Virus record (IMG/VR): IMGVR_UViG_3300025087_000641
Coordinates: 1 to 64,000 of that record
Source: a virus
Length of the DNA stretch: 64,000 bases
Strand: one strand, 5' to 3'
In this document: positions 1 to 64,000 of the stretch, one piece after another
Position numbering within the stretch: the first letter of the stretch is position 1
How the letters are laid out: every line of letters starts with the position of its first letter
Position numbers and translations under genes: made by a program
The notes under the pieces: model-generated
Database searches by the model: none
Told to the model about the DNA's origin: nothing
The model's input: only the letters and a program-made list of their open reading frames with translations

Positions 1-60
1 CAGAAACACAGTATGCGACCATGCCAGAAATGCTATTACGGATACAACTATAATGCCTAG
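1..60 (+). CDS. C-terminal end of a zinc-ribbon-like protein (partial)
   Basis: The frame is open from the window edge and ends at TAG 58-60. The visible tail is about 19 residues and contains a CQKC pair, which suggests the last knuckle of a zinc ribbon. The next gene's ATG (53-55) lies inside this tail, so the two are translationally coupled. Function unknown. Confidence 0.5.
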   Translation, partial: QKHSMRPCQKCYYGYNYNA

Positions 61-274
61 AGGGGTCTATCCGAGAACTAGTGGCTTTTGCCAGAAGATG
101 CAACAGATCGCCACAGAAGCGACAAGCCTCTGGCCTTACAAGAGTTACATCTGTTCTATCTGTGGCGGAGAATTTGAAAGCAAGAGTCATCATATGCCAA
201 ACGTCTGCAAGAATGAGGTCTGCCAGAGAAGTTATTACCGTGACAAGTTGAGAGAGTGGAGGGCAAGGCAGTGA
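53..274 (+). CDS. small zinc-ribbon protein, 73 aa
   Basis: Two cysteine pairs, CSIC near residue 34 and CKNEVC near residue 52, are separated by a His-containing loop, as in treble-clef or zinc-ribbon folds. The C-terminus is basic (REWRARQ). The start overlaps the previous stop and its own stop overlaps the next start (ATGA at 274). Nucleic-acid binding is an inference; the family is not recognised. Confidence 0.6.
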   Translation: MPRGVYPRTSGFCQKMQQIATEATSLWPYKSYICSICGGEFESKSHHMPNVCKNEVCQRSYYRDKLREWRARQ

Positions 275-357
275 TGGACGAGTGGGGATTTACACTTTAC
301 TTGATAAGCATGGTGGGGTACTTGTGTCTTATGGCGTTGGCGCAAAGAAAAAGGTAG
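274..357 (+). CDS. membrane microprotein, 27 aa
   Basis: The ATG at 274 overlaps the preceding TGA. The product is one hydrophobic segment (about residues 5-22) followed by a basic QRKR tail, so a single-pass membrane peptide is likely. The overlapping start argues for translation. No function is assigned. About 58 nt without a convincing gene follow before rtcB. Confidence 0.45.
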   Translation: MDEWGFTLYLISMVGYLCLMALAQRKR

Positions 358-415
358 ACTTGCGAGCAGAATGATAGCAAAATGACATACAAACCGCACA
401 CATGAATGGAGAAAA

Positions 416-1588
416 ATGAAAATCATTGACGAAATTCCAGTTTGGGGAGAACCAGAGGATGGGGCATTGGTACAAATAAAGAATTGTGCCAAAGATGCCT
501 ATGCGGTTGCGCTCATGGCCGATAACCATAAAGGCTACTCCTGTCCAATTGGCGGAGTTGTGGCATACACAGATTCTATTTCTCCAAATTGCGTAGGTTT
601 TGACATCGCGTGTGGCAACAAGGCAGTATTGACAGACATCCCCGCCAGCGAGGTTCGCAAGAACATCAAGACTCTGATGAACGACATCTGGGAGAATCTT
701 GAATTCGGAATCGGAAAGAAGAATCAGGTACGACAAGACCACGAGTTGTTCTATTCTCCGTCTTGGAAATTGGATGCCATTGCGCCACTCAAGGATATGG
801 CGAGAGAACAACTTGGGACTATCGGCTCTGGCAATCACTATGTTGACCTCTTGGAAGATGAGCAAGGCAGAACATGGATTGGAGTCCACTTTGGCTCTCG
901 CGGATTCGGACACAAGACCGCCACATATTTCCTAAAAGCGGGAGGGGCGAAGGACGGGATTGATACAGACCCGCTTGTTATTCCAGTATCCTCAGCACTC
1001 GGAACTGATTATCTTGAGTGCATGACTCTTGCCGGAAGATATGCCTATGCTGGCAGAGATTGGGTGTGCGAAGAGGTTGCCAGAATACTTGGGGCGAACA
1101 TCTTGGATGAAGTCCACAACCATCACAATTTTGCGTGGCGAGAAAAACACAATGGGCAAGACCTATGGGTAGTTCGCAAGGGGGCCACACCAGCATTCCC
1201 CGGACAGCGCGGATTTGTCGGCGGTTCAATGGGCGACATCTCGGTTATCCTTGAGGGCGTGGAATCTGATGAGGCGAAGTATTCACTCTACTCAACTGTT
1301 CACGGGGCGGGGAGAGTCATGAGTCGAACTGCGGCAAGGGGAAAAGTAAATCGCAAGACTGGTGCTGTTATCTCTAAGGGTTCTATATCGCGCGAAATGA
1401 TGATGGGGTGGATTGACAAACTTGGAGTCGAACTGCGAGGAGCGGGAACGGACGAATCGCCACAGGCTTACAAGAGATTGCCAGAAGTCCTTGAACATCA
1501 CAAGTCAACATTCAAGATTCTACACACGTTGACCCCAATGGGTGTTGCAATGGCTTCGGCTAAGGAGTTTGACCCATATCGGGACTAG
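416..1588 (+). CDS. rtcB: RtcB-family RNA-splicing ligase
   Basis: RtcB joins RNA 2',3'-cyclic phosphate or 3'-phosphate ends to 5'-OH ends through a guanylylated histidine, using GTP and Mn2+. The 390-residue length is near the usual ~400. Family motifs appear in order: DNHKG at 36-40, FDIACG at 62-67 with the metal-binding Cys66, GSGNHYVD at 137-144, HFGSRGFGH at 158-166, HNHHNFAW at 234-241, RKGATPA at 254-260, GSMGD at 270-274 and HGAGRVMSR at 296-304, where the His is the expected GMP acceptor. The start is preceded by GGAGAAAA. All metal and nucleotide ligands seem present, so it should be active. In a phage it plausibly repairs tRNAs cut by host defence nucleases; a tRNA gene and a second ligase-like gene (25789) fit that role. 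Confidence 0.93.
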   Translation: MKIIDEIPVWGEPEDGALVQIKNCAKDAYAVALMADNHKGYSCPIGGVVAYTDSISPNCVGFDIACGNKAVLTDIPASEVRKNIKTLMNDIWENLEFGIGKKNQVRQDHELFYSPSWKLDAIAPLKDMAREQLGTIGSGNHYVDLLEDEQGRTWIGVHFGSRGFGHKTATYFLKAGGAKDGIDTDPLVIPVSSALGTDYLECMTLAGRYAYAGRDWVCEEVARILGANILDEVHNHHNFAWREKHNGQDLWVVRKGATPAFPGQRGFVGGSMGDISVILEGVESDEAKYSLYSTVHGAGRVMSRTAARGKVNRKTGAVISKGSISREMMMGWIDKLGVELRGAGTDESPQAYKRLPEVLEHHKSTFKILHTLTPMGVAMASAKEFDPYRD

Positions 1589-1591
1589 CGA

Positions 1592-2728
1592 ATGAAGAAA
1601 CCTATAGTTGTCCTGTCGGCAATCGCTATCCGACTCTTCCTCATATTCAACACGGGCGGGGGATACGACCTACAAATCTATCGCTACTTCGGAAACATTG
1701 TGGCACATAGCGGAAATCCATACCTCGCGCCTGTGAATGGCATAATCAGTCCGATATATGCTGATATGTCGCCACTAAACATGATTCTGTTCGCTGGTAT
1801 CCTGCTAGTCCACAATTCGGACATCGCCATTCGATTATTCCTCACACTTGCCGATATATTAGTTGTCGTCTCTCTTTTATTTTTCCCAAACCGTGACAAG
1901 TTATGGAGGGAATCTGTTGCATTATTCTATGCCCTCAGTCCAATTGTACTTTATGGATTTACAATTGTGGCGGAGGATAAATCTCTCATATTCCTCTTGC
2001 TTGTGCTAGTGTTCGCCATGATAGAGTCTGGACATCCGACTCTTGCCGTACTCGCCACAACTGCGCTGGCAATCTATAAATGGATGGGTATATTTTTTAT
2101 CATTCCCCTCATATTCCATGTATCAAAGAGTCGGCGTGACATCATTCTGTATGGACTCTTGTTCGCCACACTGTTTGTTGCCTCGCACGTCCCGTACTTC
2201 CCGGACAATCTTGTTGCCTACAAGTATCGTGAAGCACGAACACTGTTTGATCCACCCATCCACTCAAGCATCACTATCCTGCTATCCAGCATCGGACTCT
2301 ATACGCCTGCCATCGTGAAGTTATTCATCCCATCGTCACTCATTGTGATGTATGCGCTGTATGCCTTCAAGAGAATCAACATCGCCACCTGCATTGCGCT
2401 ATCAATTTTCTTCGCCTATTTGCCTGCCCCAGAGATGGGATTTGACAGAATAGTTCTTATCTCTTTGCCGTTGCTGTTTATTGTAAAACTATCTCCTGCA
2501 AGGTTTGTGAAGATTTGGACACTCACCACTGTCTCTGTCATTGGATTCTTGTTCACGCAATACAGTTCGCCATTGAATGTGGCGGTATCTTACCTTATGC
2601 CTATTGCGCTACTGGGAATGTTCTTGTACGATAATTTCAGCGGGCGGGTAGCTCAATGGTTAGAGCGCCACTCTTATAAGGTGTCGGCTATTGGTTCAAA
2701 TCCAATCCCGCCCACCACGAAAGGATAG
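1592..2728 (+). CDS. GT-C-type membrane glycosyltransferase, C-terminus overlapping a tRNA
   Basis: This is a polytopic membrane protein with about 9-11 hydrophobic segments. Early on, a short loop at residues 22-34 carries YDLQIYRYFG, resembling the acidic first periplasmic loop of GT-C polyprenyl-phosphate-dependent mannosyltransferases (GT87/DUF2029-like). Such enzymes add sugars from lipid-linked donors on the outer face of the membrane. It starts 3 nt after rtcB. The last ~28 codons are read through the tRNA-Ile gene at 2642-2717 (GRVAQWLERHS is a typical spurious tRNA translation), so the native C-terminus has been replaced by tRNA-derived sequence. Substrate unknown. Confidence 0.7.
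   Translation: MKKPIVVLSAIAIRLFLIFNTGGGYDLQIYRYFGNIVAHSGNPYLAPVNGIISPIYADMSPLNMILFAGILLVHNSDIAIRLFLTLADILVVVSLLFFPNRDKLWRESVALFYALSPIVLYGFTIVAEDKSLIFLLLVLVFAMIESGHPTLAVLATTALAIYKWMGIFFIIPLIFHVSKSRRDIILYGLLFATLFVASHVPYFPDNLVAYKYREARTLFDPPIHSSITILLSSIGLYTPAIVKLFIPSSLIVMYALYAFKRINIATCIALSIFFAYLPAPEMGFDRIVLISLPLLFIVKLSPARFVKIWTLTTVSVIGFLFTQYSSPLNVAVSYLMPIALLGMFLYDNFSGRVAQWLERHSYKVSAIGSNPIPPTTKG
2642..2717 (+). tRNA. tRNA-Ile (anticodon UAU), CCA encoded
   Basis: A full cloverleaf can be drawn. The acceptor GGGCGGG (2642-2648) pairs with CCCGCCC (2707-2713); the D stem is GCTC/GAGC; the anticodon arm is CCACT/GGTGT with loop CTTATAA (anticodon TAT); the T arm is ATTGG/CCAAT with loop TTCAAAT; ACCA is encoded at the end. 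The anticodon stem has one C-T mismatch at its base. It would read the AUA codon, which is rare in many GC-rich hosts. The gene lies inside the 3' end of the preceding ORF. Confidence 0.9.
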
Positions 2729-2733
2729 CCACA

Positions 2734-3036
2734 ATGAGAGACAGTGTATTTTTCTGGAATGACGAAGAGGAAGAGGAAGAAGAGGAGCGGGCACGGGCAA
2801 CAAGATATTTCAAGTTGAAGCCAAACGAGGTGTTTGCCAACGGCTTCTATGTCAACGCATTATCACCAGAAGAATGGATTGAGGCTGGGAGTCCAGAATA
2901 CAAAAGTCAAGAAGGCGTTGAGGCATTATTACACTTTCGATGGGACAGTTGGCATATCATTGGTGTAAATGACAAAGAACCGCATACGCCAGAATATTGT
3001 AGTTACTGTGATAGACATTCCAGTGTCGAAGCCTAA
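2734..3036 (+). CDS. hypothetical acidic-N-terminus protein, 100 aa
   Basis: Residues 8-17 are almost all Asp/Glu, followed by a basic ARATRYFKLKP segment and an alpha/beta-looking remainder ending in a CSYC pair. The start follows the tRNA by 16 nt with a weak AAGGATAG leader. Its 3' end overlaps the next ORF. No family recognised. Confidence 0.55.
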   Translation: MRDSVFFWNDEEEEEEEERARATRYFKLKPNEVFANGFYVNALSPEEWIEAGSPEYKSQEGVEALLHFRWDSWHIIGVNDKEPHTPEYCSYCDRHSSVEA

Positions 3037-3304
3037 CCCTCGCTATCCGCTAAACGAATATGAACTCATAGCCCTCTCTAAATGGCTACCGAGATGCACA
3101 TTCCTTCCGGGTAGTCCAGAAAAGAGATTCGTGAGGCAGAACAAGAACGCCACAGCACTCACCGAGAAACAGCGCGAGTGGTTGAGGAAGATTACTTACC
3201 ACTATCGCAAACAGATAGGATTGTCAGACGATAAAGCCGAGGCGTGGTTCAAACAAATGGAAGCGCCAGTAGAGGCACTATTTATAACGGGACAGTTGTT
3301 ATGA
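2969..3304 (+). CDS. hypothetical protein with LTEKQREWL motif
   Basis: Residues 25-90 look conserved in style: a WLPRCTFLPGS segment, then KRFVRQN, then LTEKQREWLRKITYHYRKQIG, which reads as a helical, basic surface like those of small phage replication-associated proteins. The ATG at 2969 overlaps the previous gene by 68 nt; an in-frame GTG at 3023 would cut that to 14 nt and is perhaps the real start, but neither has a clear ribosome site. Function unknown. Confidence 0.6.
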   Translation: MTKNRIRQNIVVTVIDIPVSKPNPRYPLNEYELIALSKWLPRCTFLPGSPEKRFVRQNKNATALTEKQREWLRKITYHYRKQIGLSDDKAEAWFKQMEAPVEALFITGQLL

Positions 3305-3546
3305 AAACGGACTACAAATATATCCACTTTGACAAGAAATTCAACCTCGCTAAAACAACTTGCTGGAGTTGCATCAACAACAGTGGCGAATATGAACTTG
3401 GAGAAGTCAAATGGAGTGCTGGATGGAGACAGTATTGCTATTTCCCGCTACCAACATATAACCAAATTGTCTACAGTTCTGGTTGCCTCAAAGACATAGC
3501 AGACTTCATTGAACAACTCATGGTAGATAGAAAGGCACAGCAATGA
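3301..3546 (+). CDS. hypothetical protein, 81 aa
   Basis: I chose the ATG at 3301 because it overlaps the previous TGA (ATGA), the dominant arrangement in this genome; the frame is open 57 nt further upstream. The protein has a CWSC pair near residue 21 and aromatic-rich beta-strand segments. No family recognised. Confidence 0.6.
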   Translation: MKTDYKYIHFDKKFNLAKTTCWSCINNSGEYELGEVKWSAGWRQYCYFPLPTYNQIVYSSGCLKDIADFIEQLMVDRKAQQ

Positions 3547-3734
3547 ACATCCCAAAGATAATTGACGTTCTGACTCGCGCCAAACACGAACACTACTCAG
3601 AATACGAGGGACTTCATAGTTGCTGGACATTCACTGGTGGAGAATATGACTGTGGCGCAGACGAAATCAACGCCAAGATTGATGCGCTAATTCTTGAACT
3701 GCAACAAGAACTAGACATCGCCACAAAAGCATAG
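3543..3734 (+). CDS. hypothetical protein, 63 aa
   Basis: The ATG overlaps the preceding stop (ATGA at 3543). The short polypeptide has a C-terminal amphipathic helix rich in Leu, Asp and Glu (about residues 42-60). It is the last gene of this + strand unit and is followed by an operator-like motif and a terminator. Confidence 0.55.
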   Translation: MNIPKIIDVLTRAKHEHYSEYEGLHSCWTFTGGEYDCGADEINAKIDALILELQQELDIATKA

Positions 3735-3737
3735 CAA

Positions 3738-3753
3738 TAGTCAAATTTGCACA
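3738..3753 (+). promoter_or_regulatory. copy of motif TAGTCAARTTTGYACA
   Basis: The sequence TAGTCAAATTTGCACA lies between the last + strand gene and the terminator at 3758. It matches the 16-bp motif found in many intergenic gaps of this window (see the finding on the dispersed motif). Confidence 0.5.
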
Positions 3754-3757
3754 AAAG

Positions 3758-3788
3758 AAAAGCCCCTCAATCCACGAGGGGCTTTTTG
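3758..3788. terminator. bidirectional rho-independent terminator
   Basis: AGCCCCTC (3761-3768) pairs with GAGGGGCT (3776-3783) around a 7-nt loop. An A tract precedes it and a T tract follows (TTTTT at 3783-3787), so it can work on both strands. It sits exactly between the convergent + operon and the minus-strand methyltransferase genes. Confidence 0.85.
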
Positions 3789-3820
3789 ATTAGCAGAAAT
3801 GTTCGCCACAGGCATATTGC

Positions 3821-3913
3821 TCAAAGACGTGGCGATACCCCACAATCCTCCAGAGCAACACGGTACTTTTTGCCTGTGTGCTTACACCACACATCAAAGC
3901 GAAATTTGCTCAT
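3821..3913 (-). CDS. small basic Cys-containing peptide, 30 aa
   Basis: The ATG (complement of 3911-3913) overlaps the end of the adjacent methyltransferase gene and the frame stops at 3821. The product is basic with Cys10 and Cys24 (WCKHTGKKYR). The overlap and protein-like composition favour a real coupled gene, but it is short. Confidence 0.35.
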   Translation of the reverse strand: MSKFRFDVWCKHTGKKYRVALEDCGVSPRL

Positions 3914-4436
3914 AAGGCGGCTTCTGTTCTGCTGTACAAAGGGTATCATTGTGTCCCATTCCGTGTGCGACAATTAGAATCTCGACAATCTCATAATGCC
4001 TCTTTCTACCCATGCCGTTTGTGTTCCATCCGAATGATAGACAGTAACCGTTGGGTTTCAAGATTTTATCAATCAGATTCCGTTCCGCCTGCCAATTTGT
4101 TCGCATCGCATCCTGCGCCTTCATTTTTAGCCCAATAGAATCGTAGCATTCCTTGATTTGTCTCGGAGAATAGGGAGGATCAAAAATGGCAACATCGGCA
4201 CGGACTCCAAACCTTACCATTTCCCCGAGAAATTCCAATACATCCATGTGATATTCAGCAGCAGTATTTGGATTTAGGTCGTTGGTGTACGTCGCCCACC
4301 CCTTGTTCCTTGCAAATGGGTCTATACTGACAGCGCAACTTGATACGGGAAGATACCTCCTAACGAAATCTCGTATAGGTGGAACATCAAATGTGTTTGC
4401 GCTTGGCATTGCCCACAAACGAGAAATTTTCACCAC
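3894..4436 (-). CDS. phage N6-adenine-type DNA methyltransferase
   Basis: This SAM-dependent DNA methyltransferase-like protein has the catalytic motif IV DPPY at 86-89, preceded by VAIF, and an SAM-site-like IDPFARN segment at 38-44. At 180 residues it is a compact solitary phage enzyme without a restriction partner. The frame begins with GTG at 4436. A TATAAT box (complement of 4440-4445) is so close that transcription would start near 4433, so ATG 4409 (residue 10) may be the true start. It probably protects phage DNA from host restriction. Target unknown. Confidence 0.75.
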   Translation of the reverse strand: MVKISRLWAMPSANTFDVPPIRDFVRRYLPVSSCAVSIDPFARNKGWATYTNDLNPNTAAEYHMDVLEFLGEMVRFGVRADVAIFDPPYSPRQIKECYDSIGLKMKAQDAMRTNWQAERNLIDKILKPNGYCLSFGWNTNGMGRKRHYEIVEILIVAHGMGHNDTLCTAEQKPPYEQISL

Positions 4437-4439
4437 ACA

Positions 4440-4467
4440 ATTATACCAGAATATCCCACGTTCTGAA
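4440..4467 (-). promoter_or_regulatory. putative sigma70-like promoter for methyltransferase
   Basis: On the minus strand TTCAGA (4467-4462) and TATAAT (4445-4440) are 16 nt apart. The predicted start near 4433 leaves almost no leader, so the transcript would be leaderless or start at the internal ATG 4409. Confidence 0.45.
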
Positions 4468-4522
4468 TAGTACTCTAGTAATTTGAATTAGCCTATATGC
4501 TTATGCAAGACGTTGACATAAA

Positions 4523-5371
4523 TCAGAGAAGTTTTTCCTGTGCATTCATTGTCCAGATACGTTCACGACTCCACGAAATATACTTGGGATTCTGGTCAAT
4601 CCCAATGAATTTTCTTCCAAGTTCTATACTTGCGATTCCAGTTGCACCCAATCCGCAGAATGGGTCAAGCACAATGGAGTCTTTTGCGTGAGTGAACAAC
4701 CCAATAAGACGACGCGGAATCTCAACGGGGAAAATAGCAGGGTGATTCTTGTGACTCTCTGGCCTTACAAACCAAGTATCTTTGGTAAAATCTGAAAATG
4801 GGACAGCCTCCCGTCCGCGCATACCAGTTCCGCCACGATGAAACCACTGTCCCTTTGATCCCAACAAAATAAACTCGTTAGTCGGGCGCATATATGGATT
4901 GTTGTCACTGCCCATAGAGAATGTAGTGCTTATTGCCTCTCCGTCCTCGTGTCCCTTGACCCAAGTAATTGGTTCGCGCATATGCCTATCGCGCCGATAC
5001 ATCATATCAAAAATTCGGAATCCGACAGGCTCGATTCTCCCACATCCCTTAGACCTTATCCCATTACGATGTGTCAGATATTCTGGGTCAAAGTCCCCCC
5101 ACGACTCTTTGTATCTGTGCTCTGATTGCCACCTCACAACTCCCGGAACATTGATGGCAATTACTCCCCCTCGCACTAATACCCGATAGCACTCATCAAT
5201 AACCTTCCCCATCCAAGCATAGTAATCTGGCCATGGCATTTGGTCGTCAAATTCACCATATTCCTTCCGACAGTTGTATGGCGGACTTGTAACTATTAGG
5301 TCTATGCTACCAGACTCTATCTCTGGCAAAACATCTATGCAATTTCCACAATGCAATTCATATTCAGCCAT
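4523..5371 (-). CDS. beta-class DNA methyltransferase (N4-cytosine/N6-adenine)
   Basis: Motif IV TSPPYN occurs at 28-33 and motif I DPFCGLGATG near 236-245. This IV-to-I order, with the target-recognition region between, is typical of beta-class amino-methyltransferases. TSPPY favours N4-cytosine, but N6-adenine cannot be excluded. The 282-residue length is normal for a complete enzyme. No endonuclease gene is adjacent. A TATACT box (complement of 5378-5383) sits about 7 nt before the ATG, implying a leaderless message. With the neighbour at 3894 it forms a two-gene minus-strand modification unit divergent from the gene cluster starting at 6054. Confidence 0.88.
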   Translation of the reverse strand: MAEYELHCGNCIDVLPEIESGSIDLIVTSPPYNCRKEYGEFDDQMPWPDYYAWMGKVIDECYRVLVRGGVIAINVPGVVRWQSEHRYKESWGDFDPEYLTHRNGIRSKGCGRIEPVGFRIFDMMYRRDRHMREPITWVKGHEDGEAISTTFSMGSDNNPYMRPTNEFILLGSKGQWFHRGGTGMRGREAVPFSDFTKDTWFVRPESHKNHPAIFPVEIPRRLIGLFTHAKDSIVLDPFCGLGATGIASIELGRKFIGIDQNPKYISWSRERIWTMNAQEKLL

Positions 5372-5436
5372 TCATCAAGTATAACACGGACTATAATCTC
5401 AGGCATGGATAATTGGTACTGGTAAAATACACATGA

Positions 5437-5523
5437 TTAGTCAAATTTGGATATTGACTCATATTTTTGTCTGGCATACTCACCGATAAATTTTATGTAA
5501 AGTTGCTCGCAGGGGGTGGTCAT
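5437..5523 (-). CDS. possible small ORF, 28 aa
   Basis: An ATG-initiated minus frame gives a protein-like, Tyr/Lys-rich sequence (YIKFIGEYARQKYES). A longer upstream extension reads like noise. No ribosome site is visible. It could be a small host-takeover peptide or chance. Confidence 0.25.
   Translation of the reverse strand: MTTPCEQLYIKFIGEYARQKYESISKFD
5438..5453 (+). promoter_or_regulatory. copy of motif TAGTCAARTTTGYACA
   Basis: TAGTCAAATTTGGATA matches the dispersed motif in its first 12 bases. It lies in the divergent region just beyond the methyltransferase promoter, a natural operator position. Confidence 0.4.
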
Positions 5524-5989
5524 TCTTATGTCAAGTCTGACGTGTGCGCCTCTATTCGTGGTGTGGTGGGTGGGGGAGTGGGGTGCCTCGCGCAGCGTGA
5601 TGATCGAGGCAAACGAATTAGGTAATATAATAGTTCTTATACGATACGATTCACGCTCAAAATCGGCACAATACAATCATTCGTGTATGGCGCATGGGCC
5701 GGTATCATGTCACACAGCCCTGCCTGTGGCGTAGTGCTGGCCGACCATGCTACCATCCTCGCGCAACAGGTCATAGCACAGGCACAATAGCACACTGCGC
5801 CAGTACACTCGCAATAGGGGCACGCTGGCGAGGACTACCAACAGATACACCACAATGACAGATAAAACGTGTGGCGGCACTCTCTTGCTCGATTAACTGG
5901 CAACGTAGAACGAGTGTACCATGCTGGCGCATGAGGCGAGTCATTATGGCAATGGTACTAAGACTACCCGAAAGTACCATGATATACGC

Positions 5990-6018
5990 TTGACTAATGC
6001 TCGGTAAAAGTCTATTAT
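5990..6018 (+). promoter_or_regulatory. promoter of the 6-kb gene cluster
   Basis: TTGACT (5990-5995) and TATTAT (6013-6018) are separated by 17 nt. The predicted start is near 6025, followed by the ribosome site GAGAGAGG and the ATG at 6054. This is the best sigma70-like promoter in the left half and opens the long + strand run of small genes. Confidence 0.65.
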
Positions 6019-6053
6019 GATGCAATAGGACAGACAGAGAGAGGACATCAGCA

Positions 6054-6212
6054 ATGCGTAACTACCAGAGCAACTATTCAGCCAAGGAAGCACAAGCATC
6101 ACTGTACCGCAAGCAGAATGCATCGGTGCTGGGTGCATTGGTCGGGCTAGTCGCCTTCTCCGCTATCGTGCTGGCGATTGTGGTACTGGCCTCCACGATG
6201 GGGTTGTTCTAG
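6054..6212 (+). CDS. single-pass membrane protein, 52 aa
   Basis: The ATG follows GAGAGAGG by 10 nt. The N-terminal 24 residues are polar, then residues 25-50 form one long hydrophobic helix (LVGLVAFSAIVLAIVVLA). As first gene behind the promoter at 5990 it should be strongly expressed. Membrane microproteins in this position are common in phage early regions; function unknown. Confidence 0.65.
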   Translation: MRNYQSNYSAKEAQASLYRKQNASVLGALVGLVAFSAIVLAIVVLASTMGLF

Positions 6213-6221
6213 GCGAGGACA

Positions 6222-6281
6222 ATGGCAGGACAGAAACGCGACAATCGAGACAAAACCGCGACAATTCAGAATCTAGCATAG
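6222..6281 (+). CDS. possible basic peptide, 19 aa
   Basis: A very short ATG frame behind GGCGAGGAC encodes a polar, basic peptide (QKRDNRDKT). The ribosome-site-like leader is the only support; it could be a leader peptide for the gene at 6301 or noise. Confidence 0.25.
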   Translation: MAGQKRDNRDKTATIQNLA

Positions 6282-6300
6282 CACAGATTGAGTAAACGCA

Positions 6301-6555
6301 ATGTCGCCCAACGATAGATACCAAGTATGCGGTCAAGTGTCAGGTCTGATATGCACTGCCTCAACTAAAGCAGAGGCGTTTAGGATAGGGGCAAAGCACG
6401 CTACATCAGAGGACAAAGACGGGTTTGACATTGGCGCTCACGATTGCCCCGTCGAGGTATTTGATTGCCTTGCTCACAACGGACAGCCAGAATTGTGGCG
6501 TTATGACGACGATAGCAATACATGGAAAGTCGTCAGGATCAGGATAGTACAATGA
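6301..6555 (+). CDS. hypothetical protein, 84 aa
   Basis: The fold looks alpha/beta, with two or three cysteines and a WRYDDDSNTWK segment near the C-terminus. It is coupled to the next gene by an ATGA overlap at 6552. No family recognised. Confidence 0.6.
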   Translation: MSPNDRYQVCGQVSGLICTASTKAEAFRIGAKHATSEDKDGFDIGAHDCPVEVFDCLAHNGQPELWRYDDDSNTWKVVRIRIVQ

Positions 6556-7199
6556 GTACAATCCACCTCCACGCAAACGAGACAATGGAAGCGCTCGCAA
6601 AACAGGCATTCGGGTACACTGGGCGCAAGTTCCAAGTTGAGGCGAGGGAACGAGTACATATCGTCTCATATTGGGATGGCGGCACGCGGTCATACTGGGC
6701 AGTGCTAACGATGAGACTAGCGAGGGGCGAGTCCGCACCGGATCGCCACAATACCATCATGGTGCGTGGAATGCCAGAATTGCGCGTGGTGGGAGAATGC
6801 GGCGGGATGGGACAACCTGCCGGGATTGATGTGGAGATTGACGCTAATACCATTGTGGCAGAGCATGTCATCTTTTGCGGTAAAGATTTGGGAATTCGCT
6901 TCTATGTGAATCCCGCCCGCTTGCCACAGTACCTTCCGGCCTCGGCCAATGAACTAACCCGCGAACAAAGAATCGTCCTTGTCGCCACGAGGTCATACAA
7001 GTCCTCGTATGCTGGCGTTGGCAACTATCGGTATATTGAGGCAGGGCGTGAGACCGGCATTAGCCTAGCCGACTGGGAACGAAGCAAGGCAGAATGCCAG
7101 CAAATGGGATTGCTTGACAAACGAGGGGCTATCACAGTAGACGGGCGGAATGCTATCGGAAATGCGGATTTATGGCAATTCAGAAATGGACAGGGATAG
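6552..7199 (+). CDS. hypothetical protein, 215 aa
   Basis: I chose ATG 6552 because it overlaps the previous stop; the open frame begins 30 nt earlier. Residues 1-125 are beta-rich with RVHIVSYWDGGTRSYW; residues 128-205 are helical and include TREQRIVLVATRSYKSSYAG, where an arginine-rich surface suggests nucleic-acid contact. No catalytic motif is recognised. Confidence 0.65.
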   Translation: MSTIHLHANETMEALAKQAFGYTGRKFQVEARERVHIVSYWDGGTRSYWAVLTMRLARGESAPDRHNTIMVRGMPELRVVGECGGMGQPAGIDVEIDANTIVAEHVIFCGKDLGIRFYVNPARLPQYLPASANELTREQRIVLVATRSYKSSYAGVGNYRYIEAGRETGISLADWERSKAECQQMGLLDKRGAITVDGRNAIGNADLWQFRNGQG

Positions 7200-7248
7200 T
7201 ACAAAGGTACAGTATACTTATGCCGTGCTTTTGTGAGACAATACATCT

Positions 7249-7404
7249 ATGCCATACACTGATTGCCGATACTGGGTACGCTATGAAAAACAGGGGAGAA
7301 TCTGGACACACGCGGCATTGACGTTCGAGCAGTATCATTCGCTTGTGGCTAGGCTGGTAGCAGAGCATATCAGTTACACCACGGGAGAGGAGAAAGCGCA
7401 ATGA
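7249..7404 (+). CDS. small protein, 51 aa, paralogue of the 8213 product
   Basis: An aromatic N-terminal strand (CRYWVRYE) is followed by LTFEQYHSLVARL and a Tyr-Thr-rich end. The 8213 product has the same layout with LTYAQFYALTQAL, so the two look like diverged paralogues. Its stop overlaps the next ATG at 7401. Function unknown. Confidence 0.55.
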   Translation: MPYTDCRYWVRYEKQGRIWTHAALTFEQYHSLVARLVAEHISYTTGEEKAQ

Positions 7405-7607
7405 GCAGGATAACACTTGACTTATACACGGATAACATGAATCTTACAGAGATTGCGCTCGCTTATATCCTCGCGGATAAACTGTTCTACAATGGCGCGG
7501 ACGTGCTAGAGAAGCGAGTAAAACTGTTCCAGGCCGGAATCGCCAATGCTGGCGATGACGAGTTTTGGGCAGAGGTGGGGCGGATTATGGATGGGGTAGC
7601 GAAATGA
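7401..7607 (+). CDS. small helical acidic protein, 68 aa
   Basis: Coupled to both neighbours (ATGA at 7401; its stop lies next to ATG 7604). The sequence is mostly predicted helix with hydrophobic heptads between residues 15 and 45. No family recognised. Confidence 0.6.
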   Translation: MSRITLDLYTDNMNLTEIALAYILADKLFYNGADVLEKRVKLFQAGIANAGDDEFWAEVGRIMDGVAK

Positions 7608-7801
7608 CATACCAACAGATTACTCTCCGCGCAACGTCAGAATGGCAAGCACTCCCCGAACCAAACCCGCGAGGCATTGGCTATTTCCTCGCATCTGGAC
7701 AAGTGCAATTTGCTACTCGTGTCGGGTATGTCGGAGGCTCACATTTCCAAGCACGTATCAGCAAGGCGAATGCAAAGCGCGCCACAAAGAGAGGCAACTA
7801 A
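7604..7801 (+). CDS. small basic protein, 65 aa
   Basis: ATG 7604 overlaps the previous TGA, which fixes the start. The C-terminus is strongly basic (SKANAKRATKRGN), suggesting nucleic-acid binding. Function unknown. Confidence 0.55.
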   Translation: MTYQQITLRATSEWQALPEPNPRGIGYFLASGQVQFATRVGYVGGSHFQARISKANAKRATKRGN

Positions 7802-7802
7802 C

Positions 7803-8165
7803 ATGCTACACAAACTTGACTTGTCGAGGGTAAATTCGGCTTATGTGGCGGATGAATTAGCAATCGTATGGGGAGAGGGCGACAAACGCATTATCACAAA
7901 CTGCGAATTTATACACTGGGTTGGTCAGCCTAATGATACTGACGACATCCGAGTCAACCAGCGGAATCAGCATCCTCCCCAGTACCACGAATTCACCACC
8001 GAGGAATTGAGACTGGCAACAGGCGAGTCGGTGAATATCCCGAAGTGGGGACACTACTTTGGAATTAAGGCACGGATGGCGAGTAACTACGCAACGCTAC
8101 TCGACTCTATGCGCGAAATTGGCGCGGATGTATCAGACATGCCAAAGTGGCAAGACAAGCACTAA
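7803..8165 (+). CDS. hypothetical protein, 120 aa
   Basis: It starts 1 nt after the previous stop. Beta-rich first half, helical second half, with no cysteine pairs or catalytic motif recognised. A motif copy at 8176 separates it from the next gene. Confidence 0.6.
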   Translation: MLHKLDLSRVNSAYVADELAIVWGEGDKRIITNCEFIHWVGQPNDTDDIRVNQRNQHPPQYHEFTTEELRLATGESVNIPKWGHYFGIKARMASNYATLLDSMREIGADVSDMPKWQDKH

Positions 8166-8175
8166 ACCGCTTGAT

Positions 8176-8191
8176 TAGTCAGGTTTGTACA
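8176..8191 (+). promoter_or_regulatory. copy of motif TAGTCAARTTTGYACA
   Basis: TAGTCAGGTTTGTACA lies 22 nt before ATG 8213 and is directly followed by the ribosome site AAAGAGAGAGGA. The same motif-then-ribosome-site order recurs at 10043, 14314, 15478 and 21323. Confidence 0.6.
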
Positions 8192-8212
8192 AAGAGAGAG
8201 GATATACCACAG

Positions 8213-8371
8213 ATGACTACCACTCGCCATGATGTCAAGTTTTACAATTGGCTGGGAGATGAAAAGGAAACCGTAAGGGGACTAACGTATGCACAATTCT
8301 ATGCACTTACACAAGCACTAGAAAGAATCGGAATTGTGTATACGTTCAAAACGTTTGAGCAGTACGATTGA
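8213..8371 (+). CDS. small protein, 52 aa, paralogue of the 7249 product
   Basis: ATG 8213 follows GAGAGAGGA. The LTYAQFYALTQAL core and Tyr-Thr-Phe end mirror the 7249 product. First gene behind a motif copy. Function unknown. Confidence 0.6.
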   Translation: MTTTRHDVKFYNWLGDEKETVRGLTYAQFYALTQALERIGIVYTFKTFEQYD

Positions 8372-8395
8372 GACAGAAAAGAGAGGATACACCAC

Positions 8396-8608
8396 ATGAA
8401 AACACAAGCCGATAGACTTTTAGATGCTGCATATCTAAACCATGTCAAGCACGGCGGGCATAGAGGCATGAACTATGTAGCCTGTGCAAAATGCGACAAG
8501 CACTATACCGCGCATTTTGGGCGGGATTGTCTGTATCTCCGCAATGATCGAAATACCGTGCTTGATAGTGTGCCGCTTGTGGCGTTAGACGACAAGCGGC
8601 TAAAGTAA
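8396..8608 (+). CDS. small zinc-finger-like protein, 70 aa
   Basis: A CAKC pair near residue 30 and later His/Cys residues (HYTAHFGRDC) could make a zinc site. Preceded by GAGAGGA. Family not recognised. Confidence 0.6.
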   Translation: MKTQADRLLDAAYLNHVKHGGHRGMNYVACAKCDKHYTAHFGRDCLYLRNDRNTVLDSVPLVALDDKRLK

Positions 8609-8634
8609 GGCAGACAAAGAGAGGAAACCAGACA

Positions 8635-8829
8635 ATGAATCCGCAAACGTTAGCAATTGGCGTCATGTCACTCATCGGGATTGTGCTACTCGCCGTCATG
8701 CTGGCGGGCACTCACAAGCTCGGCAAAGTTGAGACGATTAGCGAGAGGCAGTATGCCCGGAATGCGCGTATGCTGGCGAATCTCAAGCATGAGGGGGTTT
8801 GGCAGGAACCGATTATCAATAATCGGTAG
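8635..8829 (+). CDS. single-pass membrane protein, 64 aa
   Basis: Residues 5-25 form a hydrophobic helix (IGVMSLIGIVLLAVMLAG), followed by a basic cytosolic tail with a probable helix (RQYARNARMLANLK). Preceded by GAGAGGAAACC. Function unknown. Confidence 0.65.
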   Translation: MNPQTLAIGVMSLIGIVLLAVMLAGTHKLGKVETISERQYARNARMLANLKHEGVWQEPIINNR

Positions 8830-8836
8830 AACACTG

Positions 8837-8925
8837 GGAGGCTAGTCCTCCCTCACTTGCCCCAATGGACTAATCCGCCACAGATGAGCGGAGGTGAGTA
8901 GAGTTATTGGGGCAAATGAGAGGGG
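8837..8925 (+). ncRNA. tandem-hairpin intergenic RNA element
   Basis: Two hairpins fill the gap between genes. The first is GGAGG-CTAGT-CCTCC (8837-8851). The second pairs TTGCCCCAAT (8857-8866) perfectly with ATTGGGGCAA (8906-8915), is extended by CTC/GAG across a 2x2 loop, and encloses an inner hairpin TCCGC/GCGGA (8874-8892). There is no T run, so it is not a plain terminator. It could be a processed small RNA, an mRNA-stabilising element or a regulatory leader of the gene at 8950. Confidence 0.55.
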
Positions 8926-8949
8926 ATTAGCAGACTGGAGGATCATCAC

Positions 8950-9150
8950 ATGACAAAATACAATGTCTTTATTCGGCGGTGGTGGAAAGATAACCCGACA
9001 TGGCCGAAAGGCCTTGAGCCTCAGATGGGCAGAAAAACATACTTACAGCGCAATGTTGATTATGATACTGCGCGAAGCATTGCCAGAGAGTATAACACCA
9101 CGCACAAGCCGGGGCGTTATTCCCTCAAGGCGGAATTTGAGGAGGCCTAG
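8950..9150 (+). CDS. small basic protein, 66 aa
   Basis: Tryptophan-rich and basic N-terminus (FIRRWWKDNPTWPKG), then a helix (DTARSIAREYN). Preceded by GGAGGATCATC, a good ribosome site. It directly follows the structured element at 8837. Function unknown. Confidence 0.6.
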   Translation: MTKYNVFIRRWWKDNPTWPKGLEPQMGRKTYLQRNVDYDTARSIAREYNTTHKPGRYSLKAEFEEA

Positions 9151-9152
9151 AC

Positions 9153-9338
9153 ATGAGCAAACTGCTAATCTCTGAATTAGTGGCGGGGAGTACCCTGCTA
9201 GTCGCTATGCTGGCAGTGTATGCCTCACCACAGTATCACCCATTCGTCAAGGCTGTCTTGCTACCTAAACTGGCGTATGCTGGGGCAGCGGTGATGGCAG
9301 TTATCGCCGTTTGTGCTTTCGTGGTGAGCGGAGGGTAA
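9153..9338 (+). CDS. two-helix membrane protein, 61 aa
   Basis: Two hydrophobic segments, about residues 5-24 and 38-59, are joined by a short polar turn. Starts 2 nt after the previous stop with GGAGG upstream. Holin-like in size, but without a lysis-gene context; function unknown. Confidence 0.6.
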   Translation: MSKLLISELVAGSTLLVAMLAVYASPQYHPFVKAVLLPKLAYAGAAVMAVIAVCAFVVSGG

Positions 9339-9342
9339 GACA

Positions 9343-9528
9343 ATGGACAATCTACGCCAATTCTCGCGGATGCTGCACAATCAGGCAGAGGTACACCACG
9401 CAGAGCATAAGGCGAGGGAAGTACAATCGTCAATGCTTTACTATCGCTTTGTGATGCGACTCATCGTGGTGCTTGTTTGTGGCGGAGTGATTTTAGCCTC
9501 TGCCATTATCCCGCAGTTCTGGAAGTAA
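9343..9528 (+). CDS. single-pass membrane protein with polar N-domain, 61 aa
   Basis: Residues 1-33 are helical, His-rich and charged (HNQAEVHHAEHKARE), followed by a membrane helix at about 36-57. Adjacent to another small membrane gene at 9153; the pair may act together. Function unknown. Confidence 0.6.
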   Translation: MDNLRQFSRMLHNQAEVHHAEHKAREVQSSMLYYRFVMRLIVVLVCGGVILASAIIPQFWK

Positions 9529-9534
9529 TACGGA

Positions 9535-9714
9535 ATGTCTGAAAGACTCTACACCACAAAGCGCGATAGACTGCTATCCCGCCTCCGCAAGTTAGGGCTA
9601 CCCTATCCTGCCCGCGTATGGCCTCGCCTCTATCGGCGCATTGCCCAGTATCGGCCAGTGCAGTTAGCCGACATGAGGCGGGCGGTAAAACAGATGAAAG
9701 CACAGGGAGCCTAG
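9535..9714 (+). CDS. small very basic protein, 59 aa
   Basis: Rich in Arg and Leu (KRDRLLSRLRKLG, RLYRRIAQYR), strongly positive overall, likely a helical nucleic-acid-binding protein. It starts 6 nt after the preceding stop, and its stop abuts the next ATG at 9715. Family unknown. Confidence 0.55.
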   Translation: MSERLYTTKRDRLLSRLRKLGLPYPARVWPRLYRRIAQYRPVQLADMRRAVKQMKAQGA

Positions 9715-10023
9715 ATGCAAACAGAATGCACTCTTACAATCAATAAATCCCCTAGCGGATGGGCTGTTGAGTCTGTTGTCAAATATCCCGACTGGCCTAA
9801 TCCAGTCTACACCTCGTCGGGTAACAGGACATTGGCAATTGCATTGTGGGATACCATCGGGCATTATATGAGACTCCCCGATAACCCGCGATTAGTGGCA
9901 ATTACCGTAAAGGGCAAGCCAATGACTCTATCCGAGGCTTTTCGCATTATTGAAAAAGACTTACGGGGAAGTGCGTTAGATTATGCCATTCCAGGTTATC
10001 ACAAATTCCTAGAGGAAGCCTAA
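9715..10023 (+). CDS. hypothetical protein, 102 aa
   Basis: Beta-rich first half with DWPNPVYTSSG, helical second half (LSEAFRIIEKDLRG). The start abuts the previous TAG behind the recurrent leader GGGAGCCTAG. No family recognised. Confidence 0.6.
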   Translation: MQTECTLTINKSPSGWAVESVVKYPDWPNPVYTSSGNRTLAIALWDTIGHYMRLPDNPRLVAITVKGKPMTLSEAFRIIEKDLRGSALDYAIPGYHKFLEEA

Positions 10024-10042
10024 CCCGACTAACTCACCGCTT

Positions 10043-10058
10043 TAGTCAAGTTTGTACA
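10043..10058 (+). promoter_or_regulatory. copy of motif TAGTCAARTTTGYACA
   Basis: TAGTCAAGTTTGTACA is an exact consensus copy, placed 14 nt before ATG 10072 with the ribosome site GAGGAG between. Confidence 0.6.
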
Positions 10059-10071
10059 CGAGGAGCCGAAA

Positions 10072-10305
10072 ATGAAAACTGGTGACAAAGTTCTATGCCG
10101 CTTTTACAATACTCCAGAGGGAAAATTTTATGGTGAATATTGGGAGGGAGAGGTAATCGCTGTGCTGAGTGGTGATAAACCCTTCCTCGTGAGCCAGAAA
10201 GCACGAAACCCACTACTCCCAGACATTCGACTCCACCGCAAAGAGATTAAGCGTACCTTGAGTCGCAATACTGACGCGGAGCCAAATTCTCGTTCTATTA
10301 CCTAA
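10072..10305 (+). CDS. hypothetical protein, 77 aa
   Basis: The first ~55 residues resemble a small SH3-like or Tudor-like beta barrel (GDKVLCRFYN, YWEGEVIAVL). The C-terminus is basic and polar. First gene after a motif copy. The fold is inferred from pattern only. Confidence 0.55.
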   Translation: MKTGDKVLCRFYNTPEGKFYGEYWEGEVIAVLSGDKPFLVSQKARNPLLPDIRLHRKEIKRTLSRNTDAEPNSRSIT

Positions 10306-10365
10306 GTCCTATATACATTTACACGGCATTAGTATGTAGTGAGAGTCAAGAGAGGATAACAGACA

Positions 10366-11319
10366 ATGCACGCCAGCTACAATATCACTGACGACAAAAT
10401 AAGACTCGACCCTGAGGGGGTACGCCTCACAGATGAGCAGTACAAACAGGCCAAAGCGTGTAATTTCGCGTGGTGGCCGGGGCGTAAAATCTTTGTCGCC
10501 AAGTGGAGTGTATCGGCTGAGGACTTTGTATTATCTCTCGTCTCCGAAATTGAGGAGAATGACACGCTTGACGACGTGGAGTCAAGAGTCGAGCGTTACC
10601 AGAAGCACGCCACAGAAGCAGAGTCAAACGCCGAGAGGTCGGCGGAATATAGTCAAGAGGCTACCACCGCCCGCAGGCGAGAATTATCACAACAGCGGGC
10701 AGAGAATGAGGCGGAGAAGGCGCTATACTGGACTCGGCGCATTTCTGGCGCAATTGAACGGGCGGCATACCGAGAACAACCCGGAGTCATTGCGCGCAGA
10801 ATCAAAGGACTCGAATCGGATGAGCGGAAATACATCAAAGAGTCAAGTGATGAGGGATGTTTAGAAGTATCCCTCTATAATGCTCGCGTGGACTTGCCTC
10901 TTGAGGGTGACATACCAGAGGGCATTGTGGGAGTGAAGACTTATAGCGTAAAATTCAACGGAGTTGAGCAATACCAGACTCGGAGCGGATACGACAGAGC
11001 CAAACTTGAGGCGGGCAAAGAACGACACAAGACTCTGTATACTCGAATGCTTGCCCATGTCCGGCAACGACTCGAATACGAGCGGGCATTACTCGCGGCA
11101 GCAGGTGGACTCCCAACAGATGGTAAGACTTGGGAGGTCGGAGGAGCGGTTTTGATGGGGAATGAGTGGCAAGAGATAATCAAGGCCAATCGCACCACCT
11201 TTAACGCCAAGTCCCGCTATGGAAGCCACATCAAATATCAAAAAACGATGGCTAAGGGACTTATGACCGCAGAACAATATCAGGCATATCAGCGCGGGGA
11301 ATATTCCCCAGAGGCGTAA
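10366..11319 (+). CDS. DUF3560-like protein
   Basis: A short N-terminal unit (residues 8-45) reads like a DEAD-helicase accessory or primase-type strand-turn-strand (YKQAKACNFAWWPGRKIF). Residues 65-150 are a long charged helix with Arg/Glu repeats, matching the DUF3560 pattern (ERYQKHATEAESNAERSAEY). A mixed domain follows. DUF3560 proteins are common in plasmids and phages beside methylases; their biochemical role is not settled. The next gene is a methyltransferase 2 nt downstream, which suggests a joint DNA-processing role. Preceded by GAGAGGATAAC. Confidence 0.7.
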   Translation: MHASYNITDDKIRLDPEGVRLTDEQYKQAKACNFAWWPGRKIFVAKWSVSAEDFVLSLVSEIEENDTLDDVESRVERYQKHATEAESNAERSAEYSQEATTARRRELSQQRAENEAEKALYWTRRISGAIERAAYREQPGVIARRIKGLESDERKYIKESSDEGCLEVSLYNARVDLPLEGDIPEGIVGVKTYSVKFNGVEQYQTRSGYDRAKLEAGKERHKTLYTRMLAHVRQRLEYERALLAAAGGLPTDGKTWEVGGAVLMGNEWQEIIKANRTTFNAKSRYGSHIKYQKTMAKGLMTAEQYQAYQRGEYSPEA

Positions 11320-11321
11320 CG

Positions 11322-12017
11322 GTGACGGATTATACCGCCCTCGCCAAACGTGCTATAGCAAAGTCGGCAGAGTCAAAGAGCCGACTCGCCACTATCCGCA
11401 GAGAGGCGCAGGAAGATGTAGACCGACTCCGAAAATCAGCCGAGGGGCTAGAGGTGGCGGGCAAACAGCGGGCAGAGGTAACTCGGCTTGTGGAGTACAG
11501 GATTGATGGATTCTTCCCCACTCCGAGAGAATTAGCGACTCGCATGGTCTTACTCGCCAGCATTGAGCCGACTCATCGCGTATTGGAACCATCAGCCGGG
11601 GCAGGCCATATAGCCGACTCTATCCGTGAGGTTTGCCCCAATTGCGCCCTTGTGCTTGTTGAGTGGAATTGGAGTCTGTGCGAGGCACTACGGCGCAGAG
11701 GATACAATCCAGAACAAGCAGATTTTATTGAGTGGCAAGGCGGAGAGTTTGACCGAGTTGTAATGAATCCGCCCTTCGAGCACGATCAGGATATAATCCA
11801 CATCCGCAGAGCATTTGACATGCTGGCAACGGGCGGGCGACTTGTGGCGATTGCCTCAGCCGGTATCCTGTTCGGAAATGGCAGGCGGGCAGAGTTCCGC
11901 CAATGGCTAGACGGGCAGGGAGCCGAAGTTGAAAAATTGCCCGAAGACACATTTAGGCGAAGTGATAGGCCGACGGGTGTACAAACTTGCCTAATTGTGA
12001 TTGACAAGCGAGGCTAA
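11322..12017 (+). CDS. DNA N6-adenine-type methyltransferase (gamma order)
   Basis: It begins with GTG 2 nt after DUF3560. Residues 64-98 hold FFPTPRELATRMV and the SAM motif I LEPSAGAGHIA; the catalytic NPPF is at 149-152. The I-then-IV order and the FPTP segment match phage and plasmid class I N6-adenine methylases that partner DUF3560 proteins. The N-terminal 55 residues are a coiled helix. At 231 residues it lacks a separate recognition domain, so partner-assisted or low-specificity methylation is plausible. A reverse copy of the dispersed motif (TGTACAAACTTGCCTA, 11978-11993) lies within its 3' coding sequence. Confidence 0.82.
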   Translation: MTDYTALAKRAIAKSAESKSRLATIRREAQEDVDRLRKSAEGLEVAGKQRAEVTRLVEYRIDGFFPTPRELATRMVLLASIEPTHRVLEPSAGAGHIADSIREVCPNCALVLVEWNWSLCEALRRRGYNPEQADFIEWQGGEFDRVVMNPPFEHDQDIIHIRRAFDMLATGGRLVAIASAGILFGNGRRAEFRQWLDGQGAEVEKLPEDTFRRSDRPTGVQTCLIVIDKRG

Positions 12018-12018
12018 C

Positions 12019-12234
12019 ATGGTAAAAAGTCAGTGGAGTGAGCCTTATTATGGACTCTCGCACAGGCGAATCGGAACCATACAGTTAACCGTGTGCAATA
12101 GGGGGAATTTCATAGAGGCGTATGCCGTGAACATTGCCAATAAACCATTTACGGTTTCAATCGCAGAGCGAATATTTGACGTTGGCGAACTGACAAAGGC
12201 AAAGAGATACCTAGAGAGAAAGGTTATCGGGTAA
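12019..12234 (+). CDS. hypothetical protein, 71 aa
   Basis: I chose the ATG just after the previous stop; the open frame starts 18 nt earlier. A beta-rich first half and a basic helix at the end (ELTKAKRYLERKV). Function unknown. Confidence 0.55.
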   Translation: MVKSQWSEPYYGLSHRRIGTIQLTVCNRGNFIEAYAVNIANKPFTVSIAERIFDVGELTKAKRYLERKVIG

Positions 12235-12235
12235 C

Positions 12236-12508
12236 ATGGCCGACTGGTATCAGGGATATTCACCCGACACCACAGACAAGGACGCTACCCGACTCTTTGA
12301 ACAGAAATTCGGGTATCTGCCCTTTGCCTTGCGCCGTGACCCATCTAGCGTACAGGTTGGGCCTGTCGGCAAGCGTTCCTATGTGGCGGGTGACAAGATT
12401 ACACGAGGCGGGCAGAGTTATACAGTGGTGGAAGTAGAGAAAACATTAGCGGGCTATACCATCCTCGCCGCTGGGCAGGATGGGGAGCCAGAAGTTTGGG
12501 AGGTCTGA
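12236..12508 (+). CDS. hypothetical protein, 90 aa
   Basis: Residues 45-90 look like a small beta barrel (RSYVAGDKITRGGQSYTVVE), similar in style to the SH3-like folds of small phage proteins. It starts 1 nt after the previous stop. No family recognised. Confidence 0.6.
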   Translation: MADWYQGYSPDTTDKDATRLFEQKFGYLPFALRRDPSSVQVGPVGKRSYVAGDKITRGGQSYTVVEVEKTLAGYTILAAGQDGEPEVWEV

Positions 12509-12510
12509 CA

Positions 12511-12627
12511 ATGATTGTATATAAGCGTTGGCGCGTATTGAAAAGGTTTGGCAAGGCGGATTTGTGCGATGGGTGGTTCTTGTTCGGATTCATTCCCCTC
12601 TATGTCCGCATAATTGAGGCACAATGA
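12511..12627 (+). CDS. small basic hydrophobic protein, 38 aa
   Basis: Starts 2 nt after the previous stop; its stop overlaps ATG 12624. A basic N-terminus (YKRWRVLKRFGK) precedes a hydrophobic stretch (WFLFGFIPLYVRII), so it may be membrane-peripheral. Function unknown. Confidence 0.5.
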   Translation: MIVYKRWRVLKRFGKADLCDGWFLFGFIPLYVRIIEAQ

Positions 12628-12749
12628 AAACTCTCACCCTCTCAACAAACCTCCCCCAGTGGGTTTTAGAGGTCATTGAATTTGTGCTGGTAGTCCTCGC
12701 TCAGTTATTTGATTGCGAGGTACATAGTTCTATCATTCCGCAGAAGTAA
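12624..12749 (+). CDS. small hydrophobic protein, 41 aa
   Basis: The ATG overlaps the preceding TGA. One hydrophobic stretch at residues 12-29 (WVLEVIEFVLVVLAQLF) suggests a membrane or amphipathic helix. Function unknown. Confidence 0.5.
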   Translation: MKTLTLSTNLPQWVLEVIEFVLVVLAQLFDCEVHSSIIPQK

Positions 12750-12771
12750 CACCACGGAGAGCGAGGCAGAC

Positions 12772-13029
12772 ATGGAACGCAAAGAAGGGCGCATTGGAGA
12801 ACCACAAGAGTATGTTGAGTTTGACTTGGGGAAAAAGTCAATTATCGCCCAAGCATCTGGCGAGGATTGGGTTGTATATCTTAACTATCACGGCAAGAAG
12901 GCTCCAGTTAGGACTCTCGCATACTTTAGCCACAAGCAGAGAATGATAGGCGCGCATTCCGTGAAAGATTCCGCCGTATCCGCTGCAGAGGTAGCGGCTA
13001 AGGCGCTTGACGCAGACTCCAGGCTCTGA
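12772..13029 (+). CDS. hypothetical protein, 85 aa
   Basis: I chose ATG 12772, behind GAGAGCGAGG; the longer open frame runs through the upstream small gene. Beta-strand first half and an alanine-rich helix at the end (AVSAAEVAAKAL). No family recognised. Confidence 0.55.
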   Translation: MERKEGRIGEPQEYVEFDLGKKSIIAQASGEDWVVYLNYHGKKAPVRTLAYFSHKQRMIGAHSVKDSAVSAAEVAAKALDADSRL

Positions 13030-13058
13030 CAGTTGGGACATACCACTAGGAGGCCACT

Positions 13059-13460
13059 ATGGGGCCGTATTGCAAATTCTGTGACAACCGTTGCTTTGTA
13101 CACTTCCCAGACAACACGCCCGACTACATTCTGCGTGCTTACGGGACATGCAACATCATCGCCACTTGCCGAGGGGGGCAGAGATTCGAGAAAGAAAAGA
13201 TTGGCTATTGCTATGATGACATCATGGTGGAGATTTCAAAAATGAACAAATTTGTATGCGCCACTTGTGGCACTGAGCACATTGGGGATATTCCAGACTC
13301 TTGGATTACTCGTGGTGAACCACAAAATGAGATTCACTATTGTTCAAGAGCCTGCCTAGAAAAAAGAATATTTGAATCCGACGAGTGGCAAGATGCACTC
13401 CGGGAAGCATTGGCAGACATTGGCGAAACGCTAGACGACGAGGACACAAGTACCGATTGA
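13059..13460 (+). CDS. double zinc-ribbon protein, 133 aa
   Basis: Two zinc modules are visible: CKFC near residue 5 with later cysteines at about 31 and 37, then CATC near 67 with CSRAC near 94. The C-terminus is acidic (DIGETLDDEDTSTD). Met62 between the modules could be a second start. Small multi-zinc proteins like this are frequent in actinobacterial and related phages; a nucleic-acid or protein adaptor role is inferred. Confidence 0.65.
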   Translation: MGPYCKFCDNRCFVHFPDNTPDYILRAYGTCNIIATCRGGQRFEKEKIGYCYDDIMVEISKMNKFVCATCGTEHIGDIPDSWITRGEPQNEIHYCSRACLEKRIFESDEWQDALREALADIGETLDDEDTSTD

Positions 13461-13505
13461 CATTTACTCAGTATTAGTTACCATCAGAGATGAGAGGAGC
13501 CTAAA

Positions 13506-13916
13506 ATGGGAACAAGAGCAGATTTCTACATTGGCAAGGGCAAGAAAGCAGAGTGGCTTGGGAGTATTGCTTGGGATGGATACCCAAAAGGCATTCCGAA
13601 AAAAGTCCTCGAGGCCAACACCGCAAAAGATTTCCGAAAACTTGTTGCGGAACTTCTAAAGAGTCGGGATGATGGTACGACTCCCGAAATGGGTTGGCCG
13701 TGGCCGTGGGATAACAGTTGCACAACAGATTATGCCTATGCTTTTGAGCATGGCAAGGTGACTGCATCCTGCTATGGGAGTAAATGGTTTGGCCCGCTAA
13801 AGAAATTGCCAGAGAATTTGCCAGAAACAGCCGTCTTTCCAAATATGAAGGGTGTCCAGAAAGTTGCCTTTGGGCAGCGTAGCGGGCTTATCATTATCTC
13901 CGCGAGTAGAGAATGA
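13506..13916 (+). CDS. conserved phage-type hypothetical protein, 136 aa
   Basis: The N-terminus MGTRADFYIGKGKKAEWLG, followed by SIAWDGYP, is a pattern I recognise from small hypothetical proteins of phages and mobile elements, without a known function. Two Trp-Pro repeats (GWPWPWDN) sit mid-protein. Preceded by GAGGAGCCTAAA, the recurrent ribosome-site leader. Its stop overlaps the next start. Confidence 0.65.
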   Translation: MGTRADFYIGKGKKAEWLGSIAWDGYPKGIPKKVLEANTAKDFRKLVAELLKSRDDGTTPEMGWPWPWDNSCTTDYAYAFEHGKVTASCYGSKWFGPLKKLPENLPETAVFPNMKGVQKVAFGQRSGLIIISASRE

Positions 13917-14098
13917 AAAAAGGAAAGAACAAATACACCACTGCCGAGGGGCGCAAGAATTCACACTCGCGGGATTGCGTGGAGCCTAAATGTCAAGGCA
14001 CTCCACCGTATGACGGGACAAACGAATCTGTGTGTTCTGCGTGTGGCGAGTTTATGCCATGCGAGGGACACAAATGCAAAGAGAGGCAAATAAAATGA
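13913..14098 (+). CDS. small zinc-ribbon protein, 61 aa
   Basis: Cys/His spacing (CVEPKC, then CSACGEFMPCEGHKC) supports one or two zinc sites; the N-terminus is very basic. Coupled on both sides by ATGA overlaps. Probably nucleic-acid binding. Confidence 0.6.
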   Translation: MKKGKNKYTTAEGRKNSHSRDCVEPKCQGTPPYDGTNESVCSACGEFMPCEGHKCKERQIK

Positions 14099-14310
14099 CA
14101 AAAGACATCATTACCCAACCCGAATATGTTACACAGGAGCATCTTGAATTCTTGGATGAGTTGCGCGAGTCGGGCGTAACAAATATGTATGGCGCAACAT
14201 CCTATCTTGTGGATGAATTTGATATTGAGGAAAAGATTGCCCGCCAAGTTTTGACATATTGGATGAAAACATTCGGAGTTCGTCATCCAGTTCAAGGGAC
14301 TAAAGCATAG
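14095..14310 (+). CDS. small helical protein, 71 aa
   Basis: The start is fixed by the ATGA overlap at 14095. Mostly helix: EHLEFLDELRESG, then VDEFDIEEKIARQVLTYWMKTFG. The pattern is reminiscent of a winged-helix or UBA-like helix bundle, without firm assignment. Confidence 0.6.
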   Translation: MTKDIITQPEYVTQEHLEFLDELRESGVTNMYGATSYLVDEFDIEEKIARQVLTYWMKTFGVRHPVQGTKA

Positions 14311-14313
14311 CAT

Positions 14314-14329
14314 TAGCCAAACTTGTACA
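14314..14329 (+). promoter_or_regulatory. copy of motif TAGTCAARTTTGYACA
   Basis: TAGCCAAACTTGTACA, directly followed by AAAGAGAGGA and ATG 14347. Confidence 0.55.
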
Positions 14330-14346
14330 AAAGAGAGGACTCTGAA

Positions 14347-14565
14347 ATGAGAATCTATCACCACAAAGCAACTGGAGTAGGCGGGAACGATTCGGAAGCA
14401 TGGACTCTAATTCTGCTTGCCGAGGAATACAAAACCATCTTTCCGCCCCTGGCCTTCAAAGAAGTATACAACCCACATTATACAGAGGTTCGATTCTTCT
14501 GCGAGAACGGGCAGGAGGCGGAGTCGTTTGCCCGCAATCACGGGATTCAAATTCTGGAGGCATAA
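14347..14565 (+). CDS. hypothetical protein, 72 aa
   Basis: ATG 14347 follows GAGAGGACTCTGAA. Alpha/beta pattern with a C-terminal helix (EAESFARNHGIQILEA). First gene behind a motif copy; stop and next start overlap at 14565. Confidence 0.6.
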   Translation: MRIYHHKATGVGGNDSEAWTLILLAEEYKTIFPPLAFKEVYNPHYTEVRFFCENGQEAESFARNHGIQILEA

Positions 14566-14891
14566 TGAACACCTGCAATTGCCTTGCCTGCAAGCCCGCT
14601 AATGCGCCACAATTGCCAGTTGAGAAATGGAATGCTGGACAGCGAGTCAAGTATGTCTGGCACAGAGATTCAGACAAAGAGCCTATCACGCGGTATGGAG
14701 TCATTGTGGACTCACCCGAGGATTGGTTCAAGTATCCGATAGAGGACGGCGTATACGTCCTTTCGGACGGCAGACCATACACGCTCAGTAATGGATACGC
14801 GGGATTCATGCGGTGGTGGAATTGGGACATCACTGGGGAAATCTCCATCAAGTATGGCGGGGGGAACTATTCGCCATTGATGGAGGCGTAG
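14565..14891 (+). CDS. small protein with N-terminal Cys triplet, 108 aa
   Basis: The start overlaps the previous TAA. CNCLAC at residues 4-9 may bind metal; the remainder is beta-rich (WNAGQRVKYVWHRDSD, YGVIVDSPEDWF) and SH3-like in feel. Function unknown. Confidence 0.6.
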   Translation: MNTCNCLACKPANAPQLPVEKWNAGQRVKYVWHRDSDKEPITRYGVIVDSPEDWFKYPIEDGVYVLSDGRPYTLSNGYAGFMRWWNWDITGEISIKYGGGNYSPLMEA

Positions 14892-14893
14892 CC

Positions 14894-15223
14894 GTGAACT
14901 TTACATGGCAACAGGCCTGGGACTTTGCGAAGTCTCAACCATATGAACTCCAGACTGGGACAATTTACAGACTCAATGTTGAGATTTACGAATTCTTGGC
15001 GTTTGCCTCGGATGACGTACAACTTGAGGTGCTCAAGTTCGCGCCGGATTACATCATTGACCTATTCAAAGACAAGAGACGCAAGTACGTCAAGATAGTT
15101 GACGGCAAAGAGCATATCGGGTATCTTCCGATCATAAAGCCTGATGTGCTTGCACAACTTGACAGGGGAAAGGTAGCAGAGAGCCACAAACCAAAACGAA
15201 AGGGATGCCACGGCAAAAAATGA
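14894..15223 (+). CDS. hypothetical protein, 109 aa
   Basis: A GTG start 2 nt after the previous stop is the most economical choice. It has a helical N-terminal half with FTWQQAWDFAKSQ and a basic tail (SHKPKRKGCHGKK). Coupled to the next gene by ATGA at 15220. Confidence 0.55.
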   Translation: MNFTWQQAWDFAKSQPYELQTGTIYRLNVEIYEFLAFASDDVQLEVLKFAPDYIIDLFKDKRRKYVKIVDGKEHIGYLPIIKPDVLAQLDRGKVAESHKPKRKGCHGKK

Positions 15224-15468
15224 CTAAACGAATGGGCGCACCTCTAAAGCGAGACTCTAAACTACTCACCACCGGAATTACTCAAGCACTTGAGGAAAGG
15301 TATGAGACTTTTGCAAAGGCAGGATTCACCACCAAGACAAACCTCAAGCGCCTCGCCCTAGAATATGTGATTGAAGAAATTGACGCTGGCAGACTCGCGG
15401 TTAGGCGTAGTGGCGGAGAAGCACATATTACTGCCGTACCATTGCCAGAACATCAAGAATCGGCATAG
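15220..15468 (+). CDS. putative small DNA-binding protein, 82 aa
   Basis: I chose ATG 15220 because it overlaps the previous TGA; an ATG 15 nt upstream is also in frame. The sequence resembles a ribbon-helix-helix or CopG-like protein: a basic strand region, then ALEERYETFAKAGFTTKTN and KRLALEYVIEEI. It could be the regulator of the dispersed motif, but nothing directly shows that. Confidence 0.55.
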   Translation: MTKRMGAPLKRDSKLLTTGITQALEERYETFAKAGFTTKTNLKRLALEYVIEEIDAGRLAVRRSGGEAHITAVPLPEHQESA

Positions 15469-15477
15469 ACTGTGCAT

Positions 15478-15493
15478 TAGTCAAGTTTGTATA
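15478..15493 (+). promoter_or_regulatory. copy of motif TAGTCAARTTTGYACA
   Basis: TAGTCAAGTTTGTATA, followed by GGAGGG and ATG 15505. Confidence 0.55.
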
Positions 15494-15504
15494 TGGAGGG
15501 TATA

Positions 15505-15612
15505 ATGACCACCGTAGTTATCATTACCGCTGGCGTTACAATCGTGGTGTTTTCTAGCCTTGTGGTGACATGCCTCTGTGTATTTAGTTCGCAAATATCA
15601 AATCGCAAATGA
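15505..15612 (+). CDS. membrane microprotein, 35 aa
   Basis: One hydrophobic helix covers residues 3-27 (VVIITAGVTIVVFSSLVVTCL). GGAGGG precedes the ATG and the stop overlaps the next start at 15609. Confidence 0.5.
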   Translation: MTTVVIITAGVTIVVFSSLVVTCLCVFSSQISNRK

Positions 15613-15764
15613 AAAGTATCTCTGTATACTCTCTTGGAAATGGACAACTTGCCGTAGTGGTGGAGGGTGAGGAGTATAAGGTGTTTGATACACCACGAGA
15701 GGCAAGGGAGTATATTGATTCTGTGAACAAGGGGCGTCCAGTAAGAGAAGAAGAGGAAAAATGA
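15609..15764 (+). CDS. small protein, 51 aa
   Basis: Coupled by ATGA to the microprotein upstream. Beta-strand N-terminus (SISVYSLGNGQLAVVVEGEE), then a charged tail of Arg and Glu. The gene at 15765 begins right after its stop. Confidence 0.5.
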   Translation: MKSISVYSLGNGQLAVVVEGEEYKVFDTPREAREYIDSVNKGRPVREEEEK

Positions 15765-16001
15765 ATGGCTGCGATTGATAAAATTTACGGCACAAATAAA
15801 CAGTACGATGAATTCAGGCGGTGGTGTTCAAGGTATAAGCCAGAAGCACTGGTATATTTCTACGAGTGGTATGGCGAGTACGGGGACAATGAAAGTCATG
15901 CCATAACAAACTTCCCAGAACGAATTGACCGCTGGATGTTGAAGAATTGCAAGATTGATTGGGTTGTGGCGTATATCAAAGACCAATACGGAGAATCGTA
16001 A
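15765..16001 (+). CDS. hypothetical protein, 78 aa
   Basis: Aromatic- and charge-rich helical protein (YDEFRRWCSRYKPEALVYFYEWYG) ending in VVAYIKDQYG. No family recognised. Confidence 0.6.
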   Translation: MAAIDKIYGTNKQYDEFRRWCSRYKPEALVYFYEWYGEYGDNESHAITNFPERIDRWMLKNCKIDWVVAYIKDQYGES

Positions 16002-16002
16002 A

Positions 16003-16131
16003 ATGCCAGATATAAAATCATGCCCATTCTGTACACCACAGAAACAGAGGGAGCCTAAAATACCTGATGAAATGGAAAACAAGCACATCACAGAATGCCT
16101 ATTGGACGATGGGAACAATCACCACATATGA
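16003..16131 (+). CDS. small CPFC-containing protein, 42 aa
   Basis: The ATG follows the previous stop by 1 nt. SCPFC near residue 6 and later His/Cys could form a zinc site. It overlaps the next ORF by 65 nt. Inside it lies the recurrent leader GGGAGCCTAAA, here followed by ATA, not ATG, hinting that an original start codon was lost. Confidence 0.4.
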   Translation: MPDIKSCPFCTPQKQREPKIPDEMENKHITECLLDDGNNHHI

Positions 16132-16282
16132 TTTCAGCAGCGGTGATCGCAATGCATACAGCAAGCCGGAATACGGCAATTTGAAACTGGTGTATCTCGG
16201 ATGTGGCGTTCTCTATTCACTTGACGGAAAACGCCAGAACTCTACATACAAAATGCACTTCTTCCGAAAGATTGGTTTCTGA
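16067..16282 (+). CDS. hypothetical protein, 71 aa
   Basis: The ATG follows GAGGGAGCC by about 10 nt. Beta-rich, basic product. An internal ATG at 16109 would reduce overlap with the previous ORF. One of the two overlapping frames may be decayed. Confidence 0.45.
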   Translation: MKWKTSTSQNAYWTMGTITTYDFSSGDRNAYSKPEYGNLKLVYLGCGVLYSLDGKRQNSTYKMHFFRKIGF

Positions 16283-16298
16283 CACTAACACATTGGAA

Positions 16299-16314
16299 TA
16301 GTCAAATTTGCACA
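16299..16314 (+). promoter_or_regulatory. copy of motif TAGTCAARTTTGYACA
   Basis: TAGTCAAATTTGCACA, identical to the 3738 copy. It lies 5' of the structured leader at 16378 rather than directly before a ribosome site. Confidence 0.5.
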
Positions 16315-16377
16315 AAAGACCGCCCTTGACAGAATCAAGAAATGTCATACAATCTACGCCACAAATGGCTTGCCGGA

Positions 16378-16493
16378 GCCGAGACTGGGTACTAAAAGAA
16401 AATCACTCTCCGCATGGGAAGTGGTTGTTTAGAATCAAGTACCCAGATTCGACAACATCGGCCCATTTTCCATGCGAGGAGTGATTTTGTTTT
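16378..16493 (+). ncRNA. candidate riboswitch/attenuator leader with interleaved helices
   Basis: Four arms occur in the order A-B-A'-B'. A is CTGGGTACT (16385-16393), pairing perfectly with A' (16438-16446). B is 16399-16417, pairing with B' (16470-16488) as AAAATCACTC/GAGTGATTTT plus CGCATGG/CCATGCG across a 2-nt internal loop. An outer GCCGA/TCGGC (16378-16382/16458-16462) encloses A. B' contains the only ribosome site (GAGGAG, 16476-16481) and runs into TTTTGTTTT just before ATG 16494. B-B' can therefore hide the ribosome site or terminate transcription, while A-A' forms a pseudoknot or alternative. No known riboswitch class is recognised. Confidence 0.6.
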
Positions 16494-16790
16494 ATGAAAG
16501 CATACAAGCCAAACACAATTATGAACGGCCACAAGTCAGATGTACCCGACCTCACCACCAATGAGACTGGCAACAGACTCCGCGCAGAACTATCCCAACT
16601 GCCTCACACAGTCAAAGACAATGAGATATGCCTTGAGACTCCTGTAAAACTCAAGGTGCTATCCTTTTTGATTGACAAAGGCTTTCTGTGGAGTGAGCAC
16701 GTGGTGAGTCGAATCTCGCAGAATTGCCTTATCAACAGTCGAAATGAGGGCAAGGCTTGGTGGACAATTGCCGACTACAAGATTCTGTGA
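16494..16790 (+). CDS. hypothetical protein, 98 aa, behind a structured leader
   Basis: Mixed alpha/beta protein with LKVLSFLIDKGFLWSEHVVS mid-sequence and TIADYKIL at the end. Its ribosome site is inside the hairpin at 16470-16488, so expression is probably conditional. The function is unknown, so the ligand cannot be guessed from it. Confidence 0.6.
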   Translation: MKAYKPNTIMNGHKSDVPDLTTNETGNRLRAELSQLPHTVKDNEICLETPVKLKVLSFLIDKGFLWSEHVVSRISQNCLINSRNEGKAWWTIADYKIL

Positions 16791-16820
16791 CACCACAAAC
16801 GCCCTCTACATTATCCCGTA

Positions 16821-16982
16821 ATGGCACGGCAAGGCAGGGCCAGGCGTGGCTCGGCTGGGCCGGGCAGGGTACGGCATGGCGAGGCGGGGCAAGGGAAAGA
16901 CTTGAAAGAGTACATTGATGACACCACAGACAAAGCGCCAGCGCAGATTCGCATACCTCACAGAACAAACAATGCTGCGTGA
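16821..16982 (+). CDS. ORF through the GGCNN array, 53 aa
   Basis: An ATG frame reads through the pentamer array into an Arg/Gly/Ala-rich N-terminus, then an ordinary-looking tail (DLKEYIDDTTDKAPAQ). No ribosome site is visible. Because 5-nt units shift the reading frame, length changes in the array would switch frames. Translation is doubtful. Confidence 0.3.
   Translation: MARQGRARRGSAGPGRVRHGEAGQGKDLKEYIDDTTDKAPAQIRIPHRTNNAA
16823..16895 (+). repeat. degenerate GGCNN pentanucleotide array, 14 units
   Basis: Fourteen consecutive 5-nt units begin GGC (one GGT at 16868), with the last two bases nearly random: AC, AA, AG, CA, GT, TC, TG, CG, AG, AC, AT, GA, GG, AA. The local GC content is far above the surroundings. 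Preservation of GGC with free NN indicates selection or a templating process, not simple slippage. Confidence 0.85.
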
Positions 16983-17097
16983 GTGCATTGAGTCTGAACG
17001 TCTCTTGTCTGTGGCGTCTGACAACACCCTGCCAGAGGACGACGGAGACTGGAACAACTCGGATGGCGACGAGAAGGACGACGATGGAGATTGCTAA
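16918..17097 (+). CDS. small protein with acidic tail, 59 aa
   Basis: ATG 16918, close to GAAAGA. A basic start (TKRQRRFAYL) and a strongly acidic end (EDDGDWNNSDGDEKDDDGD) resemble DNA-mimic or chaperone-like tails. It overlaps the array-derived ORF in another frame. Confidence 0.5.
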   Translation: MTPQTKRQRRFAYLTEQTMLRECIESERLLSVASDNTLPEDDGDWNNSDGDEKDDDGDC

Positions 17098-17099
17098 CA

Positions 17100-17315
17100 A
17101 TGTTCACCTATTCAAATCGGCCAGAACCATGTGGGGGATGTGGCGCATTACCGGAATGGTATAAAGGCGAGGAACGATGGTGTTGGAGTTATAATCACGC
17201 ATTTCAATGTATCGTCTTACAGCAAGATTTTGAATCTGCGCGGAAATATGCTGAGAGACTTTTCAAGATTGCAAAGTCCAAACTTAATGGCGATGAACAA
17301 GACAGCCCGATTTGA
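17100..17315 (+). CDS. small zinc-binding-like protein, 71 aa
   Basis: CGGCG near residue 12 with Cys29 and Cys37 could bind zinc; a helix (DFESARKYAERLFKIAKSK) ends the protein. Starts 2 nt after the previous stop. Function unknown. Confidence 0.55.
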   Translation: MFTYSNRPEPCGGCGALPEWYKGEERWCWSYNHAFQCIVLQQDFESARKYAERLFKIAKSKLNGDEQDSPI

Positions 17316-17339
17316 TTGTTTTGTGCGAATTTTGCCATA

Positions 17340-17662
17340 CTAAATTCCATTCCGAACTCAATCGTTCAATACGCATGTACTCCGGCATATAACGAATATC
17401 TAGCCCGACTCTACTCCTGAAAACCGGCAGGATAAGAGGGTCATATCCGAAAACCCATTTCCAGGGATTGAGCCGAACAAGGCTGGAATAATGGGACTTA
17501 GGCGAACAGTCAGCGCCGATTCACTTAATGGATCGGAAGTGCGGAACTCGTTGCTGAAACATTTATAACAAAACCCCTGCCCCTCTGCCGTAAGGCAGAC
17601 TACCCAACTAGCAACCGGAGGTGGTAGGCAGGTCGCAGACTGGCTCACTGCATAATTTTTTT
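17340..17662 (+). ncRNA. candidate large structured noncoding RNA
   Basis: About 320 nt lack a plausible gene but are rich in complementary arms. They include CCCATT/AATGGG enclosing TCCA/TGGA and GCC/GGC (from 17447), GGCG/CGCC near 17493-17509, and two interleaved pairs that would form pseudoknots (GGAT, GGGT, ATCC, ACCC; and CCGAT, CACTT, ATCGG, AAGTG). A three-helix junction CCTGCC/GGCAGG encloses CTGCC-GTAA-GGCAG. The segment ends at a T run (17656-17662) after GCAG/CTGC. A TTGATT-18-CATACT promoter-like pair lies just upstream. No known RNA family is recognised. Confidence 0.5.
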
Positions 17663-17774
17663 GTGGCGGACAGCATTAGAGGGAGAAGTTGCGTCTACTC
17701 GCAAGACTGGCGCAGAATGTTCAACACAGACATTCTCTCTCACTGTGGCGTCACCACTGATAAAAGAGGGCGAT

Positions 17775-18008
17775 ATGCCAGACAGAGACGTAACAGACCT
17801 CATAAAACGAGGCTATGTAGACGACGAGTGTATGCCGATAGAGAAATGCGTCTGCGGAGCCGAATTCAAGTCGTGGACTTTCATTATCAGCATTTACAAA
17901 GATCATGCTTATGAATGTCCAAAGTGTGGTAGAAAGTTGTATTTTACAATGAGGGTGCGCGTGTTTGAAGTGGTGGATACGCCACTGGAAAGCGGGACAG
18001 ACTCTTGA
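17775..18008 (+). CDS. zinc-ribbon protein, 77 aa
   Basis: I chose ATG 17775 behind GAGGGCGAT; the upstream extension of the frame is unlike protein. CVCG near residue 24 and CPKC near 47 form a classic two-knuckle ribbon around a beta hairpin. Probably a nucleic-acid-binding phage protein. Confidence 0.65.
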   Translation: MPDRDVTDLIKRGYVDDECMPIEKCVCGAEFKSWTFIISIYKDHAYECPKCGRKLYFTMRVRVFEVVDTPLESGTDS

Positions 18009-18045
18009 CGGACTCGCCAGTCCCTTTCACTGTGGCGTAACCTCT

Positions 18046-18153
18046 ATGAAAGAGACTAGCACGCCTCGAAAGACAAACGACTTTTACCGCTATCCGAGAA
18101 CGCCACGACGAAAGAATAAGCAAGTTGTTCAGACACACGCCGAGAGAAATTGA
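18046..18153 (+). CDS. possible small basic protein, 35 aa
   Basis: Extremely basic (PRKTNDFYRYPRTPRRKNK). No clear ribosome site. Followed by the recurrent GAGGGAGCCTAAAATG leader of the next short ORF. Confidence 0.3.
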   Translation: MKETSTPRKTNDFYRYPRTPRRKNKQVVQTHAERN

Positions 18154-18164
18154 GGGAGCCTAAA

Positions 18165-18245
18165 ATGACAAATCCACAGTATTATACAAATTTGCATACA
18201 GAGAGCCGAATTTGTCATAGTACCAAAAGACTATACAAACGATAG
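18165..18245 (+). CDS. possible leader peptide, 26 aa
   Basis: The ATG has a strong ribosome site (GAGGGAGCC), but the coding span overlaps the operator-like copy at 18183 and precedes the promoter at 18256. It may be a leader peptide or a decayed gene. Confidence 0.3.
   Translation: MTNPQYYTNLHTESRICHSTKRLYKR
18183..18198 (+). promoter_or_regulatory. copy of motif TATACAARTTTGYATA variant
   Basis: TATACAAATTTGCATA is the more palindromic variant of the dispersed motif, about 60 nt upstream of a TATAAT box. Confidence 0.5.
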
Positions 18246-18255
18246 ATAGTGGTGG

Positions 18256-18261
18256 TATAAT
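18256..18261 (+). promoter_or_regulatory. -10 box TATAAT before the gene at 18276
   Basis: TATAAT at 18256-18261 predicts a start near 18268, 8 nt before ATG 18276, so the message would be nearly leaderless. No good -35 is seen; the motif copy at 18183 could recruit an activator or repressor. Confidence 0.45.
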
Positions 18262-18275
18262 GTCAGCATAGAAAT

Positions 18276-18605
18276 ATGCTACGAATGAAACGCGGGAGTG
18301 CCATTTCAACGATGAATAAAATCATGGCAGATTTGGATGCCGAGGAAGGCATTACCAAAGAGATGCTTGATTTTGTTGATTTGGACATTGAATTTAGTCC
18401 AGTCTTAGCATTTCGTGGCGAGAGTCTCGGTCAAGAAGTTGAAGTTGTGCCAACGCAGGGCGCGAGATATATTATTCGCCATCCAGCGATTTCCTCATCT
18501 ATTGGAAAAGAAGAACTAAAGAGGATGCGACTTAGATACCTGCTGAAATATAAGGCATGGCAGAGACAGAACTTCGCGCCACTTATTGAAAAACTACACC
18601 AATGA
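18276..18605 (+). CDS. hypothetical protein, 109 aa
   Basis: Starts 15 nt after the TATAAT box. An internal ATG at 18312 (Met13) is an alternative start. The C-terminal third is basic and helical (KEELKRMRLRYLLKYKAWQR). Coupled to the next gene (ATGA at 18602). Confidence 0.55.
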   Translation: MLRMKRGSAISTMNKIMADLDAEEGITKEMLDFVDLDIEFSPVLAFRGESLGQEVEVVPTQGARYIIRHPAISSSIGKEELKRMRLRYLLKYKAWQRQNFAPLIEKLHQ

Positions 18606-18796
18606 AACGCAACCGAATCAATCCAGAGGCACTAAAACTCGCACAGCAATGGGCAGAACAGACATATCCAACCGAACGGTGGTGTCCTCGTTGTGGGATA
18701 TACCAGCAAGTCAAGCAAAAGGAATGCGACGAGGTGTGTCTGTATGTTTGCGTGGTGTGCGAGAATCCAATAGACGAAAGCGCAAGTCCGTTTTAG
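18602..18796 (+). CDS. zinc-ribbon protein, 64 aa
   Basis: CPRC near residue 28 and CVVC near 51 flank a short strand region, a two-knuckle zinc ribbon. The start overlaps the previous TGA. Function unknown. Confidence 0.6.
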   Translation: MKRNRINPEALKLAQQWAEQTYPTERWCPRCGIYQQVKQKECDEVCLYVCVVCENPIDESASPF

Positions 18797-18808
18797 AGGA
18801 GAGACACA

Positions 18809-19156
18809 ATGAAAGACAATAGCAGAACAGAACGCGCATTTATCTGGTCAAGCCGTGCCTGGTATGCGGACGCCGTGCGCGATGGCGAAGAAATAATGTT
18901 TGGTATGTACGCAAAAGAGGGTGGAACGACTGGTGAGATGGGGATGCGGTGGAAAGACCTCGGCGGAAAAAAGAGGGTGCCTCAATTGCAAGTTTTTGAT
19001 GATGCATGGGAAACTCTTGCAATGTTTCCAGACCTCATCAAAGCATTGGGCGAACACGACAACAAAAATATAACACCACAGGAATTTGTTGACATTCTTG
19101 TGGTGTGTGGATTCGCAGATTTCACAGAATATGAGAGAGGCGTGGCGCGAGGATGA
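18809..19156 (+). CDS. hypothetical protein, 115 aa
   Basis: Preceded by GAGGAGAG. Alpha/beta pattern with WSSRAWYADAVRDGEEIMFG and a helical C-terminus. No family recognised. Its stop overlaps the next start (19153). Confidence 0.6.
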   Translation: MKDNSRTERAFIWSSRAWYADAVRDGEEIMFGMYAKEGGTTGEMGMRWKDLGGKKRVPQLQVFDDAWETLAMFPDLIKALGEHDNKNITPQEFVDILVVCGFADFTEYERGVARG

Positions 19157-19368
19157 ACAAGAAAATCGCAAAAGCCAAAGAGAGAATCAACGGCACTAAG
19201 CCAGAGTTTTTCAAGCAGGGTGACTTTACCATCTGCGTTATCTTCAACGGCAAGAAACTCCTCGTGGGCGCAACAAAGCGCAATGTCAGAACGGATGCGC
19301 CGAATCCGGAACGTGGAAAGACAATTGCATATGAACGCGCATTGAAGGGCGAAAGTGTGCGACTGTGA
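19153..19368 (+). CDS. small basic protein, 71 aa
   Basis: Lys/Arg-rich (KKIAKAKERINGTKP) with a beta pair FTICVIFNGKKLLVGATKR. Coupled on both sides. Possibly nucleic-acid binding. Confidence 0.6.
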   Translation: MNKKIAKAKERINGTKPEFFKQGDFTICVIFNGKKLLVGATKRNVRTDAPNPERGKTIAYERALKGESVRL

Positions 19369-19583
19369 AAACATACTATATCGTTCAACATGCTATGCAT
19401 GACAACCACCAACCATTTTGGATGGCACATAGCAATGGTTTCGCGGCGCGGTTGGGACAATTCGGCCATTTCAATAGCATTAGTGATACCATAAGTTTCA
19501 AAAGCGCAGATGTTTGCGAGGAAAAACTGCGGAATATTCTCTCCGCAGAGAATCCGAGAGTTGTTAGAGTTGTGCATATCTAG
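19365..19583 (+). CDS. hypothetical protein, 72 aa
   Basis: A GTG start overlapping the previous TGA. Aromatic/His-rich N-terminal half (IVQHAMHDNHQPFWMAHSN), then a helix. No family recognised. Confidence 0.55.
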   Translation: MKTYYIVQHAMHDNHQPFWMAHSNGFAARLGQFGHFNSISDTISFKSADVCEEKLRNILSAENPRVVRVVHI

Positions 19584-19598
19584 TTGGAGAATAAACCA

Positions 19599-19850
19599 AT
19601 GAAGAAAGAACTGTGGGCAGCAGCAGTCAACCTTGTTGGATGTGACGATGGGCCAATAAGAGTCAAATTTGATAAAGAAACTAACTTGTATTGCGACTCT
19701 AGTGGCGAATTCGGGTTTCTCAAAGACGAGAAGATTTCTCGGGGAAGAGTGGTATTTTCCTCCGAAATAAAGAGCGAGGTTGTAGCATTCATCGCTGGCG
19801 CTAATGCAGTTTATCACATTCTGGATATGATTTCTGGGAATAGTGAGTGA
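19599..19850 (+). CDS. hypothetical protein, 83 aa
   Basis: I chose ATG 19599 behind TTGGAGAATAAACC. Beta-rich protein with a short C-terminal helix. Function unknown. Confidence 0.55.
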   Translation: MKKELWAAAVNLVGCDDGPIRVKFDKETNLYCDSSGEFGFLKDEKISRGRVVFSSEIKSEVVAFIAGANAVYHILDMISGNSE

Positions 19851-19858
19851 GCGAGACT

Positions 19859-19981
19859 ATGAAACTCGGACGCTATGACAGGTATCTTGGACACATGCCA
19901 TATAGACTCCCGATATGGTTGAGTACAAGTATCTGTTTGCGAAAGGCTAGGAATAATAATGTCTACACCACCCATGCCTGA
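19859..19981 (+). CDS. possible small protein, 40 aa
   Basis: An ATG frame after GAGCGAGAC overlaps the start of the annealing-protein gene by 23 nt. Basic, Tyr-rich. Weakly supported. Confidence 0.3.
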   Translation: MKLGRYDRYLGHMPYRLPIWLSTSICLRKARNNNVYTTHA

Positions 19982-21308
19982 TGAATACCCGACTGATGAG
20001 GAACAAGCAAATAAGCAACTTGTAAAAGTTGAGCCAGTAGTTGAATATCCATTGGCAAGGACATCGGATGACTTAGAGATTCTAAATGGAGATTCCGAGG
20101 AGAATCTATATGCCGGAATATCAACTGCCATTGTTACGCAAGAACAAGAACTGATTCTACGAAAGCCAGTTGACGTTTCCATTGTTGAAATAAATCCGAT
20201 GGGTGAGGTCTATGTGCCTCATTCTGAGTATCGCAAGACGCTTTGCGATGCTTTTCATTCTGGCGGATGGGGAATCCGGCCAGTTAGTAAGCCGACTCTC
20301 TATGGAAATTGGCTTATGCAATGGTATTCTCTATATGTTGGTGGAAAATTTATTTCTACGGTTCCATCCGAGGCCCAATATTTTCCAGACAATCCAAGAA
20401 TGGTTTACGCCACTGCGCTAGAGTCGCTTCGTAGCGTGGCATTACGCCGTCTTTGCAAAGACCTCGGTATGTTCTTGGAATGTTGGGATAAGGCATTCAT
20501 TTTCAAGTTCAAATCCGAAAACTGTATTCAGGTTGAATATCTTGACAACAAGGGCAAGGTTAGCAAGGGGTGGCGAAAAAAAGATTCACCGCCAATGGAT
20601 GGCGAGGTTGAATATGCACAAGTTGTAGCAAGGCGCAATGCCCAAGTAAAAAGGTCAACAGAGGTTCCTGAAAAGTCGGAGAAACGGACACAGCCTACAG
20701 CGGCGGCAACTGTCTCAATTCCGAGTGGCGAATCCGAGAAGAAAGAGAGTCCGAAAACTGTTGTAGAGTCTGTCAAGCCTGCCGAGATGATTGTGGTGGA
20801 CAGCAAGGGAACTGAAAAGCCTCGCCGCGAAACGATTGGCGTCAAGGTGGCTAGCAGCGATTGGTTCAAGTCTCACATCCTCGGGCACAAGCATTTCCTT
20901 GACAAGAGTAATCATCCTGTCCAGAAACACTTTACGGCTTACATCCTGAAATACTTTGGAATCAATTCCGCTGTCAATCTGACTTGGGAAATGTTTGTTG
21001 CCATGCGAAATAATCTTGACGGCAAGGGTGATGATCCGAAGTATTACAAGCCAGAAGCGAAAGAAATAGAGCCGACAGAGCCGAAATCCATTGAGGACAG
21101 AATCAAAGATGCTGGCTTGTCAAAACTTGTGGCGGAATGGAAGGCAAGTTATCATATTCGGCCAGACTCAGACCACAGGGATTTTATTGAGATGGTTGAA
21201 ATCATACTGGAGGGGATTGGGAATGGACATTTCAGCACCTCAACACCAGAGGGACTAAAAGAGATTGACGAACAGTTCAGGGTAGCATTCAAGGAAGTGC
21301 CGTTCTAA
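19959..21308 (+). CDS. Mgm101/Rad52-like single-strand annealing protein
   Basis: Residues 95-181 closely follow the Mgm101-type annealing core: AFHSGGWGIRP, then YSLYVGGKFISTV, then YFPDNPRMVYATALES, and ALRRLCKDLGM ending in ECWDKAFI. Such proteins bind single-stranded DNA and promote annealing in phage recombination. Residues 1-60 are acidic and low-complexity; 215-290 are Lys/Glu/Ser-rich and probably disordered. A C-terminal helical domain (about 295-345, DWFKSHILGHKHFL) may contact partners. At 449 residues it is longer than the ~250-residue yeast protein because of these tails. No exonuclease or ssDNA-binding protein is recognised next to it. A motif copy follows its stop. Confidence 0.82.
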   Translation: MSTPPMPDEYPTDEEQANKQLVKVEPVVEYPLARTSDDLEILNGDSEENLYAGISTAIVTQEQELILRKPVDVSIVEINPMGEVYVPHSEYRKTLCDAFHSGGWGIRPVSKPTLYGNWLMQWYSLYVGGKFISTVPSEAQYFPDNPRMVYATALESLRSVALRRLCKDLGMFLECWDKAFIFKFKSENCIQVEYLDNKGKVSKGWRKKDSPPMDGEVEYAQVVARRNAQVKRSTEVPEKSEKRTQPTAAATVSIPSGESEKKESPKTVVESVKPAEMIVVDSKGTEKPRRETIGVKVASSDWFKSHILGHKHFLDKSNHPVQKHFTAYILKYFGINSAVNLTWEMFVAMRNNLDGKGDDPKYYKPEAKEIEPTEPKSIEDRIKDAGLSKLVAEWKASYHIRPDSDHRDFIEMVEIILEGIGNGHFSTSTPEGLKEIDEQFRVAFKEVPF

Positions 21309-21322
21309 CTAAAACACTGGAT

Positions 21323-21338
21323 TATACAAGTTTGTACA
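21323..21338 (+). promoter_or_regulatory. copy of motif, palindromic variant TATACAAGTTTGTACA
   Basis: TATACAAGTTTGTACA has half-sites TRTACAA/TTGTACA around GT, lying 17 nt before ATG 21355. Confidence 0.55.
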
Positions 21339-21354
21339 CGAAAGGGTTGTGAAA

Positions 21355-21663
21355 ATGAAAGGTCTCGGATGGTTGGCTTACACACTTGTTGTCATTGTTG
21401 GCGGTAGCATTGTCAGTGGATGGGCGCTTTCTGTGATGTGGGGATGGTTCATTGTGCCATTGTTCAATGTGCCAGCGTTCGGAATTGCACAGGCAGTTGG
21501 ACTCATGTGTGTCATTGGAATGATTGTGCCACATCCGAGCGTAAATTCTGATGGCAAGAAGCATGATACGATTGATGTCATTGTGATGACATTTGTGGAG
21601 GCTTTCGTTAGGCCACTTCTCAGCATCGGCATTGGTTGGATTGTATACCAATTTATCAGATAG
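21355..21663 (+). CDS. membrane protein, 102 aa
   Basis: Three hydrophobic segments (about 5-25, 30-60 and 76-100) with a short polar loop (HPSVNSDGKKHDT). ATG 21355 or GTG 21349 are both possible starts. Holin-like topology, but no lysis neighbour; function unknown. Confidence 0.65.
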   Translation: MKGLGWLAYTLVVIVGGSIVSGWALSVMWGWFIVPLFNVPAFGIAQAVGLMCVIGMIVPHPSVNSDGKKHDTIDVIVMTFVEAFVRPLLSIGIGWIVYQFIR

Positions 21664-21672
21664 GAGTCTGCA

Positions 21673-21882
21673 ATGAGTGACGATACGCCACATCAAGTCT
21701 TGAGAAATTTGCATGGGCCATTGTGCAAAATGTTCACGGCTATCAACCACGGATTTCTTGAAAAAGACATCAATGAATGGATAATGTCTCACCCAAACAT
21801 CTATCTTGAACAACAGGAAACAGACTTGTTGCCTGGATTGTTTGTTGTGACTCTCTGGTACACAGAAGACTCCGCCGAATGA
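21673..21882 (+). CDS. hypothetical protein, 69 aa
   Basis: Helical first half, then a strand pair (GLFVVTLWYTED). Its stop overlaps the next ATG (21879). Function unknown. Confidence 0.6.
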   Translation: MSDDTPHQVLRNLHGPLCKMFTAINHGFLEKDINEWIMSHPNIYLEQQETDLLPGLFVVTLWYTEDSAE

Positions 21883-22601
21883 GTACTGCCCTCGTCAAGA
21901 CCTCGCCGGAGTCATGGCTGGAAGATATAAAGGCGGCCATCACAGACCCGAAGACGCTACAGTATGCCAGTGGCGTAGTTCCGGGTAGCAATGTCATCCC
22001 AGTTGAGTTATCGGACGCATTCAACACATTCCACATCAGGGCAATAAGTCACGCCACAACGAGGGGGGAACACGAGGCGCTGATGTATCTCTCGTTCTAC
22101 GTCATCCACCGTTACAAACTGTTTGTGGCGCACGGGGATGGCACATGGGAATCGTACTGCGATGAGATTGACTCCTCGCCAGTGGGTGTTAGCAAGTCAA
22201 GCATAAAAAGCAAGGTCAAGGATATTCAGGACTTGCTTGACAGAAAAGTATCCATAGAGAACATTGTCCAACTGCTTGCCATTGCGCCGATGTCTGCAAG
22301 AACTCTACCAGATGTGCCACACGATAAGTTGCCAAGTGGCGGAGTCAATGAGGCGGCAGAGAACATTATTGAACTTGGGCCTGATGAGGGGATGCGCTAT
22401 GTTGCAGACCTCGAAGGCAGACCGACAGTAAAGTGTATTGGACACGACTACAATAAGGCCAAAGAGAAACTGTTGCTAAAGTTGCGAACCAATGATAGAG
22501 AGTCTGGGAAGACTTACGACTCTGATTTGGTGGTGTCCAACGTTGGAGAGATTGAGGCGGAGTGGATGATAGCCAAGATGGGGAGGCGGAGAGTCACATG
22601 A
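21879..22601 (+). CDS. hypothetical protein, 240 aa, possibly DNA-binding
   Basis: Mostly helical. Residues 60-130 (HALMYLSFYVIHR-like region, then VGVSKSSIKSKVKDIQDLLDRKVS and IVQLLA) have a helix-turn-helix flavour reminiscent of ParB-type or replication proteins. No catalytic motif. The last gene before the first island glycosyltransferase, which starts inside its 3' end (ATGA at 22598). Confidence 0.6.
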   Translation: MSTALVKTSPESWLEDIKAAITDPKTLQYASGVVPGSNVIPVELSDAFNTFHIRAISHATTRGEHEALMYLSFYVIHRYKLFVAHGDGTWESYCDEIDSSPVGVSKSSIKSKVKDIQDLLDRKVSIENIVQLLAIAPMSARTLPDVPHDKLPSGGVNEAAENIIELGPDEGMRYVADLEGRPTVKCIGHDYNKAKEKLLLKLRTNDRESGKTYDSDLVVSNVGEIEAEWMIAKMGRRRVT

Positions 22602-23887
22602 CATATCGCGTGATGATATTGTCGGATCACGCATGGCGAGATGTTCCTGCCTGTGCCATAATCAAGGTGGAACTAGAAAAACTCCTGCCCGACTCCGAGA
22701 TTTTGATTGTTGACATCCATCTCCTCGGCATAATAACGGAGAGATTCCATCCTCATCTGGTTGTAGTCAATCACCTCCACGATCCGCGCCGTAACAAAAT
22801 CTTTGATTCTGTCAAGAGGCGTGGTGGGTTGATTGTGGTGAACGAGCCGGAGGGAAGAAGCAACACATGGGGTTCTATCAAGTGGGCAACAGAGGATTAC
22901 CCACACGAACTTTGTGACCTCTATCTGTGTTGGGGGACTGGCATTGCGGAACACATGCCAGAAGATGTGAAGTATGAGATTGTCGGGGGGCCGCGTTGGG
23001 ATTTTTATTATCCTCCATACAATCAACTTATCCAATCCAAAGAAATCTTGCTGGCGAGATATGGTTTAGACGCCACAAGACCGATAGTTACAGTCGCCTC
23101 ATCGTTCCCACAGGGCAAGTTTGCGAAGTCGTCTACAGACTTCCTGTTGAGAGATTGGAAGAATCTGAAACGTGACCAAGTGAAGGGTGGCGAGAATCCA
23201 GCCGAACATGCCAAGTCTGAGTTGGAGGCATTCAACAGATTCCAGTCGTGGCTAAGGACTCTGCGGTATGAATTTCCAGAATACCAGTTACTCATCAAGC
23301 CCCACCCGGCAGAGAATGTGGCAATGTGGACTAAATTCGCAGACGAGATTGGCGCAAGCCTCATGCCAATGGACTACGTTTTTAGTTTACTGGCATTGAG
23401 TGATTGTCATGTGGCGAGAGCCGAATGTATGACTATTCCAGAGGCATGGATAGCGGGCAAGCCAACAGTTCAGTGTTTGTTGGGAAATACCGGGAATGAG
23501 GGGCCAGGAATGGATGCGGCCAATCTTGTTGATTTCTTTCCTCCCGTTACGGATGTAACAGGATTCTTGGGACAAATTGAAACAGCAACAAGCATGATCT
23601 CCGGCACATCGCAATATCAGACAGAATATCTTGAAAAGTGGCTAGGCCCAATGCCTGGTTCTGCTACGAGAATTGCCAAGTCCATCCAGGACTTACTTGA
23701 CAGCAAACAACCAAAGACATGGAAAGAGCCGAGTTATCAGGATTGGGTGGAGATACACGGAGTCCTGGTTCAGCATTCACGCGATCATGCCAAACCAGAG
23801 GCAGACCTTATCGGACAGTGGAGTAAGCATGTCCGATATGAAGTAACACAGGATTGGGTAGGTCGCGCACGACGAGTGTCAGCATGA
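22598..23887 (+). CDS. GT-B surface-carbohydrate glycosyltransferase-like protein
   Basis: 429 residues with two Rossmann-like halves. The N-terminal half has RVMILSDHAWRDVP and VVVNHLHDPRR; the C-terminal half has LLIKPHPAEN (an HP-x-E motif as in CDP-glycerol transferases and surface-carbohydrate synthesis proteins) and ECMTIPEAWIAGKPTV, a typical donor-site pattern. It likely adds a sugar or polyol-phosphate to a surface glycan. The start is fixed by the overlap with the previous stop. Donor and acceptor cannot be read from sequence. Confidence 0.72.
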   Translation: MTYRVMILSDHAWRDVPACAIIKVELEKLLPDSEILIVDIHLLGIITERFHPHLVVVNHLHDPRRNKIFDSVKRRGGLIVVNEPEGRSNTWGSIKWATEDYPHELCDLYLCWGTGIAEHMPEDVKYEIVGGPRWDFYYPPYNQLIQSKEILLARYGLDATRPIVTVASSFPQGKFAKSSTDFLLRDWKNLKRDQVKGGENPAEHAKSELEAFNRFQSWLRTLRYEFPEYQLLIKPHPAENVAMWTKFADEIGASLMPMDYVFSLLALSDCHVARAECMTIPEAWIAGKPTVQCLLGNTGNEGPGMDAANLVDFFPPVTDVTGFLGQIETATSMISGTSQYQTEYLEKWLGPMPGSATRIAKSIQDLLDSKQPKTWKEPSYQDWVEIHGVLVQHSRDHAKPEADLIGQWSKHVRYEVTQDWVGRARRVSA

Positions 23888-24474
23888 TGACTCTCATTCT
23901 TGTTACATCCCTCTCACAACTATTCGTCCGCACCATCATCAAAGAACTGATGCATAGTTCTGATACTCTTGTGGTGGACACGAATCCACAAATCCATGTT
24001 GAACTAAAGAAGTTGAATATCAGTGCTATTCATCTAAACCCGACAAGAAATGTCCGAATAGATTGGGGAAATAGGGACTCCAATTTTAAGGGGCTTTTCA
24101 TGGATGGCGACCAATTAAAATGCAATTTTCCAGACACCACGCTACCGGTCTGGAAGGTTGTAGCGTTGGACAGATTTAGTTTCTGGTTCACAGATAAAGA
24201 ATCTGCCGAGTTATATGATATGATATGCGCTTTGGAATGGGACAAGTGTATTGCATCAGCAGATCTCAACAGCGACTTGGCGTGGACACTGGCGAGGTAT
24301 AGTGGCAAGCCAGTGTGGGGAATGAAGACATCTGGATTTAGGACTCGCGAGTGGTATGACCTCGGAATGACTGGCAATGTTCCGTTTGCGGGATTGTACG
24401 TTGGGAGTGAGTCTGACAAGTCGTTTTTATCCGAATTTGTACAACAAATACCAATTGAGACTGTAAACATATAG
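23884..24474 (+). CDS. hypothetical protein, 196 aa, glycan-island associated
   Basis: The first 60 residues look like a Rossmann-type beta-alpha-beta unit (LILVTSLSQLFVRTIIKEL, then TLVVDTNPQ), and later segments resemble the N-half of GT-B enzymes, but no donor-site motif follows. Possibly a truncated or accessory glycosyltransferase. Coupled to the previous gene by overlap. Confidence 0.5.
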   Translation: MMTLILVTSLSQLFVRTIIKELMHSSDTLVVDTNPQIHVELKKLNISAIHLNPTRNVRIDWGNRDSNFKGLFMDGDQLKCNFPDTTLPVWKVVALDRFSFWFTDKESAELYDMICALEWDKCIASADLNSDLAWTLARYSGKPVWGMKTSGFRTREWYDLGMTGNVPFAGLYVGSESDKSFLSEFVQQIPIETVNI

Positions 24475-24512
24475 GCAGGGGATTGTAAACACAGTTCTGG
24501 AAATTGTAAACA
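24462..24512 (+). repeat. three TGTAAACA repeats at 21-22 bp spacing
   Basis: TGTAAACA occurs at 24462-24469, 24484-24491 and 24505-24512, i.e. on one face of the helix about two turns apart. The first copy overlaps the end of the previous gene. The layout is iteron- or operator-like. Confidence 0.6.
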
Positions 24513-24527
24513 TAGGACATATTCAAT

Positions 24528-24743
24528 ATGTGGCAACGGTGAGCAGAAGATGTCTGGATTCTCATTATCGCAATTGCGGCGGCGTGGGAACTTGTGGGAT
24601 TGCTTTTCAAGAGCGTCCCGACTCTATCCGAGTTGGTCACTGCGCTGTTGAATAATGTTGGGCCTTATGGCAGATTGGCATTTGTCATACTGTGGGCATG
24701 GTTGGCATGGCATTTCTTGACGGGAAGGATATTGGCAAAATGA
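24528..24743 (+). pseudogene. small two-helix membrane protein interrupted by TGA at codon 5
   Basis: Frame ATG 24528 reads MWQR, then TGA (24540-24542), then an uninterrupted 66-residue membrane protein (DVWILIIAIAAAWELVG and a second helix LAFVILWAWLAWHFL) ending at 24743. One C-to-T change (CGA to TGA) would explain the stop. No ATG, GTG or TTG lies downstream before the first helix, so the copy looks disrupted unless recoded. The stop overlaps the next start normally. Confidence 0.65.
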
Positions 24744-24964
24744 AACTCTACATAGCATTGTGCCAAGACAGACACGAGGATGCTTTGATAAAAGTGTTCA
24801 AGAGACAAGATTCTGCAATTGAATTCTGCAAGAAATTTATGGAGGACAACCGTTCAAAGAATTCAGAGATTAAATACTTTGATATTGATGGATGGCTATT
24901 CCATGCAACATATGCCGCCGAAGGGGATAGTGTCACGGTCATGGAAACAGAGTTGCAGAAATGA
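24740..24964 (+). CDS. hypothetical protein, 74 aa
   Basis: ATG 24740 overlaps the stop of the disrupted membrane gene. An alpha/beta pattern resembling small phage proteins of the form YIALCQDRH...AIEFCKKF. Function unknown. Confidence 0.6.
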   Translation: MKLYIALCQDRHEDALIKVFKRQDSAIEFCKKFMEDNRSKNSEIKYFDIDGWLFHATYAAEGDSVTVMETELQK

Positions 24965-25143
24965 TAGAATTCAAGAAGGTGTCTCCGTGGTTTATGTGGT
25001 TCATCGGCTTTGTGTCTGGATTCTCTTCTACCTATGAACCATTCACGAGTCATCCGTGGATATGGTTCGTTTTTTCAATGGTTATTTTTTCAATATCATA
25101 TCTTGTTTGGCGAATTTACTACGGTTCAAAGATTGTAAAATGA
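24961..25143 (+). CDS. two-helix membrane protein, 60 aa
   Basis: Trp/Phe-rich hydrophobic segments at about 9-24 and 33-52. Coupled by ATGA overlaps on both sides. Function unknown; one of many membrane microproteins between island genes. Confidence 0.6.
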   Translation: MIEFKKVSPWFMWFIGFVSGFSSTYEPFTSHPWIWFVFSMVIFSISYLVWRIYYGSKIVK

Positions 25144-25505
25144 CAGACAAACCAACTTCCAAAGACTCGCTCCGAGACGGATTGAAATTGACGCCACAAG
25201 CAAAAGTAGCATTTGTCGTTTGGGAATCTCAGACAGAACAGATGTGGCGCAAGTCTTTTCCAGAGATATTCAAGCATTATGATTATCTGTTAGTGTTTCC
25301 ATATGGGTATCACGCCGATAGGCACTTTAGAATCTATGGCGGTGCGAACAATGAACATATCTTAGTGGTGGACAGTCTTGACATGCGACAGGCCGCAGAC
25401 GAGGTATTGATGTTCAGAGTTATTGAGGACTTAATTTCAGAGAAGCCTCCCGTGAGGATCGTAGACCCCGCTAATCGTTGGCTGAGTAAGGAACTCTCAC
25501 AATGA
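25140..25505 (+). CDS. hypothetical protein, 121 aa
   Basis: The start is fixed by overlap with the previous stop. Alpha/beta protein (VAFVVWESQTEQMWR, YDYLLVFPYGYHADRHF) of unknown family. Confidence 0.6.
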   Translation: MTDKPTSKDSLRDGLKLTPQAKVAFVVWESQTEQMWRKSFPEIFKHYDYLLVFPYGYHADRHFRIYGGANNEHILVVDSLDMRQAADEVLMFRVIEDLISEKPPVRIVDPANRWLSKELSQ

Positions 25506-25792
25506 ACACCAATCCCCAGACTCGTTATCAATCCGTGTGGCGTGTCATGGCAGATGGACAATGGCATACTCTCCGAGAGATTTCCGAGAAGTCTGGATTT
25601 AGCGAGGCATCAGTATCGGCACAGTTGAGGGACTATCGTAAGACCAAGTACGGTGGGCATACGGTTGCCATGCGTTCTGCGAAAGTCCAAACACACGAAA
25701 GAGAAGTGTTCGCAAAGGAATACAAACTTGTCCCCAATCGTGTGGCGTATGACGATGACAAAGAACAATTTGTGTATAGGGAGTCGGCATGA
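25502..25792 (+). CDS. winged-helix DNA-binding protein, 96 aa
   Basis: Residues 10-60 form a compact winged helix: VWRVMADGQWHTLREISEKS, recognition helix EASVSAQLRDYRK and a wing with YGGHTV. This layout is common in small phage transcription regulators. It is a candidate regulator for the island genes around it. Confidence 0.72.
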   Translation: MNTNPQTRYQSVWRVMADGQWHTLREISEKSGFSEASVSAQLRDYRKTKYGGHTVAMRSAKVQTHEREVFAKEYKLVPNRVAYDDDKEQFVYRESA

Positions 25793-26370
25793 AAAAGATT
25801 ATCTCGCTATTCCAAAGAAACTATGAAGGAGACAGACTCGTAAGGAATGAGATTGTTCCTAATGCTGAGTGGGTATTGTCGGGCGATGGGATTGCGACTC
25901 GCAAGTGGGATGGAACTGCCTGCATGGTAAGTAACGGCAATCTATACAAAAGATACGACGCCAAGAATGGCAAGATACCTCCCGCGGGATTCATTCCAGC
26001 ACAAGACCCAGACCCAGAAACGGGACATTGGCCGGGGTGGTTATTGGTTATGAATGACAAGTCTGACAAGTGGCATATTGAGGCACGGAACAACTGTGCT
26101 ACTTGGCCGTTGCCAAACTGGACATACGAATTGATTGGGCCGAAGATTCAGGGGAACGCAGAAGGATTGACGTTCAGTATGTTGATGCCTCACGGAAAAC
26201 AGTATCTTCCAGATTGTCCCAGAGATTATGACGGCATCGGGGAATATCTAAAAACACACGATATAGAGGGGATTGTTTGGTGGCGAGACATCAACAATAT
26301 AGATTGTGATAAAGTCAAGATAAAGACTAAAGACTTTGGCCTAAGGCGTGGAGTATCCAATGTCTTTTGA
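25789..26370 (+). CDS. ATP-dependent RNA ligase-like nucleotidyltransferase
   Basis: Motif I KWDG at 39-42 (Lys39 the AMP acceptor), then LYKRYDAKNGK, a motif III-like YELIGPKIQGN near 113, motif IV EGIVWW near 158 and motif V KVKIKTKDF near 175-183, in the correct order for a covalent nucleotidyltransferase. At 193 residues it is just the minimal catalytic domain without an OB fold, resembling small phage RNA ligases (DUF5565-like). It would seal 3'-OH/5'-P RNA nicks, complementing RtcB (416), which uses the opposite end chemistry. Located between glycosyltransferase genes but not obviously linked to them. Confidence 0.75.
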   Translation: MKKIISLFQRNYEGDRLVRNEIVPNAEWVLSGDGIATRKWDGTACMVSNGNLYKRYDAKNGKIPPAGFIPAQDPDPETGHWPGWLLVMNDKSDKWHIEARNNCATWPLPNWTYELIGPKIQGNAEGLTFSMLMPHGKQYLPDCPRDYDGIGEYLKTHDIEGIVWWRDINNIDCDKVKIKTKDFGLRRGVSNVF

Positions 26371-27598
26371 TGGAAAGACAATCATTACTTTTGCTGGCCG
26401 AATTCATCACTGGCAACGTCTATCGCCAGTTGTAGATGAACTGCGAAAGCGAGGATGCACAGCGCCATATTTCATTTCGGACAACGCAATTCAGTTGGAT
26501 GCAAGCGAGGAATTCTTGATTCCCGCTTGCGAGTCATTCATCCACGCCCTCGATTTTCTTGATGTGGAGTCAACGGAACGCACCACAAGAATGACGCATG
26601 ACATCCTCGGAAAGATAGCGAAGCACAACGATAGAGAGTCTGACATTCGCTCATTCGTCTCTCCATTCTGGCTGGCTTATTCTGTTCGTGAGGCATGTGA
26701 GTTTTTGTGTGCTACCGAGAAGGCATTAGACTCTATAAAACCAGACGCCGTAATTGTCTTGCATCAACAAAATTTCTGGACGCGCACGCTTGGATATTTA
26801 GCAGACAGGCGAGGCATTCCAGTTGTCAGTTTTCAGGAGGGGAAGTTGAGAAGGCGCGATCAACAGACTCTAAATAAGCAAGCCACTGCCGCAGACGATT
26901 GCTCAAAACTTCTATGTTGGTCTGAATCTGCAAGGCAGGAGTATCTTGAGGCAGGCATTCCAGACTCTAAACTTGCCGTGACTGGCATTCCCCATCTCGC
27001 AGAGTGGTTTGGCTATATGGCCGAACCAAAGAACTGGCAACTCGGCAAGAAGATACAGAAGCAATCATTGGGATTTGACCCTGAGAGATGGTTAGTATCA
27101 TTCTTCCCGCCACTATTGAGTCGCTATGACGGCAATCCAAAGACGGCATTGGGGGCATTGGCAGACTGGTCGGCAAACAACTTCACGCAACTTGCAATTA
27201 GACTCCATCCGTTTGAGTACGAGGAGAATGTTGAGAAGTTGAAGTTCGGAATCAAAGACCATCCGTATGCGAAAGTGATTGAGAAAGACACCCTGCCATT
27301 GATAGCGTGTTCAGATGTTGTTATCTCACAGCACTCTACTGTGGCGGTTGAGACTCTGGCATTGGATGTTCCTTTGATTGAGATTGACCTAGACAATGTT
27401 GGTGTGCTAGAGAGTCTGGCAGAACAAGAAGTAGCAATTCCAATGGGCGGAGGCGAGTTATCTAAGATCAAGCAGGTATTGAATGGCGAGTTGAAGGTTA
27501 ATCCAGTCAAGTTGCAAGAATGGATAACTCAGAATGTTGGGCCGAGGGACGTAAGGATTGTAGATAGAGTCGTAAACGAGATTGAGAGGTTGCTGTGA
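26360..27598 (+). CDS. GT-B glycosyltransferase-like protein
   Basis: 412 residues with two Rossmann-like domains. The second has AIRLHPFEYEENV, then SDVVISQHSTVAVETLAL, the donor-binding pattern of CDP-glycerol/teichoic acid and capsule transferases. ATG 26360 is preceded by GCGTGGAG and overlaps the previous gene by 11 nt. A role in surface polysaccharide assembly is likely; substrate unknown. Confidence 0.68.
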   Translation: MSFDGKTIITFAGRIHHWQRLSPVVDELRKRGCTAPYFISDNAIQLDASEEFLIPACESFIHALDFLDVESTERTTRMTHDILGKIAKHNDRESDIRSFVSPFWLAYSVREACEFLCATEKALDSIKPDAVIVLHQQNFWTRTLGYLADRRGIPVVSFQEGKLRRRDQQTLNKQATAADDCSKLLCWSESARQEYLEAGIPDSKLAVTGIPHLAEWFGYMAEPKNWQLGKKIQKQSLGFDPERWLVSFFPPLLSRYDGNPKTALGALADWSANNFTQLAIRLHPFEYEENVEKLKFGIKDHPYAKVIEKDTLPLIACSDVVISQHSTVAVETLALDVPLIEIDLDNVGVLESLAEQEVAIPMGGGELSKIKQVLNGELKVNPVKLQEWITQNVGPRDVRIVDRVVNEIERLL

Positions 27599-27792
27599 TA
27601 AATGGCGTTTTTCACGGACTCAATCAATCCCAAAGAGACATTGCCATTTCGTCAAGATTTATTAGGCGTATATTTATCATTGATTATTTCTATCGAATTG
27701 GCAAAATCTCGGCAGAAGAAAAACTCGCATTCCAGGCCCGCGAGATAAACAGAAATTATGAGCACGAAGTCTTGGCGAGGATAAAAAAATAA
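27595..27792 (+). CDS. hypothetical protein, 65 aa
   Basis: A GTG start overlaps the previous TGA. Basic helical protein (FIRRIFIIDYFYRIGKISAEEKLAFQAR has heptad character). Stop overlaps the next start. Function unknown. Confidence 0.5.
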   Translation: MINGVFHGLNQSQRDIAISSRFIRRIFIIDYFYRIGKISAEEKLAFQAREINRNYEHEVLARIKK

Positions 27793-27971
27793 TGTTCTGG
27801 CTTGCCATTCTCGCCACGGTTTTATTCCTTGCATCCTCTGTCTGGATGGTGCGCGATGCTTACCGTGTGGTGAGAGGGACTGGCAGGCCATCGGTATTGT
27901 CTATCATAGCATTTGGAAGTACGGGAGAGGCAATGGCTATTCTGTGGATGATTGTGTGGGGCGGAAAATGA
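27792..27971 (+). CDS. two-helix membrane microprotein, 59 aa
   Basis: Hydrophobic helices at about 2-20 and 38-56 around a basic loop (RDAYRVVRGTGR). TAATG overlap before it, ATGA overlap after it, so translation is coupled. Function unknown. Confidence 0.55.
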   Translation: MFWLAILATVLFLASSVWMVRDAYRVVRGTGRPSVLSIIAFGSTGEAMAILWMIVWGGK

Positions 27972-28108
27972 AGTTTGCCAAAGATGTCATTTTCTGGATT
28001 CTATTTGAATTGCAGTGGTGGTGGATATGGCATTTCCCAAGCCGGATGTTCCCGATACTCCCCATTCGCCACAATCTTTATAGAATTTTCAATTGGTCGC
28101 GCAATTAA
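27968..28108 (+). CDS. small Trp-rich protein, 46 aa
   Basis: ATGA overlap start. A hydrophobic, aromatic-rich peptide (FWILFELQWWWIWHF) with a basic end, probably membrane-associated. Confidence 0.5.
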   Translation: MKFAKDVIFWILFELQWWWIWHFPSRMFPILPIRHNLYRIFNWSRN

Positions 28109-28126
28109 TTTACAGGATGACAGAAA

Positions 28127-28396
28127 ATGAACAAAAGAAGAAGGATTGTAAGAGTCGGAATGACATTTGACTTATTGCTTAACATTATGGAATTGGGCTA
28201 TCGCATAGATAATGGGATAGAATGTGTTGAGGGATTGCCCGGTGATGCAGAATTCGTTGATTCATATGTTGATATTTCAACGCGCATTCTCTATCTTATC
28301 TTTCGACATCCAACATTTGACGAGGTTGAATTGGGTGCAATGATTCCAGAAAAGAGAATTGTGCATAGGATGAATCCGGTATTCAGGAATGAATAA
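28127..28396 (+). CDS. hypothetical protein, 89 aa
   Basis: Preceded by ACAGGATGACAG. Beta-rich with a basic N-terminus. Overlaps the next glycosyltransferase start by 8 nt. No family recognised. Confidence 0.55.
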   Translation: MNKRRRIVRVGMTFDLLLNIMELGYRIDNGIECVEGLPGDAEFVDSYVDISTRILYLIFRHPTFDEVELGAMIPEKRIVHRMNPVFRNE

Positions 28397-29642
28397 AATA
28401 TCACTTGTCATTCCCACATATCAGCGTAAGGGGATTTTGGCGTGGACACTTTCAGAACTTGAGAGGCAATCGCTCTCGCGGGATATGTTTGAAGTTGTGG
28501 TGGTTGACGATTGTAGTACAGACGGCACTTATGAATATCTCCAATCCGCCACATTCCCGTACAACTTCAAGTATGCACAAACCGAAAAGAACTCTGGGCC
28601 TGCTACTGCCAGAAACATCGGTGTATCACTGTCAAGTAATCCAATCATATGCTTTATCGGGGATGACGCGATTCCATCGAAACATCTGCTCTATCGGCAT
28701 ATCCTCGCACACCACAATAAGGGTAATGAGGAGTGTGCCATACAGGGATATGCAGAATGGCATCCAAGTATCCCGCCAGACGACTTCCACAGATTTCTAC
28801 ATGGTGAGACTAAAATTGGCGGAGGCGGAATTCAAGCAAACTGGGCAGGGTTGAAAGACAAGAAAGGCAATTGGGTTGACGAGAATACAAACATTCCGGG
28901 GTGGTTCTTGACTCTCAATTGCAGTATCACAAGGAGTGTATTTGATTTCATCGGGGGTTTTCATCCATCATTCCCGATGGCCGCGTGGGAAGATATAGAA
29001 CTCAGCCTCCGTCTCGCAACTTTCGGATATAAAACTTACTTCTGCCGAGATAGTGTCGTACAGCATTTCCATAAGCAGACTCTTGACAGTTTTATTAGGC
29101 GTCAAATCATGGAGGGAAAATCAAGACTTCATCTCGTTGCCCTCCACCCCCATATGGCCCCTCAACTCTTGGATGTGGAGGGAATGCGGAGGGCCGAACA
29201 AGAACAGCCATACACCACATACGTAGAACTTGCCAGAGAACTCCACTACAATCAAGATGACTTGGTACAGGAAGCAAGACAGCACAGATGGATGCTTGCG
29301 CTAAGACTCGCCTCGCTAGAGGGTATCAGGCAGGGATTAGAAGAACGTGGTAGGGACTGTCACATCTGGTGGGCAGTCAAGCACTTGCACTTGAATGATG
29401 CTATAATGCAAGTCGTCGGATGTGCGGCGGCATGGGAAAAGGATGATTTAGAATACGCCACGGTCTGCTATGAGTGGGCGAACAAGCAAGAGCCAGACTC
29501 GTGGGTTATGCCCGCCATTCGTGGCGAGATACTTTTGAAACAGGGCAAGACTGGCGATGCACTCGCGGCGTTCAGGGAATCAATGTCAAAGAGTGCTGGC
29601 GAGAAGTGGCCGCTAGAAAGAGTTGAGGAGTTGTCTAAATGA
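28389..29642 (+). CDS. family 2 (GT-A) glycosyltransferase with C-terminal TPR-like region
   Basis: Classic GT2 features: LVIPTYQRKG at 6-14, DDCSTDGTYEYL from 40, NSGPATARNIG at 68-78, the metal-binding GDDA at 91-94 and the acceptor-side WEDIEL at 200-205. Residues 355-417 look like one or two TPR units (EYATVCYEWANKQ, GDALAAFRESM). It transfers a sugar from a nucleotide donor, with inversion, in the cytoplasm. The TPR tail suggests assembly with other glycan enzymes. 417 residues is normal for a two-part enzyme. Confidence 0.88.
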   Translation: MNKISLVIPTYQRKGILAWTLSELERQSLSRDMFEVVVVDDCSTDGTYEYLQSATFPYNFKYAQTEKNSGPATARNIGVSLSSNPIICFIGDDAIPSKHLLYRHILAHHNKGNEECAIQGYAEWHPSIPPDDFHRFLHGETKIGGGGIQANWAGLKDKKGNWVDENTNIPGWFLTLNCSITRSVFDFIGGFHPSFPMAAWEDIELSLRLATFGYKTYFCRDSVVQHFHKQTLDSFIRRQIMEGKSRLHLVALHPHMAPQLLDVEGMRRAEQEQPYTTYVELARELHYNQDDLVQEARQHRWMLALRLASLEGIRQGLEERGRDCHIWWAVKHLHLNDAIMQVVGCAAAWEKDDLEYATVCYEWANKQEPDSWVMPAIRGEILLKQGKTGDALAAFRESMSKSAGEKWPLERVEELSK

Positions 29643-29851
29643 TTACACTTATTATTGCGACTTTCATTTGGTTTGCATGTGGTGTTCTCGCCTATGGCAT
29701 AACTATTGCCCATTTTTCTGGGGCATACACATTCACGGAGCCAAAAGACCATATTGGAATTGCCCTTGTTTCATTTTTATATGGCCCAGTAGGATTGTTA
29801 ATGTCATTTATTCTAAGCGATTTTGCGAAATATGGAATTAGATTTAGATAG
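29639..29851 (+). CDS. two-helix membrane protein, 70 aa
   Basis: Hydrophobic segments at 2-22 and 41-60 with a polar loop (TFTEPKDH). ATGA overlap with the GT2 gene. Function unknown. Confidence 0.6.
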   Translation: MITLIIATFIWFACGVLAYGITIAHFSGAYTFTEPKDHIGIALVSFLYGPVGLLMSFILSDFAKYGIRFR

Positions 29852-29862
29852 GCCCTTCTAAA

Positions 29863-30045
29863 ATGAAGCGCAAGATTGTAGGCGGACTGCTAGTTGGATT
29901 ACCCACACTGATATTCTTGGCATTATTGTATTTGACTGGTGCTTGGATTGGTTTGGCGATAGTTCTTGCTGGACTTGGCGTTGTGTTTTTGATGGCATTC
30001 GCTGTTATACGAGGGCTAGAACTTATCTTTGGGGATTTGTTGTGA
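29863..30045 (+). CDS. two-helix membrane microprotein, 60 aa
   Basis: MKRK start, helices at about 5-25 and 29-50 of Leu/Val/Gly. Its TGA overlaps the GTG of the next methyltransferase. Function unknown. Confidence 0.6.
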   Translation: MKRKIVGGLLVGLPTLIFLALLYLTGAWIGLAIVLAGLGVVFLMAFAVIRGLELIFGDLL

Positions 30046-30767
30046 AAGACATCCAACTCTGGCATGGCGATTGCTTGTCGCTTATGGAAAACATTGAATC
30101 GGGATCGGTAGACCTTGTATTGGCCGATGCCCCATACGCTGTATTGCGTAACAAGCAGGGCATAAAACGCCACAAGGCAAAGGAAATTGAGCGGTATCAG
30201 GAATGGGACGATATGACAATCCCGCAATATTATCGGATGTTGTTGGAGTTTTCCAAGAAGTCATATAGAGTCGGAAGAGAAGGGACAACGCTATATTGCT
30301 TTTGTGCCACAGAGAATGCTTTTCTTCTGAGGACGGCACTGGAGCGTGCTGGGTGGAGATGGTTTATGGTGAATTTCTGGAAGAAGACTAATCCAGCACC
30401 AGTTGTTAGGGGAAAGAGGCCTCAGTCATCTGTAGAGGCATTCGGCATGGCGATCAAAGTAAAGAACAATACATTCAATGCGGAGAACTTTGGCAAGATA
30501 CACAACTGGATTGAATGTGATGATGTTATTGAGACTCCAATTCCAAGCGGCATAACAAGAACTCATCCATCCCAAAAGCCATTGAAACTTATGGAGGAAC
30601 TGATGCGACGCTCTAGTAACGAGGGCGATTTAGTTCTTGACCCCTTCATGGGCAGTGGCGTAACAATGAAAGCATGTCACAACCTGGGCAGGCGAGGAAT
30701 TGGGATAGAGATTCGTCAAGACTATTATGATGTGGCGAAAGCGGATTTGGAGGCCTATTTGCTATGA
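30042..30767 (+). CDS. beta-class DNA methyltransferase with DAPY motif
   Basis: I chose GTG 30042, overlapping the previous stop. Motif IV reads DAPY (29-32) where DPPY is usual, and motif I LDPFMGSGVT lies at 199-208, giving the beta-class IV-to-I order. THPSQKP near 185 is typical of this class. 241 residues, solitary. DAPY variants exist among active enzymes, so activity is likely but the base modified is uncertain. The third solitary DNA methyltransferase type in the window; target sites probably differ. Confidence 0.83.
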   Translation: MKDIQLWHGDCLSLMENIESGSVDLVLADAPYAVLRNKQGIKRHKAKEIERYQEWDDMTIPQYYRMLLEFSKKSYRVGREGTTLYCFCATENAFLLRTALERAGWRWFMVNFWKKTNPAPVVRGKRPQSSVEAFGMAIKVKNNTFNAENFGKIHNWIECDDVIETPIPSGITRTHPSQKPLKLMEELMRRSSNEGDLVLDPFMGSGVTMKACHNLGRRGIGIEIRQDYYDVAKADLEAYLL

Positions 30768-31036
30768 CACGCCTCAAGCCTATGCGGATAAACTCGAATC
30801 AGATTGCAAGACTCGTCAGGCAACCCATCGGAAGTGGATTTCTGGCATACCGATTTGACGAGGAGCGTGTAGAGGTTGCGGAATTTATCGTTTCCGAGTC
30901 TGGAGAACTTCTAAAGCCAGATAAGACGCCACTTGAATATGCGTGCAAAAATGGAGATACAATTCGCTATCGTGTGGTGTCAGAGAAAATACGAGAGGAT
31001 GGCAAGAAGAAAGACAACAATCCGAGTCTATTCTGA
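30764..31036 (+). CDS. hypothetical protein, 90 aa
   Basis: ATGA overlap with the methyltransferase. A beta-rich core (GFLAYRFDEERVEVAEF) and a basic tail (KIREDGKKKDNN). Function unknown; perhaps a methyltransferase partner by position only. Confidence 0.55.
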   Translation: MTRLKPMRINSNQIARLVRQPIGSGFLAYRFDEERVEVAEFIVSESGELLKPDKTPLEYACKNGDTIRYRVVSEKIREDGKKKDNNPSLF

Positions 31037-31066
31037 GCATTGGAGCGTACAGGCGTAACTACGGGC

Positions 31067-31141
31067 ATGAGTGCCACGATAGCCTACTTTGGTGAAAATC
31101 CAGACCCAATGCTATTTTATACAAACTTGGACACGACATAA
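31067..31141 (+). CDS. possible small protein, 24 aa
   Basis: Its TAA overlaps the ATG of the next short ORF at 31141 (TAATG). A motif copy lies inside its 3' half. Weak support. Confidence 0.25.
   Translation: MSATIAYFGENPDPMLFYTNLDTT
31118..31133 (+). promoter_or_regulatory. copy of motif, variant TATACAAACTTGGACA
   Basis: Matches the dispersed motif at 12 of 16 positions; 7 nt before ATG 31141. Confidence 0.35.
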
Positions 31142-31209
31142 TGGACACAAACTTCGTGCATCTGGCAAGAGAACTAGCAGGAATTGAGGAACAAGATGCC
31201 GAAGCGTAG
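31141..31209 (+). CDS. possible small acidic peptide, 22 aa
   Basis: ATG overlaps the previous TAA; acidic helix-like peptide (ELAGIEEQDAEA). Overlaps the start of the frameshifted HNH gene. Weak. Confidence 0.25.
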   Translation: MDTNFVHLARELAGIEEQDAEA

Positions 31210-31431
31210 CCTTGCCAAATTGAACAAGAATAGAAACAGTAAACTCCTCGCCATGTTTGTGTGTCCAATTTGCAAGGCGACCCAGTTGACCATGTTGTTC
31301 CATTATCCAAGAATGGCGCGAATTCTATAGACAACATTCAGTGTTTGTGTTATTCATGTAATTGTTCAAAGAGGGACAAGACAATGGACTTTAGGCCAGA
31401 CTGCGGGAAATTTGCGAAGTCTCTAATATGA
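31196..31431 (+). pseudogene. HNH endonuclease split by a frameshift near 31276
   Basis: Frame 2 from ATG 31196 gives a basic N-terminus and the first zinc knuckle CPICK; frame 1 from about 31276 continues with GDPVDHVVPLSKNG, then IDNIQCLCYSCNCSKRDKT, a textbook HNH core with the second knuckle. Joining them at a -1 shift gives a normal-length small HNH protein with the expected Cys-to-DH spacing. There is no recognisable slippery heptamer, so an inactivating indel (or assembly error) is more likely than programmed shifting. The frame-1 stop overlaps the next gene's start (31428). Confidence 0.75.
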
Positions 31432-32558
31432 ATATCGTGCATGTGTTTAGTGATTCGATGTCCGAATTTAACAGCTCGGGGTGGCGTGGGGTTTGGCCTG
31501 CCCGCGCCCTCGCCCGTGCGGGCCACAATGTCTACATGCCTCTAGTAGACCAATGGTTCCGACACACTGACGAGATTCGCGCGTGGTGTGCAAGGGCAGA
31601 CATCATAATAGTCCAAAGAGTCTTAGTGGAGGAAAGCAGAGACAGGGTTGAATACTGGCATGAAAAGAAGAAACCAATAATTTTGGACTTCGATGACAGT
31701 TACGAAAAATTGCGTCCCGAGGACGGCAATCAGGCCTCGAAATTCTGGTATGATGGCGAGGTAGATGTTCGTCATCAAATGGGTGTAACTTACACAAAAA
31801 AATTAGACATTCACCCATTGGAGCAAGTCAAGATGGCGGCGAAGTTCATCAGTGGATTTTCAATGCCGTCAAAAATACTTGCTGAGGACTGGCAGTGGTT
31901 GGCTCCCTGCTACTACATTCCCAATTTCATAGACTCTCCCCGCTATCTCTCTGCGAAGAAAACGAAAGTCTGGAAGAGCACTGGCGACGAACTGGTAATT
32001 GGTTGGGGCGGGAGTCTAAGCCACTTGAACAGTTTTAAGTTTAGTGGTATCCTTGACGCTCTAACCAGAGTGTTCAAACAGCGCAAGAATGTGAAGTTTC
32101 TTCTGGCGGGCGATGAGAGGATTATGCCACTGTTGAAACTTCCAAGAGACAGAATAATTTTTCAACAGTATGTGATGTGGAGTGACTGGCCGAAAGTAAT
32201 GGCGAAGATGGATATTGTGGTTGCGCCACTGTTCAATCGCTATGACCACAGCCGTTCTGGAATCAAGTTGATGGAATCTGCGGTGATGGGTTTGCCAGTG
32301 GTGGCAACTGGGTGTCCGACTTATGAAGATTGGATGAACAAAAATATTGGCCTCTATATAAATGATGGGCCAAAAGAAGAGATGAAAGACAGGTCTGAAT
32401 TGTGGGAACAGAAGTTACTCGATGTGATTGACCACTATTCAGAATACCGAGACGAGATGGCAAGCCACATAGATTACGCCATGAGTTGGGACGTGGATGC
32501 CAATGTAAAGTATATTGAGAGTGTTTACAAGGAGGTCATAGAGAAAAATGACAGATAA
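31428..32558 (+). CDS. GT4-like glycosyltransferase (GT-B)
   Basis: 376 residues. The N-terminal domain has NIVHVFSDSMSEFN and RALARAGHNVYMP; the linker has YYIPNFIDSPRY; the donor domain has LVIGWGGSLSHLNSF, KFLLAGDER and GIKLMESAVMGLPVVAT, the usual E-x7-E region of retaining GT4 enzymes. It adds a sugar to a growing glycan on the cytoplasmic side. ATGA overlap with the HNH remnant. Confidence 0.85.
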   Translation: MNIVHVFSDSMSEFNSSGWRGVWPARALARAGHNVYMPLVDQWFRHTDEIRAWCARADIIIVQRVLVEESRDRVEYWHEKKKPIILDFDDSYEKLRPEDGNQASKFWYDGEVDVRHQMGVTYTKKLDIHPLEQVKMAAKFISGFSMPSKILAEDWQWLAPCYYIPNFIDSPRYLSAKKTKVWKSTGDELVIGWGGSLSHLNSFKFSGILDALTRVFKQRKNVKFLLAGDERIMPLLKLPRDRIIFQQYVMWSDWPKVMAKMDIVVAPLFNRYDHSRSGIKLMESAVMGLPVVATGCPTYEDWMNKNIGLYINDGPKEEMKDRSELWEQKLLDVIDHYSEYRDEMASHIDYAMSWDVDANVKYIESVYKEVIEKNDR

Positions 32559-32793
32559 ATGCAGTCATCCTAATAAGCAATACGTTGACAAGTCTGGATG
32601 GATTGTTGGACATGGATTATGTTTGGAGTGGGCTTGTCCAAACTGCGGGATACACGGATTCAAAGAGATCGAGCCTCGAAACAAGCGCGACCAAGCCATT
32701 TATGATGCCAATGCCAATCTTGCATCTCTAGCATTTGCATCTCTAGCATCGAGCATATCGTTTTTTATGGGGGACGATTATCAAGATGACTGA
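32548..32793 (+). CDS. small zinc-knuckle protein with LASLAFASLAS repeat, 81 aa
   Basis: CPNC near residue 30 and CSH near the start suggest a metal site. Residues 57-70 come from a perfect 15-bp direct duplication (32721-32750), giving NLASLAFASLASS. Overlaps the glycosyltransferase end by 11 nt. Function unknown. Confidence 0.55.
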   Translation: MTDKCSHPNKQYVDKSGWIVGHGLCLEWACPNCGIHGFKEIEPRNKRDQAIYDANANLASLAFASLASSISFFMGDDYQDD

Positions 32794-33025
32794 CGAACCG
32801 AAGAAAGAACTTCCCCCCAGTGACCAACCGTGGGGCGAAGACTTCACCACAGTTCAAGAATACATGGCGAATGTGGCGAGGATTGTGTTTGAGTATTACA
32901 ATGGTCTGTGCGAGGCTGGATTGGACAAGCCAGAGGCTTTAGCAATGGCACAGTTGTTCCAACTCCAATATTGGGCGATAATTCTGAATATCATCTATCA
33001 CGGAAAGAGTAAGACAAGTGACTGA
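32786..33025 (+). CDS. small helical protein, 79 aa
   Basis: Helix-rich (YMANVARIVFEYYNGLCEAGLDKPEALAMAQ pattern) with an acidic, Pro-containing N-terminus. Overlaps both neighbours by 8 nt. This layout is common among small phage tail-less regulatory proteins; no family is assigned. Confidence 0.55.
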   Translation: MTDEPKKELPPSDQPWGEDFTTVQEYMANVARIVFEYYNGLCEAGLDKPEALAMAQLFQLQYWAIILNIIYHGKSKTSD

Positions 33026-33464
33026 TTTGACAGGCGAACAGATTGACGCCATGCCTGCTGGACACGAGATGGATGTACTTGTGGCAGAGCATGTGATGGA
33101 GTGGGAACGTCTTGATTCTTGGATGGGAAGTCCTCTTGCTAAAGGATGGGATGGTTTTTGGGATGGTGAGTGGGTGAAATGGATTATAATGCCAGAATCG
33201 GACGATGAGAACAGGGCTAAATTGTGGTCTCCAAGTACAGATATTGTTGCGGCATGGCAGGTGGTGGAGAAACTTGTCGAAAACTGTGATGGAAGAGACT
33301 TCTTTATAGAATGTTGGGGTGATGGTGAATGGTTTGTTGCGTTCCATCCGATTGGATATAGTTCAAGAAAACCACAGGGTGCGTGCGATGGCAAGAAAAC
33401 CCAGAATCCATCCGCACCCTTGGCGATTTGTCGCGCCGCATTGAATTGGGCAATTGATGACTGA
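33018..33464 (+). CDS. phage ABA-sandwich-domain protein, 148 aa
   Basis: MDVLVAEHVMEW near residue 18, LWSPSTDIVAAWQVVEKL near 70 and APLAICRAALNW at the C-terminus reproduce the phage ABA-sandwich pattern seen in many phages. Its function is unknown. GTG start overlapping the previous gene; the next gene starts inside its end. A useful marker that this island sits in phage DNA. Confidence 0.78.
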   Translation: MTDLTGEQIDAMPAGHEMDVLVAEHVMEWERLDSWMGSPLAKGWDGFWDGEWVKWIIMPESDDENRAKLWSPSTDIVAAWQVVEKLVENCDGRDFFIECWGDGEWFVAFHPIGYSSRKPQGACDGKKTQNPSAPLAICRAALNWAIDD

Positions 33465-34470
33465 TAATCTAGTATCCATGCAAAACATCTTCTGGCGTGG
33501 TGCTTCTGTCGCCATCACTGGCATTACTGGAAGCCTCGGAACTGCGCTATCCAAAGAACTATTGAAACCAGAGTACAATATTTCTCGTCTTGTTGGGATA
33601 AGTCGAAAGTGGCAAGACCAAGACAGACTCCGCAAGGAATTGGGGGATGACGATAAACTCAGATTATTCATTGGCGACATTCGAGACATTGACAGACTTA
33701 GACTTGCACTAGACGGGGTTGAATATCTTGTCCATGCAGCAGCTATAAAATCAGTTCCCGCCTGCTGGTATAATCCCACAGAGGCCGTAAGCATAAACGG
33801 ACAGGGAACTATCAATGTTCTGCAAGCGTCTAGGGATGCTGGGGTCAAACGGGTAATTGTCATCTCTAGTGATAAGGCAGTAGCACCCGCCAGTGGCAAC
33901 CTCTACGGCGCAACAAAAGCAGTATGCGAGTCTGTGGCGGTATCGTATAACAACTATAGCGCCAGTCGTCAGACTCGGTATGCGGTTTGTCGCTATGGAA
34001 ATTGTGTAGCGTCAAGTGGATCAGTTATCCCATTGTTCCTAAGCCAAAAAGAAAGCGGGAAATTGACCATTACTCATCCAAAGATGACAAGATTCTGGAT
34101 TACGCTAGATGAGGCAACACATTTCATCCTGAAAAGTATGGAGTCAATGCTCGGTGGCGAAATCTTTGTACCCCACCTCCCATCCTCTCGGATAACTACG
34201 TTGGCATCTATGATAGCGCCTGAGGCAGAGATTGAGACAATCGGTATTCGTCCCGGCGAGAAGTTGCACGAGGTTATGCTAACACCAGATGAAGCACCAC
34301 GGACTAAAGATTTGGGATGGGCATACAGAGTCGAGCCACAAGAAAGGACATGGGGAGGCTTGCCGTATATTGGGGGTAGTCCAGTTCCGGCAGATTGGAT
34401 TTACAGCAGTGCAAGTGCTACGCGACTTGGCGAGGATGAGTTGCGCGGGATGTTGTCCGAATTTGTATAA
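33457..34470 (+). CDS. pseB: PseB-like UDP-GlcNAc 4,6-dehydratase/5-epimerase
   Basis: PseB makes UDP-2-acetamido-2,6-dideoxy-L-arabino-hexos-4-ulose, the first step of pseudaminic acid synthesis. An extended SDR with NAD site TGITGSLG (21-28), SSDKA (137-141), catalytic Tyr150/Lys154 in LYGATKA, FWITLDEATHFIL, GGEIFVPHLPS and the hallmark RPGEKLHE near residue 260. 337 residues fits. I chose ATG 33457 (TTG 33454 is the alternative). It opens the sugar-nucleotide island; partners are pseC (47774), the PseH-like gene (38564) and the rest of the pathway. Related 4,6-dehydratases with other stereochemistry cannot be excluded. Confidence 0.85.
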   Translation: MTDNLVSMQNIFWRGASVAITGITGSLGTALSKELLKPEYNISRLVGISRKWQDQDRLRKELGDDDKLRLFIGDIRDIDRLRLALDGVEYLVHAAAIKSVPACWYNPTEAVSINGQGTINVLQASRDAGVKRVIVISSDKAVAPASGNLYGATKAVCESVAVSYNNYSASRQTRYAVCRYGNCVASSGSVIPLFLSQKESGKLTITHPKMTRFWITLDEATHFILKSMESMLGGEIFVPHLPSSRITTLASMIAPEAEIETIGIRPGEKLHEVMLTPDEAPRTKDLGWAYRVEPQERTWGGLPYIGGSPVPADWIYSSASATRLGEDELRGMLSEFV

Positions 34471-34494
34471 TCCAATGTAAAAGAGAGGATACAA

Positions 34495-35301
34495 ATGGGA
34501 TATACAACGGGTGTTCAATGGACAAATCGGACTCACAATTTCTGGTATGGGTGCAAAAAGGTATCTGCGGGATGTAAGTTCTGTTATGCAGAACGCGATA
34601 TGGAGCGGTATGGACGCAATTTCAATACTGTGACTAGGGCAAAGGGATTTTATACGCCACTAAATTGGAAAGAGCCAGCACTTGTATTTGTGAATTCATG
34701 GTCAGACTTCTTTATTGAGGAAGCCGACGAATGGCGCAGTGATGCTTGGGATGTTATCTGGAAGACCCCGCATTTGACTTATCAGATACTTACCAAGCGT
34801 CCAGAGAATATCAAAGATAGACTCCCCGCCAATTGGGGATGGGGATGGGATAATGTTTGGTTGGGGGTAAGTGCAGAGAATCAGGCAATGGCAGACAAGC
34901 GCATACCAATTCTATTGTCCATTCCGTCAAGTATTCGTTTTGTAAGTGCAGAGCCGTTACTCGGAAAGATTGATCTTGGACTGTGGTGTATGGATTGCGA
35001 TGATTATATGCGTATTCATCGCGCGGAGGGCGAGCATCTAACCGATGCGGGAGATGGATTACACTGGATAATTGCCGGTGGAGAGAGTGGTCATACTCCG
35101 CGCCCATCTGATATTGATTGGTTTCGTTCTATTCGCGACCAATGCCTCTCCGCAAATATTCCGTTCTTCTTCAAACAGGTGGGCGGAAGCAAGAAAGTCA
35201 ATGGCGCATGGGGTGGGGACTTGCTTGACGGCAAAATATGGCACGAGTTTCCACAGACAAGCAAGCAGACAGAATCACAGCCAGAATTGATTAGGAGTTG
35301 A
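34495..35301 (+). CDS. DUF5131 (phage Gp37/Gp68) radical-SAM-like protein
   Basis: The N-terminus has WTNRTHNFWYGC, then GCKKVSAGCKFCYAER: Cys20, Cys27 and Cys30 form the DUF5131 three-cysteine site thought to hold an iron-sulfur cluster. Later conserved pieces are QILTKRPENI, NVWLGVSAENQ, RFVSAEPLLGKID, WIIAGGESG and FFFKQVGG. 268 residues is full length. The family is common in phages and plasmids but its reaction is unknown; radical chemistry on a base or sugar is inferred. Preceded by GAGAGGA. Confidence 0.88.
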   Translation: MGYTTGVQWTNRTHNFWYGCKKVSAGCKFCYAERDMERYGRNFNTVTRAKGFYTPLNWKEPALVFVNSWSDFFIEEADEWRSDAWDVIWKTPHLTYQILTKRPENIKDRLPANWGWGWDNVWLGVSAENQAMADKRIPILLSIPSSIRFVSAEPLLGKIDLGLWCMDCDDYMRIHRAEGEHLTDAGDGLHWIIAGGESGHTPRPSDIDWFRSIRDQCLSANIPFFFKQVGGSKKVNGAWGGDLLDGKIWHEFPQTSKQTESQPELIRS

Positions 35302-35302
35302 C

Positions 35303-35563
35303 ATGGCCTACTTCTTGGCATTACCCAATGGTGACGAATACACGATAGCATCGGGATCGTTTTCTGTGCGCTCAAATGCGGAGAAGTATGCAAAGAGAAT
35401 GGGATGGACTAAATATTTCATCGCCACTTCCGAACAAAAGGCAATGATAGAGAGCGGTCAACTGGTCTCATTCGGAACTGTTATTCCCATTGAGAATGTT
35501 ACCGCGCTAGTTGAGCCGGAAAAAGAATCCAAGAACAAACGCAAGCGCCATGTCTCCCGCTGA
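35303..35563 (+). CDS. hypothetical protein, 86 aa
   Basis: Starts 1 nt after DUF5131. Alpha/beta core (YFLALPNGDEYTIASG, YAKRMGWTKYF) and a very basic C-terminus (KESKNKRKRHVSR). Function unknown. Confidence 0.55.
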   Translation: MAYFLALPNGDEYTIASGSFSVRSNAEKYAKRMGWTKYFIATSEQKAMIESGQLVSFGTVIPIENVTALVEPEKESKNKRKRHVSR

Positions 35564-36050
35564 ATTCTTTCTCAACCTCTCCGCCAATATAGCAGGGGAG
35601 ATAGCCTTTGCCATACTTGCAGTTGTGGCGGGACTCGTTGCGTTTCGCTATCGCAAGGCCGCCTCTGTATATCGTGCGCTAGTATCTCAAATGTGGGTAG
35701 GAAGAAAGACAACCTCACCAGACGGTAGAAGTACAGCACACGAGGCCAATGGTGAAATATATATTACCGAGAAGTCTGGTAGAATAACAAATCTGACTCA
35801 TCATCCAGCACTAGATATTCGCCCAATGTTTTCTCCCGATGGACGATGGTTGGCATTCCAAAGCAATAGGGATGGTGGGGATTGGAATGTCTATGTGGTG
35901 GATATTGCATCCCAGAAAACGGTTCAGATTACAAAAATCAAAGGAACAGAGAGAGCAATTGGATGGGACATGACGGGGCAGTTGTATGTAGACCTCGGGG
36001 GCAGCCTGCTTGTCGTCAAGTCTATTGAGTTGGAGAACAAATTGAAATGA
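35550..36050 (+). CDS. membrane-anchored PD40/WD40-like repeat protein
   Basis: A signal-anchor helix at about residues 14-31 (GEIAFAILAVVAGLVAF) is followed by TolB/PD40-type beta-propeller blades: NLTHHPALDIRPMFSPDGRW with LAFQSNRDG, WNVYVVDIASQKTVQIT. Only two or three blades fit in 166 residues, so it is either a fragment or must multimerise. Located at the membrane, possibly outside the cytoplasm. Coupled to the next gene (36047). Confidence 0.62.
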   Translation: MSPAEFFLNLSANIAGEIAFAILAVVAGLVAFRYRKAASVYRALVSQMWVGRKTTSPDGRSTAHEANGEIYITEKSGRITNLTHHPALDIRPMFSPDGRWLAFQSNRDGGDWNVYVVDIASQKTVQITKIKGTERAIGWDMTGQLYVDLGGSLLVVKSIELENKLK

Positions 36051-36511
36051 GCAATATTGTATATGAATGGATTATGGACAGAGACGGAAATGTTGTGGTT
36101 GGGGAACACATCTTGTCACAAGAGGAAGTAGTCGCCATATTCAGTGGTGGAAGTAGTACTAACACGACCTCAAATGGTGGAATGTTGACATGGACTATTC
36201 CCAACGCAAACAATAGTAATCAGTCAACTCCCACAGTCAAGGTTGCCCTCTATCGGCGTAGCACCCATGATGGGAAGGGGAACTACAAGCAATTCACGCC
36301 TACGCAAGAACAACTCTGGAAAGACCTTGCAGTAGTTGCGACGATGACGAGTGCACTGGCATGGAAATCTGTAGATGAGATTTTCAGAGACGCCACGGAC
36401 TATCGGAACAGAATGATAGGTGGCAAAAAGGAATACATCTCTAGGGACTTTGTTGAACAGTCATTAGAAATACTTTGCAATAATGGATTGATCGAGAAAA
36501 ACGATGCCTAA
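36047..36511 (+). CDS. hypothetical protein, 154 aa
   Basis: Residues 30-60 are Ser/Thr/Asn-rich and probably flexible; the rest is helical with DAVEQSLEIL-like pattern at the C-terminus (SRDFVEQSLEILCNNGLI). Overlaps the cytidylyltransferase start. Function unknown. Confidence 0.5.
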   Translation: MSNIVYEWIMDRDGNVVVGEHILSQEEVVAIFSGGSSTNTTSNGGMLTWTIPNANNSNQSTPTVKVALYRRSTHDGKGNYKQFTPTQEQLWKDLAVVATMTSALAWKSVDEIFRDATDYRNRMIGGKKEYISRDFVEQSLEILCNNGLIEKNDA

Positions 36512-37214
36512 TTGTGTGGCGGTTATTCCCGTTCGGGGAAACAGCAAGGGTATTCCAAGAAAGAATCTAATTGACTTGGGCGGCAAGCCTCTATTCATGT
36601 GGACAGTTGGGGCGGCAATAGAGTCTGGCGTATTTGACAAGATTGTAGTGAGCACAGAAGATGATGAAATCATAAGTTATTGTGACAACGGGAAAGTGGA
36701 TGTAATTTTTCGCCCGCGCTATCTTTCACAAGATCATGTTCAATTGAGTGAGGTTGTGTTACATGCCTATCGGGTTATGGAGCAAGAGTGGGGATGGAAT
36801 CCAACAACGCTATGCTTGTTACAGGCGACCTCGCCACTAAGGACGGCGGGCCATATCATCAATGCCATGCGACAATATAGGGGGCGAGGGACTCTATTCT
36901 CAGCATACATTGACAAACGGTATCACTGGGCGGTGGAGGATAGAGTCGAACCAATACAGCATAATCCTGCTAGACGACTTGGCAGGCAATGGGAGCCAAG
37001 TCAAATTTATACCGAGAACGGGGCGATTTATTTCTTTCCAGCAAAACGATTTAGCCTAGAATGCACAATTAGACTAGAACCATTTGATGTCTATATTATG
37101 GACGAGGAAGATGGATTTGAAATTGATACCCCTTGGCAACTTGATATAGCAAGGCTTAGACTAGAGAAATATGGTCTGCATTTCCCGGAACTTGCGCCAC
37201 AATTAGGCCCTTGA
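36504..37214 (+). CDS. CMP-nonulosonate cytidylyltransferase (NeuA/PseF family)
   Basis: Activates a nonulosonic acid with CTP to CMP-sugar plus pyrophosphate. IPVRGNSKGIPRKN at 8-21 is the CTP-binding motif, LLQATSPLR at 105-113 and the late IDTPWQLDIA (D-x-W region) are family signatures. 236 residues is normal for a single-domain enzyme. Final cytoplasmic step before transfer. Its last ~40 residues are repeated, diverged, downstream of the adjacent TnpB element (38448-38561), so a second copy once existed. Pseudaminate specificity is inferred from its partners. Confidence 0.88.
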   Translation: MPNCVAVIPVRGNSKGIPRKNLIDLGGKPLFMWTVGAAIESGVFDKIVVSTEDDEIISYCDNGKVDVIFRPRYLSQDHVQLSEVVLHAYRVMEQEWGWNPTTLCLLQATSPLRTAGHIINAMRQYRGRGTLFSAYIDKRYHWAVEDRVEPIQHNPARRLGRQWEPSQIYTENGAIYFFPAKRFSLECTIRLEPFDVYIMDEEDGFEIDTPWQLDIARLRLEKYGLHFPELAPQLGP

Positions 37215-37239
37215 CTTTTACATAAAGATATATTATATT
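37211..37239 (+). promoter_or_regulatory. promoter of tnpB
   Basis: TTGACT (37211-37216), a 17-nt spacer and TATATT (37234-37239). The predicted start falls at about 37246, immediately before ATG 37247, so the transcript would be leaderless. The -35 overlaps the stop of the cytidylyltransferase gene. Confidence 0.6.
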
Positions 37240-37246
37240 GTAAGGC

Positions 37247-38431
37247 ATGATTATCAATAAATCATTTAAGTTCAGAGTTTATCCAACGAGAGAACAGAAA
37301 AAAGAACTCGTCAGGCAATTTGACGCATCACGTTTTGTATATAATTATTTTCTTCGCCAAAGAATTGATTTCTATGTTGCCCACAGGGGGGAGAAAAAAC
37401 AATCCCTGAATTATAATGATACTTCTGCATTGCTTACTCAACTTAAAAAACAGCCTGAATATAATTGGCTTAGGGATACAAATGCCCAATCTCTTCAACA
37501 GTCCTTACGCAATCTTGATATTGCCTATAATAATTTTTTCAATAAACGGACTGAATTTCCGAGATTCAAAAGTAAAAGGGCAAAGCAATCCTTCCATGTC
37601 CCACAATCTTTTTCGGTAAATGTTGAAAATGAACATTTAATTATCCCCAAAATAACACCACTAAAAATTGTTCTGCACCGCCATATTGAGGGGAAAATGA
37701 AGGGCGTTACCATTTCCCGCTCTCCGTCTGGCAATTATTTTGCCTCTATTCTATGTGAAGTTGAAATTAATCCGAGTCCAAAAAGTCTAGGGCACACTAT
37801 TGGATTAGACTTGGGATTGAAACATTTTGCCATTTCATCGGATGGGGCAAAAATAGATTCTCCAAGATATTTTAGGGTATCCGAGCGTAGGCTTTCACGT
37901 TTTCAGCGTAACCTTTCAAGAAAGAAAAACGGAAGTCGGGGACAAGAAAAGGCAAGATTGAAAGTAGCACGTCAGCACGAAAAGATTGTAAATCAACGCA
38001 TTGACTTCCTTCATAAATTAAGTCGTCGCTTAGTAGACGAGAGCCAAGCTATCTATGTTGAGGACTTAAATGTGAAGGGCATGATAAAGAATCGCGCCCT
38101 TGCAAAATCTATCGGCGATTCTGGGTGGGGAGAATTTGTGCGCTGGTTAGAATACAAGGGCAGATGGAATGGTTGTTATATTGGGAAAATTGATAGATTC
38201 TTTCCATCAAGCAAGCGGTGTCACAAATGCGGCTACATCTACCAGGATTTGCGACTCTCGGAACGTGAATGGACTTGCCCAGAATGCGGGAACACAGTAG
38301 ACCGTGATGAGAACGCTGCCCAGAATATTCTTATTTTTGGGGAAGAACGTAGGGCTGGGATGGCCCGAACGCATACGCGAGGGAAGATTCGTCGCCGAAT
38401 CGCTGATCCTCGAAGTCGCATGATTCTATAA
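37247..38431 (+). CDS. tnpB: TnpB RNA-guided endonuclease (IS200/IS605 family)
   Basis: 394 residues, complete. The RuvC-like catalytic residues are in place: Asp188 in GLDLGLKHF, Glu272 in YVEDLNVKGM and Asp352/354 in VDRDENAAQNI. The zinc finger C325-x2-C328 ... C344-x2-C347 is intact. The N-terminal wedge begins KFRVYPTREQ. TnpB cuts DNA guided by an RNA from its own 3' end and favours element retention. The basic tail (THTRGKIRRR) overlaps the presumed guide-RNA region. No tnpA in the window, so movement would need one in trans, or the gene serves as a homing-type nuclease. Confidence 0.92.
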   Translation: MIINKSFKFRVYPTREQKKELVRQFDASRFVYNYFLRQRIDFYVAHRGEKKQSLNYNDTSALLTQLKKQPEYNWLRDTNAQSLQQSLRNLDIAYNNFFNKRTEFPRFKSKRAKQSFHVPQSFSVNVENEHLIIPKITPLKIVLHRHIEGKMKGVTISRSPSGNYFASILCEVEINPSPKSLGHTIGLDLGLKHFAISSDGAKIDSPRYFRVSERRLSRFQRNLSRKKNGSRGQEKARLKVARQHEKIVNQRIDFLHKLSRRLVDESQAIYVEDLNVKGMIKNRALAKSIGDSGWGEFVRWLEYKGRWNGCYIGKIDRFFPSSKRCHKCGYIYQDLRLSEREWTCPECGNTVDRDENAAQNILIFGEERRAGMARTHTRGKIRRRIADPRSRMIL

Positions 38432-38437
38432 TGCGAC
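38415..38437 (+). repeat. right-end hairpin of the TnpB element
   Basis: GTCGCAT (38415-38421) pairs perfectly with ATGCGAC (38431-38437) around a 9-nt loop that contains the tnpB stop codon. Subterminal hairpins of this type mark IS200/IS605 ends, and the guide RNA scaffold normally ends here. Confidence 0.6.
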
Positions 38438-38447
38438 AATTCACATT

Positions 38448-38561
38448 ATGCCAGAAGAGGATGGGCGGGAGATAGACGCTCAATGGGAGCTTGATGTGGC
38501 GAGGTTGAGATTTGAGAAGTACGGGTTACATCATCCAGACACAACGCCCATTTTGGAATAA
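38448..38561 (+). pseudogene. 3' remnant of a second cytidylyltransferase gene
   Basis: The 37 residues (MPEEDGREIDAQWELD and so on) align with the last ~37 of the intact enzyme at 36504: EEDG-x-EID, W-x-LD-x-ARLR-x-EKYGLH are shared. At DNA level they are clearly diverged, so this is an old paralogue or a foreign copy, not a target duplication. The upstream part is missing where the TnpB element ends. It may be translated from ATG 38448, but would lack the active site. Confidence 0.8.
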
Positions 38562-38563
38562 CA

Positions 38564-39046
38564 ATGCTAACACTTTCGCCAATAACGCTAAAAGAAACGG
38601 AGAGGATTTGGCAACTCAGAAACGATGTTGCCACGAGGCGCGAGTTTGGGATACCTGTAATCTCATATGCTCAGTGCCTAGATTGGGTGGCGACTGTCAC
38701 CGACAGAAAGACTCCCGAATATGTGTTCCTCGTCAGAGATGCCAAGATGGGGAATATCGGTCTTATCATTCTGGAGAAACACGGCGCAGAAATTGAGATT
38801 CATGTTACAATAGACCCTGCCCATCGAGTACGCAGGGGATATGGCAAACAGGCGATAAAACTAGCAACCGACTGGGCATTTATGAATGGCGCAGACAGGG
38901 TAGTTGCCAACATCCGAGAAGAAAATTACAAAGGACTCTTTGCATTTGAGTCCTCTGGGTACAAAGAAGTCAGAAACTATCTTGGGCCGAGGAATATATC
39001 ATACTTTGAATACGAGATAAGAAATGACCAGAAGAAGAAATACTAA
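38564..39046 (+). CDS. GNAT N-acetyltransferase, PseH-like
   Basis: 160 residues with the GNAT fold: IWQLRNDVATRREFG near residue 15 (W/LRN motif of sugar N-acetyltransferases), ISYAQCLDWV near 34, and the acetyl-CoA motif HRVRRGYGKQAI at 87-98. PseH acetylates the 4-amino group of UDP-4-amino-4,6-dideoxy-L-AltNAc. Position between the pathway genes supports this. It starts 2 nt after the cytidylyltransferase remnant; Lys-rich C-terminus overlaps the next ORF by 23 nt. Confidence 0.75.
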   Translation: MLTLSPITLKETERIWQLRNDVATRREFGIPVISYAQCLDWVATVTDRKTPEYVFLVRDAKMGNIGLIILEKHGAEIEIHVTIDPAHRVRRGYGKQAIKLATDWAFMNGADRVVANIREENYKGLFAFESSGYKEVRNYLGPRNISYFEYEIRNDQKKKY

Positions 39047-39851
39047 TATAGACAGACATTGGGATGAAATTACATGGTTATATCTAAATAATTTTGAATC
39101 AACTGTATCATTGGGAGAAAAATTTAGCGTACATGCATCAACTATAGAGAGGCGATTGAAACAGAGTGGTATTCCTGTAAGGCCAGGCGGGAATCTTACT
39201 GAAAATCACACAGCCTTTGATGAAATTAATCCAGATATGTTGTATTGGCTTGGCTATTTGGCTGGAGATGGATGTGTTACACACAATGCAAATGGAATAT
39301 TATCAATCATTTCAATAACAAGCATTGATATTGAACATATTGATAAATTTCTACATTTCCTGTCATCGCATTCCAAAATAACACGGCGCGAAAGCGAAAT
39401 AAATGGCAAGAAATATGTTGTTCATGGGGCAAAAATTACATCTGAAAGAATCGCAAATAGACTTGTTTTTCTTGGGGTAACTCCAAGAAAATCAAGAACC
39501 ATTTCAATATGCCAACAATCCATAGTTTCGACGGTTGATTTTCTGCGTGGTATAATAGATTCTGACGGTTCATTAACTATAACGGCTGATGGATTTACCC
39601 CGACGATAAGCATTTACACCAGTAGCGGGAAATTCTCGGAACAACTCTCTCTTGGTTTCAATGAAATGTTTGGAGAGACATGTGGGATATATTATGACAA
39701 AAGGGGGTCTGGAGCATACCAAGTCGCACTACATGGAAAGAGAATATTGCCCATCTTGCATAGATTATATTCGGGAGACGACATATCATTAAACAGAAAA
39801 AGGGATATTGCATTAGATGTTTTGGAAAGGTTTGGATATGCCCAAATTTGA
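39024..39851 (+). CDS. LAGLIDADG homing endonuclease, free-standing
   Basis: Two LAGLIDADG helices: YWLGYLAGDGCV at 74-85 and FLRGIIDSDGSL at 173-184, both with the catalytic acidic residue, so a monomeric two-repeat enzyme of 275 residues. Residues 10-55 form a helix-turn-helix (VSLGEKFSVHASTIERRLKQ), a common fusion. It overlaps both flanking genes (23 and 14 nt) and is not inside an intron. AT-rich codon use (many ATA, TTA, AAT) differs from neighbours, which indicates recent arrival. Confidence 0.88.
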   Translation: MTRRRNTNIDRHWDEITWLYLNNFESTVSLGEKFSVHASTIERRLKQSGIPVRPGGNLTENHTAFDEINPDMLYWLGYLAGDGCVTHNANGILSIISITSIDIEHIDKFLHFLSSHSKITRRESEINGKKYVVHGAKITSERIANRLVFLGVTPRKSRTISICQQSIVSTVDFLRGIIDSDGSLTITADGFTPTISIYTSSGKFSEQLSLGFNEMFGETCGIYYDKRGSGAYQVALHGKRILPILHRLYSGDDISLNRKRDIALDVLERFGYAQI

Positions 39852-40731
39852 TACTAAACAAGATTCTCGCATTAAATCTGCAAATTATAGGCATGTAGAA
39901 TTAATAGCAGAAATAGGAAGCAACGCAAACGGCGATTTTGAACGTGCGCGGCAATTGGTAGAAACGGCGTGTTCCTGTGGTGCTGATATTATCAAGGTGC
40001 AACTCTTCGCCGCCGATACCCTGTGGCGCAAAGACCACCCTCGCCATGCCGAGACCCTGAAAGTTGAGACTAAGCCGGAATGGATTAAGCCACTGAAAGA
40101 AATCATTGAGAAGCACGGCAAAGAGTTTCTGTGTACTCCGTTCTCTCCATTTGCCATTGATGTTCTTGAAGAGGTGGGTATCAAGAGATACAAGATAGCA
40201 TCTGGAGATGTCACCTACCGCCCATTACTACAGGCGGTAGCATTGACTGGCAAGCCGGTTTTACTCAGCGTTGGGTTTTCAACATTTGCTGAAATCCACA
40301 AGGCGATTGAATGGCTTAGGCCGTCCGGGAGTCGGGAGGATATTACGCTCCTGTGGTGTGTGGGTGACTATCCAACGACTCCTGCTAGGGCTAACTACCC
40401 TGCTGTTCTTGACCTCATCCAAGAGTTTGTGATGCAATACAATTGCCAGATTGGATTGTCTAGTCACCTGAAAGAGTGGTGGTTAGACCTAGTCCCAATG
40501 GCTTACAAAATCAGCGTCATTGAAAAGCACTTTGACCTGTTTGATAGTGCGGGCATTGAACATGGTCATTCACTATCGCCACATGACTTTACGCTATTCT
40601 CACAAGCAGTACGGGATGCGGAAAAGTCGCTGACTCGATATGATTTCCCGTCACCAGATGATGACGAGACGCGGACTTTATGCAGGCGTGACCCGCGAGA
40701 TTGGCTTAGGCCAGAAAGACGCGATAAATGA
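39838..40731 (+). CDS. NeuB-family nonulosonic acid synthase (PseI candidate)
   Basis: Condenses a 6-carbon sugar with PEP to give a 9-carbon nonulosonic acid. ELIAEIGSNANGDFERA at 21-37, IIKVQLF, FLCTPFSPFAIDVLEE, YKIASGDVTYRPLL, LSVGFSTFAEI and IGLSSH are in family order, with EKHFDL late. I chose ATG 39838. At 297 residues it lacks the usual ~60-residue C-terminal SAF (antifreeze-like) domain, whose arginine reaches into the partner subunit's active site; the end (RRDPRDWLRPERRDK) may substitute or the enzyme may be altered. First ~20 codons overlap the homing endonuclease gene. Confidence 0.85.
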   Translation: MPKFDTKQDSRIKSANYRHVELIAEIGSNANGDFERARQLVETACSCGADIIKVQLFAADTLWRKDHPRHAETLKVETKPEWIKPLKEIIEKHGKEFLCTPFSPFAIDVLEEVGIKRYKIASGDVTYRPLLQAVALTGKPVLLSVGFSTFAEIHKAIEWLRPSGSREDITLLWCVGDYPTTPARANYPAVLDLIQEFVMQYNCQIGLSSHLKEWWLDLVPMAYKISVIEKHFDLFDSAGIEHGHSLSPHDFTLFSQAVRDAEKSLTRYDFPSPDDDETRTLCRRDPRDWLRPERRDK

Positions 40732-40958
40732 CAGATTATCCCGGTTCAACTGGCGGTGGGCGATACTGCGAAACATGCCATACATGGATTCCGTGGGGGA
40801 CATTCCATTTTCACCCGGAGCCGATACAGGTGCAACCACCTCAATTGCCACCCATGCCACAAATTCAATTTTGCGACAGTAGGATAGTTCCACTTCTTGA
40901 GCGCATTATCGTTGCACTTGAGAAAATTGTCTCCATACAAGAAAGTCAACGTGGATGA
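40728..40958 (+). CDS. small zinc-motif protein, 76 aa
   Basis: CETCHTWIPWGTFHFH (residues 14-29) looks like a C2H2 zinc site, followed by a proline-rich linker and a C-terminal helix (LLERIIVALEKIVSIQE) suited to coiled-coil pairing. ATGA overlaps on both sides. Possibly a scaffold between enzymes; inference only. Confidence 0.6.
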   Translation: MTDYPGSTGGGRYCETCHTWIPWGTFHFHPEPIQVQPPQLPPMPQIQFCDSRIVPLLERIIVALEKIVSIQESQRG

Positions 40959-41533
40959 CATCCCTTTGGTTAATCCGACACGGCAGGACAGCATGGAACG
41001 CTGAAAAAAGAATACAGGGAGACATGAATATACCACTTGACGATATTGGTATAAGTCAGGTGTCTAAACTTGCACAAACACTCCTCGCAGAAAGATTTGA
41101 CGCTATCTACAGTTCACCTCTCCACAGAGCACTCCACACGGCAGGCTCAATTGCATACGGCAGACGACTAGATGTTATTCAGGATGACAGACTGAAAGAA
41201 CGTAGTTATGGACTCTGGACTGGTATGCTAGAGGCGGATGTACGTAAGGAATATCCAGAAACATGGGGTGGCGACTGGCGCATCTGTGGCACTCCGGGTG
41301 GAGAGAGTCAGGCACAACTTGTTATCCGTGCCTCATCGTTCTTAGATGCCATTCTAAATCGGCATCCAGAAGGACATATTGCTGTAGTTAGCCACGAATG
41401 CTTGTTGGGAGCAATGCTCGGCACTATTCTAAAGATGCCCATTGAAATGCATGAGGCCATCAGATTCAAGAATTGCGGGTACGCCAATGTCAAGTTCATA
41501 AATGGAAAGGCAAGGTTGATAACATTACAATGA
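40955..41533 (+). CDS. histidine phosphatase (phosphoglycerate mutase-like)
   Basis: LIRHGRT at 6-12 gives the phosphohistidine, Arg in SSPLHRALHTA, Glu in LKERSYGLWTG and the second His in VVSHE near residue 147: all catalytic residues of the clan are present. 192 residues matches small-molecule phosphatases (CobC/GpmB-like). In this island it may dephosphorylate a sugar phosphate intermediate; substrate unknown. Confidence 0.82.
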   Translation: MTSLWLIRHGRTAWNAEKRIQGDMNIPLDDIGISQVSKLAQTLLAERFDAIYSSPLHRALHTAGSIAYGRRLDVIQDDRLKERSYGLWTGMLEADVRKEYPETWGGDWRICGTPGGESQAQLVIRASSFLDAILNRHPEGHIAVVSHECLLGAMLGTILKMPIEMHEAIRFKNCGYANVKFINGKARLITLQ

Positions 41534-41652
41534 AACGAATAAGAATGGTTTTTAGGGAACCATATGATATTGGCACAGTTCTAATAACTGCCACCTTCCT
41601 GATACTGCTAATTATTGCCGTGGTATTTAACAATTGTTGCTATATTCCATAA
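41530..41652 (+). CDS. membrane microprotein, 40 aa
   Basis: ATGA overlap with the phosphatase gene. A single helix at about residues 15-33 (GTVLITATFLILLIIAVVF) with a basic N-terminus (KRIRMVFRE): type N-in. One of the island's interleaved membrane microproteins. Confidence 0.55.
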   Translation: MKRIRMVFREPYDIGTVLITATFLILLIIAVVFNNCCYIP

Positions 41653-41660
41653 TCTAAGAA

Positions 41661-42407
41661 ATGAAACTCCCAGACCTCTATCTCAATGTAGACACCGTTC
41701 ACGGTCTTGGTCACAAGATGCGAACATGGGCAATTGCCGAGGAGTATCTGAGACAAGGTGGTGCTGTTCATTGGCAATGGGATAAACTGCCAGATGAGAT
41801 GAGTGTAACCATCTTTGATGGATACAACTATACCAACCATGACAGAGAGCGGTGGATGTCTGCGGGACATTTAGTGGTGACGCTGGATGACTTTGCGAGG
41901 GCAGATTTTACAACTCACATTCTAATCAACTACAATTATGGTGCTGAGAAATTGCCGTGTTTCAAGATGTCAGGGATGAAGATTCCGGGCATATCAATTT
42001 TTCTTCTCGGAACTAAATACTTCCCGCTGAGAGAGGATTATAAAAAACTCACAAGCGTTGATGGGGGACATTCATTTGATACAGACTCGGTTGGCAGGCA
42101 AATGCCTCCAGCGCAATTCGCAAAGAATATGGCAGAGGCCTCATATGTGCTATCTTCGGCAGGGGGGACAGTTTATGAAATCATGTATCTGTGCAAACCA
42201 ATGCTTCTGCGGAAGGCGAACAGTACACAAGGGGTAACATACAACAATGTCATCCGTGATGGGTTGGCACTTCCAGATACACAAGAGAACAGAGAGATGA
42301 TGAAAAATCCATATCATCGGGATAGATATGTGTCCTATTTGCAAGGGCTAGTTGACGGGAATGGCGCAAGTCGGATTGTGGAGGAAATAAGCCATGTGGT
42401 CGGGTAA
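41661..42407 (+). CDS. PseG-like UDP-sugar hydrolase / GT-B protein
   Basis: PseG releases UDP from UDP-2,4-diacetamido-2,4,6-trideoxy-L-altrose. VHGLGHKMRTWAIAEEY (13-29) carries the family GxGH-x-x-R motif with His18, and SSAGGTVYEIMYLCKPMLL is the UDP-binding half. 248 residues is short compared with ~280-350, and the middle is less typical, so PseG is a likely but not certain call; another small GT-B enzyme is possible. Overlaps the next gene by 14 nt. Confidence 0.62.
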   Translation: MKLPDLYLNVDTVHGLGHKMRTWAIAEEYLRQGGAVHWQWDKLPDEMSVTIFDGYNYTNHDRERWMSAGHLVVTLDDFARADFTTHILINYNYGAEKLPCFKMSGMKIPGISIFLLGTKYFPLREDYKKLTSVDGGHSFDTDSVGRQMPPAQFAKNMAEASYVLSSAGGTVYEIMYLCKPMLLRKANSTQGVTYNNVIRDGLALPDTQENREMMKNPYHRDRYVSYLQGLVDGNGASRIVEEISHVVG

Positions 42408-43293
42408 AAAGGTCTTGGTTACTGGTGGTGCTGGTGTAATTGGCAGAGTCCTTGTCCAGAAACTAGAGGAGCGTGGTGCTAAAGTTGTCTCTATTGACCG
42501 CGAGCCTGCTAAATTTGAGAAGGCTACCCATTATACAGATAATGTCTTGGGGCACATGCTCACATGCGAGGAACAGCAAATAGTATTCCATCTGGCGGCA
42601 TCATTCGGCAGGACTGAAATAGAGCCACAATTCTTCAATGAGAATTTCTACAACAATGCTGGATTGACGCATACGCTCCTGTCTTGCGAGCATCATTGGG
42701 AGAAGTTCATATTTGCGTCGTCGTATTTAGTCTATGACCCATTACTCTATCTTTGGGACGACACCCATTTCCTTAAAGAGTCTGATAGAATTGCACCACG
42801 AAACATGGTTGGCGCGGCGAAGTATTATACCGAGAACGAGTTAGACTTTGTATGTCAAGATGAGAAGATGTCTGGAGTCTCTGCGCGTATCTTCCGGGTA
42901 TATGGCAGAGGGGCAAAAGATATTATCTCAAGAGTCGTTCAGAAAGCATTGAGGGGTGAGACAATTGAGGTGTATGGCGAGAATGCCAGATTTGACTACA
43001 TCTTTGCTGACGACGTGGCAGAGGGATTGATAAAACTTGCAGAGGTTGATTTCCCAACAACCGCTGTAAATCTCGGAACTGGCAAGGGAAAGAGTCTGTC
43101 GGAAGTCATTGCAGTTATCCGAGAGCATATACCAAATATGAAAGTTGAACATGCCGAGAAATTTGGACACCCCATAGAGAACAGCAGGGCAGATGTATCT
43201 CTTCTGAGAGAGTTGACGGGATGGACTCCGCCAACGCCACTAGAGGTCGGGATACGAAAGGTAATAGAGTATGAAAGAGAGAAAAGCAGTTGA
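42394..43293 (+). CDS. NAD-dependent sugar epimerase/dehydratase with altered active site
   Basis: Extended SDR: TGGAGVIG at 10-17, FHLAASFGR, FASSYLVY, ARIFRVYG, FDYIFADDVAEG and GWTPPTPLEVGI. The catalytic YxxxK would be expected at NMVGAAKYYTE near residue 145, where Val replaces Tyr while Lys is kept. The enzyme may use a shifted Tyr, act as a reductase-dead binding protein, or catalyse a different step. 299 residues, full length. Confidence 0.75.
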   Translation: MWSGKKVLVTGGAGVIGRVLVQKLEERGAKVVSIDREPAKFEKATHYTDNVLGHMLTCEEQQIVFHLAASFGRTEIEPQFFNENFYNNAGLTHTLLSCEHHWEKFIFASSYLVYDPLLYLWDDTHFLKESDRIAPRNMVGAAKYYTENELDFVCQDEKMSGVSARIFRVYGRGAKDIISRVVQKALRGETIEVYGENARFDYIFADDVAEGLIKLAEVDFPTTAVNLGTGKGKSLSEVIAVIREHIPNMKVEHAEKFGHPIENSRADVSLLRELTGWTPPTPLEVGIRKVIEYEREKSS

Positions 43294-43615
43294 CAAAGTT
43301 AATATGGGATTTACTTCTAGACTGGCATGGGGATTATTTTCAAGAATAGAGAGTCCGGGATTTGGCGCATGTGAACGATGTGGAATGTCATGGGCTATAG
43401 TTAATGGACACGCCACTTATGTAGCAGGTGGTTTTGGAATATTCCCGCTATGCTTGGAATGCAAATTGGAATTATCGCCAGAGGAGCGATTGCCATATTA
43501 TCTTGCTCTCTATAAACGTTGGCCTACAATGCAATCACATTATTCCATTGATGAACTTACACAAGCGGTTTTGAATGAGGTTGTAGATGAGCGAGAATTG
43601 GAAAGTTGTTCTTGA
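43271..43615 (+). CDS. zinc-motif protein, 114 aa
   Basis: CERCG near residue 34 and CLEC near 63 form a zinc-ribbon pair. Starts at ATG 43271 or ATG 43304. Overlaps both neighbours. A small island protein of unknown role. Confidence 0.55.
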   Translation: MKERKAVDKVNMGFTSRLAWGLFSRIESPGFGACERCGMSWAIVNGHATYVAGGFGIFPLCLECKLELSPEERLPYYLALYKRWPTMQSHYSIDELTQAVLNEVVDERELESCS

Positions 43616-44510
43616 CCCACTCGGTTATTACCGACTCGACCCGATCCCGCAGGTAGCGGACTATTATCGAAAGGGATACCACGAGGCATCTGGCATGAAT
43701 CGTGCGCCTGATATGCGCCGTGCCATTGACGGTGGTGCGGAATACGATAGAGAGAAGTTCTGGCTGTCCTCGACTCTGTGGAATGACATTTTAGAGATTG
43801 GGATTCTATGCCTCCATCAATGGACAAAGGGGTATCACTTTCTGGATTACGGATGTGGAGTCGGTGATTTGTGCGTATACATGAGAGACTTCGGATGGGA
43901 AGTAGAGGGAGTGGAACCATCTGTGCTCGCATCAGGGATTGCCAAAAAGCACGGGGTGAATATTCACAAAGACCTGTCAACCGTCAAGGGATATGACATC
44001 ATTTCTGCTATCAATGTCTTAGAGCATGTCCCCGATCCTCAAAAGACTATTTTAGAACTTAGGTCACATCTCACCGAAGGAGGTGTACTTGTTATTCAGA
44101 CTCCGAATGACTTCTCGCCACTCCAGTCTGTTGTCAAAACAAAGGCAATGGGAAAGGATTATTGGGTTGCTTATCCAGACCATATCAACTACTTCAACTT
44201 CGACTCTCTAACAAAGTTACTTGAGCATTGTGGTATGAGAGTCGTCTATCGGATGGCGACATTTCCTATGGAGTGGTTCGTACTCCTGGGTGACAATTAC
44301 GTTCTCAATCGGGAGTTTGGCCCACGATGCCATAACAAGAGAATTGAGTTTGATTTATCCCTGCCAACTGAATACAGGCGCTCGCTCTATACTAAACTGG
44401 CAGAGATAGGATGGGGAAGGTCTTGCATATTGTTTGCAATAGACGCTAGTTACACAATGCCACAGATGAGACACGCTTTTGAGTGGATGAGAACAGAGGT
44501 CAAAGCGTGA
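43587..44510 (+). CDS. class I SAM methyltransferase (sugar/lipid type)
   Basis: FLDYGCGVGDL at 85-95 is motif I, EGVEPSVLA the acidic loop, AINVLEHVPDP motif IV-like and GGVLVIQTPN motif VI: the Methyltransf_23 pattern. An N-terminal ~75-residue extension (YYRKGYHEASG) is common in methyltransferases of surface-glycan clusters. Overlaps the upstream gene by 29 nt. It probably O- or N-methylates the sugar. Confidence 0.82.
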   Translation: MSENWKVVLDPLGYYRLDPIPQVADYYRKGYHEASGMNRAPDMRRAIDGGAEYDREKFWLSSTLWNDILEIGILCLHQWTKGYHFLDYGCGVGDLCVYMRDFGWEVEGVEPSVLASGIAKKHGVNIHKDLSTVKGYDIISAINVLEHVPDPQKTILELRSHLTEGGVLVIQTPNDFSPLQSVVKTKAMGKDYWVAYPDHINYFNFDSLTKLLEHCGMRVVYRMATFPMEWFVLLGDNYVLNREFGPRCHNKRIEFDLSLPTEYRRSLYTKLAEIGWGRSCILFAIDASYTMPQMRHAFEWMRTEVKA

Positions 44511-45076
44511 AGGTCTTGTTTTTGGGCAACCCCAACTCGCCACTTGTGGAGTATCTTATTGGGACTGGTGAGAAAGTCATAGTCACATGGGACAAGATTG
44601 ACCCACAGACCATTGAAACCTATAAGCCAGATTTTCTTGTGAGTTATGGGTATCGCCACATCCTCCGCGAAAATGTGTTGAATATGTTGCCCGACAGGGC
44701 AGTGAATCTACATATCGCATTCCTCCCCTGGAATCGGGGTGCAGACCCGAACTTTTGGAGTTTCGCGGAGCATACGCCAAAGGGTGTTACAATTCATTAT
44801 CTTGACAAGGGTGTTGATACTGGTGACATCATAGCGCAGAGATGTGTTATGCCATTCCCCCATGACACATTCAAGACGAGTTACTATAGACTCCAATATG
44901 AAATACAAAAGTTATTCAAAGAGAACTGGGCAGAAATCAGAATTGGGGCATGTAATAGGAGCAAGCAGGGCAGACTTTGCACATTCCACCATTCAAAGGA
45001 CAAGAATAGATTGATGCATATGCTGACAGATGGATGGGATACTCCTATATCTGTGTTTGACGGGTATGAAGAATGA
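44507..45076 (+). CDS. formyltransferase-family protein
   Basis: NLHIAFLPWNRGADPNFW (67-84) carries the Asn67/His69 pair, and YLDKGVDTGDII (98-109) the catalytic Asp104 of N10-formyl-tetrahydrofolate-dependent transferases. A GTG start overlaps the previous TGA; 189 residues is the catalytic domain alone. It would N-formylate an amino sugar, as seen on some nonulosonic acids and quinovosamine derivatives. Confidence 0.8.
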   Translation: MKVLFLGNPNSPLVEYLIGTGEKVIVTWDKIDPQTIETYKPDFLVSYGYRHILRENVLNMLPDRAVNLHIAFLPWNRGADPNFWSFAEHTPKGVTIHYLDKGVDTGDIIAQRCVMPFPHDTFKTSYYRLQYEIQKLFKENWAEIRIGACNRSKQGRLCTFHHSKDKNRLMHMLTDGWDTPISVFDGYEE

Positions 45077-46068
45077 ACGCGCTAAACATTCTTATAACCA
45101 GTGCCTCGCGCAAGGTGTCTCTTGTCAAGTCGTTTCAGCAGGCATTGAAGGAAGAGGGACTCGGCGGATTTGTTGTGGCGGCAGATTCCTCGCCAGACAG
45201 CGCCTCAATGCAGCTCGCGGATATGGGTGCAATTGTCCCGACACTTCCCAACAATGGAACAGATTACGAGTTCTTCAAAAGCATTGCTGAAATATGTATC
45301 CAGATGGGGATAGGCCTCGTTGTTCCAACTAGGGATGGAGAATTGCCGTTCTTTTCTGAACACAAAGAATTCTTTGCCGAACAGGGTATATTTGTCGCCA
45401 TACCAGACTCCGAGTGTGTAAGATTATGCCAAGATAAATTGGCATTCTGTGATTTCTGCGTTTCAAATAACTTCTCTGTGCCGCAGAAGATTGATGACGT
45501 AACGCGATTGCCAGTCTTTGTAAAAGCGCGAAATGGGCATGGTGGCAACTCTGCGGCGAGGGCTGATACACTGCCGGAATTATTTGCACTCAGGCGAAGA
45601 TATGGGGAGTCCATAACCCAAGAGAATATCAATGCACCAGAGTACACTATTGATGTGTTCTCAGATTCTAACTCAAAGGTATTGAGTGTTGTGCCTCGCC
45701 AGCGCATCAAGATCATGGGTGGAGAGTCTTGGGTAGGCAGGACAGAGAAGAATGCCGACATCATGCGAGAGAGTCAAAGACTAGCAGAGGCATTGAAACT
45801 AAAGTATCACAGTGTTATCCAGTGCTTCTATGACAATGGGATTGTCAAATTCATTGAGGTCAATCCTCGCTTTGGAGGGGCAAGTAATTGCAGTTTTGTG
45901 GCGGGTGCTAATAGTCCTCGCTGGCTAGTTCAATTGGCAACTGGCAGAGATGTAACAGCGCCCCCAATTGGGGACTTTCTGGACAATTTGACGATGTTAA
46001 GGTATAGTCAAGATACATTTGTTTATCCAGAGACGAACGATGAAACAAGACCCGAAAGGCCCGTTTGA
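45073..46068 (+). CDS. ATP-grasp ligase (CarB-like)
   Basis: The N-terminal domain has ILITSASRKVSLVKSF and VVPTRDGELPFF; the ATP-grasp core has VFVKARNGHGGNSA and the metal-binding FIEVNPRFGGASN. 331 residues. Such stand-alone proteins ligate an amine to a carboxylate and occur in polysaccharide clusters. It may amidate or attach an amino acid to the sugar acid. Coupled to the formyltransferase by ATGA. Confidence 0.8.
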   Translation: MNALNILITSASRKVSLVKSFQQALKEEGLGGFVVAADSSPDSASMQLADMGAIVPTLPNNGTDYEFFKSIAEICIQMGIGLVVPTRDGELPFFSEHKEFFAEQGIFVAIPDSECVRLCQDKLAFCDFCVSNNFSVPQKIDDVTRLPVFVKARNGHGGNSAARADTLPELFALRRRYGESITQENINAPEYTIDVFSDSNSKVLSVVPRQRIKIMGGESWVGRTEKNADIMRESQRLAEALKLKYHSVIQCFYDNGIVKFIEVNPRFGGASNCSFVAGANSPRWLVQLATGRDVTAPPIGDFLDNLTMLRYSQDTFVYPETNDETRPERPV

Positions 46069-46174
46069 TAAATTGGAAGACGACATCAGGCTATCAATCA
46101 TTGCGTATATCGCCAGACTCATTCTGCTTCTTATAGGTTTTTCAATCTTTGTGAGGTTGTTCCCGCCAAAATGA
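46040..46174 (+). CDS. membrane microprotein, 44 aa
   Basis: Polar N-terminus (KQDPKGPFDKLEDDIR), then one helix at about 19-38 and a basic end. It overlaps both neighbours (28 nt and ATGA). Translation coupling with the sugar isomerase downstream suggests equal expression. Confidence 0.55.
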   Translation: MKQDPKGPFDKLEDDIRLSIIAYIARLILLLIGFSIFVRLFPPK

Positions 46175-46740
46175 AACGTCAAAATATAATAGAGTCGTCG
46201 CTAAAAGACTCTGCAACAGCGATGCTCTCTCTAATTCCCATAGTTCCATTTTTAGACAAATTTGCACAATCGGTTATAGAGACGTTTGACTCCGGAAACA
46301 AGATTATCGTCATTGGCAATGGCGGGAGTGCGGCGGACGCGCAACATTTTGCAACAGAGATGGTGGTGAGATATAAAAAAACTGGAATTGCGCTTCCCGC
46401 GATTGCACTGACGACTGATACAAGCATTCTGACAGCGACAGGAAACGACATCAACTTTGACCAGATATTTGCGAGGCAAGTTGAGGCGCTTGGCAGACGA
46501 GGCGATATGCTGTTAGCGATAAGCACAAGCGGAAACTCGCGTAACATTCTGAGGGCAGTTGAGGTTGCAAAGAATCTGAGTCTGTTCTGTGTGGCATTGA
46601 CTGGCAAAACTGGGGGGCGGTTATCGCAACTCTGCCACATGGTAATCAAAGTACCGCAGAATGCCACAAGTCGTATTCAAGAGGCGCATATTGCCATCTT
46701 ACATGCGGTATGCGAGGTGGTAGAAAGCCAGAAAAGATGA
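46171..46740 (+). CDS. gmhA: SIS-domain phosphoheptose isomerase (GmhA-like)
   Basis: NGGSAADAQHFATE at 50-63 and STSGNSRNILRA from 118 are the sugar-phosphate-binding signatures of sedoheptulose-7-phosphate isomerase. A helical N-terminus and 189 residues match GmhA. It may feed a heptose or supply a keto-aldose step for the second nonulosonate branch. No heptose kinase is recognised in the window. Confidence 0.88.
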   Translation: MKRQNIIESSLKDSATAMLSLIPIVPFLDKFAQSVIETFDSGNKIIVIGNGGSAADAQHFATEMVVRYKKTGIALPAIALTTDTSILTATGNDINFDQIFARQVEALGRRGDMLLAISTSGNSRNILRAVEVAKNLSLFCVALTGKTGGRLSQLCHMVIKVPQNATSRIQEAHIAILHAVCEVVESQKR

Positions 46741-46853
46741 GACGGATGCTGATTGAACTCATCATTTGGTTGATATTGGCGATTATCATAATTGTTGGCA
46801 TTGGACTCTTTGGTTGGGACACATGCGGCGGTCTGGTTTGGTGGTGCATATGA
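46737..46853 (+). CDS. membrane microprotein, 38 aa
   Basis: ATGA overlaps on both sides. A helix of Ile/Leu (LIIWLILAIIIIVGIGLF) with basic N-terminus MRRM. Coupled to gmhA and the TIM-barrel gene. Confidence 0.55.
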   Translation: MRRMLIELIIWLILAIIIIVGIGLFGWDTCGGLVWWCI

Positions 46854-47671
46854 GTCTCGGAATAATGCAGGGACGCCTTGTCCCACCAATAGATGGCAAA
46901 CTACAGGCATTCCCCACAAATGGGTGGAACAAAGAACTAGAGATATGTCGAGGATTGGACGTTGCATATATTGAGTGGATTTATGATGGCGAGGACTTAT
47001 ACTTTTTGCCAAATCCAATCTCAACATTTGAGGGTGCAAATGCGCTGAGTGGGATACAGTCTCCTCGTATCGCGTCTCTGTGTGCTGATTACTTTGTGAA
47101 AGCGCCACTGCTGAGAGTGCCAGGGAATATTCTAGAACAGAGAATAGCAAAACTCAGATGGCTGGTTTTTCAATGCAGTCTTGCAAATATTCCCACTCTT
47201 GTTCTCCCATTTGTGGACGATAACGCGATTCGCACACACGGCGAAATTGATGATGTCATTTGTATTCTCTATGAACTTTCTGGATTAATTGACGCCTGTA
47301 ATGTCAGGATTGCGCTAGAAACAAATCTTGACGAATGTGATATGCAGACTCTTTCGCGTGAATTGGTAGATGTGTTTGTTGGAATAAATTACGACTCTGG
47401 AAATAGTGCATCGCTTGGTTATGATGTTGAAAAAGAATGGAATATGTATGGACATCGCATTGTCAATGTCCACATCAAAGATAGAGTCCTAAAGGGTAGC
47501 AGTGTGCCACTTGGCGAGGGCAGTACCAATTTTGATACACTGGCAAAGATGCTGTCTAAATTCAATTATCGCGGCAATGTAGTCTTACAGGTGGCGCGGG
47601 GAGAGTCGGGCAAAGAAGTTGAGTGGTATCACAAGAACAGGAACTTCCTGCTTGACAAGGGCATCGGATGA
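46850..47671 (+). CDS. TIM-barrel sugar-phosphate isomerase/epimerase
   Basis: Start fixed by overlap at 46850. SLGIMQGRLVPP is the N-terminal strand of xylose isomerase-like AP-endonuclease-2 proteins; later IALETNL, GINYDSGNS, VNVHIKDR and GEGSTNFDTLAKML supply the metal-binding His/Glu/Asp pattern. 273 residues, complete. Likely interconverts keto sugar phosphates for the pathway. Confidence 0.8.
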   Translation: MSLGIMQGRLVPPIDGKLQAFPTNGWNKELEICRGLDVAYIEWIYDGEDLYFLPNPISTFEGANALSGIQSPRIASLCADYFVKAPLLRVPGNILEQRIAKLRWLVFQCSLANIPTLVLPFVDDNAIRTHGEIDDVICILYELSGLIDACNVRIALETNLDECDMQTLSRELVDVFVGINYDSGNSASLGYDVEKEWNMYGHRIVNVHIKDRVLKGSSVPLGEGSTNFDTLAKMLSKFNYRGNVVLQVARGESGKEVEWYHKNRNFLLDKGIG

Positions 47672-47796
47672 ATACATTTGGGGCAGACTTCATCATCGTC
47701 TTTGTAGCATTAGTGCTGGCATGTTCAATCGGCGCATTTGTGAAACTTGTCCATGATGTTGTAAAAGGCAATAATGATTCCGCAAAGTCGTCATAG
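47668..47796 (+). CDS. membrane microprotein, 42 aa
   Basis: ATGA overlap with the isomerase and 23-nt overlap with pseC. One helix at residues 7-28 (DFIIVFVALVLACSIGAFV). Part of the recurring microprotein-enzyme alternation. Confidence 0.55.
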   Translation: MNTFGADFIIVFVALVLACSIGAFVKLVHDVVKGNNDSAKSS

Positions 47797-48856
47797 CATC
47801 ACCCGCGAGGACATCAAATTTGTTGGCAAGGCTCTTGCTGGCGACTTTCTGACTCGCGGGCCATTGACACTTGAGTTTGAGGCAAAGATAGCCGAATTGT
47901 GTGGCAAGAAGTATTGTGTCACAATGGCAAATGGGACAGTCGCCCTCCATGCCGCGCTATTGGCCTGCAATGCGAAGCATGTAGTCTCTCCAACTCTGAC
48001 ATTCTCTGCTATCGCCAACGCTACACACTTCGCTGGTGCTAAACTCTATCTCACAGATGTAGACTCATATAAACTCCATGCCACAACGTACAGCCAACCC
48101 CTTCCCGCGAAAGGGCTTGTTTTCGTTCCGATGGACTACGCTGGTCTGCCTTATAATCTGGACTCTTCTGGATTGGGGGCTGGCTATACTACTGTCATCC
48201 GTGATGCGTGCCACTCATTTGGGGCAACGATTAATGGAGAGTCGCATGTCAAGCGCGATGATATGGCCGTCTTTAGTTTTCATGCTATAAAGACAATATC
48301 ATCTGGAGAGGGGGGATGTGTCGTAACCGATGGCGAAGAATACGCCACAGAACTTCGGAGAATACGGAACAACGGACTAGAGAATCATCAACAGCATCGG
48401 TTTGGATTGAACTACCACATGAGCGAAATTGAGGTAGCACTTGGATTATCGCAGTTGAAACGACTTGACAAGATATTGGAGAGACGAAGAGAACTGGCAA
48501 GTAAGTATATTGAGCATTGGGCAGGACAATACGACAGAATTACTTTGCCCGCCGACGATAATGGTCATGCCTATCATCTATTCGTTATCCGCCTTGCCGA
48601 CTCTGTAAAAATAAAACGAGACACATTCCGAAGAGAACTTGCCGATATGGGCATTGGAACACAAGTCAACTATCGCCCCCTCCACAGACAACCCATTGTG
48701 GCGTCAGTAATTGACTCTGCGCTCACTGAGTTTCCGAACGCTGATTGGGCATGGGAACGAATGCTGAGTATCCCACTATACTATGGATTGACAGACAATG
48801 AACAGAAGGTGGTCATGAAAGCCATAGATAGACTGTTGGATAAACATGCCAAATAA
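47774..48856 (+). CDS. pseC: PseC-like PLP aminotransferase (DegT/DnrJ/EryC1)
   Basis: PseC converts the 4-keto sugar from PseB to UDP-4-amino-4,6-dideoxy-L-AltNAc. The N-terminus IPQSRHSITREDI, DFLTRGPLTLEFE, ANGTVALHAALLA, RDACHSFGA (PLP contact) and MAVFSFHAIKTISSGEGG with the Schiff-base Lys173 match PseC/ArnB-type enzymes. 360 residues is close to the usual 370-390. Together with PseB this fixes the pathway direction. Overlaps the SDR gene downstream by 11 nt. Confidence 0.87.
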   Translation: MIPQSRHSITREDIKFVGKALAGDFLTRGPLTLEFEAKIAELCGKKYCVTMANGTVALHAALLACNAKHVVSPTLTFSAIANATHFAGAKLYLTDVDSYKLHATTYSQPLPAKGLVFVPMDYAGLPYNLDSSGLGAGYTTVIRDACHSFGATINGESHVKRDDMAVFSFHAIKTISSGEGGCVVTDGEEYATELRRIRNNGLENHQQHRFGLNYHMSEIEVALGLSQLKRLDKILERRRELASKYIEHWAGQYDRITLPADDNGHAYHLFVIRLADSVKIKRDTFRRELADMGIGTQVNYRPLHRQPIVASVIDSALTEFPNADWAWERMLSIPLYYGLTDNEQKVVMKAIDRLLDKHAK

Positions 48857-49646
48857 TCTATTTGACCTCACTGGCAAGGTGGCGATCATAACTGGCGGGG
48901 CAGGATTGCTTGGGCAACAGCACGCCGAGGCAATTGCGGCATTCGGCGGATGTCCGGTGATTCTGGACATTGATTATGATGCGGCCAGAAACATTATCAA
49001 GGAAATCGGCGTGGGGTTTGCGTTTGAATGTAATGTGACGCGCCCCCAAGATATTTATGATACGTTGAATGAAACACTTACGCTACGCGGGCATGTGGAT
49101 ATTCTCATCAACAATCTCTCTTGTAATGCCAATGTTGAATCTTTGGGACAATATTCACGCCTTGAATTCTATCCATATTCACAATGGGCAAAGGACTTGG
49201 AACTCGGATTGGGAAGTGCATTCCTATGTAGTAAAATAATTGGCAGTCACATGGCAGACAAAGGCAAGGGGGTGATTGTCAACATCGCCTCAGACCTCTC
49301 CGTGATAGCGCCAGATCAGAGGCTCTATCACAAAGAAGGACTTGCTGATGAGGAGCAGCCCAAAAAACCAATTTCTTATTCTGCAATAAAGCATGGTATT
49401 ATTGGGTTAACTCGCTACCTTGCGACATATTGGGCGGGTAGAGTTAGGGTAAATGCCATAAGTCCTGGTGGAATATTTAATAATCAGCCAGATGATTTTG
49501 TGCGACATATTAGCGACAGAATCCCAATGGGGCGCATGGCACGGGCAAATGAAATACAGGGAACATTGGTCTTTCTATGTTCTGATGCGTCATCATATAT
49601 GACTGGGCAAAATATTATTGTGGATGGCGGAAGGAGTATTTGGTAA
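48846..49646 (+). CDS. classical short-chain dehydrogenase (copy 1)
   Basis: TGGAGLLG at 16-23, DILINNLSCNA (NNAG-equivalent), NIASD and active-site Tyr178/Lys182 in YSAIKHG; GQNIIVDGGRSIW is the typical end. 266 residues. It reduces a keto or oxidises a hydroxyl group on a sugar. Composition becomes AT-richer past ~49,370, towards the HNH gene. A related SDR follows after the homing endonuclease. Confidence 0.85.
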   Translation: MPNNLFDLTGKVAIITGGAGLLGQQHAEAIAAFGGCPVILDIDYDAARNIIKEIGVGFAFECNVTRPQDIYDTLNETLTLRGHVDILINNLSCNANVESLGQYSRLEFYPYSQWAKDLELGLGSAFLCSKIIGSHMADKGKGVIVNIASDLSVIAPDQRLYHKEGLADEEQPKKPISYSAIKHGIIGLTRYLATYWAGRVRVNAISPGGIFNNQPDDFVRHISDRIPMGRMARANEIQGTLVFLCSDASSYMTGQNIIVDGGRSIW

Positions 49647-50146
49647 TGAGGAAAATAGAATTATCAAGAGGATATACTTCTGACATTGATGATGAGGATT
49701 ATGAATGGGTATCCCAATACAAATGGAATGTTTCACTGTGTAACCATACCCAATATGCTTATAGATATTCTTACAAGCCGAATGGGACTGGGGCGAAGAA
49801 ATACATGCACCGCGAGATAATGGAAAGATATAACGGGGCATTAGGGAGTGGTATGCAGATAGACCATATAAATCACGATGGACTGAACAACAGGAAAACA
49901 AATCTTAGGATATGTACCCAGTCCCAAAACAATTGGAACGGGAGGGGGATTTTGGAGGGAACCTCAAAATACAAGGGAGTATACTTTTACAAAAGTCGCG
50001 GGAAATGGGTTGCACAAATGTGCCTTTTCGGGAAGCGCATTTTCATTGGTAGATTCGACAGCGAAATTGATGCGGCAAGAGCATATGACAGAGTAGCAAA
50101 AGAAAAGTATGGAGAATTTGCGAAACTGAACTTCCCGGAGGAATAA
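49646..50146 (+). CDS. HNH homing endonuclease with AP2 domain
   Basis: Residues 54-97 are an HNH core (MHREIMERYNG, then IDHINHDGLNNRKTNLR with the His-Asn motif), and 109-150 an AP2/ERF-type DNA-binding fold (YKGVYFYKSRGKWVAQM, then IGRFDSEIDAARAYD). The ATG overlaps the SDR stop and its stop abuts the next SDR start, so it replaced the junction exactly. Free-standing homing type; recently acquired by its AT-rich codons. Confidence 0.9.
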   Translation: MRKIELSRGYTSDIDDEDYEWVSQYKWNVSLCNHTQYAYRYSYKPNGTGAKKYMHREIMERYNGALGSGMQIDHINHDGLNNRKTNLRICTQSQNNWNGRGILEGTSKYKGVYFYKSRGKWVAQMCLFGKRIFIGRFDSEIDAARAYDRVAKEKYGEFAKLNFPEE

Positions 50147-50943
50147 TGACGATGGATTTATTGGCTTCTAATTTATTCTCCGTGGCGGGGAAGACAGCCC
50201 TTGTCACTGGGGCAAATGGTTATTTAGGACAAGTGGTGGCAGGAGTCCTTAAACAGAATGGTGCAAGTGTTATTGGGACTTATGCAACAAAAATCCCAAC
50301 AGATGGATTCTGTGATGAGTGGTATCTGATTGATTCAAATTCGCCATATCCAGACTTGGAAGAAAGATTGCGCGAAATTGAATCTAATAACCAAATAGAT
50401 GTCCTTATCAACAACGCGCATCCCATGAAACGCGAGGCTGGATTCAATGTTGAGACAGACCAAATAGAACACTATTCACGGGCAGAATGGCAACAGAACA
50501 TCAATGGCGCTATTGGACTCCCGGCACTCACAACATCAATCATTGGGGCGGGGATGAAAGATAGAGGGCATGGTAGTATTATCAACATCAGTAGCATGTA
50601 CGCCCTCGTTGCCCCCCATCCAAATTTGTACAAAGATACGCTATACATGAATCCGCCCGGATATGGGGCAAGCAAGGCGGCTCTACTTGAGTTTACTCGC
50701 TATGTGGCGGCATTCTGGGGACAGTATGGAGTGCGGTGTAATGCCCTGTGTCTTGGCCCATTCCCGAAATCAATTACACCAGAGATGCAAGAGTTCATCA
50801 CGCGGTTGAACTCGCGCACTTGTCTTAATAGAACTGGCAGGGCAGGGGAGATAGCTGGAGCAATTCTATTTCTGGCGAGTGAGGCATCGTCATACATGAC
50901 GGGCCATGCCCTAGTCCTCGATGCTGGATGGTGTGCCACATGA
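50146..50943 (+). CDS. classical short-chain dehydrogenase (copy 2)
   Basis: TGANGYLG at 21-28, DVLINNAHP, NISSMYA and active-site Tyr173/Lys177 in GYGASKAAL; ends GHALVLDAGW. Same fold and architecture as copy 1, separated from it only by the HNH gene. 265 residues. Likely acts at a different carbon of the same sugar. Confidence 0.85.
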   Translation: MTMDLLASNLFSVAGKTALVTGANGYLGQVVAGVLKQNGASVIGTYATKIPTDGFCDEWYLIDSNSPYPDLEERLREIESNNQIDVLINNAHPMKREAGFNVETDQIEHYSRAEWQQNINGAIGLPALTTSIIGAGMKDRGHGSIINISSMYALVAPHPNLYKDTLYMNPPGYGASKAALLEFTRYVAAFWGQYGVRCNALCLGPFPKSITPEMQEFITRLNSRTCLNRTGRAGEIAGAILFLASEASSYMTGHALVLDAGWCAT

Positions 50944-51113
50944 CTTTTCCGAAGTCCCCCAATGTGCCATTTGTCCAATCGGTTATCTTTGTCATGTCTC
51001 ATGTTGGCTATCCATATTGGGATGATGTGGTTTTGAATCCAACCAGTGCTAAGGCGCTTGGTCTAAAACTTATTGAATACGCAGGCGAATGGATAGAGGA
51101 AAAGCGTGACTAA
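50940..51113 (+). CDS. small protein, 57 aa
   Basis: ATG 50940 overlaps the SDR stop. Aromatic strand (GYPYWDDVVLNPTSAK) and C-terminal helix. Overlaps the TylF-like gene by 8 nt. Function unknown. Confidence 0.5.
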   Translation: MTFPKSPNVPFVQSVIFVMSHVGYPYWDDVVLNPTSAKALGLKLIEYAGEWIEEKRD

Positions 51114-51963
51114 TCCCTGTGTCCATTGCAACGAGAATGAGTCAGACTTTGACACATACCTCTGCAAGAAATGTGCCGAGGACTTTCAGGTTACACCACA
51201 AACAACGAGGGATTTCTATGGCTTTCTGGCTAGAACGGGAAGGTCGTATCTAACATCGTATTTGTCAAGGCCAGACCAAGAACAGGGGAAGCCTCACGAT
51301 TATATCTTTGCCGCGCCTGCCGCAAGTTTTCACCACGCTAGACGATTCAATTTCTTTACTCGCATGGCAGAACTTGTGCGAGGTGTTCCGGGGGACATTG
51401 TGGAGTGTGGCGTAGAACATGGGCAGACATTACTATATTGGCTATCCATTGCATTTGACGAATTGACGCCACGAAATGTATGGGGATTTGACTCTTTCGC
51501 CGGGCCAGAAACAGTTGGAGAGAAAGATAAGAATTCTAATGGCGACATATATCCGCCCCTTCCGAATGTCTATGCTAGGGCAACCGAGGGATTTATCAAT
51601 CTCCTGAATGCCTATGGACTTCCTCGTATTTGGACGAACTCACATTTAGTCGTCATACCCGGCTTTTTCTCTGAGACTCTGAAAGATTATAGGGGCGAGA
51701 AGATAGCGATTCTTCACCTTGACGCGAACTACTACGACAGTTACAAAACTTGTATGGAGATGCTGTGGCCGAAAGTGGCCCGTGGTGGAGTTGTAATTTT
51801 TGATGAATACCAAAATCAAAATGATACTCTACACTTTGCTGGTGCAAAACGCGCAATAGACGAATATATGGAAACACTCAAGGATGACGGAACGACAATC
51901 ACGAGGGACAAAATGTATGGCAAATTCTATTGCATCAAGGGAGGCATTCAATGGCGGATTTAG
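51106..51963 (+). CDS. TylF-like O-methyltransferase with N-terminal zinc ribbon
   Basis: An N-terminal zinc-ribbon-like segment (CVHC at 5-8, CKKC near 20) precedes a macrocin-O-methyltransferase-type catalytic domain: GDIVECGVEHGQTL (SAM site), VWGFDSFAGPE, LHLDANYYDSYKTC (metal-binding Asp) and GGVVIFDEY. 285 residues. TylF enzymes methylate sugar hydroxyls. The zinc-ribbon fusion is unusual and may tether it to a partner. GTG start. Confidence 0.83.
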   Translation: MTNPCVHCNENESDFDTYLCKKCAEDFQVTPQTTRDFYGFLARTGRSYLTSYLSRPDQEQGKPHDYIFAAPAASFHHARRFNFFTRMAELVRGVPGDIVECGVEHGQTLLYWLSIAFDELTPRNVWGFDSFAGPETVGEKDKNSNGDIYPPLPNVYARATEGFINLLNAYGLPRIWTNSHLVVIPGFFSETLKDYRGEKIAILHLDANYYDSYKTCMEMLWPKVARGGVVIFDEYQNQNDTLHFAGAKRAIDEYMETLKDDGTTITRDKMYGKFYCIKGGIQWRI

Positions 51964-52835
51964 TTATCGGCGGTAGCCCAATTGGGGACGGACACCCAGT
52001 AATTTGTATAGGAGAGGAGGGTATAAATCATCAGGGCAATATAGATATTGCCAAGAAACTTGTTGATGTTTGTATTGAGGCAGGTTGCAATGCTGTCAAG
52101 ATGCAATCTCGTACAGTTGATGTAGTTTATTCGGAAGAGGAACTTTCCAGGCCGAGAGAGTCGCCCTTTGGAACAACAAATGGAGACTTGAAACGCGGTC
52201 TTGAATTGGGGAGGAAAGAATATGACGAATTTGATGCTTACTGCAAATCAAAGAGTATGACATGGCTTTCCTCATGTTGGGATGAAGCGTCTGTTGATTT
52301 TATTGCACAATACAACCCACCATGTTTCAAGATTGCCTCTGCCTGTATCACGGATGATAACCTGCTAAGACATCATCTACAATATCATAAGCCACTCATT
52401 ATCAGTACGGGGATGACAACTTTGCGCCAAATTGACCATGCCATTGAAATTGTCGGGACTGACAATGTTGCCCTAATGCATTGCATTGGAGTTTATCCGG
52501 CTGATCCGAGGACTCTAAACCTTCGTGTTATCCAAACACTGAAAGAGCGGTATAATGTTCCCGTTGGATGGAGCGGACATGAAGTAGGACTCGCTACAAC
52601 CGTTGCGGCTGTGGCGATGGGTGCAAATCTTGTTGAGAGGCATGTCACATTGGATAGGGCAATGTTCGGCTCAGATCAGTCGGCCTCGGTAGAACCCCAG
52701 GGATTGAAAAGACTTGTCAGGGATATTCGGGTTGTTGAAGATGCAATGGGGGATGGCGTAAAACGAGTATTGCCTGCCGAGTCTGTTGTGGCAAATAAGT
52801 TGCGCCGTGTTGACACTCTGAAACAGGAGGGGTGA
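51951..52835 (+). CDS. second NeuB-family synthase
   Basis: VICIGEEGINHQGNIDIA at 17-34, AVKMQSRTVDVVYS, WLSSCWDEASVDFI, FKIASACITDDNLL, ISTGMTTLRQID, VGWSGHEVGL and VERHVTLDR are in family order, but the sequence is well diverged from the first copy (39838). At 294 residues it also lacks the C-terminal SAF domain. Next to a KdsC-like phosphatase (53274), it may use a 6-phosphate substrate and make a 9-phosphate acid. I chose ATG 51951, overlapping the previous stop. Confidence 0.83.
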   Translation: MADLVIGGSPIGDGHPVICIGEEGINHQGNIDIAKKLVDVCIEAGCNAVKMQSRTVDVVYSEEELSRPRESPFGTTNGDLKRGLELGRKEYDEFDAYCKSKSMTWLSSCWDEASVDFIAQYNPPCFKIASACITDDNLLRHHLQYHKPLIISTGMTTLRQIDHAIEIVGTDNVALMHCIGVYPADPRTLNLRVIQTLKERYNVPVGWSGHEVGLATTVAAVAMGANLVERHVTLDRAMFGSDQSASVEPQGLKRLVRDIRVVEDAMGDGVKRVLPAESVVANKLRRVDTLKQEG

Positions 52836-53269
52836 TGACTGGGCGACCAGATCTGACGTTTCAGATTTCCGAGAGTGACAATGAGGTTTATGATGTCATG
52901 CGGGATTTGGCACAACGACTTGGCCTGACCGAGTTACGGACGAGTCCCATGACGATGGTGAGTTGGACTGCGCCCGCGCCAATTGTAGAAACTCCTCCAC
53001 CATCCAATCCTCAACCATCTCGAAATGCCCCATACAAGTTGGCAACACGAGTGCCAACACGCATTCAGTTTGTTGGAGAAGTCAATTGCTGGGTTGCGCC
53101 AGACCCAAATTCGCGCAAGTTGACTTTTACTGACAATCGGGAGGTGGACATCTTCGAGGAGAGAGATACCGAGTTGTTTGGAAAGTGGTGGTGCGTACTC
53201 CATAAAACATTGCCGAGTGGTGAACTGTTTGAATTATGGATTCCGGCTGCGTATTTTGTTCTGTTCTGA
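52832..53269 (+). CDS. hypothetical protein with Pro-rich linker and SH3-like end
   Basis: Residues 1-45 are helical, 47-65 a proline-rich linker (PAPIVETPPPSNPQPS), and 70-145 resemble a bacterial SH3-like beta barrel (NCWVAPDPNSRKL, VDIFEERDTELFGKWWCV). Possibly a peptide- or glycan-binding adaptor. GTG 52832 or ATG 52835 start. Confidence 0.55.
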   Translation: MMTGRPDLTFQISESDNEVYDVMRDLAQRLGLTELRTSPMTMVSWTAPAPIVETPPPSNPQPSRNAPYKLATRVPTRIQFVGEVNCWVAPDPNSRKLTFTDNREVDIFEERDTELFGKWWCVLHKTLPSGELFELWIPAAYFVLF

Positions 53270-53273
53270 AAAG

Positions 53274-53798
53274 ATGATTAAGGTCGCAATATTCGATACC
53301 GATGGAGTTATGTCCGATGGCGCAGTAATCTACCTCGATGGTGGGGTGCGAGGCAGAGTCTTCAATGTCAGAGATGGACAAGGGATTACCAATCTAAAGC
53401 ACGCCGAGGTATCTGTCTGGCTAGTCAGTGGCGAACAAGACTCTCATCTGTTTGACCGTTCCGAGAAGTTGGGCGTAGACCAATTGTTTGGATTGCCAGA
53501 CAAACGCAGAGTCCTAGAGGAACTTCCGCTTGACATAAACAACGACGAAATAGCATTCATGGGTGATGACATTGGGGACATTCCGCTGCTGATGATGGTG
53601 GGTATGCCTGCGTGCCCACAGGACGCTCACCGTGACGTTGTGAACTGCGTTGTTAGTCTACGTGGGTTTGTCGCCACAAAAAATGGCGGCAAGGGGGCAG
53701 TACGAGAGTTCTGCGACTATATATTGACAAGAAACAGACTCGATACTGCCCCAGAGTATATGCGAGAGATTGGAGAGTTGAAAAACGCATTGGAATAG
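53274..53798 (+). CDS. KdsC-like HAD phosphatase
   Basis: DTDGV at 8-12 (nucleophile Asp8), VRDGQGITNLKHAEV, WLVSGEQ (Ser/Thr motif II), GLPDKRRVLEEL and GDDIGD at 97-102 (motif IV) match cap-less C0 HAD phosphatases such as KdsC; the C-terminal GGKGAVREFCDYIL tail is also typical. KdsC-type enzymes remove phosphate from Kdo-8-P or nonulosonate-9-P. 174 residues. Its stop codon lies within the palindrome at 53794, the end of the + strand block. Confidence 0.87.
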   Translation: MIKVAIFDTDGVMSDGAVIYLDGGVRGRVFNVRDGQGITNLKHAEVSVWLVSGEQDSHLFDRSEKLGVDQLFGLPDKRRVLEELPLDINNDEIAFMGDDIGDIPLLMMVGMPACPQDAHRDVVNCVVSLRGFVATKNGGKGAVREFCDYILTRNRLDTAPEYMREIGELKNALE

Positions 53799-53813
53799 TC
53801 AAGTTTGACTATT
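53794..53813. promoter_or_regulatory. perfect palindrome version of the dispersed motif
   Basis: Arms AATAGTCAA (53794-53802) and TTGACTATT (53805-53813) flank GT. It is the fully symmetric form of the motif seen elsewhere and lies at the junction of the convergent + and - transcription blocks. There is no long T tract, so an operator fits better than a terminator. Confidence 0.6.
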
Positions 53814-53821
53814 ACTGTGTC

Positions 53822-54430
53822 TTATTGTCCCCAAGTGGAGTAGTTGCAAGAGAAAAATATTTGACCAGTAGTATTTCTGCGCTCCATCCTTAAACTTGCA
53901 AAACAAGTACCGTGAATGCCGAGATCAAACATGGGCATTGTTTCACTTGTTGATGAAAATATGAAGTTTGCGATGGATGTTCCGCCATTTAGAAACACGG
54001 CGGATGCTCCCCCATTAACCTGTGTTCCAGCAACAAAAATCTTGTATAGAAGCCCCGAGGAAACTGTTACGGTTTCTGTAGATGCTCCGCCCATTGCACA
54101 AGTGACAGTTGACATTGCTGAGACATAGGCATGTCCTCTATCATCACCCCTCTGCGCCATTGCGTTGTTAGTCCCCATCGAGGATGCATTTGTGGTGAAT
54201 GAAAAGACATTCATCACTCCAACTGGGGCATTGGTGACTGGACTTCCGGCCACATGGGTTCCGACCTGTAATGCTGCATGGATTTTTGAGGTCGCTCCAA
54301 TTGTAGATGCGCCGATTCCGGCAAACAGGGCAAAGTCGGACTGCGAACTTGATATATTTATAGGGGCAAGCATTTTCGCCCCTCCAGCATCCTTCGGTGA
54401 AATATCCGCCGTAGAATAATTTGTAGTCAT
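53822..54430 (-). CDS. virion-associated beta-rich protein, 202 aa
   Basis: Low in charge and rich in Ser/Thr/Ala/Gly with strand-like repeats (FALFAGIGASTIGATSKIHAALQVG, TVTVSSGLLYKIFVAGTQV), typical of phage fibre, decoration or tail-tip proteins. It is the last gene of the minus-strand virion block. Exact role unknown. Confidence 0.6.
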   Translation of the reverse strand: MTTNYSTADISPKDAGGAKMLAPINISSSQSDFALFAGIGASTIGATSKIHAALQVGTHVAGSPVTNAPVGVMNVFSFTTNASSMGTNNAMAQRGDDRGHAYVSAMSTVTCAMGGASTETVTVSSGLLYKIFVAGTQVNGGASAVFLNGGTSIANFIFSSTSETMPMFDLGIHGTCFASLRMERRNTTGQIFFSCNYSTWGQ

Positions 54431-54502
54431 GCGATTCTCCTTGACACAATTGTTCTAATGTGGTACAAATGTACTGTCTAGACGGTTGCTAGTCGGGTGT
54501 GA

Positions 54503-54573
54503 TATAATGAATCGAGAAGTCTTGTGCAAGGCAATCGTCTAGACAACAATTGCCACCCGCACAAGGCTTTTTG
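54503..54573 (+). terminator. promoter-proximal leader terminator before HNH gene
   Basis: TATAAT (54503-54508) is followed by a long hairpin: CTTGTGC (54521-54527) with GCACAAG (54559-54565), extended outward by AAG/CTT across a wobble pair, and inner GGCAAT/ATTGCC (54530-54535/54549-54554), ending in a T run (54568-54572). The ribosome site AAGGAG and ATG 54589 come only after it. The hairpin should stop most transcripts, acting as an attenuator. Confidence 0.7.
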
Positions 54574-54588
54574 TTTAAGGAGTCCAAA

Positions 54589-55110
54589 ATGGAAGAAGAA
54601 ATATGGAAGGATATTCCAAATTTCCCGCACTATCAGATTAGCAATCTTGGGCGCGTTCGTTCGTTTTTCGTCAGGGGGCAAAAACAGAAACCATGTGATA
54701 CTCCGAGAATACTTGTTCCTGTTCATCGTGGCAAGGGATATTATGCGGTAAATCTTCATCGTGGAGATGATATGATTATGGTTAATATCCACCAAGCTGT
54801 TCTTACTGCATTTGTCGGCCAATGTCCAGATGGACTTGAGGCGTGCCACAATAACAGTGTTCGCAATGACAACAGGCTTGAGAATCTTAGATGGGATACC
54901 CGTTCCAGCAACTTTCTTGACAAACGCGCAAATGGAACATCTCGCTGTGGCGAGGAAAATAATAGGGCCAAACTTAATACTGCCCAAGTTCTCGAAATAC
55001 GAGAGAGGGCATTTCAGGGAGAATCGTTTGGGGTTCTCTCCGGGGATTATGGGATAAGTAATATCCATGTAAAGAGAATTGTAGAACGGGTTGTGTGGCA
55101 ACATATCTAG
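54589..55110 (+). CDS. NUMOD4-HNH homing endonuclease
   Basis: Residues 6-52 are a NUMOD4 motif (WKDIPNFPHYQISNLGRVRS), 67-102 an HNH core (IHQAVLTAFVG, ACHNNSVRNDNRLENLRW), and the end a helix-turn-helix-like NUMOD segment (KLNTAQVLEIRERA). 173 residues, complete. The only + strand gene in the virion block, so a free-standing homing gene inserted between two minus-strand tail genes. Ribosome site AAGGAG. Confidence 0.9.
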   Translation: MEEEIWKDIPNFPHYQISNLGRVRSFFVRGQKQKPCDTPRILVPVHRGKGYYAVNLHRGDDMIMVNIHQAVLTAFVGQCPDGLEACHNNSVRNDNRLENLRWDTRSSNFLDKRANGTSRCGEENNRAKLNTAQVLEIRERAFQGESFGVLSGDYGISNIHVKRIVERVVWQHI

Positions 55111-55112
55111 CC

Positions 55113-55346
55113 CTATTTCTCCTTACTCAATGCTTGCGTCTCATCGTCCAGCCTCGCAAGATACTTTTCGCATTTTTCTAGGTCTGCTTGGATAGCATCA
55201 AGCACTGATTTGTCCGTCCCAATGCTCTTGCTCACCCGGTAGCGCATTTGAAGTTGCCAGCGAGTGTTGATATACATACTGACTTCTTGTGAGAGAAGCA
55301 CCAGTTTGGTTTGGTTATCAGGCTCTAAATCAAGAATGTTCGACAC
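55113..55346 (-). CDS. small coiled-coil tail-region protein, 77 aa
   Basis: Helical throughout, with LDAIQADLEKCEKYLARLDDE forming a coiled coil. Overlaps the end of the fibre gene (17 nt), so co-translated; perhaps a fibre chaperone or trimerisation helper. Confidence 0.6.
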   Translation of the reverse strand: MSNILDLEPDNQTKLVLLSQEVSMYINTRWQLQMRYRVSKSIGTDKSVLDAIQADLEKCEKYLARLDDETQALSKEK

Positions 55347-57510
55347 TTTCGAGACTCCTAATTCTTTTGTGAAGTTCGATTAGATGGGTAAAAATTTCTT
55401 CTATCTTCTCTAATGCAATATCGGCTCGATCAAAAATGCCAGACGGCTCATCTGTTATTCTCGGAAGTCGCATGTTCTCTTTGATGTATGATTCTATCTC
55501 ATCCAGCGATAGGCGCTGATAGCCTTCCGCCCCACGGTTTGTGGCGTATCTATTAATGTGATCGGTTAGCCAATATTCAAGTGCATAGTCTGGATTCCCA
55601 TATGCAGAATTATTTAAGTAAATATTTGTCGCCACATTGATAGTGCCACTACCCTTATCTCCGCCAGTAGGTGCGCCCATCTGTAGCCCAGCACCAGTAA
55701 TGACATTGGAGTTGCTTGTGGAAATGTACATGGCATAATTTGTACTCCCACCCGGATGCGTGCCGATTAGCAATCCGACATTGGCTGTAGCAATCGTTGC
55801 CTCAGCCATCACCAACGCGGCATAAGTGGAAATTGTCCCAGAACCACTTACACTTGGCACGCCAATATTGATACCCGCTACCGCCAATCCAGTAAATGCA
55901 CCTTTGGCGTAGGTGACATTCAACTGCAATCCACGTAAGGCATCACTGTTTGCAATGGCGGTCAATATCGTGCTTTCGTACAATCCTAGCGCCTGCCCGC
56001 CCGCGGCTGTCACACTCTGCGCCAATTCAATGCCGACAGGTGCGACCGTAGCCGCAGTCCCCAATAGTACCCGTCCGGCTTGTATCCACAGCGCCAACGG
56101 ATTTGTGATAGTGGCATTTGTCCCTGCCACCGGAGCGCCAGTAATTGCTACTGTTGCCGCCGTTGTAATTGTACTCGTTCCAGTAAAAGCATAGGTTGGG
56201 GGTTCAAATATTACTGCTCTCTGTGTGGTCACATCCCCAGAGAGCCATTGAACAGTTCTACTTAGTGCGAAATAAATATCTGTCGCCTCTCCATTTGCCG
56301 TCAGGCTGGTATGTGCCCCGCCCAAAACATAAATCAAATTTTGATGTGTCCCGGAAATTGCTGGTTGCGAGATGTATACGAATCTCGAACTAACCATTGG
56401 GACTCCGATTCCGAATGTACTTCCGTTGAATTGAAATGTCGAGTTTCCTGTTATTGCGGACGATGCACTCCAATAGGCAACATGATTTGCCGTTCCCGTG
56501 CCTGTTACAGTACCCGTGCCAGCCGTATTTCCGGGAATCCACCTGCCACTTGAAAATATAAGCACTTGGTCTGTAACAGCCCCAGTTGTGTCTACATCTG
56601 CCAATCCATTTAGAGTGTTATCGCCACTATCAGATGCAGAGGCAGACCCCACCATCATCAGGTCTGGCGGATTACCAGACAGACCCTCTAGTTGTTTGAT
56701 TCTGTCCAACAAATGTAATGCGGGAGGACTTGGAAACAGCCTCGCGTCTCTCATATTGTCCACCACAGAAGACCAATCAACAACGGTAGTGGTGGATGCA
56801 AGTTTTACATAGCCAAGTGGTATCTCGTTCCCTGCCGGTGCTGGTACTGGCGTGAATAGGTCGTAGATAATCTCTTGTGTTCCTGTGGCATATGGGACTC
56901 CGGGACGATAAACAAGAATATCTGCCTCTGGGTCTAGCCCAATGAGAACATATCGAATCTGTCCACTCGATGGCTTGAATTGAGTCAAGTCATCGGTTTG
57001 CGTGAATGGGAATCTCTGCCATGTGTCCCAGAAGTAAATGAATGACCTCACATTGGCAATCATTGACGATGGATAGGTTGGATAGACCAATCCCGGAAGG
57101 AATTGGAGAGGGTCTATGAATACCTCGTCGCCCCCATGCCATTCATGTTGCTGGTGGTGTGGGCCTACTATTGGGATAGTGCTTGCTGGAATATCTCCAA
57201 GTCCAGCATAGTGCATACTGATAATCTGTTCTTCTTGGTCAGACTCCCCGGGTTCGGGGAAGCCAATAAGAACTGGAAGATTATGAGATGGTTGAACAAC
57301 ACCACGATTTAGAATCTGGAAATATCGAGTGCTACTTACATCATCTCTGGCAAAAACGTAATTGTCACGATTGGGAACAAAGAGATTAGACGTGGCAGTA
57401 CCGCGCCCGTCACCGAGTACAGCAGAGCGTATCTGTTGAACTTGTTGGTATTGGGAGATGGTCTCTCTCCATCTCCGCCTAGCCTCAGCAAGAGTTGTCA
57501 CGATGACCAA
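55330..57510 (-). CDS. phage tail fibre/receptor-binding protein, 726 aa
   Basis: The N-terminal ~240 residues (baseplate-attachment-like, with WDTWQRFPFT and FQPSSGQIRYVLIGLDP-style strands) are followed by a long Gly/Ser/Thr/Ala-rich beta region (residues 290-640; GTGTVTGTGTANHVAYW resembles a fibre repeat). A C-terminal coiled-coil (LEKIEEIFTHLIELHKRIRSLE) follows a YQRLSLDEIESYI segment, similar to the chaperone-like ends of trimeric fibres. Immediately downstream of the large distal tail protein. Host-range determinant by position. Confidence 0.7.
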   Translation of the reverse strand: MVIVTTLAEARRRWRETISQYQQVQQIRSAVLGDGRGTATSNLFVPNRDNYVFARDDVSSTRYFQILNRGVVQPSHNLPVLIGFPEPGESDQEEQIISMHYAGLGDIPASTIPIVGPHHQQHEWHGGDEVFIDPLQFLPGLVYPTYPSSMIANVRSFIYFWDTWQRFPFTQTDDLTQFKPSSGQIRYVLIGLDPEADILVYRPGVPYATGTQEIIYDLFTPVPAPAGNEIPLGYVKLASTTTVVDWSSVVDNMRDARLFPSPPALHLLDRIKQLEGLSGNPPDLMMVGSASASDSGDNTLNGLADVDTTGAVTDQVLIFSSGRWIPGNTAGTGTVTGTGTANHVAYWSASSAITGNSTFQFNGSTFGIGVPMVSSRFVYISQPAISGTHQNLIYVLGGAHTSLTANGEATDIYFALSRTVQWLSGDVTTQRAVIFEPPTYAFTGTSTITTAATVAITGAPVAGTNATITNPLALWIQAGRVLLGTAATVAPVGIELAQSVTAAGGQALGLYESTILTAIANSDALRGLQLNVTYAKGAFTGLAVAGINIGVPSVSGSGTISTYAALVMAEATIATANVGLLIGTHPGGSTNYAMYISTSNSNVITGAGLQMGAPTGGDKGSGTINVATNIYLNNSAYGNPDYALEYWLTDHINRYATNRGAEGYQRLSLDEIESYIKENMRLPRITDEPSGIFDRADIALEKIEEIFTHLIELHKRIRSLESVEHS

Positions 57511-60467
57511 TCCACTTCCATGCGTTTGAGAGCATAGTCATTAACTGTCCCGCCAATATTCCCAAACACATTCTCAAAGTCTCCAGTCTTGTTCTGGAAT
57601 GTACTTCCGCCATCAGACGAATATCGTGGCGAGTCTGTCCCATAAACAATATAGAGTCTGTTGTAATTGTTTATCCACGTTTTGACATGGTATCCAAGAG
57701 TCAATCCGGGATTGACAAGCACCCAAGTTGCGCCACCGTCAATGGTCTTGAACACGCTTTTCTCGTCAGATACATAGATAGTATTACCGTCTCCAGTTAT
57801 ATCCTTTCTGTTACTTCCGGGCGGTGAACTCTTGCTATATCTACTTGGCGTAATATTGCTCCAACTCGCCCCCTGATTTTCGGTTTTGAATACGCCTGTG
57901 GTTGTAGATACATAGATGATTTGGTCGTTGTCATTCCCGGAATAGGGTAGATATAGACTCACTGCATATCCAGAGGCGGCAGGGAAAGACAGGGAACTCC
58001 AAGAACCTCCCCCATTAGAACTCATGTAGACATATGCGGTAGTGGCTGTTGACGAATTGCTACCCAAGAAGAAGAGATTGGATATACTGTGGTTGCTGTA
58101 AACAACCTCGCCCTGACTATTGTAACTAACTGCAATAGTCGCCCAACTCCAAGTAGAACCATTGTTGGAAGTTACACCTATTTGTGGCGCGGCGGCGTTG
58201 TCCTGAACAAGAAGTGCCCAATATCCGCTTGACGCAATACTTGGCGAAAGAATCGGGATGGTTGGACTGGCAAGCGTTCCGCCAAATCCTGCCTCAATTT
58301 GTGCGCCAGTCAATACCCTCGTCCATATCGGTGTTGTCTGATTCAGACTCGTTGTTTTCCAAATGTTGCCCTTTGTGGTTGCTATCCATGAGACAGTGCT
58401 TAGATTGTATGGGTCAAACACCAAGTCCGTAAATGCTTCAGAACTAAAGGTGATGTTGTTTGTAATGTTCTTCCACGATGGATTACTTGCCAAGAAGTTA
58501 GTAGTTCTTGCAACAATATCATTTGACCCAGATGGTGCTTGTGCGATAAGTGCCGCAATCTTTCCAGCAGCCCCACCGGGATTAGGCTCTCCAGGGGTTG
58601 GAGGTGTAATCAGTGGGGGGAAGTCAACCGAAGACCCGCCATGCCCATCAACAACCGACTCTGCGGTTATGTCAATCTCTGGCAATGCAGAGATTGGATT
58701 GTATGAAACCCTCATCTCGTATGGGACAAGACTCTGGTTGTTCCAATTTAGGCCACGCATATTTGTTGCACCAGTTGGAGAGAGTGACATTGTAATGCGA
58801 CTCTGCGGAACTGGGTCTAGGCGTAGATTCCCGGAAAGAGGAATGTTGACTCTCTTGTATGGATTGTTCCTCTTGGCTCTTAGATTCCCGGCCCATGTGA
58901 TTGCCGTGTCTGTATCTGGCGCTGTGGCATTACGGGATATTTCCTGCCTGCCTCCAAAGTGTCCCGCCCGATGACTTGGAGAGACACCACCGATTGGTGT
59001 ATAGACTCCGGCGCGAATAGCATAGATGGTCTGTTGGGAATTCTCGTCAAAGTGCGGATGTTCAAGTACAACTGCGCCTCGTCTATCCCCAGCACCAATG
59101 TCTGCAATAATCGGCAGTGAGGCGCTTGCCCCAGTAACGTGACTGTCCAGACTTGCATAAATTGAGGATTGCATGTCTGATGCCAGAAGCCCAAGAACAC
59201 CCTCATAGTTATAGCGCAATTGTTCCCACAAGTTCCCCTGTGGCAATGAACGAAATGCAAGTTCGAGAGATGATGCCGAATCTCCCGCAAAGTTGAAGTC
59301 GGTAACATTCCCAATGGTAGACCGATATTTGACGAGGGTTAGTGCCGCCTTGTCTATTGTCAATTGGGATGCCATAGTCCACGCTGATGCTGCAGACCCA
59401 CCCTCCAAGAATATGTCATAGGCGTCTGTCATTGCCAAGACTCTATCTATCGTTGCGACTCTGAATGACACATTTCCGGTGAATGGTTCTATGCGAGTGG
59501 AATCGTCAACAATCCACCCGACAAAGACAATGTTGTTCCTCCCAAATGAGTTTCCGCCAAGAGACGATGCAATCCCATTGTAAGATGCTTTCTCAAATAT
59601 GACTATCTGCGCACCTTCCGGGAAATTGTCGGAAGTAGCCCCGCTATAGGCTTGTATCCTGCCATCATATCCACCACTATTGAGTCCGCCAGCGATTTCC
59701 TCAATCATTACTCGCTGGGGTTGTGCGTTACTTGAATTGAATGCGAATGTCAGACGTTGCCCGATATGACTTGCACCGTTGGAATCCGTGACGGTGAGTG
59801 TGTGGTATCTCCCGCCTGACGATGCATTGGTATAAGTAATGACAATCGGATTCTGGGACGAACCAAGTTGGCTTGAAACAGTCTGTCCATTGGGGAAACT
59901 CCACGACTGAGACGTAATGGATACTGCCCCAGTAAACGAATAACTCCTATCCCCAACATAACTTGCCGTACCGACTCCGCTGTCAAGCCATACCACGGCA
60001 GGCGGGCCGAGTAATGCTAATGGCCCAAAATTCCTTGTTTGTGCTGTGTATGGGTCTAGGTCTACCCACCACGCAGATGTAGCAGTATCATATGAGGGAT
60101 GAACAGACCAAGGTGCATACTCCTCAACTATTGTTGCAATAGCACCATTCCATCTCGTGATGCCACTACCGTATTCTCCAACATGGAGTAGACTTGCAGA
60201 TGTTGGGGTTGCCCTAATCCTCATTTTCCCCTTGTCATATTGCCCAACATTTGTTCCGATTCTAACTGTCATTCCTTTTCGAGCATCAGAGAGATTGCCC
60301 TGCAAAGTATTGCTTGCAGTAATGGCACTCGCGGGAAAGTTGTCGGGAATGGCATTGACAGACCCCGCCCAAATTATGCGCGGTTGGGCGACGGCACAGT
60401 AATATTCACTGCGCTGTGGATGCGCCCTAAAAATAGCCTTTTCGTTAGTCGTCAGTGCTATTCTCAT
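57498..60467 (-). CDS. distal tail/baseplate protein with PKD-like and Asp-box propeller domains
   Basis: 989 residues. The first ~150 are a baseplate-type beta domain. Residues 165-250 look like a PKD/Ig fold (SITSQSWSFPNGQTV, RYHTLTVTDSNG). A large middle domain and a Pro/Gly linker (PPLITPPTPGEPNPGG) lead to a C-terminal propeller with five Asp-box motifs (SNNGSTW, SSNGGGSW, TENQGASW, TIDGGATW, SSDGGSTF). Asp boxes occur in sialidases and sortilin-like propellers; no FRIP or catalytic triad is obvious, so binding, not cleavage, is the safer guess. It may recognise a surface glycan. Confidence 0.72.
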   Translation of the reverse strand: MRIALTTNEKAIFRAHPQRSEYYCAVAQPRIIWAGSVNAIPDNFPASAITASNTLQGNLSDARKGMTVRIGTNVGQYDKGKMRIRATPTSASLLHVGEYGSGITRWNGAIATIVEEYAPWSVHPSYDTATSAWWVDLDPYTAQTRNFGPLALLGPPAVVWLDSGVGTASYVGDRSYSFTGAVSITSQSWSFPNGQTVSSQLGSSQNPIVITYTNASSGGRYHTLTVTDSNGASHIGQRLTFAFNSSNAQPQRVMIEEIAGGLNSGGYDGRIQAYSGATSDNFPEGAQIVIFEKASYNGIASSLGGNSFGRNNIVFVGWIVDDSTRIEPFTGNVSFRVATIDRVLAMTDAYDIFLEGGSAASAWTMASQLTIDKAALTLVKYRSTIGNVTDFNFAGDSASSLELAFRSLPQGNLWEQLRYNYEGVLGLLASDMQSSIYASLDSHVTGASASLPIIADIGAGDRRGAVVLEHPHFDENSQQTIYAIRAGVYTPIGGVSPSHRAGHFGGRQEISRNATAPDTDTAITWAGNLRAKRNNPYKRVNIPLSGNLRLDPVPQSRITMSLSPTGATNMRGLNWNNQSLVPYEMRVSYNPISALPEIDITAESVVDGHGGSSVDFPPLITPPTPGEPNPGGAAGKIAALIAQAPSGSNDIVARTTNFLASNPSWKNITNNITFSSEAFTDLVFDPYNLSTVSWIATTKGNIWKTTSLNQTTPIWTRVLTGAQIEAGFGGTLASPTIPILSPSIASSGYWALLVQDNAAAPQIGVTSNNGSTWSWATIAVSYNSQGEVVYSNHSISNLFFLGSNSSTATTAYVYMSSNGGGSWSSLSFPAASGYAVSLYLPYSGNDNDQIIYVSTTTGVFKTENQGASWSNITPSRYSKSSPPGSNRKDITGDGNTIYVSDEKSVFKTIDGGATWVLVNPGLTLGYHVKTWINNYNRLYIVYGTDSPRYSSDGGSTFQNKTGDFENVFGNIGGTVNDYALKRMEVDWSS

Positions 60468-60606
60468 ATAACCCTATCGCCAAAATCTCATGTATGGGCC
60501 GAATCCCATCTCTCCGAATCAATCCCTATTCTTCGGAAAATTCTCTACGATACATATGGATACAACTTCTCAGACATGGATGACTACGACTTGTCAAGGC
60601 TTCGCC
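60468..60606. other. gap between tail genes with a + strand protein-like frame
   Basis: The minus strand holds only very short ORFs here. On the + strand the frame ending at 60614 reads like real protein (ILRKILYDTYGYNFSDMDDYD), but has no start codon in this gap and would run back through the tail gene. It may be a fragment of an inserted gene. Confidence 0.3.
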
Positions 60607-60942
60607 CTAAGTAACTGCAATGCCATTGATTAGAGCAGACCACCTGCCAACATATCCAGCCTCGAATGTTGGTCTGCCAATTTGCAAGAAGATTCCAGCG
60701 TTAGAATACGAAACGAAAGAGCCAGTATCTAGTGATAGCAATTGAATAGATGTCAGACTCGCACCATTGAATGCCGCCCATTGTTGATATGAGGCATAAG
60801 TACAAGCATCAAATTCAAGTCTTGCTGACTTCGTGGCGGCATAGACTGGCCTACCCGTGTGGTCAGTCCCGAGAACAATGTCCTGCCACGACTGTTGATA
60901 TGGTGCAAGGCTGGCTGTTTGACCATTGATGGTGTATGGCAC
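60607..60942 (-). CDS. tail protein, 111 aa
   Basis: Beta-rich, low-charge protein (YTINGQTASLAPYQQSW, GSFVSYSNAGIFLQIG) lying directly downstream of the tape measure, the usual place for a distal tail or tail-tip component. Family not recognised. Confidence 0.6.
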   Translation of the reverse strand: MPYTINGQTASLAPYQQSWQDIVLGTDHTGRPVYAATKSARLEFDACTYASYQQWAAFNGASLTSIQLLSLDTGSFVSYSNAGIFLQIGRPTFEAGYVGRWSALINGIAVT

Positions 60943-60950
60943 AGTATCTC

Positions 60951-63515
60951 CTATATCGCAATCACATCCACAACAGCATTCAGGGCTGCGTTCCGAACGG
61001 CAGAGGCAAGTATGCCATCCCCCTGAACGTTTAGAGTTACCATGATATTAGACCCAGTTCCACCAGCCATTAGCATTGGCTCTTGACCACCACCAGGGCC
61101 AGGGGCGGGATATGGGTTGTCCCCCAAGTCTGGAATTGGGGCGGGCGGGCCAGGTTCTTCGCCATATGGAATGGGGGGTGGATTCCCGCTAGGAGTACCG
61201 CCCCCTCCAGATTCAAGGTCGCCATAATATTGATTGATACCCATTCTTTCTTGCCAATACCGAATTAGATTTGTAATGCGTTGCTGATATTCAAGACTCT
61301 CTCTGCCTGAAACATTTGTTAGGAACAATTCAATATTTGCTTCTTCTTGGCGACGATACGCCTCTTGTTCGCCAATCTGTTCCTGTAACGCCTGTTGCAA
61401 ATCCCGCTTTCGTCTTTCGTCTGCCCGCCGTGCGTCCTCTACCTCGCGGTCATATTGTCTCTGGATTTCGCGGCGTCTATTATCATACTCGTCGGCAATA
61501 TCCTTGAGCCTGTCCTGCTTCTGGCGCTCGGCATCTTCCTCTTTCTGCTTGCGGTCTGCCTCGGCGTCTTTAAGTTCCTCGTTGCGGGCTAGTTCGGCCT
61601 CAAACAATGCGCGGGCATCAAGGTCAATAAGCGCCTGAATTCTTGAGCGGGCATATTTGTCAAGTATCTTTTGAATACGTCTCTGGTATGCGGACTCGGC
61701 ATCCTCTGAGTCCTTGTGTCTCTTCTCCTCGGCATCAGAGATTGCTTTATCCCGATCCTTCTGCGATTTCTCCTCAAGATCAGCCAAATCCCTGTCGCGC
61801 TTTGTGGCAGCATCAATCATGTCATCGGCCAACTCGCGCTCAGAGTCGAGGACATCCTGTTTGTATTTGTCCCTAAGTTCTTGAATTTTCTTGTCAACTT
61901 TTTCCCAAAGTTCAAGAGTCTTCTGTGCGGCCTGTTCAAATGCTACAGGCTTGAAAGCATCCTGAAGTTCTTTGAGTGTGATAATGCCATCTTTGCCCGC
62001 CACTTCTAGGGCGTCTCTGAATTTGAATATTGCCTCATCTGCTAATCCGAAAGCAACCCTAAGTTTATCCAGTGCCTCTGGGGTTAGAGTCCCAGCCTTC
62101 TCGTTGAACTCTATAGCCTTCTTTGCGGCCTCTTCAAATCCAAAATCTAGTGTTTTCCCAGATATGTCGTTAAGTTTTTCAAGCGCCTCGGTTATTGCGT
62201 TCTCGCGTTGTTCTTGAAATGCCAGTTGTTCATTGAGGGCTTCAATTGCCTCGCGTCTGTCATCTGTAGCCCTTATTCCGTTATATTCAGATTCGGAAAG
62301 AAGATAATTTGACTGAACTAATGTCTCTATAGTATCAGTCCCGTCAGACATTACACTTACAAGATCGCCACTACTGTTTACGGCCAAGTTTTGTGATTTT
62401 GCAACCCGCTCCAATTCTGCGCGATATTCTCCATAGGTCTTGGAACTTTTAGACATCTCGCTGGCATGTGTTTTTATTGCCGCATTGATGTCTATGTATC
62501 CAAATAGAAGAATGTCAAGGGACTTTATGAGTGGCGAAACAGCATCACCAATATGTGTCTTTATCGCATTTGTAGCATCTGTAATATGTGTCTCAAATCG
62601 CTCATAGGCATTTGCGGCATCGTCAACCAATCCGCCAGTATCTTTCAGGAGTTTATTCCCATCCTCAATAATGGCGTTTGTTAGTGCCTGTCGCTTCTCT
62701 GCCTCGGTTAGATCATCTGCCACTTTGCCAATTGACTTCCCATAATTGGCGTAGGCGGTTTCTCCATCAATGACAATACCAATATCGTCAAGGACGCGGG
62801 TAGACAGACGCCCAATACCGAGGATGATACGTTCAAATGCGGCTTCTGTGTCAAGTCCGGCAGCACGTCCACGAATGGCGGCAATCTCAAGCAACTTCGC
62901 CATTGTGTCGGTATCTCTCGCCACTCCGAGGAGCATAGATCGGTTTGCCTGTGTAATGGCTTCGTTGGCAGAGATAGCACCGTGCGAGGCGGTTTTCATC
63001 TTCGCCACCGCCTCTTCCATATCAACGCCGTAACTCTGTGCTAATTTAGTGCCTGTCTCCCGCAGGCGGTCAATGGCCGCGCCCTCTTTTCCGAAGTCGT
63101 ATGCGGATTTTATGGCAACAGCAAACGCGGTAAGAATTCCAGTCGCAATTAGAGCGTCTTGGGCAAGAGCGGCAAATGATTTGCCAAATTCCTCATTCTG
63201 CTTGATCGCCCCCTCCATGCCTCCTTTTGCCCCAATCGTGGAGAGACGCCCGAGGAATGTTCGTTGTATATCGTTGAACTTCTGTTGTTGGTCTGCTAAT
63301 TCCTTTTGGAGGAGTATCTGCTGCTTGATGTTGGCTTGTGAATTCTTGAAAGCCTCTGTTTCAGAAGACCGAAGTAAGGCATTTCTATTACGGAGAGACT
63401 CGTATTGGGCGCGATTCAGGGCCTCAACTGAGGCTTTCGCCTCATCAAGCACTTTTTTCCCCGCGAACATCGCGTTAATTAGAATCTTGATTTCGTCGGA
63501 TGCGCCTGTTGGCAT
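60951..63515 (-). CDS. tail tape measure protein, 854 aa
   Basis: Helical throughout. An N-terminal helical rod (to ~100) is followed by a hydrophobic stretch at about 115-137 (ALIATGILTAFAVAIKSAY), a helical middle, then a long charged coiled coil from ~545 to ~760 (repeats such as DAEEKRHKDSEDAESAYQRR). The C-terminus is Pro/Gly-rich with NIMVTLNVQGDG. This length predicts a tail of roughly 130 nm by the usual 0.15 nm per residue rule, i.e. a siphovirus- or myovirus-like particle. It follows the frameshifted chaperone gene as expected. Confidence 0.88.
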   Translation of the reverse strand: MPTGASDEIKILINAMFAGKKVLDEAKASVEALNRAQYESLRNRNALLRSSETEAFKNSQANIKQQILLQKELADQQQKFNDIQRTFLGRLSTIGAKGGMEGAIKQNEEFGKSFAALAQDALIATGILTAFAVAIKSAYDFGKEGAAIDRLRETGTKLAQSYGVDMEEAVAKMKTASHGAISANEAITQANRSMLLGVARDTDTMAKLLEIAAIRGRAAGLDTEAAFERIILGIGRLSTRVLDDIGIVIDGETAYANYGKSIGKVADDLTEAEKRQALTNAIIEDGNKLLKDTGGLVDDAANAYERFETHITDATNAIKTHIGDAVSPLIKSLDILLFGYIDINAAIKTHASEMSKSSKTYGEYRAELERVAKSQNLAVNSSGDLVSVMSDGTDTIETLVQSNYLLSESEYNGIRATDDRREAIEALNEQLAFQEQRENAITEALEKLNDISGKTLDFGFEEAAKKAIEFNEKAGTLTPEALDKLRVAFGLADEAIFKFRDALEVAGKDGIITLKELQDAFKPVAFEQAAQKTLELWEKVDKKIQELRDKYKQDVLDSERELADDMIDAATKRDRDLADLEEKSQKDRDKAISDAEEKRHKDSEDAESAYQRRIQKILDKYARSRIQALIDLDARALFEAELARNEELKDAEADRKQKEEDAERQKQDRLKDIADEYDNRRREIQRQYDREVEDARRADERRKRDLQQALQEQIGEQEAYRRQEEANIELFLTNVSGRESLEYQQRITNLIRYWQERMGINQYYGDLESGGGGTPSGNPPPIPYGEEPGPPAPIPDLGDNPYPAPGPGGGQEPMLMAGGTGSNIMVTLNVQGDGILASAVRNAALNAVVDVIAI

Positions 63516-63516
63516 A

Positions 63517-63839
63517 TTACTCTTTTGGCCTTTGCGGTAACTGGACTCTTACTTCAAGCGGATTGTTAGTCTTTGTTTCCCCGCCTTTTGCCCACCGCAA
63601 TAGACTTACCCCATTAGGATTGTTCTTTTCCCAATCACGCTTATTCTTGGCGTCGTGTTTGCCCTTTGCTGTATGATATACATTAAGGCATGTCCGAATA
63701 TCCCTGACAACTCGTGGGTCTTGTGTGTCAAATCCAAGTTCGGATGGTGACATTCTAAGATGTTCGCAAATCAATCCGGCCTCAAGCAGTCGTGGCGGGG
63801 GGCAACGACTCGGACTATCCACATAGTCTATTACCCCCC
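63517..63839 (-). CDS. tail assembly chaperone, frameshifted C-terminal part (T)
   Basis: This frame has no independent good start; the GTG at 63822 lies past the stop of the upstream frame. A -1 slip at the six-G run (63834-63839) joins the upstream chaperone in frame, giving GVIDYVDSPSRCPPPRLLEAG at the junction. The product resembles the T part of GT-type chaperones that coat the tape measure: SELGFDTQDPRVVRDIRTC and a basic C-terminal region. Confidence 0.75.
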
Positions 63840-64000
63840 TTGCGAGTTTGGGTCAGAGGCGTTGGTCTTTTCGTAGAGGTCGGTGATGCACTCCACAAGC
63901 CACGCCACAAGTTTTGGTGACGCCGGGAAAGTCTCGTAAGTCACGGGATTCGGAAGTCCAGAAATATCCCACAGTTTTACAAGCGGAATAGCAGCAGGCA
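63831..64000 (-). CDS. tail assembly chaperone G (partial, window edge)
   Basis: The frame is open from the window edge and ends at TAA 63831-63833. The visible part (LVKLWDISGLPNP, SPKLVAWLVECITDLYE) has the helical character of tail chaperones and precedes the tape measure by one gene. Its last codons are the six-G slip site. Confidence 0.65.
   Translation of the reverse strand, partial: PAAIPLVKLWDISGLPNPVTYETFPASPKLVAWLVECITDLYEKTNASDPNSQGG

Follow-up and report, generated by a model that had tools for sequence, protein, structure and literature searches.

What does the leader of a 98-aa ORF do when its RNA can fold in two ways, one of which closes the ribosome site just before the start codon? 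The ORF belongs to an uncultured phage whose record spans 105,404 bp with a 126-bp direct repeat near its ends; the window, the stretch of DNA analysed here, is bases 1-64000 of that record. (After the direct repeat, the end of the record, genome 105321-105404, is an inverted copy of nearby sequence, probably an assembly fold-back.) A stretch of 211 non-coding bases separates the 98-aa ORF from a 71-aa ORF that ends at 16282. A first-pass annotation of this gap had described a leader at 16378-16496 with four alternating arms, A, B, A' and B', and had proposed that it is a new kind of riboswitch.

Arms of the leader and its two folds

The leader follows a predicted sigma70-type promoter that places the transcript start at about 16360-16361 (Table 1). 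The promoter in turn follows one copy of a recurrent intergenic dyad motif of about 28 nt (core ATTAGTCAAATTTGTACA), for which we found about 20 matrix matches across the 105-kb genome. These copies lie mostly in short intergenic gaps right before ribosome sites, are mostly oriented with transcription and are reminiscent of phage stoperators. A near-identical copy occurs in the close relatives L006-L008, which are fragments with terminases 90-100% identical to that of this phage, and the motif is absent from more distant relatives.

Table 1. Features of the leader, its surroundings and comparable loci
Feature	Position	Strand	Remarks
Recurrent dyad motif, one copy	16289..16321	+	core TAGTCAAATTTGCACA; putatively operator- or promoter-like; immediately 5' of the -35
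Dyad motif copies, window	3728, 8166, 10033, 14304, 15468, 16289, 18173, 21313, 53786		
Dyad motif copies, rest of genome	73563, 85894, 92494(-), 101235(-), 102472, 104801		
Predicted promoter TTGACA-16-TACAAT	16326..16353	+	11/12 consensus positions; -35 at 16326-16331, -10 at 16348-16353
P0, short GC hairpin at transcript 5' end	16367..16380	+	from prefix folding; two analogues have short GC hairpins in the same place
E, 5 nt within P0	16372..16376	+	paired in the MFE fold of prefixes ending at 16463-16476; weak alone
A, CTGGGTACT	16385..16393	+	9-bp complement of A'
B, 5' arm of long hairpin	16393..16424	+	30/32 positions pair with B'
A', AGTACCCAG	16438..16446	+	fills 9-nt apical loop of long hairpin
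E', UCGGC	16458..16462	+	in 3' bulge of long hairpin
B', 3' arm of long hairpin	16463..16494	+	includes ribosome site and U-tract
GAGGAG	16476..16481	+	sole Shine-Dalgarno-like site before ATG 16494; nearly all paired in B-B'
U-tract TTTTGTTTT	16485..16493	+	3' foot of hairpin; terminator-like
98-aa ORF	16494..16790	+	weak coding signal on codon statistics of this phage
Second A-B-A'-B' leader in window	54475..54588	+	before NUMOD4/HNH endonuclease ORF (54589-55110); A 54475-54484, B 54521-54527, A' 54536-54545, B' 54559-54565
Third interleaved leader in window	8857..8930	+	before 66-aa ORF at 8950; A 8857-8866, B 8870-8876, A' 8906-8915, B' 8924-8930
Detector loci	window leader; L026:17284 (record G002); L127:6348 (record G027)		

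The alternating order of the arms was described correctly by the first-pass annotation, as was the perfect 9-bp A-A' helix. Arms in the order A-B-A'-B' cannot be produced by one inverted duplication. The B-B' stem contains 27 Watson-Crick and three G-U pairs, and its perfect runs of 10 bp (AAAATCACTC/GAGTGATTTT) and 7 bp (CGCATGG/CCATGCG), with a 2-nt internal loop between them, are probably what the first-pass annotation had counted as 17 bp plus a 2-nt loop, within a longer stem. The two arms lie 38 nt apart, and within that gap the inner stem of the long hairpin positions A' in the apical loop. B' ends on the first base of the start codon, and we confirmed that it holds the only ribosome site, followed by the T-rich stretch. 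Pairing of E with E' (possible helix 16372-16376/16458-16462) can lengthen the A-A' helix.

The stability of this leader exceeds chance. Its RNA has a minimum free energy of -48.8 kcal/mol (z -6.7), matched by none of 200 shuffles, and the 30 pairs of B-B' compare with a maximum of 25-27 in eight dinucleotide-shuffled 64-kb windows. Ranked by sliding-window stability over both strands of the 105-kb genome, the leader hairpin comes only about sixth, and is thus strong but not unique. Among 77 starts, the one at 16494 ranks third for a closed start region and third for minimum free energy. The mean unpaired probability of GAGGAG is 0.17 at 37 C, with nearly all positions close to zero bar one mismatch. 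The Shine-Dalgarno sequence stays paired at every temperature computed, on which ground we rejected an RNA thermometer.

We folded the growing RNA from the predicted start with a program that does not allow pseudoknots. Once A' has emerged (16446), the RNA adopts the A-A' fold, with a small B-arm hairpin inside it and energies of -30 to -37 kcal/mol, until the long hairpin becomes the best fold at about 16478-16484. At full length, constrained energies are -51.6 kcal/mol for B-B' and -39.6 kcal/mol for A-A', a gap of about 12 kcal/mol. A full-length pseudoknot is sterically unlikely, because A adjoins a stem of about 30 bp that carries A' at its far end; the two helices would therefore be alternatives, or else a means of pairing between two molecules. 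The first-pass annotation had envisaged a choice between a pseudoknot and a sequestering or terminating hairpin, driven by a ligand or a ribosome. Our analysis does yield two rival folds, of which one buries the ribosome site and runs out into the U-tract, whereas the pseudoknot is replaced by the nested A-A' fold, as computed by a pseudoknot-blind program. The idea of a ribosome-driven switch found no support: the sole frame that crosses the leader (16308/16365-16484) has a non-coding score of -16 bits, where 95% of genuinely coding stretches of equal length reach +3 or more, and has no Shine-Dalgarno sequence, so that we rejected it as a gene or leader peptide.

As a putative terminator, the hairpin combines a 30/32-position stem with TTTTGTTTT, yet it has a long stem, a large loop and an A-T base. 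A standard terminator scan (loop limit 8) did not list it, and it is long and large-looped compared with a compact terminator.

Taken together, our preferred reading, to which we assign a probability of about 0.5, is that the leader is a two-state conditional terminator in which the arm that terminates would double as a cover for the ribosome site. On the promoter match, RNA polymerase would start near 16361. In the nascent RNA, the computed folds suggest that A-A' forms first, with the small B-arm hairpin inside and possibly E-E' outside, giving a transient permissive state; as B' emerges, B-B' could displace A-A'. The hairpin of about 30 bp followed by UUUUGUUUU would then cause termination just 5' of the ATG at 16494, and in any read-through transcripts GAGGAG would be buried in B-B'. 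Because B-B' would both terminate and bury GAGGAG, the default output would be a short RNA of about 130 nt and little protein, and the 98-aa gene would be made only if A-A' persists or B-B' is opened. Candidate openers of B-B' are a protein, RNase III, or A/A' pairing between two RNA molecules. Folding kinetics or a factor acting in trans, and no known ligand, would probably decide the outcome.

A simpler reading, which we doubt but take seriously, is that B-B' is a plain strong terminator, a hairpin that hides the ribosome site, or both, and that A-A' is a coincidence with no switch. Such a hairpin, perhaps a substrate of RNase III, would keep the gene low or delay it. The energy gap at full length and the closure at all computed temperatures agree with this reading, as does the moderate rarity of A-A' alone, since some 9-bp inverted repeat is found in 40 of 2000 shuffled 119-mers (2%). 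Hairpins that act on ribosome sites or as terminators are, moreover, established in phages (PMC2988022, PMC3014915). What argues against coincidence is placement: A' exactly fills the apical loop and A lies exactly at the foot of the stem, which gives A-A' more weight because the same placement recurs in the units of records G002 and G027 and in same-order leaders of endonuclease genes, which we describe below.

Interleaved leaders in the phage and its relatives

The A-B-A'-B' order is found directly before three homing-type nuclease genes of this phage (G000), at 54589 (NUMOD4/HNH_3), 65978 (DUF559/Vsr-like) and 68351 (NUMOD3/HNH). It is also found before endonuclease genes of the relatives G010, G024 and G036, and G027 adds two cases that are less perfect. 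Such a leader is missing from this phage's four other endonuclease genes and from several of those in relatives. In the three endonuclease leaders of this phage, constrained energies of the two folds are nearly equal (-34.9/-32.8, -33.0/-32.4 and -32.1/-34.6), and -10-like elements lie on either side of A or just after it, so that transcripts with and without A are conceivable. The leader at 54475..54588 contains such a -10 (TATAAT, 54503-54508) as well as a U-tract. In the leader at 8857..8930, the GGAGGA of the 66-aa ORF lies outside the hairpin and there is no U-tract. The order A, Q, B, A', Q', B' is common to the leader before 68351 and the leader of the G027 counterpart (L129:12482), with different sequences in the two; judged from these two sequences only, the pair is the nearest thing to covariation here.

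Of the 116 leaders of this phage, 5 contain interleaved pairs of perfect repeats, against 0.15 expected from shuffles and 0.1 from dinucleotide shuffles, with thresholds that were fixed after the first cases were known. They are concentrated at endonuclease genes (3 of 7 leaders, compared with 2 of 109 others; Fisher p ~0.001). Among related phages, which we reached through their terminase, 22 of 1557 leaders have interleaved pairs against 2.9 expected, a count in which some records overlap; for comparison, T4 has 1 in 51 (0.55 expected) and lambda 0 in 42. In a control across the relatives, nested pairs (17 versus 2.5 expected) and disjoint pairs (25 versus 2.7) are enriched as much as interleaved ones (19 versus 3.9), indicating that inverted repeats of every arrangement are common in their leaders and account for part of the signal. 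On this control we rejected a general claim that interleaving is favoured over other arrangements across all relatives. By arrangement, this phage has five interleaved, two nested and no disjoint pairs, and it is only here and at the leaders of endonuclease genes that the data suggest a preference for interleaving.

We also scanned about 1.9 Mb with a detector for a long hairpin with a T-rich foot and a 5' neighbour complementary to its loop. It returned four places, two of them at one locus, and hence three loci (Table 1); a shuffled set gave one match. Each of the three units combines a promoter of the TTGACA type with a small GC hairpin and a U-tract (T8 in the G002 analogue, T6 in that of G027), with A directly 5' of B, A' in the loop and an E/E' pair flanking A/A', and their sequences are unrelated. 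Prefix folding gave A-A' first and B-B' last in all three RNAs (16361-16493; L026:17248-17388 in G002; L127:6303-6448 in G027), that is, an earlier alternative structure that, as computed, excludes the terminator, as in an attenuator. In a strict T-tract screen with a downstream control, upstream complementarity showed no clear excess (z<-4: 6 versus 5), and the case for these units therefore rests on their individual anatomies and not on the screen count. A second promoter-to-hairpin unit in G002 (L027:13553-13661, TTGACT-17-TACAAT) has long interleaved repeats of 14 and 12 bp that extend over the next promoter.

The G002 and G027 units extend from a promoter to a T-tract, and the next 150-220 nt or so contain no annotated-type ORF start; from this anatomy each resembles a gene for a small RNA with a terminator at its end. 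By extension, the RNA of about 130 nt could be the main product of the window leader too, acting in trans or dimerising through A (in the tail) and A' (in the loop), with the 98-aa ORF incidental. We consider this improbable, as the window element and the endonuclease elements end directly at a ribosome site or start. It would explain how A, which should hardly reach the loop of its own molecule beside the long stem, could find that of a second molecule, and there is a precedent in IsrK of Gifsy-1, a terminated short RNA that acts on its own read-through mRNA (PMC4825925).

Three other features of the window caught our attention: a TnpB-type protein (37247-38431; IS605 OrfB, Cas12f1-like TNB domain), a 390-aa ORF that is RNA ligase RtcB-like by eye (416-1588; 57% identical to a G027 protein) and a long block of sugar-nucleotide/glycosyltransferase-like genes (26348-53800) largely common to the phage G027 of about 100 kb.

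Known families and related systems

No Rfam family matched the window at gathering level (best E>0.6 at a relaxed threshold), and the analogue loci were likewise without a match, in agreement with the first-pass annotation, which had recognised no known class in the leader. Homologues of the leader were absent from 50,697 phage records by blastn and tblastn, from plasmids and from nine related virus records, and protein and arm-pattern scans of viral contigs found none. In genome contigs the protein scan was empty, and six arm-pattern matches in unrelated bacteria were at chance level. With no true sequence homologue, there is no classical covariation to draw on. For the 98-aa protein, we found no homologue in phage records, viral and genome contigs or the nine related virus records and no endonuclease match in Pfam or PHROGs, and a single-sequence structure model was uninformative (mean pLDDT 52). 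Just 3' of its ORF, 16821-16905 is a degenerate GGC-rich repeat (ggcacggcaaggcagggccaggcg...).

These searches bear on the remaining two readings, both of which we regard as very improbable. A ligand-sensing riboswitch, as originally proposed, would fit an aptamer-like early fold followed by a sequestering or terminating expression platform, but we saw no sign of a conserved aptamer core here or in the look-alikes, which have layout and not sequence in common, and the genes downstream differ (the 98-aa ORF, endonucleases, or, in two units, no gene start directly behind). A feature of the DNA such as an operator or the ends of a recombination or insertion element might merely resemble an RNA leader, given arms that are palindromic in DNA, TA at the start and end and an operator-like dyad just upstream, but the leader is a single copy in the genome, which also led us to reject a MITE or insertion element, with only scattered chance-level arm-pattern matches in phages, plasmids and the genome scan, and its position is tied to the promoter and the ATG.

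Returning to the conditional terminator, its closest parallels are found in two phage systems. The IsrK/orf45-anrP leader of Gifsy-1 gives rise to a terminated short RNA and a silent read-through mRNA (PMC4825925). The window leader would resemble it in its own promoter, here predicted, in a short RNA that a putative terminator closes off, in a read-through mRNA with its ribosome site hidden by alternative folds, and in self-complementary stretches able to pair in cis or in trans. It differs in that there is no sequence relation and we saw no gene-coupled small ORF upstream. Through A/A' complementarity, an IsrK-type action in trans of the window RNA on the read-through mRNA is possible. The CI RNA/seqA-seqC system of P4 is a relative of IsrK in logic, and uses processing and seqA/seqB/seqC, with no interleaved terminator.

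The second parallel is with the hairpins that sequester the ribosome sites of the T4 homing endonuclease genes I-TevI, I-TevII, I-TevIII and segB and of Aeh1 mobE (PMC2988022). As in those leaders, the ribosome site of the window leader is paired in a stable 5' hairpin; T4-type hairpins often have a promoter in the 5' arm, and the endonuclease leaders described here have promoter elements in the A arm. The known cases are, however, single hairpins, whereas the present leaders set two interleaved helices against each other and include a U-tract, and the 98-aa ORF of the window cannot be recognised as an endonuclease gene. Classical antiterminator/terminator attenuators also pit an early helix against a terminator hairpin that is made last. 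Their helices share a strand, whereas A-A' and B-B' share essentially none, so that exclusion would be steric or topological. The best reading of these comparisons is that the leader would work like the Gifsy-1 IsrK leader and the T4 endonuclease hairpins, a likeness that does not by itself make it a member of either group. Our search of the open-access literature for interleaved terminator leaders found none.

Since unrelated sequences with the same layout stand before homing genes in this phage and its relatives, the leader looks like a reusable on/off device rather than a metabolite sensor. More tentatively, at clearly less than even odds, we suggest a class of phage leaders defined by layout, in which interleaved, sequence-variable A-B-A'-B' helices compete and one of them serves as terminator and, in some cases, perhaps also as a lid on the ribosome site. 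Such leaders would be used before free-standing homing endonucleases and some small early genes, and the short RNA may act back on read-through transcripts via A/A'. If this is true, phages own a cheap switch that is set by layout and not by sequence, and Rfam and covariance searches miss such switches because only the order of pairing is kept. It would also hint at how homing endonuclease genes of the free-standing kind, on arriving at a new site, come with control over their own expression.

Follow-up and report, generated by a model that had tools for sequence, protein, structure and literature searches.

The question raised by this locus is whether a phage genome encodes a whole pathway for a nonulosonate (NulO) sugar and, if so, for which one. 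An earlier note on the first 64 kb (64,000 nucleotides, here called the window) of the 105,404-base metagenomic IMG/VR record IMGVR_UViG_3300025087_000641 had read a run of same-strand genes as an apparently complete pseudaminic acid (Pse) pathway, together with a second nonulosonate branch. Our analysis supports a phage-borne, multi-step NulO island with two synthases in a genuine phage genome and, judged from its genes, the island seems capable of making one or two surface sugars that resemble sialic acid. That its pathway is pseudaminic and complete is not established, because the synthase step fails the pseudaminic marker, the SAF domain is missing and the first synthase (NeuB1) does not have an otherwise kept histidine.

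Tape measure, portal, head and terminase proteins were matched in PHROG on the same contig as the island; the tape measure lies at 60951..63515 on the minus strand (phrog_3779, 5.8e-21), and the head and packaging genes, also on the minus strand, lie beyond the window. The carrier is a genuine tailed phage. Its genome had been described as ending in the tape measure, but it is the window that ends there and the record runs on to its full length. The ORFs that had been named were all found open and unbroken in one orientation on the plus strand, as are the features of the window given below, and 18 enzyme ORFs are unbroken within 33.4-53.8 kb, in an ORF list that was made mechanically and may include spurious entries.

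The island edges are covered by no independent contig, and the five near-identical viral fragments span 71.4-100.1 kb only. This would suit an assembly chimera, a bacterial NulO island fused to a phage contig, but the tetranucleotide correlation was 0.60 between the island and the structural part, 0.55 inside the structural part itself and at most 0.44 with 14 loci foreign to this phage, and codon usage of the island and of the structural genes correlated at 0.97. Shine-Dalgarno-like sites were present at 11 of 25 ORFs of the island and at 13 of 28 in the structural part, compared with 18.5% of random positions. The TylF-type methyltransferase gene of the island (51106..51963; PF05711, 2.9e-23) has a paralogue in the structural half (record positions 83430-84338, 36% over 294 aa) and next to PseB is a protein carrying a phage ABA-sandwich domain, both of which also argue against a fusion. 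Since island composition and codon usage match the structural genes, a chimera is extremely improbable, and the same data speak against the joining of bacterial and phage contigs at the island edges that had been raised as a possible refutation. Direct repeats that might mark an insertion fell into seven two-copy families of 18-29 bases with second copies 72-89% identical, none of them convincing.

Profile-HMM assignment, which had been proposed as a check, placed the proteins in their families far beyond chance, but none of the 20 island proteins scanned against NCBIfam reached a curated cut-off. The PseB-like UDP-GlcNAc 4,6-dehydratase (33454..34470, ATG at 33457; TIGR03589, 1.1e-99, 333.4 bits against a cut-off of 407.75) keeps the SxDK..Y motif as SSDKA...YGATK, and its top PDB chain is the UDP-GlcNAc C6 dehydratase 2gn4 (2.5e-71). 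For the PseC-like DegT aminotransferase (47774..48856; TIGR03588, 9e-82; SFHAIK present), PseC was the top NCBIfam model (275 against a cut-off of 423.5) and ArnB 1mdo the top PDB match. The PseG-like UDP-sugar hydrolase (41661..42407) is compact; it is short relative to the profile and covers part of it only (TIGR03590, 3.4e-13, 49.8 bits against 153.55), with GLGHKMR and SAGGTVYE aligning to PseG. In a search with its structural model (pLDDT 77.9), C. jejuni PseG stood at PDB ranks 2-3, a placing biased by the PseG rows held in the folding alignment. A CMP-nonulosonate transferase of the PseF/NeuA family (36504..37214; 9.8e-29; TIGR03584, 100.6 bits against 205.7; PDB 1eyr, 1.8e-25) alone in the record matches PF02348. 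The GNAT acetyltransferase (38564..39046; PF13302, 3.8e-13) is a weak candidate for PseH: no PseH model in NCBIfam matched at E <= 0.01, the one acetyl-CoA motif pattern looked for was absent, and its sole kin among 7990 ORFs, taken from fetched loci and hence rich in NulO genes, was the GNAT portion of a single protein that fuses PseG and GNAT (E 5e-4).

Motifs were found in PseB, PseC, PseG, the CMP transferase, the formyltransferase, the HAD phosphatase, GmhA and both SDRs, and presumably have the catalytic roles that we assign to them. Compared with the bacterial Pse pathway (PseB-PseC-PseH-PseG-PseI-PseF), the island covers five of the steps by members of the respective families and the sixth by a GNAT and shares the PseB, PseC and PseG motifs, but it is phage-encoded, its profile scores are all below cut-off and its synthase is without Phe marker or SAF domain. 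Of the six steps that had been claimed, those of PseB, PseC, PseG and PseF therefore stand at the level of family, but PseH is a weak generic GNAT and PseI failed its marker. Completeness was claimed too much, with the Phe marker and SAF missing, PseH weak and one cytidylyltransferase for two synthases.

The second branch was borne out, in that a second synthase and a KdsC-like phosphatase have neighbours matched in bacterial loci. NeuB2 (51930..52835; PF03102, 1.7e-74) is a short NulO synthase with 47-63% identity to proteins of 80 genome loci; its tie to KDN is our assumption. It sits in a short clade of 25 rows (support 95/89) without SAF, as tested in the viral records and as judged for bacterial members from length and from matches ending before the C-terminus. 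The suggested NeuB/NeuA phylogeny thus placed NeuB2, but NeuB1 remained on a long branch and the cytidylyltransferase, in a tree of long branches, joined neither branch. The KdsC/KDN-9-P-type HAD phosphatase (53178..53798; 9e-31; TIGR01670, 106.9 against a cut-off of 106.95; NF058599, 98.2 against 180) keeps the DxD and GDD motifs in DTDGVMSDG and GDDIGDIP. Candidates for branch 2 further include a GmhA-type sugar-phosphate isomerase (46171..46740; 3.7e-60; NF010546, 203.1 bits against 276), a TIM-barrel isomerase/epimerase (46766..47671; PF01261, 3.7e-12) and an SDR oxidoreductase (48846..49646; NF006619, 164.2 against 255; NF050062 PtmA, 103.2 against 350) which has YSAIK and is 49-55% identical to ORFs in L014, L024, L030 and L058 and 54% in L022 and L055. 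A second SDR oxidoreductase (50146..50943; PF13561, 1.9e-29; YGASK) is 45% identical to an L022 ORF. From these sequences the second branch looks like a KDN-like route of synthase plus KdsC-like phosphatase.

Near NeuB2 kin in the 80 genome loci, KdsC-like genes were found in 56, CMP-transferases in 32, the SDR in 14, GmhA in 10 and the TIM barrel in six, counts made with no control set and in which PseB- or PseC-like matches may belong to different SDR or DegT proteins. Streptomyces, Chlorobiota, Acidobacteriota and Peregrinibacteria are among the bacteria that carry such loci. These bacterial NeuB2/KdsC-like/CMP-transferase neighbourhoods, with a synthase up to 63% identical, hold the same kinds of neighbour as the island, and we take them to be linked to KDN and teichulosonic acids. 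A teichulosonic acid cluster of Streptomyces coelicolor is named in the accessible text of the literature. Some of the neighbourhoods, whose branch-2 product is itself a prediction, differ in carrying apparent TPP-dependent and Gfo/Idh enzymes, which the scan of island proteins did not turn up. Another bacterial locus, L248, combines PseB (44%) and PseC (32%) homologues with an SGE-type NeuB, a protein that has GxGH close to its N-terminus, methyltransferases and an SDR; the TPP, Gfo/Idh, GxGH and ATP-grasp names in L014, L030 and L248 were given by eye from N-termini. Two NulO branches do occur in one cell, since a PseI above cut-off was also present in four of 17 genomes that had been selected for their NeuB2 kin.

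The remaining sugar enzymes of the island are an NAD-dependent sugar epimerase/dehydratase (42394..43293; PF01370, 9.3e-29), a SAM methyltransferase (43587..44510; Methyltransf_23, PF13489, 1.1e-27; 34% to a methyltransferase ORF of L248), a sugar N-formyltransferase (44483..45076; PF00551, 8.3e-19) that is short relative to its profile, has NLH and DTGD and is 44% identical to a gene beside NulO genes on viral contig L010, and an ATP-grasp ligase (45073..46068; PF15632, 1.9e-17; NF009405, 237.3 bits against 390). Upstream lie a GT2 glycosyltransferase (28389..29642; PF00535, 9.1e-22) and a GT4-type glycosyltransferase (31428..32558; PF13692, 3.9e-14); no sialyltransferase or Maf-type transferase was found among the subset of record proteins scanned. 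The make-up that had been described, with formyl-, methyl- and ATP-grasp enzymes, GmhA and two SDRs, was found, but other ORFs are interspersed: a DUF5131 protein, no known sugar enzyme (34495..35301; PF07505, 3.7e-72), a PD40 protein (35511), a TnpB (IS605 OrfB; 37247..38431; PF01385, 1.4e-27; PF07282, 2.6e-23), a LAGLIDADG ORF overlapping the start of NeuB1 (39024..39851; PF14528, 4.9e-11), a histidine phosphatase (40955) and an HNH-AP2 endonuclease between the two SDRs (49640..50146; PF13392, 8.3e-13; PF00847, 3.5e-10).

Eight island proteins were used to query 50,697 phage records, and the one record with matches to a synthase as well as to the cytidylyltransferase was a bacterial contig. 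Some phage records matched two of the queries: NeuB2 and PseC (MH319754), PseC and PseB (MH319749), PseC and the formyltransferase (OQ572407, OR851163) and PseC and GmhA (LR756504). Neither megablast of the island (33454-58000) nor a search with the terminase found anything among these records, and NeuB1 matched one unconfirmed stretch in IMG/VR. These searches agree with the view that a phage normally has no more than one or two genes of this sort, but the IMG/VR contigs L006-L010 and L109, each with several NulO genes, do not. L006, L008, L010 and L109 resemble the island in having NeuB on a viral contig, with two such genes in each of the first three, L008, L010 and L109 in pairing PseB with DegT, L109 in its GNAT and CMP transferase, and L010 in its formyltransferase, as profile-checked for the L109 genes and four L010 genes; the clusters of L006, L008, L010 and L109 are smaller than the island. 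L109 differs in that its PseB and WbuX are above cut-off and adjoin terminase and capsid genes; PseG had no match in its record. Phage-borne NulO metabolism is also described, in the accessible text of the sources, for epaA/epaB of Acinetobacter prophages, which act on Pse (PMC12053666), and for pseI, given among viral auxiliary genes in Table 1 of PMC6359870, but these examples comprise two genes for modification and one lone gene, whereas the island is multi-step. Among the papers listed from the open-access literature, none had a whole NulO pathway in a phage.

NeuB1 (39817..40731, ATG at 39838; PF03102, 6.8e-49) is a divergent NulO synthase without a SAF domain, and none was found in the whole record. 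Where the Pse marker reads KIxSFE, NeuB1 has KIASGD and NeuB2 KIASAC; the Phe marker of pseudaminic synthases is missing from both. Position 37 of NeuB1 is Ala and is His in all 46 other rows, and NeuB1 deviates at eight of 28 columns conserved at >=90% in those rows; its branch is long in the NeuB tree, for which four of 52 rows (L191_4, L107_7, L108_6, L109_5) were dropped as partial or divergent. Lacking the Phe and the SAF domain and with conserved columns changed, NeuB1 may use another substrate or be a failing enzyme. That it is a fast-evolving true PseI in a canonical pseudaminic acid pathway seems fairly unlikely. The families PseB, PseC, PseG and PseF are all there, and a grouping of NeuB1 with the PseI-like group was not rejected by the AU test (p 0.115; n=10, named after the sequences were seen, four by cut-off, one of these without Phe, and six by Phe marker). 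The accessible text of PMC7371886 describes the marker positions as largely but not invariably conserved, and the PseI reference of L187, above cut-off, has Pro in place of Phe. Yet NeuB1 has G and D at the F and E positions of PseI and scores higher as NeuB (178.0 against a cut-off of 399.65) than as PseI (158.0 against 340.25), whereas four references above the PseI cut-off gave 469-496 as PseI and 298-322 as NeuB; the record is without SAF, and two synthases on viral contigs L008 and L010, beside PseB and DegT genes, do keep the Phe. A NulO pathway running from PseB and PseC to NeuB1 is our best reading of branch 1.

The same losses in NeuB1, the shortness of PseG and of the formyltransferase against their profiles, and the TnpB and endonuclease ORFs within the island could also mean decaying cargo, captured bacterial genes partly degenerate and broken up by mobile elements. 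This is distinctly improbable to us, as the 18 enzyme ORFs are intact, most tested motifs are kept and codon usage is like that of the structural genes. That the sugars decorate the virion, for instance its tail or head proteins, and not the host surface would agree with the glycosyltransferases adjoining the island and with several long tail-region ORFs, and is in our judgement unlikely; no glycosylation site or glycosyltransferase dedicated to proteins came up in the general, untargeted scans.

We regard it as probable, though far from secure, that the island is a working NulO factory of a tailed phage, with two branches whose products would be placed on the host envelope during infection. 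This reading starts from observed family membership, most catalytic motifs, a single phage genome and similar bacterial neighbourhoods, from which we infer all substrates, products and acceptors, in what order the steps run and what the phage gains. In branch 1, PseB and PseC would convert UDP-GlcNAc to a UDP-amino-trideoxy sugar, whose new amine would be acylated by the GNAT or else by the formyltransferase, and the PseG-like hydrolase would take off UDP; NeuB1, its sugar recognition altered, would then join the sugar to PEP to give a NulO near pseudaminic acid, which the PseF/NeuA-like enzyme would turn into a CMP sugar. In branch 2, GmhA, the TIM barrel and the SDRs would shape a sugar phosphate, which NeuB2 would condense with PEP; the KdsC-like enzyme would then remove the phosphate, leaving a KDN-like NulO to be activated by the same CMP transferase. 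Methyl-, formyl- and ATP-grasp enzymes may modify the products further. Attachment to the host envelope, where the sugars would change phage receptors, may fall to the phage glycosyltransferases at 28-32 kb or to those of the host. Superinfection exclusion and virion decoration by these sugars are guesses. We would put forward as rather doubtful the bolder proposal that the phage's own enzymes make two NulOs, one of them undescribed (from the SAF-less NeuB1 and a PseB/PseC-derived substrate, formylated or methylated), so that an infected cell would display a viral glycan beyond the reach of the host's own enzymes.

So far, phages have been known to carry single genes touching host glycans. The two-synthase island and the smaller viral clusters suggest that certain phages supply entire routes to acidic surface sugars. 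Were the island active, it would be a source of a compact PseG and of SAF-less synthases, and one could test directly with it whether envelope remodelling by phages serves to exclude competitors.

The complete record (105,404 bases in IMG/VR, of which bases 1-64000 form the window) was listed for ORFs by a mechanical rule. All kept ORFs longer than 151 aa between 28 and 53.8 kb lie on the + strand, including the genes of the sugar island, as the earlier note had described, and from 53.8 to 95 kb the long ORFs are mostly on the - strand. Ten proteins of the record were submitted to a PHROGs profile search and six had a match, all encoded in the - strand block: tape measure protein (5.8e-21), major head protein (1.8e-69), head protease (2.3e-6), portal (2.7e-33), terminase (1.8e-14) and DnaB-like helicase (7.7e-14). 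A tail tube protein is also encoded there, and the contig is that of a tailed phage. A tail-region protein at record 70904-72322 (7904-9322 of the fetched locus L003) has a domain resembling pectate lyase (1.5e-17); its match to the endosialidase N-terminal extension is weak and falls below the cut-off. The early region of the window encodes an RtcB RNA ligase (416-1588) and an Mgm101-type recombination protein (19959-21308), and at 25789-26370 it has a weak match to RNA ligase that stays under the cut-off. A tRNA-Ile(tat) call at 2642-2717 falls within a 378-aa ORF (1592-2728), and either one may be spurious.

Tetranucleotide signatures of 5-kb pieces gave a correlation of 0.60 between the island (3 pieces, 35-50 kb) and the structural region (8 pieces), compared with 0.62 among the island pieces themselves and 0.55 among the structural ones. 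A fragment of the same phage, L112, gave 0.63, and 14 other viral or bacterial loci reached at most 0.44 against the island; this maximum belonged to L117, a relative whose head protein is 64% identical, followed by the viral contig L109 (0.37) and the others (≤0.31). In codon usage, 25 ORFs from the island correlated at 0.97 with 28 from the structural region, and Shine-Dalgarno-like sites preceded 11 of the 25 and 13 of the 28 respectively (18.5% at random places). The TylF methyltransferase at 51106 in the island has a 36% paralogue at record 83430-84338. Five fragments of the same phage in IMG/VR (L093, L094, L111, L112 and L113; ≥99.9% identity), each with a different metagenome identifier, span 71.4 to 100.1 kb and none extends into the island. 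Searches with the terminase and the head protein gave 14 and 70 loci, 84 in all; NeuB was found in none of the 16 whose records were checked, which says little on gain or loss since 10 of these records are shorter than 21 kb. Composition and codon usage thus speak against an artificial join of bacterial and phage contigs, and we take the island as a probable settled part of the phage genome, with its edges spanned by no contig seen.

Within branch 1, the PseB-like protein 33454 has the UDP-GlcNAc C6 dehydratase 2gn4 as its closest PDB entry and keeps the SxDK..Y motif. PseC is the top NCBIfam model for 47774 (275 bits, below the cut-off), and its best match among solved structures is ArnB. The cytidylyltransferase 36504, the sole PF02348 match in the record, matches PseF at 100.6 bits and also NeuA structures. 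Protein 41661 matches the PseG profile partially (49.8 bits). In an alignment with eight members of the PseG family, of which seven exceed the PseG cut-off, it retains the GxGH..R and SAGGT..E motifs and lacks large stretches. Its AlphaFold model (pLDDT 77.9) places C. jejuni PseG at PDB ranks 2 and 3, with plant MGD1 ahead, a ranking that counts as support but not as proof because the alignment used for folding included PseG sequences. GNAT 38564 had no PseH profile match, and a search of 7990 ORFs from the fetched loci matched a single protein at E ≤ 0.001, present as three entries: a fusion of PseG and GNAT from a Peregrinibacteria genome (E 5e-4).

The cytidylyltransferase and GNAT genes directly flank a TnpB gene (IS605 OrfB, Cas12f1-like TNB domain; 37247-38431) that has no TnpA as a direct neighbour. 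Profile matches also identified a LAGLIDADG ORF (39024-39851) and an HNH-AP2 endonuclease gene (49640-50146) in the island; further candidate homing endonuclease ORFs, picked by eye only, lie at record 68351-69334, 77401-77988, 89230-90213 and 99330-99911.

The two synthases, NeuB1 (39817-40731, +) and NeuB2 (51930-52835, +), were placed in an alignment and tree of 48 NeuB-family proteins, the phylogeny that the earlier note had proposed as a check. According to PMC7371886, Pse synthases mostly, not strictly, carry Phe where Neu/Leg synthases have Gly. Phe is present in three of the four references above the PseI cut-off (L187 has Pro) and in the synthases adjoining PseB and DegT on viral contigs L008 and L010; the marker region reads KIASGD in NeuB1 and KIASAC in NeuB2. 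NeuB1 shares its half of the tree with the PseI-like group (10 rows, support 88/81), stands outside that group and has a branch length of 2.77 changes per column; its placement with the group was not rejected (AU test p 0.115). At the 28 columns conserved in ≥90% of the 46 other rows, NeuB1 matches 20, including two Lys-type and two His positions, and deviates at 8, including Ala for His and Lys for Gly where each is 46/46 elsewhere; NeuB2 deviates at two. The SAF domain search gave no match in the record and matched viral records G022, G023 and G025. The sequence thus supports NeuB1 as a NulO synthase without pointing to a particular substrate. Non-Phe synthases do exist in PseB/PseC clusters, as in bacterial locus L248, where PseB and PseC homologues accompany an SGE-type NeuB, a GxGH protein, methyltransferases and an SDR, beside flagellar-looking ORFs (by eye).

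NeuB2 groups with other short synthases (clade support 95/89) and has at least 581 relatives, from which 80 genome loci (47-63% identity) were kept and their neighbourhoods searched by tblastn at 1e-8. In these loci, many of them truncated and set against no control, a KdsC-like gene was found in 56, a CMP-transferase in 32, SDR in 14, GmhA in 10, PseC-like in 7, TIM barrel in 6 and PseB-like genes in 5; L014, L022, L024 and L030 hold several branch-2 genes together. Together, the short-synthase clade and the KdsC-like phosphatase suggest a KDN-like route with a phosphorylated NulO as intermediate. The second NulO branch claimed earlier is supported, with a putatively KDN-like product.

Eight island proteins were queried against 50,697 phage records, of which NeuB2 matched 3, NeuB1 1, PseF 1, PseG 0, PseB 17, PseC 29, GmhA 12 and the formyltransferase 30. 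Synthase and cytidylyltransferase were both matched in one record only, Moritella viscosa contig FPLJ01000048, which was rejected as a phage example, being bacterial; five further records each matched two other island queries. These counts agree with the earlier statement that phages usually carry one or two such genes, but IMG/VR contigs hold several. NeuB2 found five (L006-L010), four of them with two NeuB genes; homologues of PseB and DegT occur as well in L008 and L010. PseB found four more, and NeuB matched the record of every one of these. In L109 (IMG/VR 3300033153_003124) a compact, pseudaminic-like cluster at 4826-9527 comprises NeuB, PseB (414.3 bits), DegT, GNAT, cytidylyltransferase and a WbuX amidotransferase (218.3 bits), PseB and WbuX being above the cut-off; the DegT ORF is short, those for NeuB and cytidylyltransferase also look short, and a terminase and capsid gene of another phage come after it. 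The NulO trait thus recurs in viruses, and the present island is the fullest of the viral NulO islands examined.

The phage-borne two-branch NulO island is real. From the earlier reading of a complete pseudaminic acid pathway, the NulO enzymes, including PseB, PseC, PseG and PseF families, are retained, but pseudaminic acid as the product is not proven by a synthase without Phe or SAF and a GNAT that matched no PseH profile. The island extends the known habit of phages carrying surface-glycan genes.
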